Assembly (NCBI GenBank): GCA_030765235.1
Contig: JAVCCW010000020.1
Location: forward strand, 1-54,030
Source of the DNA: Candidatus Gorgyraea atricola
Lineage (GTDB): Bacteria; Omnitrophota; Gorgyraeia; Gorgyraeales; Gorgyraeaceae
DNA length: 54,030 bases
Reading direction: 5' to 3'
The notes under the pieces are model-generated. The model was not told where the DNA came from. It worked only from the letters and a program-made list of their open reading frames with translations, and made no database searches. Position numbers and translations under genes: made by a program. This document shows positions 1 to 54,030 of this stretch, piece after piece. Each line of letters starts with the position of its first letter. Within the stretch, counting starts at the first letter, position 1.

Positions 1-2
1 AT

Positions 3-3000
3 CAGTTTAGCTTTTTCCTTGAATGGACATTAAAGAGAACAGAAGATGATAAGCTTTATGCACCATTTACATATAGTGTTAAGTTTGATGAAGATGCCAA
101 GGAAATAAGGGAAGAGGATAGCAATAAGGAAAAGAATCAGGATGTAAAAGGTACATTGCTCACAGCGCTTAGCGTCCTTGAGTATGATTCTAGAATTAAT
201 GAATTGAATATAAAGAGTAGCTTTAAGTGGTATAGCCCTATAGTAGCATATACCTCTGATGTAATAGAGGATCTATACGAAGCTGGCAGGCTGAATAATC
301 CAGAAGAGCTTGTACTTTCGTACAAGATATTATCACGCCAGCAGGAATTATTCAGTGACTATGAAAAGAAATTTTCAGACTGGGGCAAGAGGAACAAAGA
401 AGACTACGCAAAGTTATTAATTGATATAAAGACGAATATGCAGAGATATATCAAAGACGGTTATTTCCATGTAGAAGACTTCTCAGATAAAGAAAATGCA
501 AAGATAAACGCATTGGCACTGGCCCTTATATCAAAGGAGGATATGGAGGAATTTGGACTGGTGTTAGATGGTTCACGTTTAGATCTGGCATCTCTTTACT
601 TCTTAGACTGGCTTGACAGAAATAGAGCAGAATCAACAGATACATGTGACTGGGTATTAAGAAAGGTGAATAAGAAAACAGGTCTCCCTGAAAATAATAG
701 CTTAGACGGCTATGCTAGTCTGGAACAAATAGCCTATCACGCTTTTGGTTTTATGGAAAACACTGATCTCAAGTCCTTGAAGCGTATGTTTGATGCTCTT
801 CAGGAATGGGGCTTTATCAGGGATTCTAAAGGCGAAATTACTGTAAATGGATTGTATGATAGTTATTCTGTTGCAACAGGCTTTCCACGTCACGGAGCAG
901 GCATATTAACACGCAGTCAAGCGCTTTTAGGCATAGCATTATTGAGCTATGATTCACTTGAGGAATATCCTGATTTATTGCATGAGATAGTAAAAGGGGT
1001 AACAGGTGCTATTTCCATGGAGAAAGGTAAGGTGGGTGCCAAGAGAGACCAGACAAAGGAATCGGGTTTGAATTTAGTGGATAATATTGTGACTTATAGG
1101 TTTCTTGTTGATCTAAGGGATTTTTATAAAAGGACTGGACATGACTATTTAGCAGACCCCATCTCCGATGCAATTAATCCTATCAGGACATACTTAGAGA
1201 GACAGTCTTACGGAGGAGAGTTTAGATATGATTCTAAAGATGATGATTCTCTTATATCTGGATTAGGTATCAATGGATTTGTCATGGAGATGCTTGGCAG
1301 AGATGGGTTAAAAGACATAGGTTTCAGCAAAGATAAGATCAAGTCTATAGAAAAAACGATCAAGGTTGCAGATGGAGTTACAGATAAAGATCTATTAAGA
1401 CAGTTTATGTTGAGGCGCTGGGCCATGGAAAACGAGAAGACAGAAGAGCTTGAGGAAAAATTAAAAGAGAGGCCATGGGCAAAGTGGAGAGATTATATAC
1501 ACTGGACAGTGATAATACTATGCGCCTTTGTTCCTGTAGCCTTGCACTGGCTGCGTCCATTCAAGCACCTGGGGACCATGTTTAATTGGCTTAAAGATAA
1601 GCTTAAAGGTTTATTTAAGAGCAAGAAGAAAACAGATGAGAAAGAAGCAGAATTAGAGGAAGAAGACGAGCCTAAGGCAAAGGATTTTCAGCTTAAACGT
1701 ATGAGCGAAAAGGCAAGTGGATCTATAGCTGTAGAAGAATTTAAGCAATGGAAAACGTCTCTAGAGGAAAATCTAGAGGAAAAAGAAGAGATTGCTCGAG
1801 AAGATATCATGAGTAAGATAGATGAGCTTATGGTTTCCCATGGCCTTACCAGGTCTCCTCCTGAAATAGTCGGTTTTTACAGAGCCTGTCTTAGTGAATG
1901 CCCTGGGCAATTAGTAGATTTTTCTGATGAGTTGAATAGTAAGACAGGCGATGAGGAGAAGTTCGGAGTAATTGAAGCGTTAAAAGAATTAGAAACAGAC
2001 CTTAAGGAACCCGCCTTTGTTCTAACAAAAGCCCATATTAAAAAACTTGGTGAAAAATTTAAGCTCGATGAAGATGCTGTCGACAAGGAGCTTATCAAGG
2101 ATAACTATGCGTTCGAGTTTATCCTAAAGCCTATTGCTGTTGAGGCAGTCTATAGAGGTACCATAGAAAAGGTGTTTGAGGATACAGGTTATAAAGATAA
2201 AGACGAGCCAATGGATAAAAAAGACATGGAGTTTGTTGTGCGTCCGACACTGCAGAAGATAAGAGAGCGCCTATTTACAGATTACATATTAGAAGATCAA
2301 AAGGCAGATGATTTTAAAGACTTAGAGAAGAATGAAAAAGACGGACTCTGCATGGTTACAGCAGGTACTGAAGAGGTCGTGGATGGAAAATATCATACAG
2401 TTCCTCTTGAGGACTACATTATACATAAGATCGTAGCAAGGAATATTGGGCCACTTGCTACCAGGACGATTGAAGGCTGGCTGGCAAAGGATATGAAAGA
2501 GATGCTTACCAAAAAGGCAAAAGGACCTGAGGTGGTCAGGCAGTGGTTAGAGAAAAATATTTATATGTTCACTGAACTTATGCAGTCAGGGATAATTAAG
2601 TACAGGTGGTCGAATAACCCTCATGGTCCTGGAGGAGGGTCCTGGTTCTGTTTTGATGAAGAAGAGGTGGATGATTTCTTCAGGTATAACTTATTTGGGG
2701 ATGTCAGGACTAAGGATGGAATAGGATTTAATGATAAGGAGGTTACTACAAAGCAGCTTAGAAAACTTGGGATCAAGGAAAAACTGGATGAACTGAGAAA
2801 GTTAAGTGAAGAGGCTAAAGGTAGGGAAGGGGAAAGTTACTTCCTGAACCTGTTTAATCAAAAGCTTAAGAGGTTTGGCCTGCTTGATGCATGGCAAGGA
2901 AAAGGGAAAGACAAGCTCACAGTCTTTGACTACATGACAATAATTACAGCAGGGTATGATGCAATGGCAGTAGCAGGCGGACAAGACAAAGAAAAAGAGA

Positions 3001-6000
3001 TCTTTGGCTGGGCAAATCCAAGGAAATCAGAAGCAGGTTACCTCCTTATTACAAAGGGATATGGCGAAAAGGGGCATTTCCTTGATGAATTTATTATAAA
3101 GAAGTTTGACTTTGAAGGGACCATAGAAAAAGCGATTAAGGAAGAATATAAGGAAGACCCCTTTAAAGGAGAGGTAATAGCAAAGAATCTGCATGGCGTA
3201 AGGGGCATGCTAAAGATACTGTGGCTACCTGTAAGGGATCTATTGCCTGGCATTATAGGTGTGGCCTTGCTTTCACTTTTGGTTGTAAATTTTGGAACTG
3301 TACCAGAATTGGTCAAATTTATTTTAGGAATAGGTTCTATTGTAAGCTTGATCTGGCAGTCTAAATACAAGAAATATTTCTTTACAAAAGGTTTGCGCTC
3401 AAAGCCGAAACAGGAGCGTTTCTGGATGTGGATGTCAGGTATATGGCTTGTTTCTGCAGCAAGCATGTTTAAACTAGGTGTTGTTGCTACAGTAGCTACT
3501 CTATTTTCTAATGGAACAGTCATGGGTCCTGTAATTGGAAGCGTGTTGGCTCTAAATCTTATACTTGCACAGATATTAATATTCCCAGCCATAGTGCAGA
3601 TATTTGGACAGACCATACCTAACTGGTGGCATGACAGGCAAGACAATCTCTCAGTAATCAAGTCAGATGAGCAGCTGTACAAGGAAAAGGCAACATGGTT
3701 TGGTTTTTCTCGTTCAATGACAGAGGAATTATGGAAGAAGTGTGAGAAATTATGGAAGGAGCATAAGGATGATACTCCTGAGGAGTTAAAGAAAAAGAAG
3801 CAGGAGTTAAAGGAAAAGAAGCTTAGCTGGAACCTCATGATCGCAGGCATGTCTCCTTTAACTGATATGACAGATAGCAAGAGATACGAGATATATGAAG
3901 AAGAGATGATGAGTCTTATGCTTTTGACTGAGGGCGGTTTTGACTACTTTAAAGGCAAGGATTCTGACTATAAGATTGAGAGGTTGATTGAAATATCAGC
4001 GTCAGAGGAGAAGGCTGAAGAAGCTATAACTATAGAGTACTTAGGGAAAAAGCAATGGCGCAATGCCCTAAAGAAGCTAGTTACTAGAGATTCAAAGACT
4101 GTAATAAAGAACTGGGCAAATAATCTACTCATGCACAATCCGTCAGAGAAGCTAGATTTTCCAATAATGCCTTCATTGACAGTCTATATCCCAACAGGCG
4201 GAGAGCCTGTAGAATACACATATACAAAGAAGAGCGGGGATGAAAAGATAGGAAAAGACCAGGCTATAGCTGAAGTACCAAAACAAAGTTTTGATACCTT
4301 GCTGCACTTTATAAAGAAGGGGTTTAAGGATCGCACTGATGGAAAGGAAGAGGCTGCTGCTGCATGGGAGATTATGATAGAGAGTCTTACAGCTAGATTT
4401 CCAAAGGATAGCCATAAGCAAGAATATTATTTTATCACTGATGTCCTGGCAAAGATACAAGAAGGCATTAGCCTTCCTCAGTGGAGAGAGGTTGAAGGCG
4501 AGGACAGAGGCTATATCACGACTAGACGCGGGAGATATGGGATTTCCCATGATAGCTGGAGAGAGATAGAATTTACGCTTAAGGATTTTATCCATTATGT
4601 CAGTCCTTATTCTGCATATAGTGCAATGACAGGCATGAATATCAAAAAGGCAGCAGAAGAAGATGCCAGGAGGTATTACAAGAAGCGTGGTGGAGAATCT
4701 GATAATGCCTATAACCAGAGGATCAAGGCACTTGTAGATGAAAAGGTGCAGATAGTCTATAAGTATGACGGTTATGTGTATAACTTTGCCACTGAGAAAT
4801 ACAGGTATGTAGATGCCTTACAGGCCATAGGCATTGAACTATCACCTGAAGAGCGCGAAGAGATAATGCTTAAGAAGCCAGTTGAGAAGTCAAGAGACGA
4901 TTCATTCGTGAAGTTCGTAGAGAATGTAAATTCAGGTCAAGGTTCAATCTTAGAAAAGGATCTTAGTAAAAAGATAGAAGAAAAGCTCGGTAAATTTAAT
5001 GCTGATGAGGCAAAGGTTCTACGCGGGAAACTGTATTTCATAAGACCTATTGAACAGCCCAAGGTTAATGATACTTCAGTTGGTAAAACCATGGCTGATG
5101 GCGGCAAGCTGATTGTTGAAGAAGAGCAACAAAAAGAATGGAAAGAGACTTATGACAAGAACATAACTAGCCTATTAACTGGTGAAGCAGCGTCTGTTAC
5201 CAAGGTTATCGAGGATTATAATATTGACTTTTTCTGGGAAGGTACACATTCGCAGGATGAGTTAGTGGATGTAGGCAAATACTATACCACCTCTGTCAAT
5301 GAATATAGGTTTAAAGGCGACCTTAAGTTTATATATGATAATGATATGAGGGTGCGCATGGAAGATGCGCGAAGCCTTCTCCGTGTAATTTCTAAATTCA
5401 GAGATGAAGCAAGTCTTGGCATATTGGGCTTTCCGCAGTATAGCCTTACAGGAAAGGCCAGTGATTCAGAGGATAATATAACCTTTGCAGAAGAGGCATG
5501 GACAGGTGAGGTGCAGAGATGGGGTGCCAGGCAAGGCCTTTTCAGACAGTGCGGAAAGTGTATTGAGCGCCAGGAGTATTTAGATAATTATGAGTCATTG
5601 CAATCAGGATATGTTGCAGAGGATTCAGCAGGCGGATATGCTCTTGCGCGCTTTGGCATAACCACGGATTATACGTCAGAATTCTGGCTCGGGACGCAGT
5701 TTGGCCAGACATTCAGGCAGTGGTCAGGGACAACCGGCTATAAATTCTGCATGGATTCAGCTGAGCTGGCACAGAGAAAGTCAATGCGTTACTTCTGGAT
5801 GTCAGATAAGGTACATTGGTCTGATAAGGTCACAGCAATGTTCCAGACAAGCTTTTACTGGCTAAAGCCTGTTAAGCTGGCATACAATCTAAGCTTTGTA
5901 TTTCTATACTGGCTGATGGGCATAAATCCCTTTGTAGTTATGCCTACTATATTGCTTATCGGGAGCTTTTTGTTCCTGGGATATATGTGGAGCCAATCAA

Positions 6001-9000
6001 GCTTGAGTGTAGGCATGCGCAGCAAGATAAAACAGCTAGGTGTTAAGAAAGGAATCGAATATGTACTTGGCTCTACAAAGCAGTTAAAAGCGGCTTTAGC
6101 AACTGGTATTGCTACGATAGCATTTTATAGCAGCGGCATACAATTACCTGTAATTATGGGGAGCTCGCTTTCAAGTCTTATTCCTTTTATAGGCATTGCA
6201 TTTACTATTGTCTTTGCTCTTGGAGGATTTAAGAATTTCTTTAAGAAGTCATTGTTCTTCATTTCCCTTATACCAGTTTATTTCCAGGCAATGATGAGAG
6301 AAGGCTTATCCAGACATGTATTCTTTGCCCTTACCTCAGAGACAGGTGATGACAGGATTACAAAAGAGCCTGAAGAGTCTATATTTGAAAGGCATAAGTT
6401 TGGAATGAAAGCAGGCCTATTCTTCTTTATAGCATTTATGCTGGTATCATTCCATCCATGGAAGCTTCTTGCCACGCTTCCAGCACTTCTGTTTTTACTG
6501 GCCCAATTCTTTGGCCCGTATTATTACAATAGCGTTAGCCTTTCCAGGAATAGAAAATGGTATGCCATTAAATGGGGCTTTATCTCTATGTGGTGGTTGG
6601 TTGTCGGAACTCACAGGACAAAGGCCAGGATTGTAGAAAGAATAGAGAAATCCAGAGAAATGGGAGATACCTCTGTTCTTGAAAGACATGAATTACTGTC
6701 AGAGCTCTGGCAGAGTATTTCCGAGGAAGAAAGAAGGAGTTATCTTAAAAAGGCACGAGAGAAAGGCTCTAAAAACATTTATTATAGGGCCCGGAATATG
6801 TGTTTTGATCACTATAAAAAGGTTAGCCATAAAGGATGGTCGCGTTTCACCAAGGCTTTTATTGTGATGGTATTAGTAATGACCTACTATTTCTCAGCGC
6901 CGCTTCTAGCTGTTACGCTCGTGAAAGTTTTCTTAGCAACCGCTGCTGTAAGTAAGATAATAGAGATATTTATGGCAAAGAACCCAGACCCAAACACCTA
7001 TCTTTTCCATGGATGGTCAGCTGATAGAAGAAAGCAAACCTCTGAGATCAGGGATCTAAGATATCTAACCTTCTTCGAGGAGATTGATATACTATCTAAG
7101 CGTACGTCTATCCATAGGAAGTTCAATGAGTTAAACAGGGATTTTTTGATTCCTGCTAAAACGCTTGAAAAGATTGATGAATTAGAGAAGGATTTAAAAG
7201 AGGCCGAGCGCACGGACGGCACAAAAGCTCTAACGGAGAAATACAATAACATATATATAGATAAAGCAAAACGTGAGCTAGAGACTGTTGACATGGCCTA
7301 TGTACCACGTCTTCTTGGAACTATAGCAAAAGTTAAGGCTCAGATGGTAGAGCTGACTGAAAAGGAGCTTAACGCAGAAGAGCTCGAGAAAGCTTTTCAT
7401 AAATCTATAAACTCTCTTTATTTTTCACATAGTTATGGACAGAGGGTTCTTCCTGCTATTATGTGGTCCTTGCCAGATGTTGAATCAGCAGTAGAATTCT
7501 GCGATAAATTAAGAAAGCTTTTAAATCGTGCTATGGATATAGGTACCTTAAGTGAGTTTATGGGAACAACTTTGGATGGGGTTGAGAGTAATATTAATAA
7601 TAAGAATAAGAGTATAGATTTTAAAGATATTTCAGAATTTAGAAACTATCTTGCCAAATTAAAAGAGCATGTAAAACATTCATCAGAAGTGGAAAGGAAG
7701 GAAGATAAATTATATGAAAGACAGGATAACGTAAATAGGGCCAGGTACTGGGCTAGATTTATGAAGGTAATTACCCCGTTTATAATAGCAGGATTTGCAT
7801 TGTCTCCTGTCACTACAGGCCTATTTGTAGGAGGTGCACTTATATCGTATATTTTAGCAAGAAAGGCAAAAGCAATCCTTATTTCAGAATTGTGGAAATG
7901 GAATAAAACAGCCTGGATAGCATTTACAGTATTATCTGTTTTTAGTCCGGCATCAGGGTTGCTTGTAATATGTGCCTTGGTACTAGCTTCGCTATTGATC
8001 GGAATATTTAAGATCGCAGATATATTAATAGGCAAGGATGCAAGATTGAATTTTAAGAAACTCTTGATTCTTTCCAAATTATCATTAGTTAGGTCAGATT
8101 TGAATACCTATAGAGCACGATTATCTAAGGATAAAAAGGCAGCAGTTAAAAAGGCACAAGAGCATGAAGAATCACTGGAGGCTGCCGAAAAAGACCGCGA
8201 TAAAAAAGAGAGTGAATTTAAGCAACAGAAAGAAAAGCTTGATATTCAGGAGAGAAATGTCAAAAACCTTGAGGAAAAACTTGCTATGGATTCGACAGAC
8301 CAACTATTGTACGCAAGATTAGAACTCGAAAAATCAAATTTAGAGCTAGGCAGGATAAGTCTCGAAGCTGCCAAAGAAGCGTTTGAGGGACAGAAGGCTT
8401 TAGTGAAGGTTATAAAAGAACCTGCTGCAATGCAGTCTCAAGAAATAGTGTCTGATATTAAAAGAAGGAGAACCAAATTAGACAGTGCCTCAGAGCGCAT
8501 AATGGAAAGTCAGGATACAGTAGAAGGACAATTAGACGGATCTTATACATTCAGCGAGACCAGACACCGGGGTGATCTGATGTATCGTGGAAGGCACGCT
8601 ACTATAAAACAAGCTGAGGAATTATTTAAACAGAGTACACGATTTTTCTTAAAGATAGTGATTTGGTTACACAGGCCTGCTAGTGCTTTCAAAATGGTAT
8701 TCTATGATGCCAAGATAGCGTTATATGAATCTTCTAAGCGTTTTCCATTCGTCCCATATATAGCTACAGGCTTAGTCTTTTTCGTAACCCTTGTCAGCTC
8801 TGTATATAAAACCCTCAGGCGTACTAAGAATTTTGTTAGGTCTTTTGCTATAAAAGGAAGACTTGAGCGTTCAAGGCAGGCAATAGAACAGAGGCTACAG
8901 AAAGTATTCTCATTCCTGGCAGAGCAGGATTACGATCTGAGCAGTGAAGAATTAATATATAGTAAAGAGAAAAAACTTTTGGATGCACAAGGAAAGACCC

Positions 9001-12000
9001 AAAAGAGGAAAGAGGCTGTTGCTGCACAGAGAAAGAAGATGGGCCTGCCAGCTGGTATATTGGTTATCTTTGGGAATGAGGATATAGGATCCATTAGAGA
9101 AGCTGCAAGGCTTATTAAGAATGATATAGCAAGATCAGCACTGGTCACTGGAGGAAAAGGTAATGCATGGAAACCTTTATTAAGGAATGCCCGTAATGCA
9201 GGATATCTCCCATCGCTAGATCCAAAGGCAGGAGAAACAGAGGATAAGACAAAGGCAGGAAAGACAGAAGCAGAGGTCATAGCATGGATACTTAAGCAGG
9301 AAGGGGTACCAGAAGAGAAGATTGAGATACTAAAATCTACCAGCGAGGAAAAATTTATCGATACAAAAAAGACAGCAGATTTTCTCAAGAAATATCTAGA
9401 GGAAAGGGCCATGCAGCAGCAAGCCAGGATAGAGGCCATGAAAGAGGAGATAAAGAAGGCAAGAGAAATTTATAATATTAAAAATGAGAAGCTTCAATCT
9501 GCAGGCCACAAGCTTAAATTACAGAACGAAAGGACTATGTCAGCAAAAAAAGAACATGGCCTTGTAATGCTGAAAGTTAATAAAATTGAAGGTGAGATCG
9601 AGCAGCTTAAAGTGCAAAACGCAGATAGCCAAGTCTTAGAGCAGAAGCATAAAGAGCTAGGGAAAGCAAAGAGCTATCTAGGAGACATTGAAAAGCAGGA
9701 GAAACTCGAAAAAGGTAAAAAGGTAGAGTGTCAAAATAAATTTGACCAACTGGAAAATGAAGCCAACTTGGCTTTGCAGGAAGTTAATAATAAAGTAAAG
9801 AAAGTGGATGCACTGAAAAGTAAGATATTACAGCGCGCAGACGAACTTAAAAAGCTAGAGGAAGGTAAGGATAAAAAAGATGAAGCTGCTAAGTTAAGGC
9901 TAGAGATCGAGAAAGAAAAAATATACGATAGCATAATAGTGATACAGGAATCATTGCGTACGAAGAGGACTAAGCTGACTATTAAAGAGTCTTTCGATGA
10001 CGAGATTACTAAAGACAGGATTAAGTTTATAAGCTACGCACCGTATATACCTGATTTCTCAAAGATGTCAAATGAAGGAATATCCGACAGTATTGTCATA
10101 TCCAAAGAGGAGTTCGAGAACTTTGATAAATATGGGCCAGATGGTAAACGTCACATGAAGCAGTGCAAGATCCCTGAGGATGTTCGCAAGGCTAGGGAAG
10201 ATCTTGATCGTATGCAATATATCCAGATTTTAAAAGAGGCATCTAAGGACATCAGCAAGAAAGATCTCCCAAGAGAAAAAGACAAGGAAAAGATAACCAA
10301 GAGCGATATAGATAAGATGGTGAGTAAGTTTGAAGAAGATTTACTTAAGGGTAAGGTTGTTCTTATGGGAGATAAAGATGGTGATCCAGCTGCGCAGGTA
10401 AAAATCATACTGGATTACAAAGGAGAGATAAAAGAAAAGATATTCCAGATCCATAAGGTGCTTTTGGATAGGCTTATAGATGCAAGGACAAGGCAGAGCG
10501 AAAGCTACGAGACATACAAAGAAATATTAAAGGCATTATTGATCAAGGAATGCGGCCATTACACAACCTCATCTGATTATGATCTTATTAGAATAGCGCA
10601 TCTCAAGAGGCAATTTATGGAAAATCCGAATGACAAAGATGCTGCAAAGAATTTTACCTCCATACAGCTAAGCTATGAGTTTGAGAAATATAGCTGGATA
10701 ATAGACTATCTCAAGAAGAAAGACATTACAGCTGAAGGCCTGGAGGAATTAGCAGGTATAGAAAATAAGCGCTATGAAAAGGATAAAAAGAAACTTCTTG
10801 CAGATATGATGCCTGAGTTAAAAAGTAAGCGTCAGGAAACAGAAATCGAAAATAAGGTTAAAGAATTACTAAGCCCTAAGGTCTATGAATTCTTGCCTGA
10901 TTTAATGTGTGGATTAGCAACATTCATGAAAAGATATGAAGAGCATAAATATCTGGCTGTAGCTGAAGACCTGGCGCAAGGCAGAGGGCATGGTAAAGAC
11001 GCAATAGCATTGGCACTTAAAGATGATGTGTTCAAGAATAGCCTTATGGGTGAGAGTAAGATAGTTAGCTTTAAAGATGGCCAAGACCCGGATGATATCA
11101 AAGCTTACCTGCGAGACCATTACTCAAGTGTACATGTGCCTCAAAGGGAAAAGACATTTGGCGAGGCACTATTACCAGATGAACAGGGTAGGATCAGAAA
11201 GGCTGTGGATTGGTTCAGGAATAAATCTATGTCGAAATCAAAGAAAGAACTTATTTTTGGCCCTGTTAATTCTGCAAAGCCACCACCAGCAACGGAAGTC
11301 ATAGAGCCAGAAATAGAAGATAAAGGCGAACCTGAGCCTGGGAAAATAGAAGATAAAGGCGAACCTGAGCCCGGGACACCGTTAAAACAAAAGTTCAAAT
11401 GGATCAAAAAACTTCAGCAATTTGTGAAATTAAATAATCTCAATTGCCTGGGCCTCCTTTTTATTTTACCGATAAAGAAAGCGCTTTCATTTGCTCCTAC
11501 TACCTCAGATCCCTCACTCCTATGGCCTGTAGTAATTGTAGGAGGAATAGGCCTATTACTAGGTATAATATTTAGCCTTAATTCATCTGCAAAAAAACAA
11601 TTAATCAAGAAACATAATACAGCTCTAGTCAATTGTTATTGTGATTTACCAAACTATGCCAGTCTCTTCCAGATAAATCTCTCAGGCAAAAAAATATTCA
11701 GGAGCTTTGATGCAAAGAATGCACGCAACTGGCCAAAACAGATAAACGTGGCACATGTAAAAGGATGGGGCATACCTGGTAAACTATATCTGATCTCGCC
11801 ATTAAAGAAAACAGAAGACGAGTCCATGGAAACATGCCTTAACGCAGTAAAAAGGATGTTCGAGGCAGTGAAAAGTAAGGAACAGATACTTGATGCAATA
11901 TTAAACGGTGATGAAGAAATAACCATAATCATAATAGCACCCGATGGCACACAAAAGAAGATCAAGATCGATAATATCTCCAAGTTAAACAAGGGAAATA

Positions 12001-15000
12001 CATCTAAATTTAGAACCAAGTTACTAAGTAAAGCTAAAGTCGTAACAGCTGCAACACTAGCCTTATTATTAGCCCCAACCCTTCTCAATGCAGCCACAAA
12101 GATATCCATTATACAAAGCTCCCTATTACTGCCACTTGGAATCATCGCTGGCTTAGGACTGATAATCAGCATTATCTTCCTACGCCCATCATATAAACCA
12201 ACAAAAGAGCAGATAGATACATATAATAGAAAAATATTACGCAAATATATAAGCAAACAATTAAAAGAACACCCACATATTAGCACTCCTTTTAGCGTAA
12301 ATCTTAAAAAAGGTAAGCCTCCTGTTGTTGATTGCCCTACAGGAGAAAGCGGGATGAAGATCATAGATCAGTGCATTGTTGGTATGTATATAGAGGGCAA
12401 TAAAGGTAATAAGATCAATCTTATGCTTCCATTAAAGGAAACAGAACAAGAACTCCTAACGATCGCTCAAAAGGCAGCCAGGAGGATACTTGAAGCCAAG
12501 AAGTTTTGGAGTATCGAATTTAGACCCAATGACCAAGTAATAGTAATCATGATCACAAAAGATGGCGAGCTAAAGACATTCAAGAAGAAACTCTCCGAGC
12601 TCGCAGAAGATACAGAAAAACAGCACCTTGCCCCGTACGAACTCGCGCAGTGGGCAGATAGGTTCTTTATAGCTGCTCTTGTGGGTTTTGTAGGACTTGC
12701 ATTAGGGCATGCAGAAATTCACTATTTATTTGAGATAATAATAGGCGGTCTATCCATAGCCTCTTTAATCAAAAGCTTTTCTTTGCTGATAAAGGCCATT
12801 TCTTTCAAGTATACCTTAGAGCATTCATCAAATAATGGCGTGTTTTGGGGTATTACAAAGAGCGTACGCGGTTGCTCTACAGATAGGCTATTGTATTACC
12901 TCTGCAAAATAGAATGGCTTGTCAAAATGAGCAATTCCTTGCTCAAGAAGAAAGATATAGAAGATGTAGACATTGCCAGAGACCTGCTTCCTGAGATAAA
13001 GAATCAGATATCTAACGAAGAGGCTGTGTTTGAAGAGATTATTTCTGATAGAGACGCAAAACAGATAGCCTATTGTCATGAATCAGATGGAAAGATTCAC
13101 TATATGGCAAGGAAAGTCCATGGTACTCTTATCCCGGTAATCGCCCAGTATCCAAAACGCCTACAATACGAGGTCTATTATAAAGAGCTGAAACAGAAAC
13201 TTACAGGTAGTGAATTCAAGTTTCATCTGATGGCTATCCTGTTTGCCAGATTCAAATTTAAAAATAGAGACTCGTCTTCTAAAAAAGTACCTGAGACTAT
13301 TTTTGTTCCTTACTTTAAACAACATGATGTTAAATTTGAAGAGAAAGCACTCGAAGCATTAGGGGCCCAGGTCGCAAAAGAGATGAGATATGCAATCCTG
13401 ATCGTGCGACAATTGAACATTATATTACCTAAGAAGGAAGAACAAAAGGCTGCCTTCACAGAAAAAGATGCCAAGGAACTGATACAACGGATAAAAGCAG
13501 AATTTATAGAGCAAATGCTTAAAGAATTGAAAAACGGCCCCACAAAGAAAACCTCCCTTTTTGCATTAAATAAAGAAATAACGTCGATAGAAGAGGTGTG
13601 TAAGAAACTTAACATAAGTGATTCCTGGAGTGATTATTTCCACGAATACGCCTTAAAGGTAATAGATTATTTTGAGAATAACACAGCAGTTGATTTTAGC
13701 TACTCTAAAGACTATATATCTCCTTTATATGAAGCCATTCTTTTAAATAGAAATTCAGGTCTGATAATGGCAGCGAGACTAATTAAAAAGCTCATCGAGA
13801 AAAAAGGTAGAGATAGTCATTTTTCAGACGATGTGTTGATAGAGCAATGCATCCGTCTTGCTATATTTGAAGAGATAGAAAAGGCGATTACTGAAAGTGA
13901 GGTCGAAGAGCAGAAGCTAATAATTAAAGGTATATCTTCTGTAATGGGAGATAGAGAGCTGCCTATGACTATATTACTCACGATAGCCAAAGAGTTAACA
14001 TCTTTAGTAAAAGATAATAATGCACATAAAAAAGATAAAATTTTAAGTTTCTTCTTTAGAGATACCCTAAGACATGAGAGGAAAGTGTTGAGGACCAATA
14101 CCTTGATTACGCTAGCAACCATAGTATTTTTCCCGCTGTTCTTTGTAGGTTTACTTGCTTCAGGTGTATCACTTTTATTTGTAAACAGGGAGTGGAAGAG
14201 CAAGGACATAGATGAAAAGATAGTGTCCCTATTAGCATATTTAATCGAAGAGCAAAACTCAAATGTACAATCAGGGAAGATAATTGGCGGCATAGATGAG
14301 AAAGAGATAAAAAGAGGTGCGGATCTAAAAGATATTATAAAAAGCAAAGATCGTAAGATTGTAAGAAAGATTGTGCTTTTAGGCAGATTTTTAACGCAGC
14401 CTGTATGGTCTGAGCCGTCTAAAAGGGCCCTTGTGATAAATAGGTGGGCCCCGTGGTTATTTATAAGCGAGGGTTTTGCCCAGTACTGCGCACTGAGCGC
14501 CTCCTATTATAATTATTTTTATAATACTACGGAAGAAAAAGAACGTATTAATAAATATTTAATAGCTGTAGAGGCCGCTCATTTTGCATTTTCAAGGACA
14601 AAGAAGCTTCGCTCCATACCGTTTACATTTATTTACATAACACATAAGAGCCTTATAGCCCTGGCAAAGACATTGAAAGATGGTTTTAAAAAGAGAGCTA
14701 ATAATATGTTCCATCTTACTATTTCTGCACCTGTCTCATACAGTGTTTTAGCATTGTCTCCTATGTTCCTTGAAATGGATCCTGTGTTGGCGCTTGTGTT
14801 GCGTATCGTGGGATTTATTGGTTTAGTGGCGCCTTTCTTGATGACGATTATCAAACCTAATGAGCTTATGTATGACGTTAATCATGATGTTGTTGTTGAT
14901 AATGCAGATGGTTTAGATGAAAGAGGTATAGATAGATTGCTTGGTAAGCTCAGGCCAGAGGCAGGTAAAGAGGTTAAATTTTCTCTTTCAAGAAAGAGAA

Positions 15001-18000
15001 AATTTCGTCCAGATATTATTATAGATCGTTTTGAAAAGACCTGCGAAGGTGATAGTGATAAGGGCTATAAAGTTACATATACATTGAAGGTTAGAAATCA
15101 GTATGAAGAAAAGAAAGAAATGGTAGCAGGGATATTAGATATATTTAATTCAAATGGTAAGAGTAATATTTCTTGCAAGTTTGAAAATGATAAGGAAATT
15201 GGAATTGGAGATATTGCTGTTTTAGTTGTTGAAGGGCATAGGTCGCGAGATGAGATAATTGAGTGCGCTGAACAGATCGCCAGCGTTCTTAGACAGATAG
15301 AGCATGGAAGAGTCTCTACTGTAGGTAAGGATATCAAGGTACGTTTACACCTTAAGCATTACAATAATGCCATGTGTATGGAATACGCGCGACGCCTTTC
15401 TTTGATTATAGCAGTAGGAAGTTTTGAGCTTAGTCAGGAAGAGCTAAAACAGGTGCGGAGAATCATGAAAGCAACAGGCCTTTACCGCGCACGTTATGCA
15501 TCTGGTCGTCATGCGCGTCCTGAAATAGACCCTGTAGATTTCCTTGAATGGTTATGTTCGACTGATGGATTTGGCAGTAGGTACTATTTTAGTTCTCATT
15601 ATGATAAAGATATACATAAAGTCATTAAAGATTTAATAAAGAAAGAGCCATTTGTCTATCACCTGCTCCTAAACGACTATTTTTCACCAAATACAGTATC
15701 TTTTACAGCTAGGTATAAAGCGCAGTATGAATATATAAAAGAGATATTGTTGCCATTAATGAGGGCCAAAAGAAAGAGGGAGAGCGATAAGCCCTTAAGG
15801 ATAAAGATAGCAGATCTTGGGTGTTCTGATGGTCGTGTGCTTGCCCGTGTAGGGGCCACTATACATGAAGACATGGACGACAACTATTATGTGTTGGGAA
15901 GTGTGTTTCCGCCGTTTTTGCATCTTGGAATGAACGTTGGATTAGAGATGATAGGAGCTGATATAAGTTCGTCTTCTATATCTAGCGGGAAAAATCAGTT
16001 AACTGACTGGGAAGTAGTATTAAATGAAATGTATACTGACAGAAGCTACGAAATGACTCCTAGAAAAGATCTACAGGGGTACGAGTATAACCATACGATT
16101 GACGGTCATAACAAAGAAGACATGAAAGAAGTAGATTATATAAATTCTAATCTTTCGGGCAATGATCTCACGAGTATTAGACACGCAATAAGCTTGGTCC
16201 AAGGCTCTGTTATTGATAAGAAGATATTAAGGCGTGTGATTGACTCTGACATTATACTGATCAATTCTATGATGTATCTTTTGACGCCAGAGGCGCGCGA
16301 GAAATTATGGAAGTTTATAAGAGATAATGTAAGCCCTGATACACATATACTATGCGCAATAGCAGATGAGAAATTTTGGATGAAAGACGGTTCTTTAATA
16401 GAGAGTCGAGAATTTGTAGAGAGCCTTACACAGGATTTTGATTTCGCTTATCTTAGTGATGAGAACGAAAAAATAACTTATGGCAAACCGCTCATGGTTG
16501 TATTAATGAAAAAGCCTGTTAGTGTTACCAAAGCAGAGAAGCAGAAGAAAAAATATTCTCTAGCCGGCGGTCGCATTCCAATCTTAACTGCTCTTCTCAA
16601 GAAGTTGCATCTTGATTATGACTGGCTGCAGACGTTTATTGAGCAGGGTATTTTTGTGGGTCTTGCCCTGTACTTGGCTGGGTCTGTGGGATTAGGGGGC
16701 TTTGGCATATTATTGAGCTTTGCAATGTTCTTTGGCGCACATGTCCTACCAACAAAGCATGCGCCGCCTGCTAATAAATGGCATGCTGGCATCGTTGCAC
16801 TCCTCAATGTTGCAATACTAATGTTAGGTCTGAGCTTTGTGCCAGCAATGGCTATTACTATACCTATGCACCTGCTGGCAAATAAAGCATTTGATAAATT
16901 CGCTGAGCCGAAAAAGGCGACATTATTCTATCACTTGGCAAATAGATATAATCAGTTACGAATAGGTGATTGTGTCGAAATAATCAAGCATGACTTTAAG
17001 TTGGGCGATAGTGACGAGTCTATGATAACTAAATTGATGGAAGATTTTAGTAAATTAGATATAGATATCGAAGATTTTGACGAAGATCATGGAAATAAAT
17101 TAAGGATTTGGAAGACTAATGATAAAGATATAGAGTTTAATCTATATCATGTGAAAGATTTTATGTACTCAAAGATAGATAAGACAAAACCTTTAGTTCT
17201 TATTAAACAAAAAGGCGGCCTAGGGACTTGGTTAGCCGAGATCTTAAAAAAGATTTCCGGCCTTGCCCCCGCAAGCAAAGTCTTCCTGGCCGCCTTTACT
17301 ATATTTATTTATAGGTTAATGGTAGGAGGATTAGTTTTAGATAATGCAGCTTTAGCGAGTATATTAGAAGGCGCAACAGGATTAATTGCTATAGGAGTGA
17401 TAAATGCGGGAGAAAAATCCACTGAAGATCTTAATCATTTCAACTTATCAGAGAAACATTTTGAAGAATATTGGAATAAAACAGAAGTAACATTTAATGC
17501 TAAGATGAAAGAGTATTTTAATCTTGAACCAAAGGCAGCGAAGAGGATTATTGAGAATACTTTTGTAAAAAATAAGAGGTTTATAGTAGTTCCATTTGCT
17601 AATAATCGAGGCTTTTCTTTATATGGCTTGGATCTTTGCTTGGATGTAAAAAATCAGCAAAAAAAGATTTTCTTATTAAACGTAGGCACTGATGTAACAG
17701 CCCCTTACAGAGATAAGATGATCTTATCTCTAAAGAACATTCCTGTTAATACCTTTTCTACTAATATTATGAGGAGTATTGTCTCTTCTGAAAAAGCTCC
17801 TGTTAGTCGTGAGATTTCTACTCTTATCTCCAGATACCTGCAGGGAAAGGATAAACAGGTTTATATCTCTAGTAACAATATTTATTTCGTAACTTATGTA
17901 GAAGGAAAAGCATGTGTTGTAAGACAGAGAAAATGGAGCGGCAAAGGAGAATCACATCTTATTCAGGGTAAAGATAGCATAAAAACAACTTTGAAGATGT

Positions 18001-20039
18001 TAAAGCGCAGTTCTTCAAATGTCTGGGAAGTTAAACTTAATCCCTTACCATCTTATACGTTTAAGTTAATCCAACACAAGAAAGGTCAGGATAAGAGTAA
18101 AATCGTTAATATGCCTACATTTCAACAGGCATGCAGGTTAACTCCTTGGCAAAAATATATAAAGGCTATTAAAGCAGAAGCCAAAAAAGGTTCAAACCCA
18201 GGTTTTAAAGTTAATTTTCCGGAGTGGGATTTCATAGTTGATATAGTAAAGTTAGCCAAAAAGCGTATCTCAAGGTTGATGCCTCTTTCTAGGTTGGCAT
18301 TTAGATATTTTAAGGGTGGGATAGCAAATAGGATCAAGATTTTAAGAATAGGCCGTTATTCGAAAACATTAAACATAGATTCTCCAACATTTACACCAGG
18401 ACACATACCACCTGTTAAATATTTAAGCTTATTAAAGAAAGATTTAGTAAAGCTGTCAACTGTTATTAGAGTTAAAACCAAAGATGACTCTATAGCACAA
18501 ACTGATATAGAAGCGATTTTAAAAACCTTAGAGACAAGGATGCTTCTTGCTAAGATTTATACCTGGGCGATCCCAGGCCTTTCGGCTTTGGCTCTAGTAT
18601 CTTTTAGCGCCTCGTTATATGTATTTTTTATAGCACTAAGCGCCTACCTTGCAATAAAGATGTGTAATTTTGGACTTAAGCTCTACGATTCTATCTTTAA
18701 TGGTCAACCCATGTCCAAATTCAAAAAGTCACTCAGTATAAATAAAATACCTTTCATTGCCAGATTTTCTGCAATAGTCACTATCATACCCGCTATTGCT
18801 GTGTATGGCATGACAGAGCTTAATCCTGTGCAGGTTAATGCAATAGCTGTAGCTGCTATATTTTTCGGTATCATGTCCCTTATGCTAAAAGCGATAAGAG
18901 TATTATTATATACTCCGCTCAGGTCTATAACAGGTATCCCTGAAAAGGTTTTAATCGGCATTGGAATAATTAGCGGAATTGCGCATATCTCAGGGGTTAT
19001 GCATGTTGGTATTGCTATGGTAGCTGTCGGCGCAATAGGCCTTTTCTTTTTGAAATTAAAACAGACGAAAGTTCTTTCTGCCCGCCTCACTACTTTTATC
19101 AACTCTATATTGATTGCCGCAGGTGGTTACATTACCGCCTTTGGGATCCCATTATTTATAAGAAAAATGTTTGTATCAGCTATGCCTAGCGAAACGCACA
19201 CTCAGACCCTGGCATTGCTTACACCGATGATGTTGTTTTGTAGCACCCAAGTGAAAATAGTGAAAGAAAAGGTCAAACAAGTCATTGAAAAGGTGAAGAA
19301 TATTAAAAAGTTGAAAGAGAAAATAGAAGAATTTGGGCGTATAGGGATGCTAATGGTTGTTCTCAGCGGTGCTTTTTATTCGCTTTCTAACTTTATTGGT
19401 AATAATTTTGGCGACAACATAGTTGCTTCTCTTGTGAAGAATATAAGTATGCTGGGTGCAGCAGGGGCTGTGGGTATGTGGCGAAACCTGCAATGGGAAA
19501 TTAAAATATTAGAGAAAGAAACAACTTTTAACTGGGGTAGATTCTGGAGAAATTTAGGATTATGGAGTCTATTTGCTATGCTGTTTGGCACGATATGGCA
19601 TGATAATGTCCTTGAACTGTTATCAAAGGGCTTAATTGGACAGGTAGCATTGGACCAACTTCTATTAGCCCCATTCTTTAATGCACCCCTAACTTACATT
19701 CTTGGTAAAAAGTTTGTTGAAAAAAATTCATGGAAAGACTCATGGGAAAATTTAAAGAAGTATTGGATCCCGTTTTATATACTGTTCACAAGCTATTGGG
19801 TTTCTATTGTAACGGTTGCCAGGGCTCTTGGACCTAAGTATGCGTTTGCAGTATGCGCTACCTTTTCTATACCATGGGCATTTATCCTAGCACGTATCTA
19901 TTATGAATATAAACCAGTCTTGCTTGATAAGATATCCGAGCGCATTGATAAGGTTAAACAAAAATTAGGAATAGATACATTAAGTCTAAAGGTTCAGGCG
20001 CTGACACAGAGAAGTAGAATCATCGGCAGATGCCTCTGA
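3..20039 (+). CDS. giant multi-domain membrane protein, 5' end outside window (glycosyltransferase-like)
   Basis: The frame is open from the first bases of the window to TGA at 20037, so at least 6,678 codons are present and the start lies upstream. Residue n begins at base 3n. Visible order: a helical, possibly alpha/alpha-toroid region (residues about 215-475); a hydrophobic segment (about 502-518) and a charged linker; membrane segments (about 1080-1205); a glycosyltransferase-like region (about 1385-1930) followed by many membrane segments to about 2320; a long coiled coil (about 2690-2850); a YdcF/DUF218-like domain (about 3017-3133); more coiled coil; two related membrane-plus-soluble modules (about 3810-4206); a methyltransferase-like domain (about 5235-5505); and a membrane-rich C-terminus. 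It is probably an inner-membrane protein making or modifying a polysaccharide, inferred from the GT-like region and the downstream genes. Base composition is more AT-rich than the genes after 28 kb. The length is exceptional, and no frameshift is seen. Confidence 0.9.
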   Translation, partial: QFSFFLEWTLKRTEDDKLYAPFTYSVKFDEDAKEIREEDSNKEKNQDVKGTLLTALSVLEYDSRINELNIKSSFKWYSPIVAYTSDVIEDLYEAGRLNNPEELVLSYKILSRQQELFSDYEKKFSDWGKRNKEDYAKLLIDIKTNMQRYIKDGYFHVEDFSDKENAKINALALALISKEDMEEFGLVLDGSRLDLASLYFLDWLDRNRAESTDTCDWVLRKVNKKTGLPENNSLDGYASLEQIAYHAFGFMENTDLKSLKRMFDALQEWGFIRDSKGEITVNGLYDSYSVATGFPRHGAGILTRSQALLGIALLSYDSLEEYPDLLHEIVKGVTGAISMEKGKVGAKRDQTKESGLNLVDNIVTYRFLVDLRDFYKRTGHDYLADPISDAINPIRTYLERQSYGGEFRYDSKDDDSLISGLGINGFVMEMLGRDGLKDIGFSKDKIKSIEKTIKVADGVTDKDLLRQFMLRRWAMENEKTEELEEKLKERPWAKWRDYIHWTVIILCAFVPVALHWLRPFKHLGTMFNWLKDKLKGLFKSKKKTDEKEAELEEEDEPKAKDFQLKRMSEKASGSIAVEEFKQWKTSLEENLEEKEEIAREDIMSKIDELMVSHGLTRSPPEIVGFYRACLSECPGQLVDFSDELNSKTGDEEKFGVIEALKELETDLKEPAFVLTKAHIKKLGEKFKLDEDAVDKELIKDNYAFEFILKPIAVEAVYRGTIEKVFEDTGYKDKDEPMDKKDMEFVVRPTLQKIRERLFTDYILEDQKADDFKDLEKNEKDGLCMVTAGTEEVVDGKYHTVPLEDYIIHKIVARNIGPLATRTIEGWLAKDMKEMLTKKAKGPEVVRQWLEKNIYMFTELMQSGIIKYRWSNNPHGPGGGSWFCFDEEEVDDFFRYNLFGDVRTKDGIGFNDKEVTTKQLRKLGIKEKLDELRKLSEEAKGREGESYFLNLFNQKLKRFGLLDAWQGKGKDKLTVFDYMTIITAGYDAMAVAGGQDKEKEIFGWANPRKSEAGYLLITKGYGEKGHFLDEFIIKKFDFEGTIEKAIKEEYKEDPFKGEVIAKNLHGVRGMLKILWLPVRDLLPGIIGVALLSLLVVNFGTVPELVKFILGIGSIVSLIWQSKYKKYFFTKGLRSKPKQERFWMWMSGIWLVSAASMFKLGVVATVATLFSNGTVMGPVIGSVLALNLILAQILIFPAIVQIFGQTIPNWWHDRQDNLSVIKSDEQLYKEKATWFGFSRSMTEELWKKCEKLWKEHKDDTPEELKKKKQELKEKKLSWNLMIAGMSPLTDMTDSKRYEIYEEEMMSLMLLTEGGFDYFKGKDSDYKIERLIEISASEEKAEEAITIEYLGKKQWRNALKKLVTRDSKTVIKNWANNLLMHNPSEKLDFPIMPSLTVYIPTGGEPVEYTYTKKSGDEKIGKDQAIAEVPKQSFDTLLHFIKKGFKDRTDGKEEAAAAWEIMIESLTARFPKDSHKQEYYFITDVLAKIQEGISLPQWREVEGEDRGYITTRRGRYGISHDSWREIEFTLKDFIHYVSPYSAYSAMTGMNIKKAAEEDARRYYKKRGGESDNAYNQRIKALVDEKVQIVYKYDGYVYNFATEKYRYVDALQAIGIELSPEEREEIMLKKPVEKSRDDSFVKFVENVNSGQGSILEKDLSKKIEEKLGKFNADEAKVLRGKLYFIRPIEQPKVNDTSVGKTMADGGKLIVEEEQQKEWKETYDKNITSLLTGEAASVTKVIEDYNIDFFWEGTHSQDELVDVGKYYTTSVNEYRFKGDLKFIYDNDMRVRMEDARSLLRVISKFRDEASLGILGFPQYSLTGKASDSEDNITFAEEAWTGEVQRWGARQGLFRQCGKCIERQEYLDNYESLQSGYVAEDSAGGYALARFGITTDYTSEFWLGTQFGQTFRQWSGTTGYKFCMDSAELAQRKSMRYFWMSDKVHWSDKVTAMFQTSFYWLKPVKLAYNLSFVFLYWLMGINPFVVMPTILLIGSFLFLGYMWSQSSLSVGMRSKIKQLGVKKGIEYVLGSTKQLKAALATGIATIAFYSSGIQLPVIMGSSLSSLIPFIGIAFTIVFALGGFKNFFKKSLFFISLIPVYFQAMMREGLSRHVFFALTSETGDDRITKEPEESIFERHKFGMKAGLFFFIAFMLVSFHPWKLLATLPALLFLLAQFFGPYYYNSVSLSRNRKWYAIKWGFISMWWLVVGTHRTKARIVERIEKSREMGDTSVLERHELLSELWQSISEEERRSYLKKAREKGSKNIYYRARNMCFDHYKKVSHKGWSRFTKAFIVMVLVMTYYFSAPLLAVTLVKVFLATAAVSKIIEIFMAKNPDPNTYLFHGWSADRRKQTSEIRDLRYLTFFEEIDILSKRTSIHRKFNELNRDFLIPAKTLEKIDELEKDLKEAERTDGTKALTEKYNNIYIDKAKRELETVDMAYVPRLLGTIAKVKAQMVELTEKELNAEELEKAFHKSINSLYFSHSYGQRVLPAIMWSLPDVESAVEFCDKLRKLLNRAMDIGTLSEFMGTTLDGVESNINNKNKSIDFKDISEFRNYLAKLKEHVKHSSEVERKEDKLYERQDNVNRARYWARFMKVITPFIIAGFALSPVTTGLFVGGALISYILARKAKAILISELWKWNKTAWIAFTVLSVFSPASGLLVICALVLASLLIGIFKIADILIGKDARLNFKKLLILSKLSLVRSDLNTYRARLSKDKKAAVKKAQEHEESLEAAEKDRDKKESEFKQQKEKLDIQERNVKNLEEKLAMDSTDQLLYARLELEKSNLELGRISLEAAKEAFEGQKALVKVIKEPAAMQSQEIVSDIKRRRTKLDSASERIMESQDTVEGQLDGSYTFSETRHRGDLMYRGRHATIKQAEELFKQSTRFFLKIVIWLHRPASAFKMVFYDAKIALYESSKRFPFVPYIATGLVFFVTLVSSVYKTLRRTKNFVRSFAIKGRLERSRQAIEQRLQKVFSFLAEQDYDLSSEELIYSKEKKLLDAQGKTQKRKEAVAAQRKKMGLPAGILVIFGNEDIGSIREAARLIKNDIARSALVTGGKGNAWKPLLRNARNAGYLPSLDPKAGETEDKTKAGKTEAEVIAWILKQEGVPEEKIEILKSTSEEKFIDTKKTADFLKKYLEERAMQQQARIEAMKEEIKKAREIYNIKNEKLQSAGHKLKLQNERTMSAKKEHGLVMLKVNKIEGEIEQLKVQNADSQVLEQKHKELGKAKSYLGDIEKQEKLEKGKKVECQNKFDQLENEANLALQEVNNKVKKVDALKSKILQRADELKKLEEGKDKKDEAAKLRLEIEKEKIYDSIIVIQESLRTKRTKLTIKESFDDEITKDRIKFISYAPYIPDFSKMSNEGISDSIVISKEEFENFDKYGPDGKRHMKQCKIPEDVRKAREDLDRMQYIQILKEASKDISKKDLPREKDKEKITKSDIDKMVSKFEEDLLKGKVVLMGDKDGDPAAQVKIILDYKGEIKEKIFQIHKVLLDRLIDARTRQSESYETYKEILKALLIKECGHYTTSSDYDLIRIAHLKRQFMENPNDKDAAKNFTSIQLSYEFEKYSWIIDYLKKKDITAEGLEELAGIENKRYEKDKKKLLADMMPELKSKRQETEIENKVKELLSPKVYEFLPDLMCGLATFMKRYEEHKYLAVAEDLAQGRGHGKDAIALALKDDVFKNSLMGESKIVSFKDGQDPDDIKAYLRDHYSSVHVPQREKTFGEALLPDEQGRIRKAVDWFRNKSMSKSKKELIFGPVNSAKPPPATEVIEPEIEDKGEPEPGKIEDKGEPEPGTPLKQKFKWIKKLQQFVKLNNLNCLGLLFILPIKKALSFAPTTSDPSLLWPVVIVGGIGLLLGIIFSLNSSAKKQLIKKHNTALVNCYCDLPNYASLFQINLSGKKIFRSFDAKNARNWPKQINVAHVKGWGIPGKLYLISPLKKTEDESMETCLNAVKRMFEAVKSKEQILDAILNGDEEITIIIIAPDGTQKKIKIDNISKLNKGNTSKFRTKLLSKAKVVTAATLALLLAPTLLNAATKISIIQSSLLLPLGIIAGLGLIISIIFLRPSYKPTKEQIDTYNRKILRKYISKQLKEHPHISTPFSVNLKKGKPPVVDCPTGESGMKIIDQCIVGMYIEGNKGNKINLMLPLKETEQELLTIAQKAARRILEAKKFWSIEFRPNDQVIVIMITKDGELKTFKKKLSELAEDTEKQHLAPYELAQWADRFFIAALVGFVGLALGHAEIHYLFEIIIGGLSIASLIKSFSLLIKAISFKYTLEHSSNNGVFWGITKSVRGCSTDRLLYYLCKIEWLVKMSNSLLKKKDIEDVDIARDLLPEIKNQISNEEAVFEEIISDRDAKQIAYCHESDGKIHYMARKVHGTLIPVIAQYPKRLQYEVYYKELKQKLTGSEFKFHLMAILFARFKFKNRDSSSKKVPETIFVPYFKQHDVKFEEKALEALGAQVAKEMRYAILIVRQLNIILPKKEEQKAAFTEKDAKELIQRIKAEFIEQMLKELKNGPTKKTSLFALNKEITSIEEVCKKLNISDSWSDYFHEYALKVIDYFENNTAVDFSYSKDYISPLYEAILLNRNSGLIMAARLIKKLIEKKGRDSHFSDDVLIEQCIRLAIFEEIEKAITESEVEEQKLIIKGISSVMGDRELPMTILLTIAKELTSLVKDNNAHKKDKILSFFFRDTLRHERKVLRTNTLITLATIVFFPLFFVGLLASGVSLLFVNREWKSKDIDEKIVSLLAYLIEEQNSNVQSGKIIGGIDEKEIKRGADLKDIIKSKDRKIVRKIVLLGRFLTQPVWSEPSKRALVINRWAPWLFISEGFAQYCALSASYYNYFYNTTEEKERINKYLIAVEAAHFAFSRTKKLRSIPFTFIYITHKSLIALAKTLKDGFKKRANNMFHLTISAPVSYSVLALSPMFLEMDPVLALVLRIVGFIGLVAPFLMTIIKPNELMYDVNHDVVVDNADGLDERGIDRLLGKLRPEAGKEVKFSLSRKRKFRPDIIIDRFEKTCEGDSDKGYKVTYTLKVRNQYEEKKEMVAGILDIFNSNGKSNISCKFENDKEIGIGDIAVLVVEGHRSRDEIIECAEQIASVLRQIEHGRVSTVGKDIKVRLHLKHYNNAMCMEYARRLSLIIAVGSFELSQEELKQVRRIMKATGLYRARYASGRHARPEIDPVDFLEWLCSTDGFGSRYYFSSHYDKDIHKVIKDLIKKEPFVYHLLLNDYFSPNTVSFTARYKAQYEYIKEILLPLMRAKRKRESDKPLRIKIADLGCSDGRVLARVGATIHEDMDDNYYVLGSVFPPFLHLGMNVGLEMIGADISSSSISSGKNQLTDWEVVLNEMYTDRSYEMTPRKDLQGYEYNHTIDGHNKEDMKEVDYINSNLSGNDLTSIRHAISLVQGSVIDKKILRRVIDSDIILINSMMYLLTPEAREKLWKFIRDNVSPDTHILCAIADEKFWMKDGSLIESREFVESLTQDFDFAYLSDENEKITYGKPLMVVLMKKPVSVTKAEKQKKKYSLAGGRIPILTALLKKLHLDYDWLQTFIEQGIFVGLALYLAGSVGLGGFGILLSFAMFFGAHVLPTKHAPPANKWHAGIVALLNVAILMLGLSFVPAMAITIPMHLLANKAFDKFAEPKKATLFYHLANRYNQLRIGDCVEIIKHDFKLGDSDESMITKLMEDFSKLDIDIEDFDEDHGNKLRIWKTNDKDIEFNLYHVKDFMYSKIDKTKPLVLIKQKGGLGTWLAEILKKISGLAPASKVFLAAFTIFIYRLMVGGLVLDNAALASILEGATGLIAIGVINAGEKSTEDLNHFNLSEKHFEEYWNKTEVTFNAKMKEYFNLEPKAAKRIIENTFVKNKRFIVVPFANNRGFSLYGLDLCLDVKNQQKKIFLLNVGTDVTAPYRDKMILSLKNIPVNTFSTNIMRSIVSSEKAPVSREISTLISRYLQGKDKQVYISSNNIYFVTYVEGKACVVRQRKWSGKGESHLIQGKDSIKTTLKMLKRSSSNVWEVKLNPLPSYTFKLIQHKKGQDKSKIVNMPTFQQACRLTPWQKYIKAIKAEAKKGSNPGFKVNFPEWDFIVDIVKLAKKRISRLMPLSRLAFRYFKGGIANRIKILRIGRYSKTLNIDSPTFTPGHIPPVKYLSLLKKDLVKLSTVIRVKTKDDSIAQTDIEAILKTLETRMLLAKIYTWAIPGLSALALVSFSASLYVFFIALSAYLAIKMCNFGLKLYDSIFNGQPMSKFKKSLSINKIPFIARFSAIVTIIPAIAVYGMTELNPVQVNAIAVAAIFFGIMSLMLKAIRVLLYTPLRSITGIPEKVLIGIGIISGIAHISGVMHVGIAMVAVGAIGLFFLKLKQTKVLSARLTTFINSILIAAGGYITAFGIPLFIRKMFVSAMPSETHTQTLALLTPMMLFCSTQVKIVKEKVKQVIEKVKNIKKLKEKIEEFGRIGMLMVVLSGAFYSLSNFIGNNFGDNIVASLVKNISMLGAAGAVGMWRNLQWEIKILEKETTFNWGRFWRNLGLWSLFAMLFGTIWHDNVLELLSKGLIGQVALDQLLLAPFFNAPLTYILGKKFVEKNSWKDSWENLKKYWIPFYILFTSYWVSIVTVARALGPKYAFAVCATFSIPWAFILARIYYEYKPVLLDKISERIDKVKQKLGIDTLSLKVQALTQRSRIIGRCL
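4155..6000 (+). other. glycosyltransferase-like domain within the giant protein (GT48/GT2-like motif order)
   Basis: The domain begins with MPSLTVYIPTGGEPVEY (M1389), the form of the first beta strand of inverting GT-A enzymes and close to the PTFTVLVPHYGE stretch of fungal 1,3-beta-glucan synthases. It continues with YSAMTGMN, then KFIYDNDMRVRMEDAR, SLGILGFPQYSLTG, and AEDSAGG with E1873-D1874 in the place of the conserved ED pair. A QTFRQW stretch resembling QxxRW comes next, and then the membrane segments. The order and spacing match a processive synthase with a cytosolic GT domain next to transmembrane helices. The assignment is by eye; family GT48 versus a divergent GT2 is not settled, and the donor sugar is unknown. 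Confidence 0.5.
9050..9400 (+). other. YdcF/DUF218-like domain inside the giant protein
   Basis: Residues about 3017-3133 read as a Rossmann-like beta strand (GILVIFGNED), a helix REAARLIKN, then ALVTGGKGN, a KTEAEV helix, the stretch GVPEEKIEIL, and a polar segment before FIDTKKTADF. This follows the pattern of DUF218 proteins (YdcF, SanA, ElyC): a strand, SGG-type loop, sEA helix, GVP..I.xE and an nTxEN-like segment. Members act in envelope or sugar-related processes, but few have known reactions. It sits between two coiled coils and follows a membrane segment. The last motif is degenerate, so activity is uncertain. Confidence 0.5.
11311..11376 (+). repeat. 33-bp tandem repeat encoding an acidic Pro-Gly linker
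   Basis: Two adjacent 33-bp units (11311-11343 and 11344-11376) differ at one base and encode EIEDKGEPEPG then KIEDKGEPEPG. They form a charged, flexible linker just before the membrane module that starts near 11430. Unit length is a multiple of three, so copy number can change without frameshift. Confidence 0.85.
11430..12620 (+). repeat. internal duplication of a membrane-plus-soluble module in the giant protein
   Basis: Two consecutive blocks of about 195 residues share a layout. Each has two hydrophobic segments, a Lys-rich turn with a conserved helix (KKHNTALVNCY versus TYNRKILRKYI), a strand with PLKKTEDESMETCLNAVKRMFEA versus PLKETEQELLTIAQKAARRILEA, and an end of EITIIIIAPDGTQKKIK versus QVIVIMITKDGELKTFK followed by a SKL/SEL helix. 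The blocks span about 11430-12010 and 12030-12620. I do not recognise the family. It looks like an old duplication, because protein similarity is moderate. Confidence 0.6.
15700..16520 (+). other. SAM-dependent methyltransferase-like domain inside the giant protein
   Basis: Residues about 5235-5505 contain IKIADLGCSDGRVLARVGA (D5271 to G5277), the glycine-rich SAM-binding motif I of class I methyltransferases. The strand ending in acidic MIGADISSSSI matches motif II. A later SDIILINSMMYLL strand and a PLMVVLMKKP strand fit the rest of the fold. The insert between motif II and the later strands is large. The substrate is unknown. Within a glycosyltransferase-like protein it could modify glycan ends, which is speculation. 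Confidence 0.5.
17211..17297 (+). repeat. imperfect GC-rich palindromic element in frame inside the giant gene
   Basis: AAAGGCGGCC at 17211-17220 is the exact reverse complement of GGCCGCCTTT at 17288-17297. Pairing continues inward with gaps, and two smaller hairpins lie inside (GATCTT/AAGAT and CTTGC/GCAAG). The block is much richer in G and C than the surrounding gene and is read through in frame. Confidence 0.55.
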
Positions 20040-20072
20040 GTTTAAAAAAAGATAAAAAAAAGCTTTTATAAT

Positions 20073-20101
20073 TTGACAAATTGTGGTATTATTGGTATAA
20101 T
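20073..20101 (+). promoter_or_regulatory. sigma70-type promoter for the PilZ/exopolysaccharide genes
   Basis: TTGACA at 20073-20078 and TATAAT at 20096-20101 are both perfect consensus hexamers with a 17-nt spacer. The expected transcript start (about 20107) leaves a leader of about 30 nt carrying a strong ribosome site. It lies between the giant gene's stop and the PilZ gene, so the downstream genes can be transcribed separately from the giant gene. Confidence 0.85.
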
Positions 20102-20135
20102 TAATAGAACGATAGAACCAAAAAGGAGGTGAGTG

Positions 20136-20471
20136 ATGAGGACAGGTGAATTTGCAGAGAAGAGGGAATTTAAAAGACTGGATCTATCTCTTCCTACGAC
20201 ACTCAAGGGTCTTTCCGGAGATGAGAAGCAGCGCGAGCAAGAGGGAGTTACTCTTAATATTAGTTATAATGGGGCATATGTAGCAGATATAGAGATAAAG
20301 AATATAAAGTCTAATGATACATTGAAGATCTCTATTTCAGTGCCAAGAGACGAATCAAGAGATTTCCCATTTTCCCGCGTTGTAGGAAAGGCAAAAGTGA
20401 TACGCGTTGATAAGGAAGGCGTTGCACTTGAGTTTGCAGAGGATGTAAACCGTCTTTTTATTGCTAATTGA
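20136..20471 (+). CDS. PilZ-domain c-di-GMP-binding protein
   Basis: This small protein of 111 residues is a single PilZ domain. The c-di-GMP-binding signatures are present: RxxxR as R10-E-F-K-R14, and N41-x-S43-x-x-G46 (NISYNG), followed by the beta-strand-rich barrel. PilZ proteins or domains switch on cellulose and alginate synthases when c-di-GMP is high. Here the protein sits directly after a giant glycosyltransferase-like gene and before envelope glycan genes, so activation of the synthase is the natural guess. The ATG at 20136 is preferred because AGGAGG at 20124-20129 lies 6 nt upstream; a GTG at 20133 is too close. No signal peptide, so it is cytosolic. Confidence 0.85.
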   Translation: MRTGEFAEKREFKRLDLSLPTTLKGLSGDEKQREQEGVTLNISYNGAYVADIEIKNIKSNDTLKISISVPRDESRDFPFSRVVGKAKVIRVDKEGVALEFAEDVNRLFIAN

Positions 20472-20513
20472 TTTTTGTATGAAAGCTCGCTTTTTATTTT
20501 TTAAGGAGGAAAG

Positions 20514-22838
20514 GTGAATTATCTTCATAAGAAAGGTCATCTTTTTTTTATAGCTTGTTCGTTCATCGTTTTTTTAAGTGTTGTTTTACTATCCACTATC
20601 CACTATCCGCTATACGCTGCAGAAGAGAATCTATCTCCCAAGGATCTAATAGTCCGCGCGTGGGAGGCATGGGGCGCAAAGGATCATAAAAGCGTCTTTT
20701 ATTATACAGATAAGTGCATAGAGTTATATTCTGAAGATGCAAGAGCGCAGCAGACCTCTTTAACAGGTTTTCCTGCTACAGAGGCCATAGACCAGTATGA
20801 TGCGCTCAATGCTGTTGGCACAAGTCTTTTTATACAGGGCGAGGCCTATCTTACTCAGGGAAAGATAGGTGAGGCAAAAGAGATCTTTGTCAGGGCAATA
20901 GAGGGTTATGGCTATGCGCAAAACTGGGATCCGCGCGGATGGTTTTGGAGCGTGAAAGAAAAGTCAGAGGCAAGTCTTGAAAAGTTAGAGCAGAAAGAAG
21001 AAGTCAAGGCAGTCCCTGAAATAATAAGACCAAAGACAAAGATCACCCTTCACGATCAAGGAAAAGAATTCCCTATAGATTACAGCAAATACGGGTATTT
21101 TAAAGGAATCGGTACGAATAAGTATAGATATGTGGCAAAGGACCCAGAGGGTCTTGCAGAGGCAGCAGGAGAGGGCGTGTATCCAAATACCTCAGGTATT
21201 ACATGGGACCCACGCTATCGCGAGGTTAAAGAAGAAGGCAGGTTAGAAGGTAATCATTGGGATTTTGTAAATACAGATGACTTGGAGGCAAATTTTTATA
21301 GATGGACGCAGGCAGCAGAGCCAATGGGCGTGCGCATGTTTTATGCAGCTATGGCGCTTGAGAATTCAGGCCTTCTCGAGCATGCAATAAAGGCTTATTA
21401 TTCTATAGTTGTACATTTTCCAAAGGCGATTGGCTGGACGTATTTTCATACACCATGGTATATAGCACAGGTGGCTATTGACAGGATAGATTATCTATTG
21501 AGGCATAATCCTGATCTAAAGGCAGAGCTGCATGGGGCAAAGATATTTGTTGAGAATGGTTTTGATGATGACATTACAAATGATAAATTTTTTATTAATC
21601 CTGGCAGACTCTCTAAAATGAATTTTTTTGATAGCATAAAGAACAGCTTGTTTAAAAATAGACCTGTGAAGACAGGTATGGTTGTGGAACAGAGGGGTGA
21701 CGGAAGAGTAGATCTTGTAAAATATAAAAATGGGCATTGGCAGCTAAGGGTAGAGGGTAGACCTTATATAGTAAAAGGAGTTGCTTATGATCCCAATAAA
21801 ATCGGCCAGAGTCCTGACGAGGGCACTCTCGCTGATTGGATGCAGGCAGACTATAATAATAATGGTAGGATAGATGCGCCTTATGACAGCTGGGTGGATA
21901 AAAATTTCAATAATACTCAGGACGCAGATGAAGAGACTATAGGAGATTTTGGATTACTAAAAGAAATGGGAGCCAACACTATTAGAATCTATCATCACGC
22001 CTCTAATAAAGAGCTTCTAAAGGACTTATATGATAACTATGGCATAATGTCTATCATGGGCGATTTATTAGGCGCGTATACTGTGGGTTCTGGTGCGAGT
22101 TGGTATGAAGGCACAGACTATGAAAATCCAGAACACAGAGAGACTATGAAGAAAGGCGTAAGACAAATGGTTGAAGAGTTTAAAGACGAGCCATACGTTC
22201 TTTTCTGGATGCTTGGCAATGAGAATAATTATGGTGTCGCGAACAATGCCAAGAAAAAGCCAGATGCCTATTACACGTTCGTAAATGAAATTGCAAATAT
22301 GATAAGGTCAATAGATAGGGACCATCCTGTTGCCGTGTGTAGTGGGGATTTATTCTTTCTAGATAAATTTGCTGAATTTGCACCAGATGTAGACATATAT
22401 GGCTCTAATGCATACAGGGGAAGACATGGTTTTGGCAGGAGTTTTTGGGGAAATATGCAGGAGGTATGCGATAAACCTATAATAATTACCGAATATGGAT
22501 GTCCGAGTTATATGCAGGGAAGATCAAGAGAACATGTAGAGGAAAAACAGGCTGAATATTTAAGGGGTAACTGGGAAGATATTCTTTATAATTCAGCAGG
22601 ACACAGGGGTATTGGAAATTCAATAGGCGGCGTGCTTTTCGAATGGTTGGATGAATGGTGGAAGGCGTATGAGCCTATGTTGCATGATACAACAAGAAAC
22701 TGGTCAGGCCCGTTTCCAGACGGATGGAATTATGAGGAGTGGCTTGGAGTGGCTGGCCAGGGAGATGGTAAAAGCAGTCCATTCTTGAGACAGCTTAAAA
22801 AGGCATATTTTGTCTATCAGGAGATGTGGACGGAATGA
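20514..22838 (+). CDS. secreted TPR-like plus clan GH-A glycoside hydrolase/transglycosylase (GH72/GH2-like)
   Basis: A 774-residue protein with a GTG start (AAGGAGGA at 20503) and a Sec signal peptide ending near LYAAEE. Residues about 40-180 form TPR-like helices; a second helical region follows (about 260-340). The catalytic TIM barrel covers about 410-774, beginning RPYIVKGVAYDPNKIGQ and passing through GANTIRIYHH. The acid/base glutamate is E570 in MLGNENN and the nucleophile is E660 in ITEYGCPSY. The Trp-rich tail (EWLDEWWK) is kept. The GNE and TEYGC segments and the IKGVAY-type start match fungal GH72 1,3-beta-glucanosyltransferases as well as GH2 barrels. Likely job: trimming or remodelling an exported glycan in the periplasm. 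It lies 42 nt after the PilZ gene. Confidence 0.75.
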   Translation: MNYLHKKGHLFFIACSFIVFLSVVLLSTIHYPLYAAEENLSPKDLIVRAWEAWGAKDHKSVFYYTDKCIELYSEDARAQQTSLTGFPATEAIDQYDALNAVGTSLFIQGEAYLTQGKIGEAKEIFVRAIEGYGYAQNWDPRGWFWSVKEKSEASLEKLEQKEEVKAVPEIIRPKTKITLHDQGKEFPIDYSKYGYFKGIGTNKYRYVAKDPEGLAEAAGEGVYPNTSGITWDPRYREVKEEGRLEGNHWDFVNTDDLEANFYRWTQAAEPMGVRMFYAAMALENSGLLEHAIKAYYSIVVHFPKAIGWTYFHTPWYIAQVAIDRIDYLLRHNPDLKAELHGAKIFVENGFDDDITNDKFFINPGRLSKMNFFDSIKNSLFKNRPVKTGMVVEQRGDGRVDLVKYKNGHWQLRVEGRPYIVKGVAYDPNKIGQSPDEGTLADWMQADYNNNGRIDAPYDSWVDKNFNNTQDADEETIGDFGLLKEMGANTIRIYHHASNKELLKDLYDNYGIMSIMGDLLGAYTVGSGASWYEGTDYENPEHRETMKKGVRQMVEEFKDEPYVLFWMLGNENNYGVANNAKKKPDAYYTFVNEIANMIRSIDRDHPVAVCSGDLFFLDKFAEFAPDVDIYGSNAYRGRHGFGRSFWGNMQEVCDKPIIITEYGCPSYMQGRSREHVEEKQAEYLRGNWEDILYNSAGHRGIGNSIGGVLFEWLDEWWKAYEPMLHDTTRNWSGPFPDGWNYEEWLGVAGQGDGKSSPFLRQLKKAYFVYQEMWTE
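20588..20615 (+). repeat. 7-bp tandem repeat in a signal-peptide coding region
   Basis: Three perfect ACTATCC units (20588-20608) and a degenerate fourth (GCTATAC) lie in the part of the GH-A gene encoding the end of the signal peptide. Seven is not a multiple of three, so loss or gain of one unit would shift the frame. Confidence 0.8.
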
Positions 22839-22860
22839 CGAAAGGGGGGTGCACTACTTT

Positions 22861-22888
22861 GTGTAATGTCTAAGGTGTAATGTGTAAT
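22861..22888 (+). repeat. 7-bp tandem repeat, intergenic
   Basis: Four 7-bp units: GTGTAAT, GTCTAAG, GTGTAAT, GTGTAAT. They lie between the first GH-A gene and the lipoprotein gene, 20 nt upstream of the latter's ribosome site. Confidence 0.8.
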
Positions 22889-22920
22889 GGATTTTCTTAA
22901 AAAATACAAGGAGGTTAGAG

Positions 22921-23613
22921 ATGAGGAAAAGTTTAAGTTTAACATTTTTGGTAATAGCGGGATTGATGCTTTTTAGCATAGCAAGCTGTGGTGGTTCTAA
23001 CGACAGAGAGCAGTATGCGCAGACGGACGACTACTCTTATGACTATGAAGAAGATGTATATGATACGTATGAAGAAACAGAGAGTGCTGTAACCAGCTTT
23101 AATGTGTTTCCTGTTTATACTGATGGCAGGTCACCTGACAATCATTACATCCCTTCAGGATACATGGGAGATTATTCTGATGTGAGCATTGATATATCTT
23201 CTTTTGAGAATCCTCATGCTGGTTCTACATGCATAAAGATAGTTTATTCCAATGCCTCGAGTCAGGGTGCGAGATGGGCAGGCGTACAATGGCAGAATCC
23301 AGCTAATAACTGGGGTGACAGGCAGGGGGGTTTTGACCTTACCGGCGCTACAAGACTTACGTTCTGGGCAAGAGGTGGACAGGGCGGAGAGAGGATAGAA
23401 GAGTTTAAGCTCGGCGGCATAACAGGACTTTATCCTGACTCAGACATAGCAGGTATTGGTCCTGTACTTTTGACCAATGAGTGGAAGCAGTATGAGATAG
23501 ACCTTAGAGGAAAAGACCTTAGCTATATCAGCGGAGGATTTGCCTGGGCAACTAATGTCGATGTAAATCCAGAAGGAGCAACGTTTTATCTGGATGATTT
23601 AAGGTACGAATAA
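22921..23613 (+). CDS. outer-membrane lipoprotein with carbohydrate-binding-like beta-sandwich
   Basis: A 230-residue protein with AAGGAGG 6 nt before its ATG. The signal peptide ends in a lipobox (SIASC), so C23 should be lipidated; glycine at +2 favours the outer membrane. A Tyr/Asp/Glu-rich spacer (residues about 30-60) leads to a domain of about 170 residues with WAGVQWQNPANNWGD, LTFWARGGQGGE, WKQYEIDLRGKDLS and a final ATFYLDDLRYE. This is the pattern of galactose-binding-fold carbohydrate modules (CBM30/CBM11/CIA30-like). It may hold the glycan at the cell surface or guide it to the barrel protein encoded downstream. The exact CBM family and ligand are not determined. Confidence 0.65.
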   Translation: MRKSLSLTFLVIAGLMLFSIASCGGSNDREQYAQTDDYSYDYEEDVYDTYEETESAVTSFNVFPVYTDGRSPDNHYIPSGYMGDYSDVSIDISSFENPHAGSTCIKIVYSNASSQGARWAGVQWQNPANNWGDRQGGFDLTGATRLTFWARGGQGGERIEEFKLGGITGLYPDSDIAGIGPVLLTNEWKQYEIDLRGKDLSYISGGFAWATNVDVNPEGATFYLDDLRYE

Positions 23614-23615
23614 AT

Positions 23616-23674
23616 CGCGGAAATACGCGGAAGCTTCCCCGCTTAGGCGGGGAAGACGCGGAAATACGCGGAAG
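23616..23674 (+). repeat. 18-bp direct repeats flanking a perfect hairpin
   Basis: CGCGGAAATACGCGGAAG occurs at 23616-23633 and again at 23657-23674. Between them CTTCCCCGC (23634-23642) and GCGGGGAAG (23647-23655) form a perfect 9-bp stem with a TTAG loop. It fills most of the 79-nt gap between the lipoprotein gene and the second GH-A gene. No T-run follows, so it is not a normal terminator; it could tune read-through or mRNA stability. Confidence 0.8.
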
Positions 23675-23692
23675 TTCTTAAGGTGCATATTT

Positions 23693-24901
23693 ATGAAAAA
23701 GATCATTATATCTATAATCTGCGTAGCAGTAGTGGCTTTACTGACCTTTGTTATTTTTTCTAATTTTGGCGGGCTGCAGAAGGTTTATATAAAAAGCCTG
23801 GAAAGTAACCGCTTTCAGTTAATGATAGGCGACCAGCCCTATATAGTTAAAGGTATGGTGTATAGCCCTGTGCCTGTAGGCCAAAATCATGCCTATAATT
23901 TCTGGGCTGACCCTGAAAAGCCGCATCTTTATGATGGTAAGCTCATGAAGGCAATGGGCGTAAATACCATAAGGGTCTACCAGCCTGGCCAGGATGCGCT
24001 AAAGACAAAACAGGTCATGAGAGATCTTTACAATAAGTTTAGGATCCGTGTAGCAATGGGCCACTGGCTTGGTTTTTGGGATGATGCAAATTACGCGGAT
24101 CTTGGTTTTCGTGAAAAGGTAAAAAGGGATGTCATCGAGATGGTAGAGACATATAAAGATGAGAAGGGTATTTTATGCTGGATCCTTGGGAACGAGAATA
24201 ACGTATCTTTTTCTTATGGGCCGCAGACATTGAATCTTTGGACTACTGCTGAGATAGAGGCGCTCGAGGATCCTTATCTAAAGAGACAGGCACGCGCAAA
24301 GATCTATTATTCCTTTGTGAATGAGGTCGCAAAAGAGATCCACAAGGTGGATCCAAATCATCCTGTGCTATTGGCAAATGCAGAGCTTACTGATATAGAT
24401 GTGGCTAGCGAGGTCACTCCAGATATTGATATCTTAGGGTGTTCAATATACAGAGGAAAGGCATTTGGGAGTTTCTTTAGAGAGGCAAGCATGAAGTTTA
24501 AGAGGCCTGTTCTTATAACAGAGTTTGGCTGCGATAGGTATAATGCGTTTTTAAGAGAAGAGGACCAGGGTATTCAGGCAGAGTTTATAGAGGCAGAGTG
24601 GAATGAAATAGAAAAAAATACCCATGAAGGTACTGGAGTCGGAAATTGCCTAGGTGGTTTTGTATTTGAATGGACAGATGAATGGTGGAAGTATAATGAG
24701 GAGAGCAAAACTGGCTGGTATGTTCATGATACTGTTAGCAGCTGGTCTAACGGCGCATACTATTTTGACATAAAGGCGCCGCAGAATTTTAACATAAATG
24801 AGGAGTGGTGGGGCGTGTGCGCTATGGAAAAACGCGATGGCAAGCTTGACGAACGCAGACCCACTAAGGCATACTTTAAGCTAAAGGAGCTATGGAGATA
24901 A
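23693..24901 (+). CDS. membrane-anchored clan GH-A glycoside hydrolase/transglycosylase (GH72/GH2-like)
   Basis: A 402-residue protein. An N-terminal hydrophobic segment (residues 3-24) should act as a signal anchor, placing the enzyme in the periplasm. The TIM barrel starts QPYIVKGMVYSPVPVGQ, passes through GVNTIRVYQP, and has acid/base E168 in ILGNENN and nucleophile E277 in ITEFGCDRY. The tail FEWTDEWWK and a final WWGVCAMEK segment match the first GH-A protein, so the two are paralogues; this one lacks the TPR-like N-terminal part. The GNE plus TE[YF]GC pair, including the Cys, is like GH72 glucanosyltransferases. A ribosome site (AAGGTG at 23680) precedes the ATG. It overlaps the next gene by 10 nt. 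Confidence 0.75.
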   Translation: MKKIIISIICVAVVALLTFVIFSNFGGLQKVYIKSLESNRFQLMIGDQPYIVKGMVYSPVPVGQNHAYNFWADPEKPHLYDGKLMKAMGVNTIRVYQPGQDALKTKQVMRDLYNKFRIRVAMGHWLGFWDDANYADLGFREKVKRDVIEMVETYKDEKGILCWILGNENNVSFSYGPQTLNLWTTAEIEALEDPYLKRQARAKIYYSFVNEVAKEIHKVDPNHPVLLANAELTDIDVASEVTPDIDILGCSIYRGKAFGSFFREASMKFKRPVLITEFGCDRYNAFLREEDQGIQAEFIEAEWNEIEKNTHEGTGVGNCLGGFVFEWTDEWWKYNEESKTGWYVHDTVSSWSNGAYYFDIKAPQNFNINEEWWGVCAMEKRDGKLDERRPTKAYFKLKELWR

Positions 24902-27636
24902 GACATCGTTTAATTAATATTTTTATAATATTCGCGATGTTACTTTGGAGTGTGCCGGGGTATGCCCAGGAGCAGTATATTGCTGAGAGTTTTGGATTAT
25001 ATAGCAGGGGCATAGATTATTATCACGCCGGAAAACTGCACGAGGCAAAGGATATTCTTGAGAGGGCTGTTAGCCTTGACCCAAGGAATAACGAGGCGCA
25101 GGGTTATCTGGACCTGGTCAATGCAGAGCTTAAGATGCGCGCAAGAGGCCAGTTGGATGTTTACCAGAGCCAGAGCGAACTTAAGAGAGAGTCGGATCTT
25201 GAAGAACCTGATGAATATTACTATTATGAGATAGAAGATGCTGACATAGAAGATGAATACGAATATGAATATGAGTACGAGTATTATGAGGATGAACCAG
25301 ATAAACCCAGGCATCCTGAGGATAAAATAAAGGCCATTAGTGATGCGCTTAATGAGAGCATAGCGCCTTCCCAGATAATCGGGGAATATAAGATGTCGCT
25401 TGGCGCGACAAACGAGGATGTTATCTGGAAAGACGCGAATGGCGACTATAACGAACGCAACTTCAGGATGATAAACAATGATTTCCCAAAGACAAATACA
25501 TTTGACACAAGGGTATATGATAGTTTTAAGCTGGCATTTGATACGAATGAGAATGAAGAAGGCCTGAATTTCCACTCAGATATAACTGTGGACCCGTGGA
25601 GTTTTGTTGGCAAGACAGATAAGTTTACGGTGGCAGATAATTCAGCAACAGACAGGGTTGAATTAGAGTTGAAATACTGGTCAGGAACGCGGAGTACGAT
25701 CAATGAGACTTTTTACACATCGGATTATAATCGCAACTTTTCCACTTTAGAATATAAGGTTACGGATGGCAAGATACCAGCCTTCATAGCTACAAGCAAG
25801 GATCAAGATGGAAACGCGTTTGACACTTATTCCATACCTGAACAAGAAGTAGATTTTACATTTCAGCCTCTCAGGGAACTATGGGTAGATTACAATACCG
25901 ATGATTATAAATTCAGGGTCTTTCCGTTCGGTCTGGAAAACCAGGCCCTTTCTTCGGACGATCCATTGGGTCTTTCTAATCATCATATATACTGGGAACC
26001 CAGTCCATGGCTTGATGAGTGGATACCAGGACATGTAAACAGCGAATGGAACCCGGATGATTTTTGGCGAGGCCAGTGGTCAGATGACCTGCCGTTTTTT
26101 ACAAGGGACAGTGAGTTAAAGAGGCTTACTGCATTAAGAGGTGTTTCTTTTGAGGGGCTAGGCCTTTTTGGCAATACTGACCTTTCAGCGACTGTGGCTA
26201 CACCTAAGGGATTATGGCAGGATTATGAAAGTGTAAACGCTATACCAGGTGCATTAAGGACCAAAACACAGCTGACAGATGAATTGATGATAGGCCTTAC
26301 AGGCACATTCAGGGTAGGTTACGACGATAGCTCTAAGGATTCTTATAATCATGTGTCTGCGGTTGACGCGAGCTATGATTTAAATCCTACTACAAATATA
26401 GCCATTGAACTTGCAATGAGTGATAGTGAATATGATCGCTCATCTTCATATAAGACTGAAAAGAATGGCAGCGCTGCGAAGCTCGCTGTAAAAAAAGACA
26501 TGGATCTTGGAAACGCAAAATTGAGCTTCACGCATATGGACTCATCATTTGATCCAGGCCTCGCGAATTATACAGAAACGAGAAGAGACCAGTTCTGGGG
26601 CAGGCACATACACTTTGAAGAGCCTCTCCAGTGGAGTATATGGGGTTCTGATCCATTGACATATGACGATATCGAACCCTTTAGAATAGGCGATGGCATT
26701 GATACAGGCAGGGATGTAGTTAATTTCAGGCTTGATACTGAAGATGTCTTTGGCGAGAGAATGGATAATCTTATAGATTATAGGTATGTAAAAGATTCTG
26801 ATCATAAGTATGTCGAAGGAGTCTTTAGGGAAGAGAATACACTGCGAATTAATCCTGAGTGGACATCAAAGCTTCTGTTTCTCTATCATGATCTGCCTAA
26901 GACCAAGGGCGGCATAGATCCCGTAAAATATGATTCAGATACAGGGGAGTTTTATCTTAATTCAGCTATCCAGGACGGGCAGGACGCGACTATGTCGACC
27001 TATTCCTTGGGACTTGAATACGAGCCTGAGGGATGGATAAGTATTTTCGGTATATATGAAAACACAAATGACTCTACCTTTGCCACAGATAATCATCCAA
27101 GGGACCTTTTGGAAAATTTTAGCTTTTCTACAGATAATATAGAGGGCAATACTTACAGGGACAAATTACCATTTTTATATTCTCAAGGATATTTTGACCT
27201 GCCGCCATATGACCGTTTTAATATCTATAGGGCCGGCATTTCTTTAAAGCCTTCTGAAAATCTAGGTGTAGATTTTGACTACACCAGGAATGACTTTAAG
27301 TTTGCGCAGAGCATAGACAATAACATGAATCACTTTGGTACAACATTAAAATATAAGTTTAATAATAAACTCACTGGATTTTTAAAATATACATATTCAA
27401 AGGCTTATGATCTGTACAAACTAAGTACAAGCGGAGACTTAAAATACGAAGACCACCATAATATCTTTATGGAGCTCAATTACAATGTAACTGAGTATGG
27501 TCTTCTGACTATACAGTTTGGTGAGGGTAGTGTGCTTTCGCCTGTCTACGGAGCTACTACTACTCCGTTCGGGGATTCTTATCTCACGCTCGATACGCAA
27601 CACATAGTGCGTATTTATTATAACGGACGTTTTTAA
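24892..27636 (+). CDS. TPR plus outer-membrane beta-barrel protein, candidate glycan exporter
   Basis: A 914-residue protein with a signal peptide ending near GYAQEQ. Residues about 35-75 are a TPR pair (SRGIDYYHAGKLHEAKDIL, AVSLDPRNNEAQGYL). A very acidic Tyr/Glu tract follows (about 95-140). The rest is rich in alternating polar and aromatic strands and ends in VRIYYNGRF; a C-terminal phenylalanine is the usual signal for barrel insertion by BAM. TPR plus barrel is the layout of BcsC and PgaA, and AlgK with AlgE, which carry polysaccharide across the outer membrane. Next to GH-A enzymes and a PilZ protein, export of the glycan is the best guess; a sugar porin is the alternative. The start overlaps the preceding gene by 10 nt. 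Confidence 0.65.
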   Translation: MEIRHRLINIFIIFAMLLWSVPGYAQEQYIAESFGLYSRGIDYYHAGKLHEAKDILERAVSLDPRNNEAQGYLDLVNAELKMRARGQLDVYQSQSELKRESDLEEPDEYYYYEIEDADIEDEYEYEYEYEYYEDEPDKPRHPEDKIKAISDALNESIAPSQIIGEYKMSLGATNEDVIWKDANGDYNERNFRMINNDFPKTNTFDTRVYDSFKLAFDTNENEEGLNFHSDITVDPWSFVGKTDKFTVADNSATDRVELELKYWSGTRSTINETFYTSDYNRNFSTLEYKVTDGKIPAFIATSKDQDGNAFDTYSIPEQEVDFTFQPLRELWVDYNTDDYKFRVFPFGLENQALSSDDPLGLSNHHIYWEPSPWLDEWIPGHVNSEWNPDDFWRGQWSDDLPFFTRDSELKRLTALRGVSFEGLGLFGNTDLSATVATPKGLWQDYESVNAIPGALRTKTQLTDELMIGLTGTFRVGYDDSSKDSYNHVSAVDASYDLNPTTNIAIELAMSDSEYDRSSSYKTEKNGSAAKLAVKKDMDLGNAKLSFTHMDSSFDPGLANYTETRRDQFWGRHIHFEEPLQWSIWGSDPLTYDDIEPFRIGDGIDTGRDVVNFRLDTEDVFGERMDNLIDYRYVKDSDHKYVEGVFREENTLRINPEWTSKLLFLYHDLPKTKGGIDPVKYDSDTGEFYLNSAIQDGQDATMSTYSLGLEYEPEGWISIFGIYENTNDSTFATDNHPRDLLENFSFSTDNIEGNTYRDKLPFLYSQGYFDLPPYDRFNIYRAGISLKPSENLGVDFDYTRNDFKFAQSIDNNMNHFGTTLKYKFNNKLTGFLKYTYSKAYDLYKLSTSGDLKYEDHHNIFMELNYNVTEYGLLTIQFGEGSVLSPVYGATTTPFGDSYLTLDTQHIVRIYYNGRF

Positions 27637-27654
27637 AACCAGAAGGAGGCACTT

Positions 27655-28893
27655 ATGCCTATTACGAAGAATCGGGTTTTTGCATCGCATTCTCTTTCAG
27701 ACCACGAGAAGAAGAATTTTTCAATTTTAGAGCTAGTTCGCAGAAATGGGCCTATTACAAGAGCAGATATCTCAAAGACAACAGATCTTAATATAGTGAC
27801 AGTATCGAACTACATAAATACTTACATCAGCGAGGGATTAGTTGTCGAAGGCGGCATGGAGGCATCTTCAGGCGGCAGGAAGCCGACTCTTGTTAAGCTA
27901 AGAGAAAACCACGGTTATGCCATAGGCCTTGATCTTGGCCATGTGGGCGAGGTAGGTTCACACATGACAGGGATAGTAACGGATCTTTCTGGCAGGATAA
28001 TCGCAAGGGTGGATAAGGCAAGGGAAAGAGATACCATGGATAAGATCATAGATAAATCCCTTAACCTCATATCAGAGCTGATGAGTAAAAAGGGAGTTAA
28101 TAAAGATAAGATCAAGGGCGTTGGTATAGCTGTTGGCGGTGTCATAGATGAGAATCTTGGTACAGTAAGGGACTCTTCAAAGAATGGCATACGTACGAGC
28201 TATGTCGCTATAAAGCGCCTTATTGAACAGAAGTTTGGCATACCGTCTTTTCTCGGAAACGATGCTACATTTGCCGCGTTCGGCGAAAAGATGCACGCAC
28301 TTCCCATGGATGTCGAAGATGTGATCTACATGTATTCTGATGTGGGAAGCGGGATCATTATGAAGGGCGGTATCTATTGCGGGGCTAGTGGTTCAGCAGG
28401 AGAGATACGCATTAACTATCCCAGGAACGGCGAATACCTAAGGCTTTCAAAGAATCTTTCATTCTTGCTGCCACTTGGCCTGGATCTGGGACTCGTAAGC
28501 CAGGCAAAGAAACTCATAAAACAGGAAGGTGTTAAGTCTGCTATATCAGGCTTTGCCAATAAAGACCTGGATAAGATAACAGTGGATACTATAATAGACT
28601 GCGCAAAATCAGGCGATACGCTTGCAATAGAACTGTTGGAAGACGCAGCTGTTAATCTGGGTGTCAGGGTGGCCTATCTTACGAATCTATTTAATCCTGA
28701 GATAGTGATAATAGGAGGGGGCGTTGAGCGTTCAGGCAGCCTTTTCTTAGAGCCGTTACGAAGGACTGTTAGAAAGTGGGCCTTTGAAGAACCTGCAAAC
28801 ATCGTAAAGATAATACCTGCGCATTTGGGCAAGGACTCTGTAGCTTTGGGTGCTGCCAGCGTAGTTATAAAAGACGTGTTCGTAAAGGCGTAA
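27655..28893 (+). CDS. ROK-family transcriptional regulator (NagC/XylR-like)
   Basis: A 412-residue protein. The N-terminal winged helix (residues about 20-80: ILELVRRNGPITRADISKTT, then a VTVSNYINTYISEG recognition helix) is followed by a ROK domain. Phosphate-binding AIGLDLGH, GVGIAVGGVID and GNDATFAAFGE are visible, and a late IVIIGGGVERSG. The usual zinc site (GHxxxxxxxxxCxCGxxGC) is absent: the segment reads SAGEIRINYPRNGEY with no Cys. It may sense a sugar and control the upstream genes; phosphorylation of the sugar is less likely. AAGGAGG lies 5 nt before the ATG, and the gene starts 18 nt after the barrel gene, so it is probably cotranscribed. Confidence 0.85.
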   Translation: MPITKNRVFASHSLSDHEKKNFSILELVRRNGPITRADISKTTDLNIVTVSNYINTYISEGLVVEGGMEASSGGRKPTLVKLRENHGYAIGLDLGHVGEVGSHMTGIVTDLSGRIIARVDKARERDTMDKIIDKSLNLISELMSKKGVNKDKIKGVGIAVGGVIDENLGTVRDSSKNGIRTSYVAIKRLIEQKFGIPSFLGNDATFAAFGEKMHALPMDVEDVIYMYSDVGSGIIMKGGIYCGASGSAGEIRINYPRNGEYLRLSKNLSFLLPLGLDLGLVSQAKKLIKQEGVKSAISGFANKDLDKITVDTIIDCAKSGDTLAIELLEDAAVNLGVRVAYLTNLFNPEIVIIGGGVERSGSLFLEPLRRTVRKWAFEEPANIVKIIPAHLGKDSVALGAASVVIKDVFVKA

Positions 28894-28950
28894 GTGAGGA
28901 CATAGGTTACGAAAATCTTTGATTTTCGTAACCTATCTGTCCGAACTTAC
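28890..28950. repeat. large imperfect palindrome at the end of the ROK gene
   Basis: A perfect 16-bp stem (28902-28917 with 28921-28936, loop TTT) is extended outward by GGACA/TGTCC and GTAAGT/ACTTAC with small mismatches. It overlaps the stop codon of the ROK gene. No T-run follows, so it is not a classical terminator. Confidence 0.8.
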
Positions 28951-29005
28951 CCCCACACCAATTTAAGTAGACATCTTTTGGTGTGCTTAGAAATTGGTGT
29001 GGGGG
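28950..29005. repeat. second palindrome: 15-bp perfect stem with 26-nt loop
   Basis: CCCCCACACCAATTT (28950-28964) pairs exactly with its reverse complement at 28991-29005. The loop contains a partial AAG/CTT extension. Confidence 0.8.
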
Positions 29006-29012
29006 TTAATTC

Positions 29013-29053
29013 GCACAGCAACTTATGTTCACTTTGTTCCATAAGTTGCGTGC
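29013..29053. repeat. third palindrome: 14-bp stem with one bulge
   Basis: GCAC-A-GCAACTTATG (29013-29027) pairs with CATAAGTTGCGTGC (29040-29053), leaving one unpaired A and a 12-nt loop. Three hairpins in a row fill the 249-nt gap upstream of the efflux promoter. Confidence 0.75.
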
Positions 29054-29091
29054 TCATTAACCATATCATAACCGTATCATTTGTGCTGGTA

Positions 29092-29120
29092 TTGACAAAA
29101 TAATAATCGTATGATATACT
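29092..29120 (+). promoter_or_regulatory. sigma70-type promoter of the efflux operon
   Basis: TTGACA at 29092-29097 and TATACT at 29115-29120 with a 17-nt spacer. The transcript would start near 29127, about 16 nt before the ATG. Confidence 0.85.
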
Positions 29121-29142
29121 TCTCCCTTACAAGGAGAAGTAT
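29116..29142 (+). promoter_or_regulatory. perfect inverted repeat covering the -10 box, transcript start and ribosome site
   Basis: ATACTTCTCC (29116-29125) and GGAGAAGTAT (29133-29142) are exact reverse complements with a 7-nt gap. The left arm overlaps the -10 hexamer and the right arm contains most of the ribosome site (AAGGAG). It can act as a protein-binding operator. The left arm starts about at the transcript start, so only part of the stem would be in the RNA. Confidence 0.6.
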
Positions 29143-30939
29143 ATGCGCGTTAAGCGTATCATTACATTATATCTTTTTGTTTTAGCAGCAGTTACGCTAT
29201 TTTATCCTACCGTATCATTTGCCTATCCACAGGCAAGCGAACCCATTACTCAATATATAATAGATCTATCCAATGATATCCAGCGCTCTATCCAGGATCC
29301 AGGGGAGTCTATATTGCAGGACTCCAAGGGAGACTTAAAGTTAAAGCTTCTTCTTTCTCCGTGGGGAGAGCTAGAGGATGTGTATGTCTCTGAGTCATCA
29401 GGCAGCGCGCAGCTTGATAACATGTGCCTAAAGGCTGTGTGGATGTATGATAGATTTCCGCCATTTCCAGAAGAGCTTGGAGATGAAGCTCGCTGGGTAG
29501 ATGTGCCGATAATATTTGAGGTTTTGACCGCCGCAACCCCGGAGGTTGCCAGCACGGCAACCTCCGGGGTTGCGGGGTTGGGTGGTGTGGCAGACGCAGT
29601 GGATATTGCATTAGAGAATCGCATGGCTATGAAGATAGCACAAGAAGAAATAGCGCTTTCAAGGCTCAAGATAAGAGAGGCAAGAAGGGCTCTTTTTCCA
29701 GCAGCAAGCCTTAGTTATTTAGAGACTATTGGCAGGACTACTGCCTTGGCCGAGGATTTTACAGATAAGGAATATAAGGTTAAGTTTGAGTACCCGCTCT
29801 ATTATGGGTGGCGGCTCAGGTATGCAGTAGACCAGGCAGTCAGTCACATGAAGGCATCAAGAGAAGGATATAATAAAACAAGACAAGATCTTCAGCTGGA
29901 GGTGGAGACAGCATTTTACTCTTACTTGGCAACCGCCTCTAATGTACAGATACAAAAAGGACTTTTAGAAAAAGCAGAAGAGATCTTTGATATGGCAGAG
30001 AAAAGGTTTGACCGTGAGTTGATCACAAATGTCCAGTTCTTGGAGGTAAGCTCGCAGTTAAAACAGGTTACATATCAGGTCATTTCGAGTGAGAATGACC
30101 TGGCCATGGCAAAACTTGCACTTACACAGGCAATGCACGTAGAGGATTTAGAGGGATTAGTAGATGTGAGGAGCGAATGGGAATCTGTGTTAGAGCAGTC
30201 AGTGCAGGATATAGATATTAGCTTAGAAGAATGCCTGGAATTGGCCTTTAGACATAGGCCTGATTTGAAATCAAAGAGTCATATTGTAGATTTTACAGAC
30301 TATGAGTATAAGATAGCACAATCCAAGAATCAGCTTAAGGTAGATCTAACAGGTTCGTACGGTAAGTCTGGGGGCGCCTATGAATCTGAGACCTTAAACA
30401 TGTCGAATGACTGGTATTTTGGTTTTAGGGCCTCAAAGCCTTTTGGAGGCAATACACTTTCGACTGCCTATACAAAGGAGGAGACCAGCGAAAAACACGG
30501 CCAGACAACACGTACAGAATCTCTTAGTAACTCTGTGGAATTTGGCATACTTGACAACCTGCAGAGTTTTTCAGAAAAGAAGTCCGCAAGTATAGGTCTA
30601 AAAAGGGCAAAGCAGGAATTGGAAAAGATGAAAGAGGGCATTGTTAAAGAGGTAAAGGAATTATATTTGAATTACAGAAAAGTCGTAGTTCAAACAAGAT
30701 CCAATCTCAACAAAATCAAACATAAAGAAGAAGAGCTAAAGATAGCAAAGGCGCGCGCGGGACTGAATGAAATACCCCTGTCAGAGCTTATGCGCGCATA
30801 TACGAATCTGACAGATGAGAAGTCTTATTATATTGAGACATTTGGAAGCCTGTATCAGTCTTTGGCAAAGTTAAATAAGGCCACTGGTTATGTCTTGTTT
30901 CTGGATAGTGAGAGTTTTGAGCTGGCGAATTTAAAATAA
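29143..30939 (+). CDS. TolC-like outer-membrane efflux protein with N-terminal TonB-C-like domain
   Basis: A 598-residue protein with a signal peptide ending near SFAYPQ. Residues about 40-127 look like a TonB C-terminal domain: GDLKLKLLLSPWGELEDVYV, SESSGSAQLDNMCLKAV, RFPPFP and WVDVPIIFEV. The rest is a TolC/OEP protein with two copies of the hairpin helices (ALENRMAMKIAQEEI and LELAFRHRPDLKSKSHI) and the usual beta segments. The seam (residues about 130-145) is encoded by a long DNA hairpin. TolC partners carry substrate from an RND pump across the outer membrane, which fits the next three genes. The TonB-like part is unusual at the front of a TolC protein and may contact a periplasmic partner. 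AAGGAG lies 6 nt before the ATG. Confidence 0.85.
   Translation: MRVKRIITLYLFVLAAVTLFYPTVSFAYPQASEPITQYIIDLSNDIQRSIQDPGESILQDSKGDLKLKLLLSPWGELEDVYVSESSGSAQLDNMCLKAVWMYDRFPPFPEELGDEARWVDVPIIFEVLTAATPEVASTATSGVAGLGGVADAVDIALENRMAMKIAQEEIALSRLKIREARRALFPAASLSYLETIGRTTALAEDFTDKEYKVKFEYPLYYGWRLRYAVDQAVSHMKASREGYNKTRQDLQLEVETAFYSYLATASNVQIQKGLLEKAEEIFDMAEKRFDRELITNVQFLEVSSQLKQVTYQVISSENDLAMAKLALTQAMHVEDLEGLVDVRSEWESVLEQSVQDIDISLEECLELAFRHRPDLKSKSHIVDFTDYEYKIAQSKNQLKVDLTGSYGKSGGAYESETLNMSNDWYFGFRASKPFGGNTLSTAYTKEETSEKHGQTTRTESLSNSVEFGILDNLQSFSEKKSASIGLKRAKQELEKMKEGIVKEVKELYLNYRKVVVQTRSNLNKIKHKEEELKIAKARAGLNEIPLSELMRAYTNLTDEKSYYIETFGSLYQSLAKLNKATGYVLFLDSESFELANLK
29531..29575. repeat. perfect 20-bp-stem hairpin in frame within the tolC-like gene
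   Basis: CCGCAACCCCGGAGGTTGCC (29531-29550) pairs exactly with 29556-29575 across a 5-nt loop. It is read in frame and encodes the Ala/Thr/Gly-rich linker between the TonB-C-like and TolC domains. Confidence 0.9.
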
Positions 30940-30955
30940 CAGATACGAGGATGAT

Positions 30956-32155
30956 ATGAAGAAAAAATATAAGAAGTTACTGATAGGATTTATTCTTTTA
31001 TGGGTAGTGGGATTTGCTGTTGTGTGGGGGGTGACATTGCTCAAGAAGGGCTCTGCCAAAAAGGAAAAGGCCCCGGAAATGCTTGAGATGGCTGAGCAGG
31101 GACAACAACCGCCAGCGCAGAAAAAAGAGGCAGTGCCAGTGCGATGCTATAGGACAGCCTTAATGTATTTTAAGGATGACTTACCTGTGATGGGAACTGT
31201 AAGAGGAGCACAGGAAATAACTTGTAAATTCGAGATAAATGGGGTAGTAGATGCTATCAATTATAGAGAAGGAGATATTATTTATAAGGATGATTTAATA
31301 GCTACCCTGAATAAAAAAGATGTGCAGCTAAAGATAGATTATGCCAAAAGTAAGTTAGAATCTGCCAGGATACAACACTTGGCAGCTCAGAAAAAGCTCG
31401 ACATTCATAAGAGTCTATATGAGATAGGCGGGATTATAAAGGCAAAATTAGAAGAGGTGGAGTTAGAAGTAAAGAGCGCAGAACTGCAGGTGGAATCAGC
31501 TGAAGTAGAGCTTAAATCAGCAGAATCAGAGTTTGAAAAGACAAACTTGCATGCTCCCAGAGACGGGGTCTTGGGTTCCAAGGATGTTGAAGTGGGGGAA
31601 TTTGTTACGTCTAACGATAAGATCGCTACATTGTATAATACCATGCAGGTCTTTGTGGAATTAGGCATAGTAGAAAAGGATATAGAAAAGCTTGCGCTCG
31701 AGCAGGATACAGCAGTCACAGTAGATGCGTATCGTGGCGTCGATTTTAAAGGTATCATTGATAACATAGTCCCTATTATCGAGGGGAAATCCAGGACGCT
31801 TACTGTAAGAGTAGTAATAGAAAATGAAGACGCAATGCTTTTGCCAGGCATGTTTGCAAGGGCCTTGATTACTATAGCTGAATTTGAAGATGCAATAGTG
31901 GTCCCCAGCATGAGCATAAACAAGACAGAGGACGAAGGTTATAATGCCTTTATTGTAAATGAGGACGCAGGCACTGTTGAAATGAGGCCTGTAGAGGTCG
32001 CATATGTTACTACTGATTACACTGTGATCGCTTCTGGCATCGCAGAAGGAGAGTTGGTTGTTTCTGATACACCGCAGGAGCTCAAAGACGGAATGGATGT
32101 TGACGTTATAGAAGTGCAGGAACCAGAAGTGCAGGAGCCAGGTGTTGAAGAATGA
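30956..32155 (+). CDS. RND membrane-fusion (periplasmic adaptor) protein
   Basis: A 399-residue protein of the HlyD/AcrA type. An N-terminal membrane anchor (LLIGFILLWVVGFAVVW) is followed by a lipoyl-like half (GVVDAINYREGDIIYKDDLI), a helical hairpin of about 90 residues rich in KLE/AEL repeats, the second lipoyl half (LHAPRDGVLGSKDVEVGEFV) and beta-barrel domains (LLPGMFARALITI, AIVVPSMSI). It joins the RND permeases to the TolC-like protein. It starts 16 nt after that gene and overlaps the first permease gene by 4 nt (ATGA), so translation is probably coupled. The C-terminus has short EVQEP repeats. Confidence 0.93.
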   Translation: MKKKYKKLLIGFILLWVVGFAVVWGVTLLKKGSAKKEKAPEMLEMAEQGQQPPAQKKEAVPVRCYRTALMYFKDDLPVMGTVRGAQEITCKFEINGVVDAINYREGDIIYKDDLIATLNKKDVQLKIDYAKSKLESARIQHLAAQKKLDIHKSLYEIGGIIKAKLEEVELEVKSAELQVESAEVELKSAESEFEKTNLHAPRDGVLGSKDVEVGEFVTSNDKIATLYNTMQVFVELGIVEKDIEKLALEQDTAVTVDAYRGVDFKGIIDNIVPIIEGKSRTLTVRVVIENEDAMLLPGMFARALITIAEFEDAIVVPSMSINKTEDEGYNAFIVNEDAGTVEMRPVEVAYVTTDYTVIASGIAEGELVVSDTPQELKDGMDVDVIEVQEPEVQEPGVEE

Positions 32156-35100
32156 AAATTCCAGAATTTTCGGTAAATCGACCTGTTACGACCTCCATGT
32201 TTTTCATAGGCGTGCTGATGCTGGGTTTTATATCATTGACACGCCTGCCCCAGGAACTTTTCCCTTCAGTTACTTATCCAGTACTTACCATAGTTACCGG
32301 ATATGAGAATGCCGCCCCAGAAGAAGTAGAAACCCTTATTACAAAGACAGTAGAAGAGACGGTTGGCACTGTGAGCAACCTGAAGCGCATAAGCTCTGTA
32401 TCCAAAGAAGGCGTTTCGATCGTTACAGCTGAATTTGGATGGGGCACGAATATGGATTTTGCCTCTCTTGGTGTGCGCGAAAAAATAGATCTTGTAAAGG
32501 AGCGCTTGCCGCTTGGCTCTGCTGATCCCATAGTGATGAAATTCAATCCATTTGAGCTCCCTGTTATCACATTAAGTATCACAGGAGATAAATCTCCTGC
32601 AGAACTGTTAAGGCTTTCGAGGAAGTTCGTAGAGGACGAGCTGGAAAAGGTTGAAGGCGTGGCTTCTGCCAATGTAGTTGGCGGGTTGGAACGGGAGATA
32701 CTTGTTTCTGTAGATGAAGGGAGACTACGGGCTTCAAATATTTCTATAACGAAGATAGTGGATGGCTTGAAATCATCTAATCTAAATTATCCGGCTGGTA
32801 CAGTAGAAGAACACTTTTACGAATATCTTATAAGGACCATGGGAGAGTTCAAGGTAGTGTCGGATATAAGTGAGACGATTGTCGGAAAGGATAAGGCGGA
32901 TGAGCAATCTGCGTTTATGCGAGGACAGCGTCGCCAGATGCCAGGCAAGGAAAGGAGGCTCATATATCTAAAAGATATTGCCCAGATAAAAGACGCGTTT
33001 CAGGAAAAGACAAGCATCTCTCGTTATAACGGATCAGAAAATATATCCATATCAGTGCAGAAACAGGCTGGCGTTAATACCATACGCGTAGCGGAGAAGG
33101 TAAAGGAGAAACTGAAACAAATGGAGGAAGATTTACCATCAGGTATGGATGTAAAGATTATTTATGACCAGTCGATATTCATAAAACAGTCAATACGCGG
33201 GGTCATGGACGCAGCTATACAGGGAGGCCTGCTCGCCTTTCTGGTGCTGTTTGTATTTTTAAGAAATATAAAGGCCTCTTTGATAGTGGCAGGCTCTATG
33301 CCCATATCTATTATGGTTGCCTTCACCCTTATGTATTTTAATGGGATCACGCTGAACATGCTTTCTTTAGGCGGCCTTGCTCTTGGTATTGGTATGCTGG
33401 TTGATAGTGCCATAGTTGTTATTGAAAATATCTATAATCATCTTCAGAAGAAGGAAGATATAAAGGAGGCGAGTAAGGTAGGCGCCAGCGAGGTCTCAGC
33501 ATCTATATTTTCTTCAACGCTTACTACAGTAGCTGTATTTTTGCCCATGGTGTTTGTTGTGGGTGTAGCAGGCCAGCTATTTAAGGAACTGGCATTTACT
33601 GTAACATTCTCACTCGTGGCCTCTTTAGTAGTGGCACTTTCTCTGATACCGAGGCTGGCAGCAATAAAGGGCAGATCACCTGGCAAAGGTAAAGGCGGCC
33701 CGACCTTAAACACGGATACGTCTGTATTTGGCTTAAAACCTCTTTATTCTAAGGTCATACCTAAGGTATTGAAGCACAGGTGGATCTTTTTAATCGCTGT
33801 AGTTATTGTGTTTATTATGAGCCTGGGTCTATTTTTCGTTATAGATAAGGAGTTTATGCCAAAGATAGACCAGCGCGAATTTATTATGAAGATAAACATG
33901 CAAAGCGGTACAAAATTAGACGTCACGGATGGTGTCGTAGGAAGAATAGAAAGAGTACTTATTGACACAGAGGAGATAGAGGGCGTTGCTGTAAGTATAG
34001 GTTCGGTTAAGAAAAGAGATTACTCGCAGGGCATTGAGACCTTGGGCTCTCATCAGTCGCAGATCATAGTAAATCTTAAAAGAGGCAGGAAATGGGCCGC
34101 GACCTCAGATGTAATAAAAAGATTGAAGCCCAAATTCGATGATCTTAATTTGGAAGGAGCGGAAATAGAGTATATTTTACAGGAGAGCATTTTTAAAAGC
34201 GCTCTCCAGGGTTCAGCCCCTGTTGTGGTTGAGATAAAAGGAAAGGATCTTAAGAAGGTAGAAGAGATCTCACGTTATGTTCAAAAAGGCTTTGCCGGCA
34301 TAGAAGGTATTTATGGTATTCGCACGAGCCTTACCCAGCCCTCGCCCGAGACAAAGGTAAATATTATAAAGGATAAGGCAGCGCTTTATAATCTTTCGAT
34401 AGCTGTGATAGCGCAGGCCGCTCACACTGCCATAAAAGGCGTAGTAGCAACTAAATTTAAGGAAGAAGGAAGGGAGATAGATGTAAGGGTCAGGTTAAGG
34501 GAGGAAGGCCGCTCTCGACTTGGACAGGTCAGAAACATCCTTATCCATTCGCCGCTTGATATAGAGGTGCCGCTGTCAGAGGTAGCATATATAGCACAGG
34601 GCGTTGGGCCGAGCGAGATAAGACGGCTTGACCAGCAAAGGACAGTCCTTGTGACAGCGAATATAAAGGACCGGGCGCTGGACAAGGTTATAATGGATGT
34701 AAGTACGCTTTTAAAGAAGATTGAGATTGAGAAGATTGGCCATGTCGAGGGATTGAGTGAAGCAGAAAAAGAGCTTACCATGTCTTTATCAGGTGAAAGC
34801 CAGCAGATGAGCGAGTCTTTTAATTCTTTGAGATTTGCATTGATCTTGTCGATACTCATGGTGTATATGATAATGGCTGCGCAGTTCGAGTCATTATGGC
34901 AGCCTTTTGTGATTATGTTTACAGTGCCTCTGTCCCTCGTGGGAGTATTCGTGGTATTATTTTTAACACACACGCCTCTAAGCGTTGTTGTAATGCTGGG
35001 TGTTATAATCCTGGGAGGGATCGTTGTCAATAATGGCATTATCTTGATTGACTGTATAAATAGGCTGCGCGCAAAGGGCGTTGAATTGATCGAGGCGGTT

Positions 35101-35703
35101 ATAGAATCTGGTAAGACAAGGCTCAGGCCTATCTTTATGACTACCATGACTACAGTGCTGGGGCTTTTTCCATTGGCATTGGGATTATCAGAAGGTTCAG
35201 CCCTGCAGAGCCCCATGGCAATAACAGTAATGGGTGGGCTTATGGTGTCTACAGTGCTGACACTTTTTGTAATACCTTGCGCGTATACTATTGTGGCTGG
35301 GGTTATTGGAGAAAAGTCAGTATCAAAGCCTGCGTCTGTAGCAGCGCTGCCTGCAGTAGCGCCTGTAGCAGTGCCTGCAGCTCCAGTAGTCCAGGAAAAG
35401 AAAGAGGTCATTGAGCTGCCTCCTCCGCCAGCTGCGCCTAAGCCTGAACCTAAGCCTGAATCTAAGCCTGAGCCAAAAGCAGCAGAGCCTCCAAAACCGC
35501 CAGTCCCACAGAAATTAAATAGGAGACAGGAGGAGTTAGTGGAGCATTTGAAAAAGGCTGGCAAGATTACGCGCAAAGAATATTCAGAACTATTTAAGAT
35601 ATCCGTACCTACAGCAGCCAGGGATTTAAAAGAATTGACCAATAAAGATGTGCTGATCGCCCACGGCCCCCTTGGCCCGGGGCGATGGTATGAATTGAAA
35701 TGA
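32152..35703 (+). CDS. RND efflux permease (HAE1-like) with C-terminal Pro-rich linker and winged-helix domain
   Basis: An 1183-residue protein. Residues 1-1055 are a normal RND permease: start FSVNRPVTTSMFFIGVLML, two porter regions, and TM4 GMLVDSAIVVIENI with a single acidic proton-relay residue (D418, followed by Ser where AcrB has a second Asp). TM10 reads GGIVVNNGIILID. A Pro/Ala/Lys linker (about 1062-1120, PEPKPESKPEPK-type) then leads to a winged-helix-like domain (about 1120-1183): RRQEELVEHLKKAGKITRKE, SVPTAARDLKEL and GPGRWYELK. RND permease termini face the cytosol, so the domain could reach DNA. Ordinary HAE1 pumps end near 1050 residues. It overlaps the next permease gene by 4 nt. 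Confidence 0.9.
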   Translation: MKIPEFSVNRPVTTSMFFIGVLMLGFISLTRLPQELFPSVTYPVLTIVTGYENAAPEEVETLITKTVEETVGTVSNLKRISSVSKEGVSIVTAEFGWGTNMDFASLGVREKIDLVKERLPLGSADPIVMKFNPFELPVITLSITGDKSPAELLRLSRKFVEDELEKVEGVASANVVGGLEREILVSVDEGRLRASNISITKIVDGLKSSNLNYPAGTVEEHFYEYLIRTMGEFKVVSDISETIVGKDKADEQSAFMRGQRRQMPGKERRLIYLKDIAQIKDAFQEKTSISRYNGSENISISVQKQAGVNTIRVAEKVKEKLKQMEEDLPSGMDVKIIYDQSIFIKQSIRGVMDAAIQGGLLAFLVLFVFLRNIKASLIVAGSMPISIMVAFTLMYFNGITLNMLSLGGLALGIGMLVDSAIVVIENIYNHLQKKEDIKEASKVGASEVSASIFSSTLTTVAVFLPMVFVVGVAGQLFKELAFTVTFSLVASLVVALSLIPRLAAIKGRSPGKGKGGPTLNTDTSVFGLKPLYSKVIPKVLKHRWIFLIAVVIVFIMSLGLFFVIDKEFMPKIDQREFIMKINMQSGTKLDVTDGVVGRIERVLIDTEEIEGVAVSIGSVKKRDYSQGIETLGSHQSQIIVNLKRGRKWAATSDVIKRLKPKFDDLNLEGAEIEYILQESIFKSALQGSAPVVVEIKGKDLKKVEEISRYVQKGFAGIEGIYGIRTSLTQPSPETKVNIIKDKAALYNLSIAVIAQAAHTAIKGVVATKFKEEGREIDVRVRLREEGRSRLGQVRNILIHSPLDIEVPLSEVAYIAQGVGPSEIRRLDQQRTVLVTANIKDRALDKVIMDVSTLLKKIEIEKIGHVEGLSEAEKELTMSLSGESQQMSESFNSLRFALILSILMVYMIMAAQFESLWQPFVIMFTVPLSLVGVFVVLFLTHTPLSVVVMLGVIILGGIVVNNGIILIDCINRLRAKGVELIEAVIESGKTRLRPIFMTTMTTVLGLFPLALGLSEGSALQSPMAITVMGGLMVSTVLTLFVIPCAYTIVAGVIGEKSVSKPASVAALPAVAPVAVPAAPVVQEKKEVIELPPPPAAPKPEPKPESKPEPKAAEPPKPPVPQKLNRRQEELVEHLKKAGKITRKEYSELFKISVPTAARDLKELTNKDVLIAHGPLGPGRWYELK

Positions 35704-38700
35704 ATCTCTCAGAACTCTCAGTAAAACGGCCGATCACGATATTTATGCTATTTCTTGGCATAGTACTCGTGGGGTTTGTATCTCTGCAAAGACTTCCCGT
35801 TGAATTAAAACCAAATGTAGCATATGGCGACATAAGTATTAGTGTGGCTGTCAGGGGCGGTATGCCTCCAGAGGAGGTAGAAAACCTTGTTACTAAGCCT
35901 ATAGAAGAGGCGGTGTCTACAGTCAGCTATTTAGAGAACCTGTATTCTACATCAAAGGCAGGGGAATCAAGGATATGGCTTGAGTTTGAGCCAGGCACCA
36001 ATATGAATTTTTCCGCGCTCGAAGTAAGAGAAAAATTTTCAAAGATACGGGATAAACTCCCTCGCGAAATACAGAAACCCATTATAGCCCAGTATAAAGA
36101 GTCTGATGCACCAGTACTCTTGCTGGTCGTTAGCGGAGAGGATTATACACCTGAGATGTTAAGAAAGGTGGTTGACGAGCAGATAAAAGAGCGGATACTT
36201 CGCGTCGAGGGCGTTGCAAATGTCGATGTCTATGGAGGCCGGGAGCGTAAGATATTAGTCGAGGTAGATAAGCATAAGCTTTATCAATATAATATCCCCA
36301 TGGAGCTTGTTGTTAATTCGCTGGGCGCGAATAACCTAAATCTACTGGCAGGCGATATAAAACGCAGGAAAGATAAATACCTCATAAGGGTAATCGGAGA
36401 ATTTGAATCTGTTGAGGACATCAAGGGTATAGGTGTGACAGTTACGCCGCAAGGCTCTATTATTAAACTTGAGGAAATCGCTAAGGTAAGGGATTCTTTT
36501 TTGGAACCTGTCAGTTATGCAAGGACTGACATAGAGCCGGTCGTGTCTCTCTATATACAAAAGGAGTCAACAGCCAATACAATACAGGTGGTAGCTGATG
36601 CCCAGAAGGAGATAGAACTTTTAAAGACCCAGCTGGATGAGGGGATATTTATAAAAGAGACCCTGAACCAGGCAAAGACTATACAAAATGCCATAGACGC
36701 TGTTAAGACATCGCTTCTTTATGGAGCAATACTTGCAGTGTTAGTACTTTTATTATTCTTAAGGGATCTCACCCCGACCTTTATAATCGCCGTTACAATG
36801 CCGATATCAGTCATGGCTACTTTTATATTGATGTATTTTAACAATATTTCCATCAATGTCATGACGCTCAGCGGCCTGGCACTAGGCATAGGTATGCTCG
36901 TGGATAATTCTATCGTAGTGCTCGATAATATTGATAAGAAAAAAAAGAAAGTAATATTTTCCAGGGAAGATTGGAAGACGCAATATTCACGGGCAGCTAT
37001 AGGCGGCGCTTCAGAAGTGGGCCTGGCAATACTCGCATCCACCATAACAACGATAATCGTGTTTTTGCCTTTTGTCTTTGTGAATAAAGCGATGCGTATG
37101 TTTTGGAGCGGCCTTGCATTGACTGTAACGTATTCTCTTTTAAGTTCTCTGTTTGTGGCGCTGACGCTTGTGCCTATGCTTTCAGATCTGATAAAAAGAA
37201 GGGTTGTCAAGGCAAAGTCTAAGACGCCAAACCCAGCAATGCTTAAGATAAAGAAATTTTTAGACATCCAGACCTACTATAGGAGATTTTTAGAATTTAG
37301 CCTGCGATTAAGATATATGTTTGTTGCAATATCCTTTGGCATATTGTTCCTTGCTGTATTAATAGGGGGAAAGCTAGATAAGGAATTTATGGCTGGCACA
37401 GAGGAAGGCAGATTCACTATGTTTGTGGAGTTGGAGCCTGGTGCAAAACTTGACATTACCGATAAGATGGTAAAAGAGATAGAAGAGCTCCTTTTAGAAG
37501 TACCTGAAATAAAAACTTTTACTTCCCGTGTAGAGCCATGGTCCAGTAAGGTGTACGTGAAACTTTTGCCGCTCGCTAAACGAGGACGTTCAACTAAGGC
37601 TGTAATTGATGACATACGAGCTCTCGCCAAGACAGTTGAACATAGATATAAAGGAGGTTTTATATATTTTTCAGAGATAGAAGAGAAGGGACTAAAGGAG
37701 ATCGTGGTGGATCTCTATGGCTATGATTATGCTGTATTAAAGGAGTTAGCTGTTTCAATAGCTACAAGGTTTGGCACCGTAGAGGGTTTTGAGGATATAA
37801 GGATGTCCAGGATCAGCGGAAGACCTGAATGGGGCATTCACGTGGATAGAAAACTGGCAGGTGCGTATGGTTTAACTGTAAAGGATGTGGCTGATACCCT
37901 TCATTCAGAAGTAAGAGGCCTGAGGGCGACTTTGTACCATACAGAGGCCAGGGAAGTCGCAACTATATCGCGTTTGAGAAAAGAAGACAGGGACCGTCTG
38001 GATGATTTGCGTAAGCTCGTGCTTTTTTCAAAAGAAGGCCATCCTATTTTGCTGGAACAGGTCGCAGATTTTACAGCTCAGATCGGCTCCAGTGAGATAG
38101 TGAGAAAAAATAAAATGAGGGTGGTGCATATAACTGCCATGGTTACAGGACAGTCGCTTGTAGAGGCTGCATCAAATATAAAGGCAAATCTTTCTGATAT
38201 GGAATTTCCAAAGGATTATTATTATAGGATCGGCGGAAATTTTGAGAGAAATATAAAAAAGAGCCAAGAATTGTGGCAGTTTCCATTTTCTTTTAAGCCG
38301 CCATACGTTAGAATGCCAGGCGCTTTTTACCTGACACTGATTTTAGTATATTTAGTGCTTGCATCTCTTTTTGAATCGTATACGCAGCCTCTTATAATAG
38401 TATTTTCTGTGCCACTATCAGCAATCGGAGTAGTTTCTGCGTTAAAGATCGCAGACAAATCGATTAGTTTTGGTGTAATGATCGGTTCTATTATGCTCGC
38501 AGGAATCGTTGTAAATAATGCTATTGTTTTGGTGGACAGGATTAACTTTTTGAGGAGAGAGCAGGGAATGGATCTGCTGGAGTCATTGATTGAATCAGGA
38601 GCAGATCGCTTAAGGCCAATAGCTATGACCACCTCTACGACCATCCTTGGGCTTATGCCAATGGCCTTTGACAGAAGTGAATCAGCAAATCTGTGGTCTC

Positions 38701-38891
38701 CTCTGGCAATAACTGTTATAGGCGGGATGGCGTCCTCGACTATATTGACGCTATTTCTGGTGCCCAGCATGTATATGATTTTCGAGGATGTGGGATTCGC
38801 ATTTTTAAAACCAAAAAAGTTAATTATGGTTGTGCAGAAAAAAATTTATGGTATAATTAAACTAAGGCCTAGAATAAGAAAGGTTACATAG
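35700..38891 (+). CDS. second RND efflux permease
   Basis: A 1063-residue protein, a paralogue of the preceding permease without the C-terminal extension. It starts LSELSVKRPITIFMLFLGIV. TM4 is GMLVDNSIVVLDNI with D402 and Asn in the next position. The late segment AGIVVNNAIVLVDRIN corresponds to TM10. With one adaptor and one TolC-like protein for two permeases, a mixed trimer like MdtB/MdtC is possible; two separate pumps sharing parts is the alternative. The substrate cannot be read from the sequence. The stop overlaps the next GTG start by 1 nt. Confidence 0.9.
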   Translation: MNLSELSVKRPITIFMLFLGIVLVGFVSLQRLPVELKPNVAYGDISISVAVRGGMPPEEVENLVTKPIEEAVSTVSYLENLYSTSKAGESRIWLEFEPGTNMNFSALEVREKFSKIRDKLPREIQKPIIAQYKESDAPVLLLVVSGEDYTPEMLRKVVDEQIKERILRVEGVANVDVYGGRERKILVEVDKHKLYQYNIPMELVVNSLGANNLNLLAGDIKRRKDKYLIRVIGEFESVEDIKGIGVTVTPQGSIIKLEEIAKVRDSFLEPVSYARTDIEPVVSLYIQKESTANTIQVVADAQKEIELLKTQLDEGIFIKETLNQAKTIQNAIDAVKTSLLYGAILAVLVLLLFLRDLTPTFIIAVTMPISVMATFILMYFNNISINVMTLSGLALGIGMLVDNSIVVLDNIDKKKKKVIFSREDWKTQYSRAAIGGASEVGLAILASTITTIIVFLPFVFVNKAMRMFWSGLALTVTYSLLSSLFVALTLVPMLSDLIKRRVVKAKSKTPNPAMLKIKKFLDIQTYYRRFLEFSLRLRYMFVAISFGILFLAVLIGGKLDKEFMAGTEEGRFTMFVELEPGAKLDITDKMVKEIEELLLEVPEIKTFTSRVEPWSSKVYVKLLPLAKRGRSTKAVIDDIRALAKTVEHRYKGGFIYFSEIEEKGLKEIVVDLYGYDYAVLKELAVSIATRFGTVEGFEDIRMSRISGRPEWGIHVDRKLAGAYGLTVKDVADTLHSEVRGLRATLYHTEAREVATISRLRKEDRDRLDDLRKLVLFSKEGHPILLEQVADFTAQIGSSEIVRKNKMRVVHITAMVTGQSLVEAASNIKANLSDMEFPKDYYYRIGGNFERNIKKSQELWQFPFSFKPPYVRMPGAFYLTLILVYLVLASLFESYTQPLIIVFSVPLSAIGVVSALKIADKSISFGVMIGSIMLAGIVVNNAIVLVDRINFLRREQGMDLLESLIESGADRLRPIAMTTSTTILGLMPMAFDRSESANLWSPLAITVIGGMASSTILTLFLVPSMYMIFEDVGFAFLKPKKLIMVVQKKIYGIIKLRPRIRKVT

Positions 38892-40066
38892 TGGATAAGA
38901 CCTTACGTTCTATATTGTGGGTATTAGTAGCGCTGGTAGTGCTGAGTAGTTTTAGCACTGGATGGTTTTTTGTGGCAAAGGAAAGGCTCTATACTGATTA
39001 CCTGGATCTAGAGAGCCTTTTTAAGACCAGCGTGGATAAATTAAACAGAGAGATCGTCTCTTCTACCAGGGAAAACCAAGAATTAAAATCAAAACTTGAT
39101 GCGATCCAGGGTGAACTGGAGACAGTAGAATCCAGGGCTAAGGATTTGAAATTCCAATACGATAAGATTCTGGGAGACAGGGATGATTTAAATAAAGAAC
39201 TTGTCAGGGTCAAGAAGGGCAAATTCTATCTCGAGAAAAAAGTAAGGGAGATGGAGTCAGATATATTTGTGGCAGGGCTTTTAAGAGAAAAGGCATCACT
39301 TGAAGTGGCGTTGAAGGGATTAAAAGAATCGACCTTGCCTAAGGATCTGGAGATAGAGCAGTTAAGGGCAGAAAACATGGATTTTGAGATCAAGCTGACA
39401 AGGGTTGAAGAGGAAAAAGAGTTACTTGAAAAAAGGTTCAAGGACGCTACCGAGGTCGCTGAGATATTAAGCAAGGATCTATTAAAGGAAAAACATAAGA
39501 ATGAAGAGACCAAGCAGTACTTTGAAGACATGAACGTTGAGAGCCGTGTTTTAAAGAGCAGGATCTCTGAGCTCGAAGAGGCCTCTGGCAGTTTTGATAG
39601 GCTGCTTGCTGAAAAAGATGATATGCGATCAAAGATCGCCAGGCTGGAGCGGAAACTTGAGAATAAAAATAGAGAGATCGCGAAGGTAAAAGAGCGCACT
39701 ACAGCAGGAGAGTGGAGGGCTGAGGCCTATCACGCGCCGAGCGAGGTGGATCTGCCGCCTATTGTTTTAGATAGCCCAGGATACGGGAGCAGCGCTTCTT
39801 CTCTTGGGCGGATCACTGAAGAGGCAAGCCTAGAAGGCAGATTAAGAGGCAGGGTTGTTACTGTAAACAGGGATCATAATTTTGTTGTCATAGATATAGG
39901 AAAGCAGGACGGCGTTGATGTGGGCACTATTTTTAATGTCTATAGAGGCGATTCCTTTGTCGGTTCCACAGAGGTCATTCAGACCAGAGAAAGGATCTCT
40001 GCCTGTGATATAAAGAATATAGAAGAAGGTTTTTTCATAGAAGTGGACGATCTCATCATCAAATGA
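38891..40066 (+). CDS. membrane-anchored coiled-coil protein with C-terminal FlgT-like beta domain
   Basis: A 391-residue protein starting with GTG. One N-terminal membrane helix (SILWVLVALVVLSSFSTGWFF) is followed by a coiled coil of roughly 220 residues (about 40-270). After a linker comes a small beta domain (about 315-391): RGRVVTVNRDHNFVVIDIGK, DVGTIFNVYRGD, FVGSTEVIQTRERISACDI. That last part resembles the C-terminal domain of FlgT and similar envelope proteins. Its position after two RND permeases with 1-nt overlap suggests a periplasmic helper of the pump or of the secretion genes that follow. No specific function is known to me. Confidence 0.6.
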   Translation: MDKTLRSILWVLVALVVLSSFSTGWFFVAKERLYTDYLDLESLFKTSVDKLNREIVSSTRENQELKSKLDAIQGELETVESRAKDLKFQYDKILGDRDDLNKELVRVKKGKFYLEKKVREMESDIFVAGLLREKASLEVALKGLKESTLPKDLEIEQLRAENMDFEIKLTRVEEEKELLEKRFKDATEVAEILSKDLLKEKHKNEETKQYFEDMNVESRVLKSRISELEEASGSFDRLLAEKDDMRSKIARLERKLENKNREIAKVKERTTAGEWRAEAYHAPSEVDLPPIVLDSPGYGSSASSLGRITEEASLEGRLRGRVVTVNRDHNFVVIDIGKQDGVDVGTIFNVYRGDSFVGSTEVIQTRERISACDIKNIEEGFFIEVDDLIIK

Positions 40067-40090
40067 TTCGGGTAAGCCGAGGCTTAAAAG

Positions 40091-40107
40091 CCGAGGTTGG
40101 ACCTCGG
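40091..40107. repeat. short perfect hairpin upstream of the gspF-like gene
   Basis: CCGAGGT (40091-40097), TGG loop, ACCTCGG (40101-40107). A second copy of GCCGAGG lies just upstream at 40076-40082. The hairpin ends 8 nt before the gspF-like ATG, where no clear ribosome site is seen, so it may hide or replace the ribosome landing area. Confidence 0.6.
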
Positions 40108-40115
40108 TATACCAA

Positions 40116-41192
40116 ATGGATCTCTCCAAAATTCTTGCAGGTTTTTCCTTTAGAAAAAGAGTCAGCACAAAGTCCCTGGTGGTGTTCACAAGACAGCTCT
40201 CCACTCTTATCGCGGCAGGCCTGCCTCTTGTAAAGGCGCTTAATACTCTACATGGCCAGTTAGAATCAGGCGGGCTAAAAGATATTATACATAATATAGC
40301 CACTGAAGTAGAGAGCGGCACAAAGTTCTCAGAGGCGCTTTCGCGCTTTCCAAAGGTATTCCCTGATTTTTATGTCAATATGATAAAGGCAGGCGAGCTC
40401 GGCGGCATGCTCGAAGGCATACTAAAACGTCTTTCAGAGTTTTTAGATAAGTCACAGAAGCTGCGGGAGAAGGTAAAGTCTGCCCTTATGTATCCCGCAT
40501 TTGTAATGATCGTGGCTGTGCTTATACTTGTCATGCTCATGATCTTTGTCATACCCACATTTACAAATATGTTTTCAGAGTTGGGCGAGGCATTACCGCT
40601 TCCTACAAAGATATTGATCACTACCAGCGATATAGTGAGGAGCGCGTGGTATCTTCTTCCTCTTATCCCGATAGTGCTTATAGCCCTGTATAAATTGCTT
40701 ATAAAAAACGCTAACAGGCGCTGCTTCGTCGATAAGATCAAGCTGCGCGTGCCTGTGGTGGGTCATCTCATACAGCAGATCAGCGTGGCCAGATTTTCCA
40801 GGACGCTTGGTACGCTTCTTACCAGCGGTGTGCCTATATTAAGCGCGCTGGAGACAGTAAAAGATACTATGGGCAATGAATTTATTAGCAGGGCAGTCTT
40901 ACAGGTGCGGGATAGCATCAAGGAAGGGGAAAGCGTCTCAGGCCCCATGGAAGCGAGCAAGGCGTTTCCGCCGCTTGTTGTAAAGATGATAAATATAGGC
41001 GAGGAAACAGGCCAGCTCGACAAGATGCTCATTCAGATAGCTGATAATTTCGAGGAAGAGGTGGATGTCGCGATAACAGGGCTCACATCTTTGCTCGAGC
41101 CCTTGCTCATAGTCTTCATGGGTCTAGTCGTTGGATTTATAGTAGTCTCGATGTTCATGCCGCTATTTTCACTCGCCAAGTTGATAGAGTAG
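40116..41192 (+). CDS. type II secretion / type IV pilus inner-membrane protein (GspF/PilC family)
   Basis: A 358-residue protein with two T2SSF domains. The first includes FTRQLSTLIAAGLPLVKALN, FPKVFPDFYVNMIKAGELGG and KVKSALMYPAFVMIVAVLIL. The second includes ARFSRTLGTLLTSGVPILSALE and FPPLVVKMINIGEETGQLDKML, then a C-terminal membrane helix. GspF/PilC is the platform protein on which the pseudopilus or pilus is assembled. It is followed by two pseudopilin genes, but no ATPase or secretin gene is in the window. It is slightly shorter than typical members (about 400), missing part of the N-terminal region. Confidence 0.92.
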   Translation: MDLSKILAGFSFRKRVSTKSLVVFTRQLSTLIAAGLPLVKALNTLHGQLESGGLKDIIHNIATEVESGTKFSEALSRFPKVFPDFYVNMIKAGELGGMLEGILKRLSEFLDKSQKLREKVKSALMYPAFVMIVAVLILVMLMIFVIPTFTNMFSELGEALPLPTKILITTSDIVRSAWYLLPLIPIVLIALYKLLIKNANRRCFVDKIKLRVPVVGHLIQQISVARFSRTLGTLLTSGVPILSALETVKDTMGNEFISRAVLQVRDSIKEGESVSGPMEASKAFPPLVVKMINIGEETGQLDKMLIQIADNFEEEVDVAITGLTSLLEPLLIVFMGLVVGFIVVSMFMPLFSLAKLIE

Positions 41193-41204
41193 AAAAATTA
41201 CATG

Positions 41205-41333
41205 AAAAATCCAAAATCCAAATACTACCAAATCCCAAATAAATCCAAAATCCCAAATCCAAAACCATGTTTGGGATTTGGAAATTGGGATTTATTTGGT
41301 AGTATTGGTATTATTGGGATTTGGGATTTATCC
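41205..41333. repeat. AT-rich imperfect palindrome built from roughly 7-bp units
   Basis: The gap after the gspF-like gene is filled by AAATCC/AAATCCC-type units on the left (41205-41263) and their reverse complement (TTGGGAT-type) on the right (41270-41333). A matching core is ATACTACCAAAT on the left with ATTTGGTAGTAT on the right. The transcript could fold into a long hairpin. It ends just before the gspI-like start. Confidence 0.75.
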
Positions 41334-41347
41334 TAGTGGGTTATTTT

Positions 41348-41728
41348 ATGAGTAGAAAAGGTTTTTCTTTACTCGAGTTAATCATTGCAGTGGGTGTCCT
41401 GGCCATAGGACTGGTGGGTGTCTTGCAGATATTTCCTGTGGGACTCAGGGCCTCGTATCGCGCTGGCATGATCACAAAGGCATCATTTATAGCGCAGAAT
41501 AAGATGGAAGAGGTAAAGATGTCAGGGTTTGACGCGATAAGCGCGCTTCCGCCGAAGATACCTCTATCAGGTGAAGATGATGATTTTAAATGGGAGATAT
41601 TTATAGATGATGTTGACCTGGACGGCGTGGAGTCCAGCGACGACATACAAAAGGTTACAGTGACTGTAAGCTGGATAGATAGAAACAGGACAAGGTCAAA
41701 GGATTTTGTGACGTATGTTACGAGGTAG
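41348..41728 (+). CDS. prepilin-like protein, GspI/PilV type
   Basis: A 126-residue protein with a class III signal: MSRKGFSLLELIIAVGVLAI, cleaved after Gly5, with Glu at position +5 of the mature protein. A short C-terminal domain with DDFKWEIFIDDVDLDG and VTVTVSWIDRNRTRSKDF is like minor pseudopilins of the GspI group. The ATG at 41348 is chosen because it places the signal directly at the N-terminus; the frame is open a little further upstream. It overlaps the next gene by 14 nt. Confidence 0.8.
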   Translation: MSRKGFSLLELIIAVGVLAIGLVGVLQIFPVGLRASYRAGMITKASFIAQNKMEEVKMSGFDAISALPPKIPLSGEDDDFKWEIFIDDVDLDGVESSDDIQKVTVTVSWIDRNRTRSKDFVTYVTR

Positions 41729-42314
41729 GACAGGTTTTACCATTGTCGAGATACTTATTGCGCTGGCTATACTTGCCATGATAGTCGCGTCCACTTTTAC
41801 GATCTTCAGGAGTTCAGCTAAATCCTGGCAAAAGGGCGAGGCAAGGAGCGAGCGCTATCATAATGCAAGGGTTGCTATAGGCAGGATGAGCATGGAGATA
41901 TCCCAGGCAGTGATCATTGAGAATAGCGACGCAAGGTTTGTCGGACAGTCAGATGAGGTAAGCTTTGTCTCGTTTGTCTCAAGTACAGAAGGCGTGTTCG
42001 AGCAGGCAGAGATAGAATACTGGTTTGATAGCGGACAAAAAATCCTCATGCGCAATGAAGACGCTGAGCCTGACTATGATTTTTCCACGCAGGATTATAG
42101 CGACATATTGGCTGATGGTATAGCAACGCTGGAATTTTCATACTATGACGGCTCAACATGGACTGATACGTGGGATTCAAGATTTATCGACGAGGAAACT
42201 GAAGTAGAACAGGACATCCTACCCAAGGCAGTCAAGATAAAGATACAGGTACAGGACAGAAAAGGCAAAGAAAGTGAGACCTTTGAAGTCATAACCCACC
42301 TAAAGATCTCCTAA
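41715..42314 (+). CDS. prepilin-like protein, GspJ type
   Basis: A 199-residue protein starting MLRGRTGFTIVEILIALAIL, a class III prepilin signal cleaved after Gly7. The body has ARVAIGRMSMEISQAV and paired strands ending in LPKAVKIKIQVQDRKGKE, as in GspJ minor pseudopilins. With the gspF-like and gspI-like genes it forms part of a type II secretion or type IV pilus set. The start overlaps the end of the gspI-like gene. Confidence 0.8.
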   Translation: MLRGRTGFTIVEILIALAILAMIVASTFTIFRSSAKSWQKGEARSERYHNARVAIGRMSMEISQAVIIENSDARFVGQSDEVSFVSFVSSTEGVFEQAEIEYWFDSGQKILMRNEDAEPDYDFSTQDYSDILADGIATLEFSYYDGSTWTDTWDSRFIDEETEVEQDILPKAVKIKIQVQDRKGKESETFEVITHLKIS

Positions 42315-42333
42315 GCACTCGCCTGGAATTCTC

Positions 42334-42362
42334 TTGTAATAGTAGTATTTTTGTAGTATAAT
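42334..42362 (+). promoter_or_regulatory. sigma70-type promoter
   Basis: TTGTAA at 42334-42339 and TATAAT at 42357-42362 with a 17-nt spacer, about 60 nt before the next gene. Confidence 0.65.
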
Positions 42363-42421
42363 AAAGTTACATTACCTACCAGGCCTTATATCTATTAGCG
42401 AGGCTGTTTTTTGCGTGAATT

Positions 42422-45400
42422 ATGGATATACTTAAAAAAGTATTATTAATTAAAATAATAAGCTATATTCTTCTTTGCGCCTTTCTATTTACCAATACTG
42501 CATATTCAGCCCAGCCAATATTTACACTAAGGTCTCATCTCATATCCACTGGCGAAGGAAAAGATGGAGAATTAGGGGAAAGGTCTGCAGCCTATATTTT
42601 CGGCAATCCGCCTAAATTTAGAATGGGATCAATGGAACTCGGAGACATGAAGCTTCTTCAGGCCCTTACGCTTGCTACCCAAGGTAAATTTGATGAGGCA
42701 TTTATTCGTACAAAGGGTGCACTACTAGACGAGGCTTATATACTCAATATAGATACAGCTATTTTTATATTAAGCGGCCTTCTGGCAATCTATGGACCAA
42801 AGACAAATAAGGGTAAGGAAGTGACAACTTTATTAAATATAATTAAAGTGCATGATAAAGACGTAGACCAGACAGTAATGAAGGAAAAGATACAAGGTCA
42901 TATCGTAGACTCTTATCTGGATGAGATAAGATTTTTATATGAGAGGGGATATTCTTTGCTCCAGGATAACAAGGCCCAGGAGGCATGGAAATTATTAAAC
43001 CGGGCGCAGAGCATGCTTTATGAATTACAATCAAAATATAGTTTTTTAAAGACAGATGAAAGAATAGCTCCATTACGTTTGGATATAGAAGCTGATCTTA
43101 GAATGATACAAGATGGAGATGAGCTTCTATTAAAAGATCGCTTGCTTCAGGCTGTTAATCCAGATACAGGTGAATTTTTAGATATAGACTTAGACTTTTA
43201 TGAAGCACACGATGGAGGTAAGTACCATTGCAATTCACAGGTACTTATCTTAGATCCAGAAGGTCGAATACTAACTCCAGTTAGAACCAGAAGGCAAAGA
43301 AAAAAAGATATATCTGCAACAGCCCATTTGTTTAAAGATGAGAGTTTTGAGGCATGCGCATTACGAGCTGTTAAGGCAGATACAGGCCTTTCTTCAATAA
43401 ACAAGAATTCACTAATACCATTGGGCCCTATTATTGGCGAGAAGAAGATGGGGTATCAAAACTATAAGGATACGAGGCCCTATTATTATGATGAAGATGG
43501 CATATTTCGCTCTGCATCTCAGGAAAAAGATAATCGTGAATATGGGAGATTTTTCTTATGCATATTGACTCCAGAACAGGTAAGTGAGATCCAGGATACT
43601 GGTAATCCATTGATACAGACTTTAGGTTTAACATTTACATCCCTTTCAGCTTATCTTGAATCCGTAGTTAGGCAGCCTGAGGAATTTGCCAGTACTGCGC
43701 TCCAACTATTTGGTCATCCCAATAACATCAACCTTGTTCACTCGAAGATTTTAAATGGTATAGAGTCTATCTTTGATCATATCAAGACCCATCCTGATGA
43801 AATCGTAGAATTGAGTTATGTCGAGACTCTATATAGGAGCTGTAGATCTACAATTGAACGTATAGAAAATTGGGAAGGTTCATCCTGGGCAGCTCATTTG
43901 GATAGCTCTGACGCAGATTTTACTGATAAATGCAAGGCCATGGCATTACAGGATCTTGAGAACCGTTATCAGGAACTTAGAACCATAACAGTTTGGCGGA
44001 CACTAGAGAGCCATTACAGAGATAAACTGATCTTGGGCTGGAAAGATGTATATGACATTATTAATGTCATGAATTTATTAGGTAATGATGCTCAGTCAGT
44101 TCAGGGCAGGGCATTATTGCATACCTTTTTGAAAAAAGGTGTAAAGATAAAGCGCCTCTCGAAAAGCAAATTTATATTTGAATATGATGGTCATAGGCTA
44201 AAAGGATTATCTATAGATAACAAGGGCAAGTTAAATATTACGCCAGCGATAAGAAAAGGGGTGGATTTAATTAGGCGTGGGGCCATTGCAGCAGATATGG
44301 ATTTAACCACAGCCTTCCGTAATGAAAATATAGATCAAGAGATGTTCTATTATATAAATCAGATTCTTATATTGGGAATGCTTTATGGTATAGTCTCAGG
44401 GAATGAATTTAAAAAGCAATATAGACGTTCTCTCAGAGAGCTTATAGTCCAAGAGTTATGCGAGGCAATGGTCATATATGCAAGTGGCGCAGGAGTAAAG
44501 ACAGGGTTTGATGATCAAGGAGAGCTTAAACCTGATAATAAATATAGCAGGTCTTTTGACAAGGAGCAGTTAGAGGCATTAGACCCAGTTTTAGATAAGC
44601 TTTTAATTGCCTGGCGCAGCGTTATGATGGGGATCATAAATAGCGGATATGTAAATGAGGATGGAAAGATAAATGGGTCAAAGACTAAGCAGGATGCAGT
44701 CAAGTCTATTAAAAAAGAATTCAAAGATAAAGATCTTATCGTATATGGCATTGATATAGCAGGCGAGATTATGAAAAATATAGACGATATATTGGATGAA
44801 ATAGAGACTTTATTAACAAAATCAGATTTAGACGATAAAGAGAAGAAACATCATGAAAGACTATTGGCCCAGCTTAGATTGAATAGCGGTGAGATACAAT
44901 TACTTGAAAATGACGAACATGAACTTCGCAGAAAAGAGGCATGGCCATTTATTGATACTAGGCCTGATATAGTAGGTAATGGAATTATTCAAAAGACATT
45001 AAAACCTATGGTGCCTTCTAAGGGTAGGGAGCTTTTACGTGACATATCTGCGAAGATAATTGAACAATTTAATATTTCTAATGCTGACTATGTCCCTATA
45101 AAAGTTACAGGAGGAGGGTCTACCAGTGTTGATTTTACGCGAGAGGATATTAGCAAGGCTACTGCTGCAGAGGATCTAGTAGTTGGGGAGAAACTTGGGC
45201 CGGATGATCGTGATCTAGTAATAGCTATTGATGATGAAATGGAACCTGGGCAAGTAGGGTTTCCTTTTCTCACAGTTCCCGGAATTACTGTTATTTCCAT
45301 AGAGAAGACAAAAAACGGAAAGAAGAGGACATATCCTAAGGATGTTGCAGAACAAATCAAAGCTGAATGGTTTTGGACAGGAGACCATGATTTAGGCTAT

Positions 45401-45604
45401 GAACTAGAGGCCACCAAGAATATTTATATAGCACTTATAGAATTATATATGCAAGAGATGCTGAATCTATGCATGGATAAAAAAGATGTTACGCCAGCCA
45501 TTAGAAGGTTAAAGCAAGAGCTAGTCAGTGGTAAAATAACCGACTATATAAATATTACGAATAGCCCCCTTGCTGCTCTTAAAGGTAGTCAAAAAGATAT
45601 CTGA
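42422..45604 (+). CDS. large secreted protein with degenerate Nudix-like domain
   Basis: A 1060-residue protein with an N-terminal signal peptide ending near AYSAQPI. Residues about 75-230 are helical and TPR-like. Residues about 262-400 look like a Nudix fold: YHCNSQVLILDPEGRIL, then a box reading AHLFKDESFEACALRAVKADTGL in two parts, AHLFKDESFEACA and LRAVKADTGL. In active Nudix enzymes the second part is REVxEExGL, so the metal-binding glutamates are replaced by Ala, Ala and Asp. The remaining 650 residues are mostly helical with no family I recognise; near the C-terminus is VTGGGSTSVDF. It has its own promoter and is more AT-rich than the next genes. A binding or scaffold role is more likely than hydrolysis. 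Confidence 0.6.
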   Translation: MDILKKVLLIKIISYILLCAFLFTNTAYSAQPIFTLRSHLISTGEGKDGELGERSAAYIFGNPPKFRMGSMELGDMKLLQALTLATQGKFDEAFIRTKGALLDEAYILNIDTAIFILSGLLAIYGPKTNKGKEVTTLLNIIKVHDKDVDQTVMKEKIQGHIVDSYLDEIRFLYERGYSLLQDNKAQEAWKLLNRAQSMLYELQSKYSFLKTDERIAPLRLDIEADLRMIQDGDELLLKDRLLQAVNPDTGEFLDIDLDFYEAHDGGKYHCNSQVLILDPEGRILTPVRTRRQRKKDISATAHLFKDESFEACALRAVKADTGLSSINKNSLIPLGPIIGEKKMGYQNYKDTRPYYYDEDGIFRSASQEKDNREYGRFFLCILTPEQVSEIQDTGNPLIQTLGLTFTSLSAYLESVVRQPEEFASTALQLFGHPNNINLVHSKILNGIESIFDHIKTHPDEIVELSYVETLYRSCRSTIERIENWEGSSWAAHLDSSDADFTDKCKAMALQDLENRYQELRTITVWRTLESHYRDKLILGWKDVYDIINVMNLLGNDAQSVQGRALLHTFLKKGVKIKRLSKSKFIFEYDGHRLKGLSIDNKGKLNITPAIRKGVDLIRRGAIAADMDLTTAFRNENIDQEMFYYINQILILGMLYGIVSGNEFKKQYRRSLRELIVQELCEAMVIYASGAGVKTGFDDQGELKPDNKYSRSFDKEQLEALDPVLDKLLIAWRSVMMGIINSGYVNEDGKINGSKTKQDAVKSIKKEFKDKDLIVYGIDIAGEIMKNIDDILDEIETLLTKSDLDDKEKKHHERLLAQLRLNSGEIQLLENDEHELRRKEAWPFIDTRPDIVGNGIIQKTLKPMVPSKGRELLRDISAKIIEQFNISNADYVPIKVTGGGSTSVDFTREDISKATAAEDLVVGEKLGPDDRDLVIAIDDEMEPGQVGFPFLTVPGITVISIEKTKNGKKRTYPKDVAEQIKAEWFWTGDHDLGYELEATKNIYIALIELYMQEMLNLCMDKKDVTPAIRRLKQELVSGKITDYINITNSPLAALKGSQKDI

Positions 45605-45628
45605 TCCTCTCCGAATCCCAAAATAATC

Positions 45629-45656
45629 TTGATATAATAAAAAATATACCTATAAT
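45629..45656 (+). promoter_or_regulatory. sigma70-type promoter with near-leaderless start
   Basis: TTGATA at 45629-45634 and TATAAT at 45651-45656 with a 16-nt spacer. The expected transcript start is about 4-5 nt before the ATG at 45667, and no ribosome site is visible in the gap. Confidence 0.6.
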
Positions 45657-45666
45657 AAGACCTACA

Positions 45667-46656
45667 ATGAAGATTGGTATAATCGGTCCGCCGCAGAGTG
45701 GGAAGACTACTATATTTAAAATCTTGTTGCAGGCTGATGTGCCTGGGAATATCGGTGTGTTTAAGACATCGGACTATCGCGTGGACGCGATCGCCAGGAA
45801 TATTTCCGCTAAAAAGATGACATACCCGGAGTTTACATTTGTGGATCTGGGGGCGATATCAGGGTTTAAGAAAAAAGATATGTCCCAGCTCCAGGATGTA
45901 GATCTATTCATATGTACTATAGGTACTTTTTTCAGCCAGGACCCTAAAAAGGATTTTGAAAGCGCGATTACTGATATAATAGTTTTTGATCTGGAGTTTA
46001 TACAGGACAGGATTGCCAGGGTCCATAAGGAAAAAAGGCCTGGCTCAGATAAGGTACTGGAGGTTTTGGAAAAATGCCAGAAGATCGTTTCTGATGGCAG
46101 GCTTTTGCGGAATGTCGGATTAAAAGAGGATGAGATTAAGGTGCTTTCCGGCCTGACATTCTTAAGCTTAAGGCCATTGATCCTGGCGATAAATGTTTCA
46201 GACGAGGATAAGGCCGACTTAAAGGCCCTTAAAGAATATTGTAGATCAAAGGATATGCGTTCTATCAGGTTTTTTGGAAAAACAGAACTAGAACTGCTTG
46301 AGCTCGAACCAGCAGAGAGGGAAAAGTTTCATAAGGACATGGGTCTGGGCGCTAGTTTCAGGGAAGAGGCATCAAAGTTAATAATGAAGGAACTAGATCT
46401 TATTACATTTTTCACAGCAGGAGAAAAAGATACGCGCGGCTGGTATTTAAAAAGAGGCTTGAGCGTTTTAGAAGCAGCTGGTAAAATACACACTGACATT
46501 CAGCGCGGCTTCATAAGGGCCGAAGTCGTGAACTTCAAGGATTTCGAGAAATACGGCTCTACACATGGCGCCCGCGAAGAAGGTGCATTAAAGGTAGAAG
46601 GCAAAGAATACGTAGTCAAAGACGGAGACATCATTAACGTGAGATTTAACGTTTAG
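45667..46656 (+). CDS. YchF-like P-loop NTPase (Obg family)
   Basis: A 329-residue protein with a Walker A motif GPPQSGKTT, a DLGAISG switch II, and ILAINVSDED in the place of the NKxD motif. YchF proteins keep NVxE there and prefer ATP. The C-terminal third is the YchF TGS-like domain: DLITFFTAGEKDTRGW, AAGKIHTDIQRGFIRAEVV and KVEGKEYVVKDGDIINVRF. YchF binds ribosomes and is linked to stress responses. It is about 30 residues shorter than typical YchF and diverges in the middle helical part, so it may be a paralogue. Confidence 0.85.
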   Translation: MKIGIIGPPQSGKTTIFKILLQADVPGNIGVFKTSDYRVDAIARNISAKKMTYPEFTFVDLGAISGFKKKDMSQLQDVDLFICTIGTFFSQDPKKDFESAITDIIVFDLEFIQDRIARVHKEKRPGSDKVLEVLEKCQKIVSDGRLLRNVGLKEDEIKVLSGLTFLSLRPLILAINVSDEDKADLKALKEYCRSKDMRSIRFFGKTELELLELEPAEREKFHKDMGLGASFREEASKLIMKELDLITFFTAGEKDTRGWYLKRGLSVLEAAGKIHTDIQRGFIRAEVVNFKDFEKYGSTHGAREEGALKVEGKEYVVKDGDIINVRFNV

Positions 46657-46718
46657 CTTTCAGCCTTCAGCTTTCAGCCATCAGCGGCTGACAGCTGATA
46701 GCTGACAGCTGACAGCTT
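46655..46718. repeat. inverted array of 7-bp repeats upstream of purH
   Basis: Four units of AGCTTTC/AGCCTTC type (46655-46682) are followed by four inverted units of GCTGACA/GCTGATA type (46687-46714). The array can fold on itself. It overlaps the stop codon of the YchF-like gene and ends just before the purH ribosome site. Confidence 0.85.
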
Positions 46719-46733
46719 GGGAAGGAGAACGTA

Positions 46734-48311
46734 ATGCGCAAGGTAAGGCGAGCATTGATCAGCGTGTCGGATAAGGCAGGATTAGAGGAATTCGCAAAGG
46801 GGTTGAACGAATTAGGCGTAGAGATACTCTCAACAGGCGGCACTGCAAAGCTCATTGGCGGTCTGGGCATAAAGGTGAGGCCTGTTTCAGATTATACGGG
46901 TTTTCCAGAGATGCTGGACGGTAGGGTAAAGACCCTGCACCCAAAGATCCACGGCGGACTCCTGTCGCTTCGTGAAAACAAAAGCCACATGGAACAGGTC
47001 CAGAAGCACGGGATTGAGCTGATCGATATGGTGGTAGTGAATCTCTATCCATTTGAAAAAACTGTGGCCAAAGAGGGCGTGAAGCAGGAAGAGGCCATTG
47101 AAAATATAGACATAGGCGGGCCGAGCATGCTTCGCTCAGCCGCGAAGAATTTTAAAGATGTAGTGGTTGTGTGTAATCCTGATAGCTACAAGGAGATACT
47201 TAAGGAGCTAAAAAAGAATGACGGTGCGATTTCTGACAAGCTTCATTTCAAATTGGGCGTCGAGGTATTTGAGAAGACGTCGAAATACGATACTGCGATT
47301 TACGGCTATTTAAGAAAACAATTGGATGGTGTCAAGTGTCAAGTGTCAGGTGTCAAGGATGAATTTCCTGACGCATTGAATTTAGATTTTGAAAAAGTGC
47401 AGTCGTTGAGGTATGGGGAGAATCCGCATCAGAAGGCAGCGTTTTATAAAGATAAAAATGTCAGTATGGTCGGTATAAGCAATGCCGAGCAGCTGCATGG
47501 CAAAGAACTTTCGTTTAACAACATCATAGATCTTGACGCAGCGCTTGAGATAGTAAAGGAGTTCAAGGAACCAGCAGCAAGTGTAATTAAGCACACGAAT
47601 CCATGCGGCGCAGCTTTAGCCAAGACACTTAAAGAGGCATATGTCAATGCATTGGACTGCGACAGGGTGTCAGCATTTGGCAGCATAGTCGGACTTAATA
47701 GAAAAGCTGATAAAGCTACTGCGGAAGCGATTTGCTCAGCAGGTTTTACCGAGTGCGTTATCGCGCCTAACTATGACAAGGACGCCATGGATGTCTTTAA
47801 ACAGAAAAAGAATCTCAGGATCATAAAGGTAGGCGAGCTAAAAGGTGTTGAAAAGGATTACGATCTAAAAAAGGTCGTGGGCGGGGTGTTGATCCAGGAT
47901 AGAGATGTCAGGGTGATAGAGGCTACGGATCTAAAAGTCGCTACTAAAAAGCAGCCTACAGATGAAGAGCTAAAATCTCTACTTTTCGGCTGGAAGATAG
48001 TAAAGCACGTGCGTTCAAACGCCATAGTCCTCTCCAGCGGTACAAAGGCAGTGGGCATAGGTGCGGGCCAGATGTCCAGGGTGGACTCAATGATAATCTC
48101 CATACGAAAATCAGCTGGCCGCTCTAAAGGCGCTACATGCGCGAGTGACGCATTCTTTCCTAAAGAGGATGCCATACAAGAGGCCAAGAAAGCAGGCATA
48201 ACCAGCATCATACAGCCAGGCGGCTCTATAAAAGACGCAGATGTCATAAAGGCATGCGACGAAGCTGGCATAAGCATGGTCTTAACAGGAGCGAGACATT
48301 TCAAGCATTGA
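46734..48311 (+). CDS. purH: bifunctional AICAR transformylase / IMP cyclohydrolase
   Basis: A 525-residue protein with the usual two domains and length. The N-terminal MGS-like IMP cyclohydrolase domain begins RRALISVSDKAGLEEFA, with ILSTGGTAKLI and DGRVKTLHPKIHGG. The AICAR transformylase domain contains LRYGENPHQKAAFY and VIKHTNPCGAA (catalytic Lys-His). It makes the last two steps of IMP synthesis. GAAGGAGA precedes the ATG. A 7-bp tandem repeat inside the linker between domains adds GVKCQVSGVK-like residues. The TGA overlaps the folC ATG by one base. Confidence 0.97.
   Translation: MRKVRRALISVSDKAGLEEFAKGLNELGVEILSTGGTAKLIGGLGIKVRPVSDYTGFPEMLDGRVKTLHPKIHGGLLSLRENKSHMEQVQKHGIELIDMVVVNLYPFEKTVAKEGVKQEEAIENIDIGGPSMLRSAAKNFKDVVVVCNPDSYKEILKELKKNDGAISDKLHFKLGVEVFEKTSKYDTAIYGYLRKQLDGVKCQVSGVKDEFPDALNLDFEKVQSLRYGENPHQKAAFYKDKNVSMVGISNAEQLHGKELSFNNIIDLDAALEIVKEFKEPAASVIKHTNPCGAALAKTLKEAYVNALDCDRVSAFGSIVGLNRKADKATAEAICSAGFTECVIAPNYDKDAMDVFKQKKNLRIIKVGELKGVEKDYDLKKVVGGVLIQDRDVRVIEATDLKVATKKQPTDEELKSLLFGWKIVKHVRSNAIVLSSGTKAVGIGAGQMSRVDSMIISIRKSAGRSKGATCASDAFFPKEDAIQEAKKAGITSIIQPGGSIKDADVIKACDEAGISMVLTGARHFKH
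47329..47356 (+). repeat. 7-bp tandem repeat inside purH
   Basis: Four units of GTGTCAA, the third changed at its last base (GTGTCAG), lie in the interdomain region of purH, so its reading frame passes through a repeat whose unit is not a multiple of three. Confidence 0.85.
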
Positions 48312-49552
48312 TGGATTACGTTGCAGCGATTGATTACGTTGATTCGTTTATAAACTTCGAAAAGATACCGCAATATAGTTACGCCTCGAGTTTTAACCTG
48401 GATAGGATGCGTGCCCTCCTGGGGGAATTAGGTGATCCTCATCAAGGATTAAAGATAATACATGTAGCTGGCTCTAAAGGCAAAGGCTCCACCTGCGCGA
48501 TTATAGCTTCGATTTTGCGAGAGGCTGGGTATCGTGTGGGCCTGTATACTTCCCCGCATCTTTTGGATGTGAGGGAGCGCATTAGAGTTGAAGGCGATAT
48601 AGAAAAAAAAGATTTTATTAGATTGATCGAGAAGATAGACCCTAGCGCTGAGAAGTTCAGGGATCAGGATCTCTCGTTCTTTGAAATCCTTACAGCAGCA
48701 GCGTTTTTGTATTTCAAGGAAAAGAAAGTTGATTTCGCTATTTTAGAAACAGGCCTTGGCGGCAGGCTTGATGCGACAAATGTTACAGAGCCGCTCGCGT
48801 GCGGCATAACGAGTATCAGCTTAGAGCATACTGATAAATTGGGCGATAATTTAGCAGCAATTGCTAAAGAAAAAGCAGGGATCATTAAGAAAGAGCGCCC
48901 TGTGTTTACTGTTTCACAGCGCAAAGAAGTTCTTGATGTAATAAAAGAAGTCTGCAGAGAAAAAGACGCGAAGCTTTACCCTGTACAGACGCGGTGTCTA
49001 GACACCGCGTCTGTACAGGGTTTAAGCCTTTTAGGTAAGCATCAGCTTGAGAATGCGAGCCTTGCAATAGCAATGGTAAAATTTATAGATCCCAAGATAG
49101 GCGAAGAAACAATAAAGACTGCCTTAAAGAAAGTTGATTGGCCCGGAAGACTGCAGGTTCTGCAGAAAGAGCCTTACGTTATCCTGGACGGCGCGCAAAA
49201 CACAGCCAGCATAAAGGCAGTTTTATCGTCTATAAAAGAGCTTTTTGATTACAAGAGGCTCATATGTGTATTCGGCATAATGAGTGACAAGGACATAAAG
49301 GGCGTTGCGAGAGAATTGGACAATGCCAGTGACACAGTTATTCTCACAAGGCCCCACAATGACCGCGCAGTAGATCCAGTTAAGTTAAAAGAGAATTTTC
49401 AAAAAGCCAAGACTAGAGTAACATCTAATACCAGAGAGGCGCTTGATGCGGCATTGGTCATAGCGCAAAAAGAAGATTTAGTATTAGTCACTGGTTCTCT
49501 CTACCTGGTCGGCGAAGCACTGATTCTAACCCCCTCTGTAGGCCAGGTTTAA
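48311..49552 (+). CDS. folC: folylpolyglutamate synthase / dihydrofolate synthase
   Basis: A 413-residue Mur-ligase-like protein. Motifs: VAGSKGKGSTCAIIASILRE (P-loop), LYTSPHLLDVRERIRV, ETGLGGRLDATN, SLEHTDKLGDNLAAIAKEKA and the C-terminal DGAQNTASIKAVLSSIKEL. It adds glutamate to dihydropteroate or folates. The ATG at 48311 overlaps the purH stop (TGATG arrangement); the frame is open further upstream, but that part overlaps purH. Two perfect palindromes lie in this gene: one in the middle (48978-49021) and one that encodes the last residues and the stop codon (49530-49571). Confidence 0.92.
   Translation: MDYVAAIDYVDSFINFEKIPQYSYASSFNLDRMRALLGELGDPHQGLKIIHVAGSKGKGSTCAIIASILREAGYRVGLYTSPHLLDVRERIRVEGDIEKKDFIRLIEKIDPSAEKFRDQDLSFFEILTAAAFLYFKEKKVDFAILETGLGGRLDATNVTEPLACGITSISLEHTDKLGDNLAAIAKEKAGIIKKERPVFTVSQRKEVLDVIKEVCREKDAKLYPVQTRCLDTASVQGLSLLGKHQLENASLAIAMVKFIDPKIGEETIKTALKKVDWPGRLQVLQKEPYVILDGAQNTASIKAVLSSIKELFDYKRLICVFGIMSDKDIKGVARELDNASDTVILTRPHNDRAVDPVKLKENFQKAKTRVTSNTREALDAALVIAQKEDLVLVTGSLYLVGEALILTPSVGQV
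48978..49021. repeat. 44-bp perfect palindrome in frame inside folC
   Basis: The left arm reads ACCCTGTACAGACGCGGTGT then CT, and the right arm is its exact reverse complement, with no loop. It encodes YPVQTRCLDTASVQGL-like residues between the two domains of FolC, where other family members have no such conserved segment. Confidence 0.9.
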
Positions 49553-49571
49553 ACCTGGCCTACAGAGGGGG
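49530..49571. repeat. palindrome family copy 1 (42 bp, perfect), contains the folC stop codon
   Basis: Core half-site GTAGGCCAGGTTT followed directly by its reverse complement, with outer arms CCCCCTCT and AGAGGGGG. The TAA of folC lies in the centre. The G-rich right arm also supplies the likely ribosome site for mnmE. Confidence 0.95.
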
Positions 49572-49582
49572 GAGTTAAAGTT

Positions 49583-50947
49583 ATGGATATGAATAAGCTT
49601 AATTTAGACGATACAATCGTAGCGATTTCAACGCCTGTGGGTGAAGGTGGCATAGGCATCGTGCGCTTGAGTGGCAAAAACGCGCTTAAAGTCGCAGACA
49701 GGATCTTTGTATCTAAAAATGGTAAAAAACCATCGCGATTTAAAACCTACACAGTGCATTACGGGCATATTGCAAATATAGATGAAGTTATTTTGACCGT
49801 AATGCGGGCGCCGCGAAGTTACACTAAGGAACACGTGGTTGAGATAAATTGTCACAGTGGCATAGTGCCGCTTAAAAAGATATTGGATCTAGTATTGAAA
49901 AACGGCGCCAGATTAGCAGAGCCAGGCGAGTTTACAAAAAGGGCTTTTCTTAATGGCCGCATTGACATACTCCAGGCAGAGTCAGTGCTGGATATTATCA
50001 GGGCAAAGACAGACTTGAGTCTACGGGCAGCCCTGAATAATCTCGAAGGCGCGTTTTCGAAAAAGATCAATGCGGTAAGAGACGAACTGATCGGCGTATT
50101 GGCACACATCGAGGCATCTATAGATTTTCCAGAAGAGGAAGATGTGGATCGCATCAGGCGAAAAGAGATTCAGCATAATTTGAGACGCGTCAGTAAAGAC
50201 ATGCGAAAGTTTATCTCTACAGCTGACCAGGGCAAGATCCTACGCCAGGGCATAAAGACAGTAATATGCGGAAGCCCTAATGTAGGCAAGTCCAGCCTCA
50301 TGAACGCGTTGCTCAGAGACTGTAGAGCGATCGTCACTCATCTGCCAGGCACTACGCGCGACACCATAGAGGAGATCGTGAATATTAAAGGAGTACCAGT
50401 AGTCCTGATAGATACAGCAGGTATAAGCGCTACTAGTCACCCCATAGAAAAAGAAGGCGTTAAGAGAAGTCACTCTTCCATAGAAACTGCGGATCTGATT
50501 TTATTGGTCCTGGATCATGGGCGCAAACTCTCAAGGCGCGATAAAGAGATCATACGCATCATTAAAGATAAAGAAAACGTGATCATAGTAATCAATAAAA
50601 AGGATTTGAAGAAACGCATAGACATAGGGGGTTTACCAAAAAGGCGCATTGTATACACCTCAGCGATCAGGCAAACAGGTATTGATAGACTGGAAGACAC
50701 GGTCAATGATATTATATTTAAAGGCAAGGCCCCGACAGCAGATCTTGCAAGCATCTCCAATGACAGGCAGCTGGGGGTATTGCAGCGCTCGTTCGAAGAT
50801 GTAAAAGCAGCGCTGGATAAGGCGCCAGTAGATTGCATTGCTGTATATGTTCGCTCAGCTATTGAGAGCCTGGGAGAAATAACAGGCCATACTATAACCG
50901 AACAAGCGCTGGACAGAATATTCGCGGAATTTTGCATTGGGAAGTAA
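49583..50947 (+). CDS. mnmE: tRNA modification GTPase
   Basis: A 454-residue protein of full length. The N-terminal folate-binding domain starts [20 protein letters not shown] and includes [18 protein letters not shown]. The G domain has [15 protein letters not shown] (G1), GTTRDT (G2), DTAG (G3) and NKKD (G4). The C-terminal CxGK is present as FCIGK. With MnmG it puts the carboxymethylaminomethyl group on U34 of certain tRNAs and uses a folate one-carbon unit, which fits its folate-gene neighbours. A second ATG at 49589 is also possible. Confidence 0.97.
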
Positions 50948-50956
50948 TCGCAGGGT

Positions 50957-51002
50957 TCTCCTCTCTGTAGGCCAGGTTTAAACCTGGCCTACAGAGAGGA
51001 GA
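50957..51002. repeat. palindrome family copy 2 (46 bp, perfect)
   Basis: The same core as copy 1 with outer arms TCTCCTCTCT and AGAGAGGAGA. It lies between mnmE and folE. Confidence 0.95.
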
Positions 51003-51032
51003 GTGTAAAGTTAGACTAAAAAGGAGGGATAG

Positions 51033-51590
51033 ATGGATAAAAGCAAGATAAAGAAGGCTGTAAAGATGATTTTGGAGGCAGTGGGGGATGATCCTAATAG
51101 GGCGGATCTTAAGAAGACACCTGAGAGGGTCGCTGATATGTACGAGGAGATATTTAGCGGCATCTCACAGGATCCCTCGAAGCACCTGGAAGTGCTTTTA
51201 GGCGAGAAGCATGACGAGATGGTGCTTCTTAAGGGTATACCTTTATATAGTGTGTGCGAGCACCATACCTTGCCTTTTGTAGGTAAGGCGCATGTAGCTT
51301 ATATTCCAAAGGGTGGTAGAGTGACTGGATTGAGTAAATTAGCAAGGGTAGTAGATATTCTTTCCAAAAGACTCCAGGTCCAGGAAAGACTTACCACTGA
51401 GATAGCGGATATTTTAATGAAGAAGCTCAGGCCTCAAGGCGTGATGGTGGTGATCGAGGCAGAACACCTCTGCATGAGCATGCGTGGTGTTAAAAAAGCA
51501 GGCGCCTTAACAGTCACCAGCGCGGTAAGAGGAGTTTTTAAGGAAAATTCAAAGACCCGCTCAGAAACCCTCGCTTTAATAAAAAGCTAA
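51033..51590 (+). CDS. folE: GTP cyclohydrolase I
   Basis: A 185-residue protein, normal for the FolE-I family. Zinc and substrate residues are visible in [20 protein letters not shown] and in [24 protein letters not shown] and the [10 protein letters not shown] helix are also conserved. It opens GTP to dihydroneopterin triphosphate at the start of folate synthesis. AAGGAGGG precedes the ATG. With folC and mnmE it forms a folate-linked cluster, although palindromes separate the genes. Confidence 0.97.
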
Positions 51591-51602
51591 ACATGCCTTA
51601 TA

Positions 51603-51640
51603 AAAAAAGTAGGCCAGGTTTAAACCTGGCCTACTTTTTT
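51603..51640. terminator. palindrome family copy 3, likely bidirectional terminator
   Basis: The core palindrome is flanked by AAAAAA on the left and TTTTTT on the right (38 bp perfect). Transcripts from folE and from the convergent pilin gene would both form a strong stem followed by a U-run. Confidence 0.85.
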
Positions 51641-51664
51641 ATTACTTTACGCACGTACCATTGA

Positions 51665-52111
51665 TTACTCGATCGGTACGCCAGCAGCATTAGTTAACCT
51701 TATAACGCCGCTCTCATCCACGAAAAATACTCGCGTACCTGTTGTTCCGCTAACAGCTGGTGAAGCAGTGCATGTAAACTGGTTCGCGTTTACAAGAGCG
51801 TAGGTATAAAAATACCCTTGCTTTGCATTCGCGGCCGCAGTTGCTCCTCCAAGTCCTCCATCGATGTATGGCGGAGTTGCTCCACTGAGTGCTGCCAGGT
51901 TTGCAGGATACGTGGTTGGCGTTTGCGCTGAACGGAAGCTCTCAGATGCAGTGCTGATAGTTCGGCATGCTGCAATAGATGCTGCTTCGTTAGCGTTGTG
52001 CCTTGCTCGTAGCAAATTCGGTATGGCAATTGCTGCCAATAAAGATATGATTGCGACGACTATCATGATTTCTACGAGCGTGAAACCGTGCCTGGTTTTT
52101 AATCTCATCAT
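51665..52111 (-). CDS. type IV pilin / pseudopilin (major pilin-like)
   Basis: A 148-residue protein. It starts MMRLKTRHGFTLVEIMIVVA, with the prepilin peptidase site after Gly10 and Glu at +5. A long N-terminal hydrophobic helix follows (AIISLLAAIAIPNLLRARHN). The body has SIAACRTISTASESFR, a Pro/Ala-rich part and a short beta end; one Cys pair (in AACRT and QFTCTA) may form a disulfide. The ATG at 52111-52109 is chosen since AAAGGAGG lies 8 nt upstream; a GTG further up overlaps the ribosome site. It is alone on the minus strand and could be assembled by the GspF-like platform encoded at 40.1 kb. Confidence 0.92.
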   Translation of the reverse strand: MMRLKTRHGFTLVEIMIVVAIISLLAAIAIPNLLRARHNANEAASIAACRTISTASESFRSAQTPTTYPANLAALSGATPPYIDGGLGGATAAANAKQGYFYTYALVNANQFTCTASPAVSGTTGTRVFFVDESGVIRLTNAAGVPIE

Positions 52112-52142
52112 TTTTATCACCTCCTTTCTTACCTCTAATATA

Positions 52143-52170
52143 AGTTTACCACACTTTTAAGCTTATTCAA
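52143..52170 (-). promoter_or_regulatory. possible promoter of the pilin gene
   Basis: On the minus strand TTGAAT (52170-52165) and TAAACT (52148-52143) are 16 nt apart, with TGG directly before the -10 (extended -10 form). The match is moderate. Confidence 0.35.
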
Positions 52171-52183
52171 GGTAGTGCCCGCA

Positions 52184-52219
52184 TATTCGTAGGCCAGGTT
52201 TAAACCTGGCCTACGAATA
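52184..52219. repeat. palindrome family copy 4 (36 bp, perfect)
   Basis: The same core with outer arms TATTC and GAATA. It lies between the divergent pilin gene and the riboswitch promoter. Confidence 0.95.
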
Positions 52220-52251
52220 CTACTTAGGGTTGTGAAATTTTTGTGAAGGTC

Positions 52252-52279
52252 TTGTATTTGGCTATTTTTATGATATACT
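52252..52279 (+). promoter_or_regulatory. promoter driving the c-di-GMP riboswitch
   Basis: TTGTAT at 52252-52257 and TATACT at 52274-52279 with a 16-nt spacer; the transcript would start near 52286, right at the 5' side of the aptamer. Confidence 0.6.
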
Positions 52280-52287
52280 TGCCATGT

Positions 52288-52380
52288 AATCGAAAAGGGC
52301 ACACCGTCTGAGAGGATGGGTCGCAAAGCCACAGGTCCTGAGCAATAAAGGGACAGCTGGGTTGCCGATGAGAAAATCGG
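52288..52380 (+). promoter_or_regulatory. c-di-GMP-I (GEMM-I) riboswitch
   Basis: The conserved GEMM-I core is visible: GGGCACACC, a variable P2 arm, GGTCGCAAAGCC, then CCACAGGTCCTGAGC with AAGGGACAGCTGGG, and GTTGCCGA. ATCG at 52289-52292 and CGAT at 52366-52369 can close P1. CCGAT (52365-52369) can instead pair with ATCGG (52376-52380), so the P1 strand has a competing partner. A terminator follows. It should control the secreted protein gene downstream according to c-di-GMP level; whether ligand turns it on or off cannot be decided by eye. Confidence 0.9.
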
Positions 52381-52397
52381 AGAAACATTTTGCTGAA

Positions 52398-52426
52398 CCC
52401 CATATTTTCAGATGGGGAATTTTTTT
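52398..52426 (+). terminator. riboswitch terminator
   Basis: CCCCAT (52398-52403) pairs with ATGGGG (52412-52417), followed by AA and seven Ts. CTGAA (52393-52397) can pair with TTCAG (52407-52411), giving a possible alternative fold that breaks the terminator stem. Confidence 0.85.
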
Positions 52427-52463
52427 GCCCATAACATTAAGGTATTTAAAAAGCCGTTCATAG

Positions 52464-52491
52464 TGTAGCCCAGGTTTAAACCTGGGCTACA
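52464..52491. repeat. palindrome family copy 5 (28 bp, variant core)
   Basis: The core carries GTAGCCCAGGTTT instead of GTAGGCCAGGTTT, and the matching base on the other arm is changed too, so pairing is kept. It lies in the mRNA leader between the riboswitch terminator and the ATG. Confidence 0.9.
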
Positions 52492-52511
52492 AGAGAGAAG
52501 GGAGAAAGGTC

Positions 52512-52985
52512 ATGAAGAGCGCCATACTTAAAGGAATAGTAATTATAGGTATTATATTATTAATAGGCCACCCATTGGCAGCACAGCCCCAGCAGCTTAG
52601 TGATGCTGAGCTGGAGCAAGTATCTGCAGGAGCGTTCATGGACTTTGATATGTTCGAGCAAATGCTGGGAGATATGATGCTCCTGGCTGAGGCAGGCACA
52701 CTTGCTAATATTAATGCGATCAATTCCGCCACCTTGGTCCAGAGCAATTTCAATGTCAATGAAATAGGCTCAGGCGAGATCGTAAATATAAATACAGCTG
52801 AAGTAATAAACCAGATCGCCAGCTCCAACAACACACTTACCTTATCAGATTCAGCGCAAAGTTCCCTTACTGCCCTTGCTAACATAAACGCGGTAAATAG
52901 CGCTGTAGTGGTCCAGAGTAATTTTAATTTCAATGTAGATTCCTGCACCAATACCAACACCGCCACAGTAATCAACACCCGCTAA
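52512..52985 (+). CDS. small secreted repeat protein under c-di-GMP riboswitch control
   Basis: A 157-residue protein with a hydrophobic signal peptide (ending near PLAAQP). Next is LSDAELEQVSAGAF, which looks like the double-glycine leaders of bacteriocin-type peptides, although it follows a Sec signal. Two repeats are clear: LANINAINSATLVQSNFNVN and LANINAVNSAVVVQSNFNFN, about 65 residues apart, with an Asn/Thr/Ile-rich stretch between. The regular Asn, Ser and Gln spacing recalls curlin-like amyloid repeats, but the consensus is not the same. Two Cys-free repeats and one Cys near the end (DSCTN). It could be a surface or matrix protein. GGAG lies 7 nt before the ATG. Confidence 0.75.
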   Translation: MKSAILKGIVIIGIILLIGHPLAAQPQQLSDAELEQVSAGAFMDFDMFEQMLGDMMLLAEAGTLANINAINSATLVQSNFNVNEIGSGEIVNINTAEVINQIASSNNTLTLSDSAQSSLTALANINAVNSAVVVQSNFNFNVDSCTNTNTATVINTR

Positions 52986-53009
52986 TAGCTAACTTTACTT
53001 TCCCTTCTG

Positions 53010-53033
53010 TAGGCCAGGTTTAAACCTGGCCTA
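53010..53033. repeat. palindrome family copy 6 (24 bp)
   Basis: The core half TAGGCCAGGTTT with its reverse complement; the outer arms do not pair in this copy. It lies 25 nt after the small secreted protein gene and may end that transcript weakly. Confidence 0.85.
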
Positions 53034-53109
53034 TTCACTTTTATTTTACATTTTTCTTTAAATAGGATATTTTTTTAGTCCTTAATCTACCTCTTTGATG
53101 AAATATTTC

Positions 53110-53138
53110 TTGACAGTAATTAATACGTAGTGTATTAT
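53110..53138 (+). promoter_or_regulatory. sigma70-type promoter with an internal dyad
   Basis: TTGACA at 53110-53115 and TATTAT at 53133-53138 with a 17-nt spacer. The spacer region contains TAATAC-GTAGT-GTATTA, an inverted repeat reaching into the -10 box, as expected for an operator. An AT-rich leader of about 75 nt follows. Confidence 0.7.
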
Positions 53139-53218
53139 TGTGTCATATTGTTTTGATAAAGCATAAGAATTGAAACTTAAAGTATAATATCTTATTATAT
53201 TATATTAAATTTTGTTTT

Positions 53219-54030
53219 ATGCACATAGATGTAGAAAAACAAAAAAAAGATCGTAGATTCTTTTTAGCTTTAAGACAAAAAGCGCTTATTTGTTTTATTG
53301 CTATTTTTTTTATCTGTACCACCACCGCGATTATTTGCACGCCTTGCGTATACGCGAAAATAGCCTCACCCGATAATTTTAAAATAGCCAGAGCCATATC
53401 AGGGAAGAAACAAGCAGCGCTTGAAAAGAGACGCTTTGCCAGGGAATCAGCTCAGCAGAAGAAAAAACTTGCAAGAGATGAGGCCCAAAGACTCAAACAA
53501 GAACGCCTCGCTGAAAAACAAAAGATCCGCGAACAAAAACTCCAGACCAAGCAGGAACGCGCAGAAGAAAAGCAGAAGATCCGCGAAGAAAAACAACGCG
53601 AACGCCAGAAAAAGATAGATAAAGCCACAGAGCTCAAACAAGAACGCCTCGCCGAAAAACAAAAGATCAGAGAACAAAAACTCCAGGCAAGAGAAGAAAA
53701 GCTCCAGGAAGCAAAAAGGCTCAAAGATAACCGCCTTGCTGAAAAGCAGAAGATCCGCGAAGAAAAACAACGAGAACACCAGAAAAAGATAGATGAGGCC
53801 AGAAGAGTAAAGGAACAAAAACTCCAGGCAAAACAGGAGCGCGCGGAAGAAGCAAAGAAGGCCAAAGAAGAAAAAATCGCGAACGCAAAAATACGCGAGG
53901 AAGAGCGCATTGCCGAAAAACAACGCGTCCGCGAACAAAAACTCCAGGCAAGAGAAGAAAAGCTCCTGAAATCAAAAAGAGCCAAAGAGAACCGCATCGC
54001 GGAAAAACAACGCGTCGGAGAAGAAAAACA
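53219..54030 (+). CDS. secreted or membrane-anchored Glu/Lys/Arg/Gln-rich coiled-coil protein, 3' end outside window
   Basis: The frame runs from ATG at 53219 to the window end with no stop (at least 270 residues). A hydrophobic segment ALICFIAIFFICTTTAIICT, ending near VYAK, is a signal peptide or anchor. From about residue 70 the protein is almost only Glu, Lys, Arg, Gln and Ala, with recurring RLAEKQKIREQKLQ and EEKQKIREEKQRE units; at DNA level one block recurs after 141 bp. Such sequences form very long single helices or coiled coils, as in TolA's middle domain. No ribosome site is obvious before the ATG. The function is unknown; an envelope-spanning spacer is plausible. Confidence 0.75.
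   Translation, partial: MHIDVEKQKKDRRFFLALRQKALICFIAIFFICTTTAIICTPCVYAKIASPDNFKIARAISGKKQAALEKRRFARESAQQKKKLARDEAQRLKQERLAEKQKIREQKLQTKQERAEEKQKIREEKQRERQKKIDKATELKQERLAEKQKIREQKLQAREEKLQEAKRLKDNRLAEKQKIREEKQREHQKKIDEARRVKEQKLQAKQERAEEAKKAKEEKIANAKIREEERIAEKQRVREQKLQAREEKLLKSKRAKENRIAEKQRVGEEK

Follow-up and report, generated by a model that had tools for sequence, protein, structure and literature searches.

Gene content and layout of the window

The window analysed here, a stretch of 54,030 nucleotides from Candidatus Gorgyraea atricola (Omnitrophota), is a complete contig of a 1.74-Mb MAG with a completeness of 97.6%. It begins on the plus strand with a giant ORF (3..20039; 6,678 aa) that runs for 6,678 codons without a stop and whose 5' end is absent; because the frame is open at the first base of the contig, the N-terminus of the protein is missing and all residue numbers are relative. 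The codon-position GC of the giant is like that of coding DNA along its full length, and a hydropathy scan predicted 31 transmembrane (TM)-like segments. A direct Pfam scan of the giant gave no match of note, a direct search gave no PDB match by sequence, and beyond the synthase region described below, comparison with relatives yielded at most two very weak matches. Two further stretches resemble known motifs by eye, each with no Pfam match: IADLGCSDGR from residue 5269 on (15807-15836) is similar to motif I of SAM-dependent methyltransferases, and LVIFGNEDIGS...VTGGKGN from residue 3020 on (about 9060-9170) is similar to a DUF218/ElyC-type domain.

All other genes considered here are also encoded on the plus strand. 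The giant is followed by a gene for a 112-aa PilZ-domain protein (20133..20471; PF07238, 28.5 bits), the GH-A protein A of 774 aa (20514..22838), a small putative lipoprotein of 230 aa (22921..23613; recognised as a lipoprotein by eye, and kept beside A and B in relatives), and the GH-A protein B of 402 aa, which carries an N-terminal hydrophobic helix (23693..24901). Next are a 914-aa protein with TPR and a putative outer-membrane beta-barrel (24892..27636; TPR_2 below cut-off, barrel assigned by eye), a 412-aa ROK-family regulator (27655..28893; PF00480, 123 bits), and TolC-like, HlyD-like and two RND (AcrB-like) genes (29143..38891). The original prediction had placed the giant beside two GH-A enzymes; both indeed lie downstream of it, with the PilZ gene inserted between the giant and protein A.

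A GT48-like core in the giant protein

The motifs that had been reported for the giant, in the order seen in fungal 1,3-beta-glucan synthase, were all recovered (PSLTVYIPTGGE at residue 1390, ILGFPQYSLTG at 1807 and AEDSAGG at 1872). The Pfam GT48 model (PF02364) found nothing above cut-off in the window protein or in the window's own genome, and the predicted GT48-like nature of this region was borne out through relatives rather than through any direct Pfam or PDB sequence match. When the window core was used as query, relatives were found in 43 of the 384 genomes of the phylum, most of them in very long frames (up to 57,756 aa). PF02364 itself scored above cut-off in 32 of 384 sampled Omnitrophota genomes, usually in giant ORFs; the highest score at a single place was 296 bits, and a genome (G004) from the same GTDB family as the window gave 96.8 bits. 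For one relative (L038), a single-sequence search matched chains of yeast Gsc2/Fks1 only, with E=1.5e-55 to yeast Fks2 over about 590 aa.

A profile of 18 bacterial relatives, built without the window, matched FKS1 with 277.7 bits versus 35.2 bits for BcsA, and matched G004 with an E-value of 2.2e-108. In the whole window genome its sole match was the window core (E=2.3e-12), with 58.7 bits in all from the stretches 1367-1594 and 1753-1970 and with 42.5 bits for the best stretch on the giant. Fifty local shuffles of the giant reached at most 2.9 bits and the reversed protein scored -3.0; since these controls lie far lower and the match is the only one in the genome, it is more than a chance resemblance. 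An alignment of the window and six divergent relatives, compared with the GT48 profile by hhalign, gave a probability of 99.6% (2.4e-24). Against the GT48 profile the window scored 57.2 bits, and against a GT2 profile -3.7. CelA-like GT2 proteins of Omnitrophota reached no more than 21.8 bits with the former, and some divergent relatives do not exceed these GT2 proteins.

The identity between the window core and Fks2 is about 14%. An AlphaFold model of the core (mean pLDDT 58.8, pTM 0.66) was compared with solved structures by Foldseek, where the original prediction would have taken GT48 as the best structural hit for support: Fks1 ranked first (1.6e-7 over 1,132 columns, TM-score 0.43), with BcsA (GT2) close behind by E-value. 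This match is not fully independent of the sequence comparisons, because the alignment behind the model contained GT48 relatives. Judged from the sequence comparisons, the core (residues about 1367-1970; 4101..5912) is a divergent homologue of GT48.

Conserved catalytic residues and predicted TM helices

In the alignment to Fks1, K1759 of the giant (5277..5279) corresponds to the UDP-Glc-binding K1082 and is conserved in 31 of 31 sequences; D1779-N-D (5337..5345) corresponds to D1102-A-N ('DAN'), with the first Asp again in 31/31; and E1873-D1874 (5619..5624) corresponds to the catalytic ED motif E1221-D1222 (Glu in 30 and Asp in 31 of 31). E1401 aligns with E851. The roles of K1082 (UDP-Glc binding), D1102, E1221 and D1222 in Fks1 are described in PMC12715860. 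Y849 and the Arg of GKGR of Fks are not kept in the window core, where G1399 and F1900 take their places; most members of the bacterial GT48 family lack Y849 too. Clusters of TM-like helices, as predicted by the hydropathy scan, flank the core on both sides, with four helices upstream (residues 1072-1198; 3216..3596) and five downstream (residues 1963-2304; 5889..6914).

The core shares with yeast Fks1/Gsc2 (GT48, PF02364) the order of motifs, the catalytic K/D/ED residues and TM-like helices on either side of the GT domain, and Fks1 leads the fold matches of its low-confidence model; it differs in being bacterial, part of a giant polypeptide, very divergent, and unmatched by PF02364. With the GT2 synthases BcsA and CelA it shares the GT-A fold and the membrane architecture, but it is set apart from them by profile and by tree. 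A PilZ protein is encoded beside the giant; PilZ heads an importer cassette in relatives as well (see below).

Distribution and phylogeny of bacterial GT48

Carriers of bacterial GT48 were found among Omnitrophota MAGs, in two Endomicrobiaceae of the Elusimicrobiota (L084, L087), and in one MAG labelled Planctomycetales (L079); this distribution is a lower bound because the scan used strict patterns, and the taxonomic labels of carrier MAGs can be wrong. In an IQ-TREE phylogeny of 225 columns, rooted on GT2 and with yeast Fks2 as the single eukaryotic sequence, the GT48-like rows were separated from GT2 with 99/98 support. Fks2 was placed inside a 22-row clade (100/100), with no firm position among its rows, and many bacterial lineages fell outside that clade. 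A constraint that separated all bacterial rows from Fks2 cost 17 log units (AU p=0.051), so that the nesting of Fks2 in the bacterial family is favoured, not proven.

GT48 has been treated in plants, green algae and fungi in a survey of algal GTs (PMC3797821). Among the papers listed in a literature search, none dealt with GT48 of Omnitrophota or Elusimicrobiota or with any bacterial GT48; in the searched literature GT48 is described only from eukaryotes (fungi, plants, algae), which is not proof of novelty for bacterial GT48.

A GT48 protein of 3,038 aa (L091, genome G033) has a weak GH76-like match N-terminal to its GT48 domain (19.2 bits, below cut-off).

The GH-A proteins A and B

The two proteins are paralogues with 37% identity. 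Protein A consists of an N-terminal part with weak TPR matches followed by a clan GH-A barrel (GH2_C, 46.8 bits). The reported motifs IxKGxxY, GNEN and TE[YF]GC are present in both proteins (A: 419, 568 and 659; B: 51, 166 and 276). The acid/base of protein A lies within GNEN and its nucleophile within TEYGC; in protein B these are E168 and E277, and the equivalents of N167, E168 and E277 are invariant in all 30 aligned sequences.

The best solved relative by sequence is GH158 for both A (2e-12) and B (7.4e-8). A GH-A profile of 30 sequences, compared with solved structures, likewise gave GH158 first (6.7e-19), then GH2 glucuronidases. For the AlphaFold model of protein B (pLDDT 87.6), Foldseek ranked GH158 (3.3e-16) ahead of GH157 (2.5e-14), and no GH72 entry was recognised among its best 50 matches. 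The GH72 model PF03198 remained below cut-off on protein B (20.8 versus 25.9 bits), with no match listed for protein A; it did match 27 of 30 relatives of these proteins (best 3.7e-12), so the GH72 resemblance noted earlier is grounded in the GH-A clan. An ordinary GH72 identity for A and B was rejected, as GH158 leads by sequence profile and by fold.

In the retaining endo-beta-1,3-glucanase BuGH158, N136/E137 form the acid/base pair and E220 is the nucleophile (PMC7157763). The GH-A proteins resemble the endo-beta-1,3-glucanases BuGH158 and LaGH157 in their best sequence and fold matches and in the same catalytic Glu pair; they differ in that they are only about 15-22% identical to them over the fold match. 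To the GH72 Gas/Gel glucanosyltransferases they are linked by the Pfam matches of their relatives and by the IxKGxxY and GNE motifs; unlike those enzymes, the window proteins are below the GH72 cut-off, and GH72 is not among their best solved or structural matches. By sequence and by predicted structure, A and B are nearest to GH158/GH157 beta-1,3-glucanases among solved structures, and they probably constitute a separate GH-A family. The GH72-like label of the original prediction therefore gives way to GH158/GH157, then GH2, as the nearest families, and its guess of beta-1,3-glucan as the substrate survives as a candidate assignment.

A widespread GH-A cassette and GT48/GH-A fusions

The GH-A family was found in 247 of the 384 genomes of the phylum (E<=1e-25). 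In the relatives examined, the usual cassette order is solute-binding protein, two permeases, A, small putative lipoprotein, B, a homologue of the 914-aa protein, and ROK regulator; B is present in most, not all, relatives, and the 914-aa TPR/barrel homologue in some (f1 relatives and a number of others). Pfam identified the importer genes in one relative; in the rest they were assigned from gene size and position. Where the upstream flank is available, f1 relatives have the binding protein and two permeases directly upstream, an arrangement also seen in several other families; the PilZ gene comes before the importer/GH-A cassette in those f1 relatives. The window's own genome lacks the solute-binding protein that many family members have, and the giant therefore appears to sit at the former place of the importer.

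In many relatives the GH-A cassette has sugar-importer genes as neighbours, an indication of uptake. The GH-A genes of the window may form a cassette for oligosaccharide uptake that has no relation to the giant and was juxtaposed to it only by loss of an ABC importer, an explanation to which we give a little less than an even chance; it concerns the pairing only and is compatible with the GT48 reading of the giant. It is consistent with the abundance of the cassette, the upstream importer genes and the missing binding protein, as well as with a tally of co-location: among the matches listed, none of the 27 genomes with both GT48-like and GH-A genes had the two within 50 kb of each other, a count that says little because most of these genomes have broken contigs. 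On the other hand, among ten other giants with an informative (known) downstream flank, two are followed within 20 kb, on the same strand, by GH-A genes, as is the giant of the window.

Fusions, too, speak for the pairing and against independent juxtaposition. GH-A profile matches lie inside seven GT48-bearing frames (G241, G084, G217, G060, G086, G022 and the L085 record; 2.7e-37 to 4.8e-16), with two GH-A domains in the G060 giant. The acid/base and nucleophile Glu residues align in all seven; the acid/base is part of an N-E pair in six, and L085 has R-E. The best solved match of the fused G241 domain is GH158 (1.7e-11). Further GT48/GH-A cases in G257 and G007 are weak.

The co-location of giant and GH-A genes, which the original prediction took as its main signal, is hence partly incidental, since the cassette that holds the GH-A genes is widespread; the pairing as such is backed by the GT48/GH-A fusions and by the two downstream cassettes in other giants.

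In one other genome (G015), a different frame of 2,210 aa, open at the contig edge, is located upstream of the same PilZ/importer/GH-A cassette (L138:2-6634); it has no Pfam match and no similarity to the window giant.

Proposed function and alternatives

The interpretation that we favour by a modest degree is that the giant is an envelope protein with a membrane-embedded, divergent bacterial synthase core of the GT48 type, with GH158/GH157/GH72-like GH-A enzymes as putative partners. In analogy to Fks1, a GT-A domain on the cytosolic side would use UDP-glucose as donor to extend a beta-glucan, most probably with beta-1,3 linkages; the chain would be pushed through the flanking TM helices, and the clan GH-A enzymes, adjacent here and fused elsewhere, may trim or transfer it outside the inner membrane. 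Synthesis of beta-1,3-glucan by the core is thus inferred from the analogy. A combination of synthase and GH-A enzyme in one protein is represented by the Pseudomonas NdvB type, a fusion of GT2 and GH17, i.e. of GT and GH families that differ from those of the giant. The central idea of the original prediction holds in revised form: as judged by homology, the giant contains a GT48-related synthase, and the GH-A proteins are related to beta-1,3-glucanases and have counterparts fused to such synthases elsewhere.

The product might instead be another beta-glycan; the core would then be a membrane synthase of polysaccharides whose GT48 label denotes its descent and not its product. We consider this possible, though clearly less probable than a beta-1,3-glucan synthase; the strong divergence of the window's subfamily and its loss of Y849 and of the GKGR Arg are in line with it, as are the CelA-like GT2 domains of other giants, which maybe serve the same role. 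The Fks1 residues for UDP-Glc binding and catalysis are mostly kept, however, and a fused GH-A domain (G241) resembles beta-1,3-glucanases. The CelA-like GT2 synthase domains in question are located in other Omnitrophota giants (G090, C1:57525-58334, loci L214-L220; G116, C6:21247-22560, L206).

Giant ORFs of Omnitrophota have been described by Seymour et al. 2023 (PMC10066038), and the giant of the window is a membrane protein of this type; in the passages of that paper considered here, annotated domains are few and a glucan synthase is not reported. A device for predation or adhesion that breaks down prey glycans, with an inactive GT-like core, would follow the proposal published there for the giant of V. 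archaeovorus. A GH-A domain is also present, together with a CelA-like GT2 domain, in the G090 giant (a 39,687-codon frame on a 1,974,201-base contig), which fits the 39,678-aa giant of V. archaeovorus LiM and is likened to it by size alone. Such a device is improbable for the window giant: the catalytic residues are nearly invariant across the GT48 family, and the GT48 domains of many giants score >500 bits with the family profile, more than a decayed enzyme would be expected to retain.

That the core is a GT2 (BcsA-like) synthase with a merely generic GT-A similarity to GT48 is very improbable, despite the second rank of BcsA by Foldseek, given the gap in GT48-profile score between the window and CelA-like proteins and the split from GT2 in the tree; Pfam GT2 models miss the giant, yet find five PF13632 places elsewhere in the genome. 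A plain GT2 synthase was rejected for the core on the lack of a Pfam GT2 match, the negative GT2-profile score and the tree separation.

Returning to the favoured reading of the giant as a GT48-type synthase, we tentatively suggest, as a broader and less probable scenario, that Omnitrophota, Elusimicrobiota and possibly Planctomycetota use GT48 giants, some with a remodelling enzyme, to make a beta-1,3-glucan-like surface polymer, and that eukaryotic FKS/callose synthases might descend from within this bacterial family. A deep bacterial GT48 family would bear on the origin of eukaryotic beta-1,3-glucan synthesis. It would also suggest a biosynthetic role for Omnitrophota giants, i.e. making, and perhaps remodelling, a surface glycan; these giants have so far been read mainly as adhesins or cell-wall-degrading weapons.

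Two minor observations concern the transporter genes farther downstream. The reading frame at 29143-30939 has a TonB C-terminal domain ahead of a TolC-like outer membrane protein, and the RND (AcrB-like) transporter at 32152-35703 carries a C-terminal DeoR-type helix-turn-helix stretch; a relative has a protein of similar length to this transporter.
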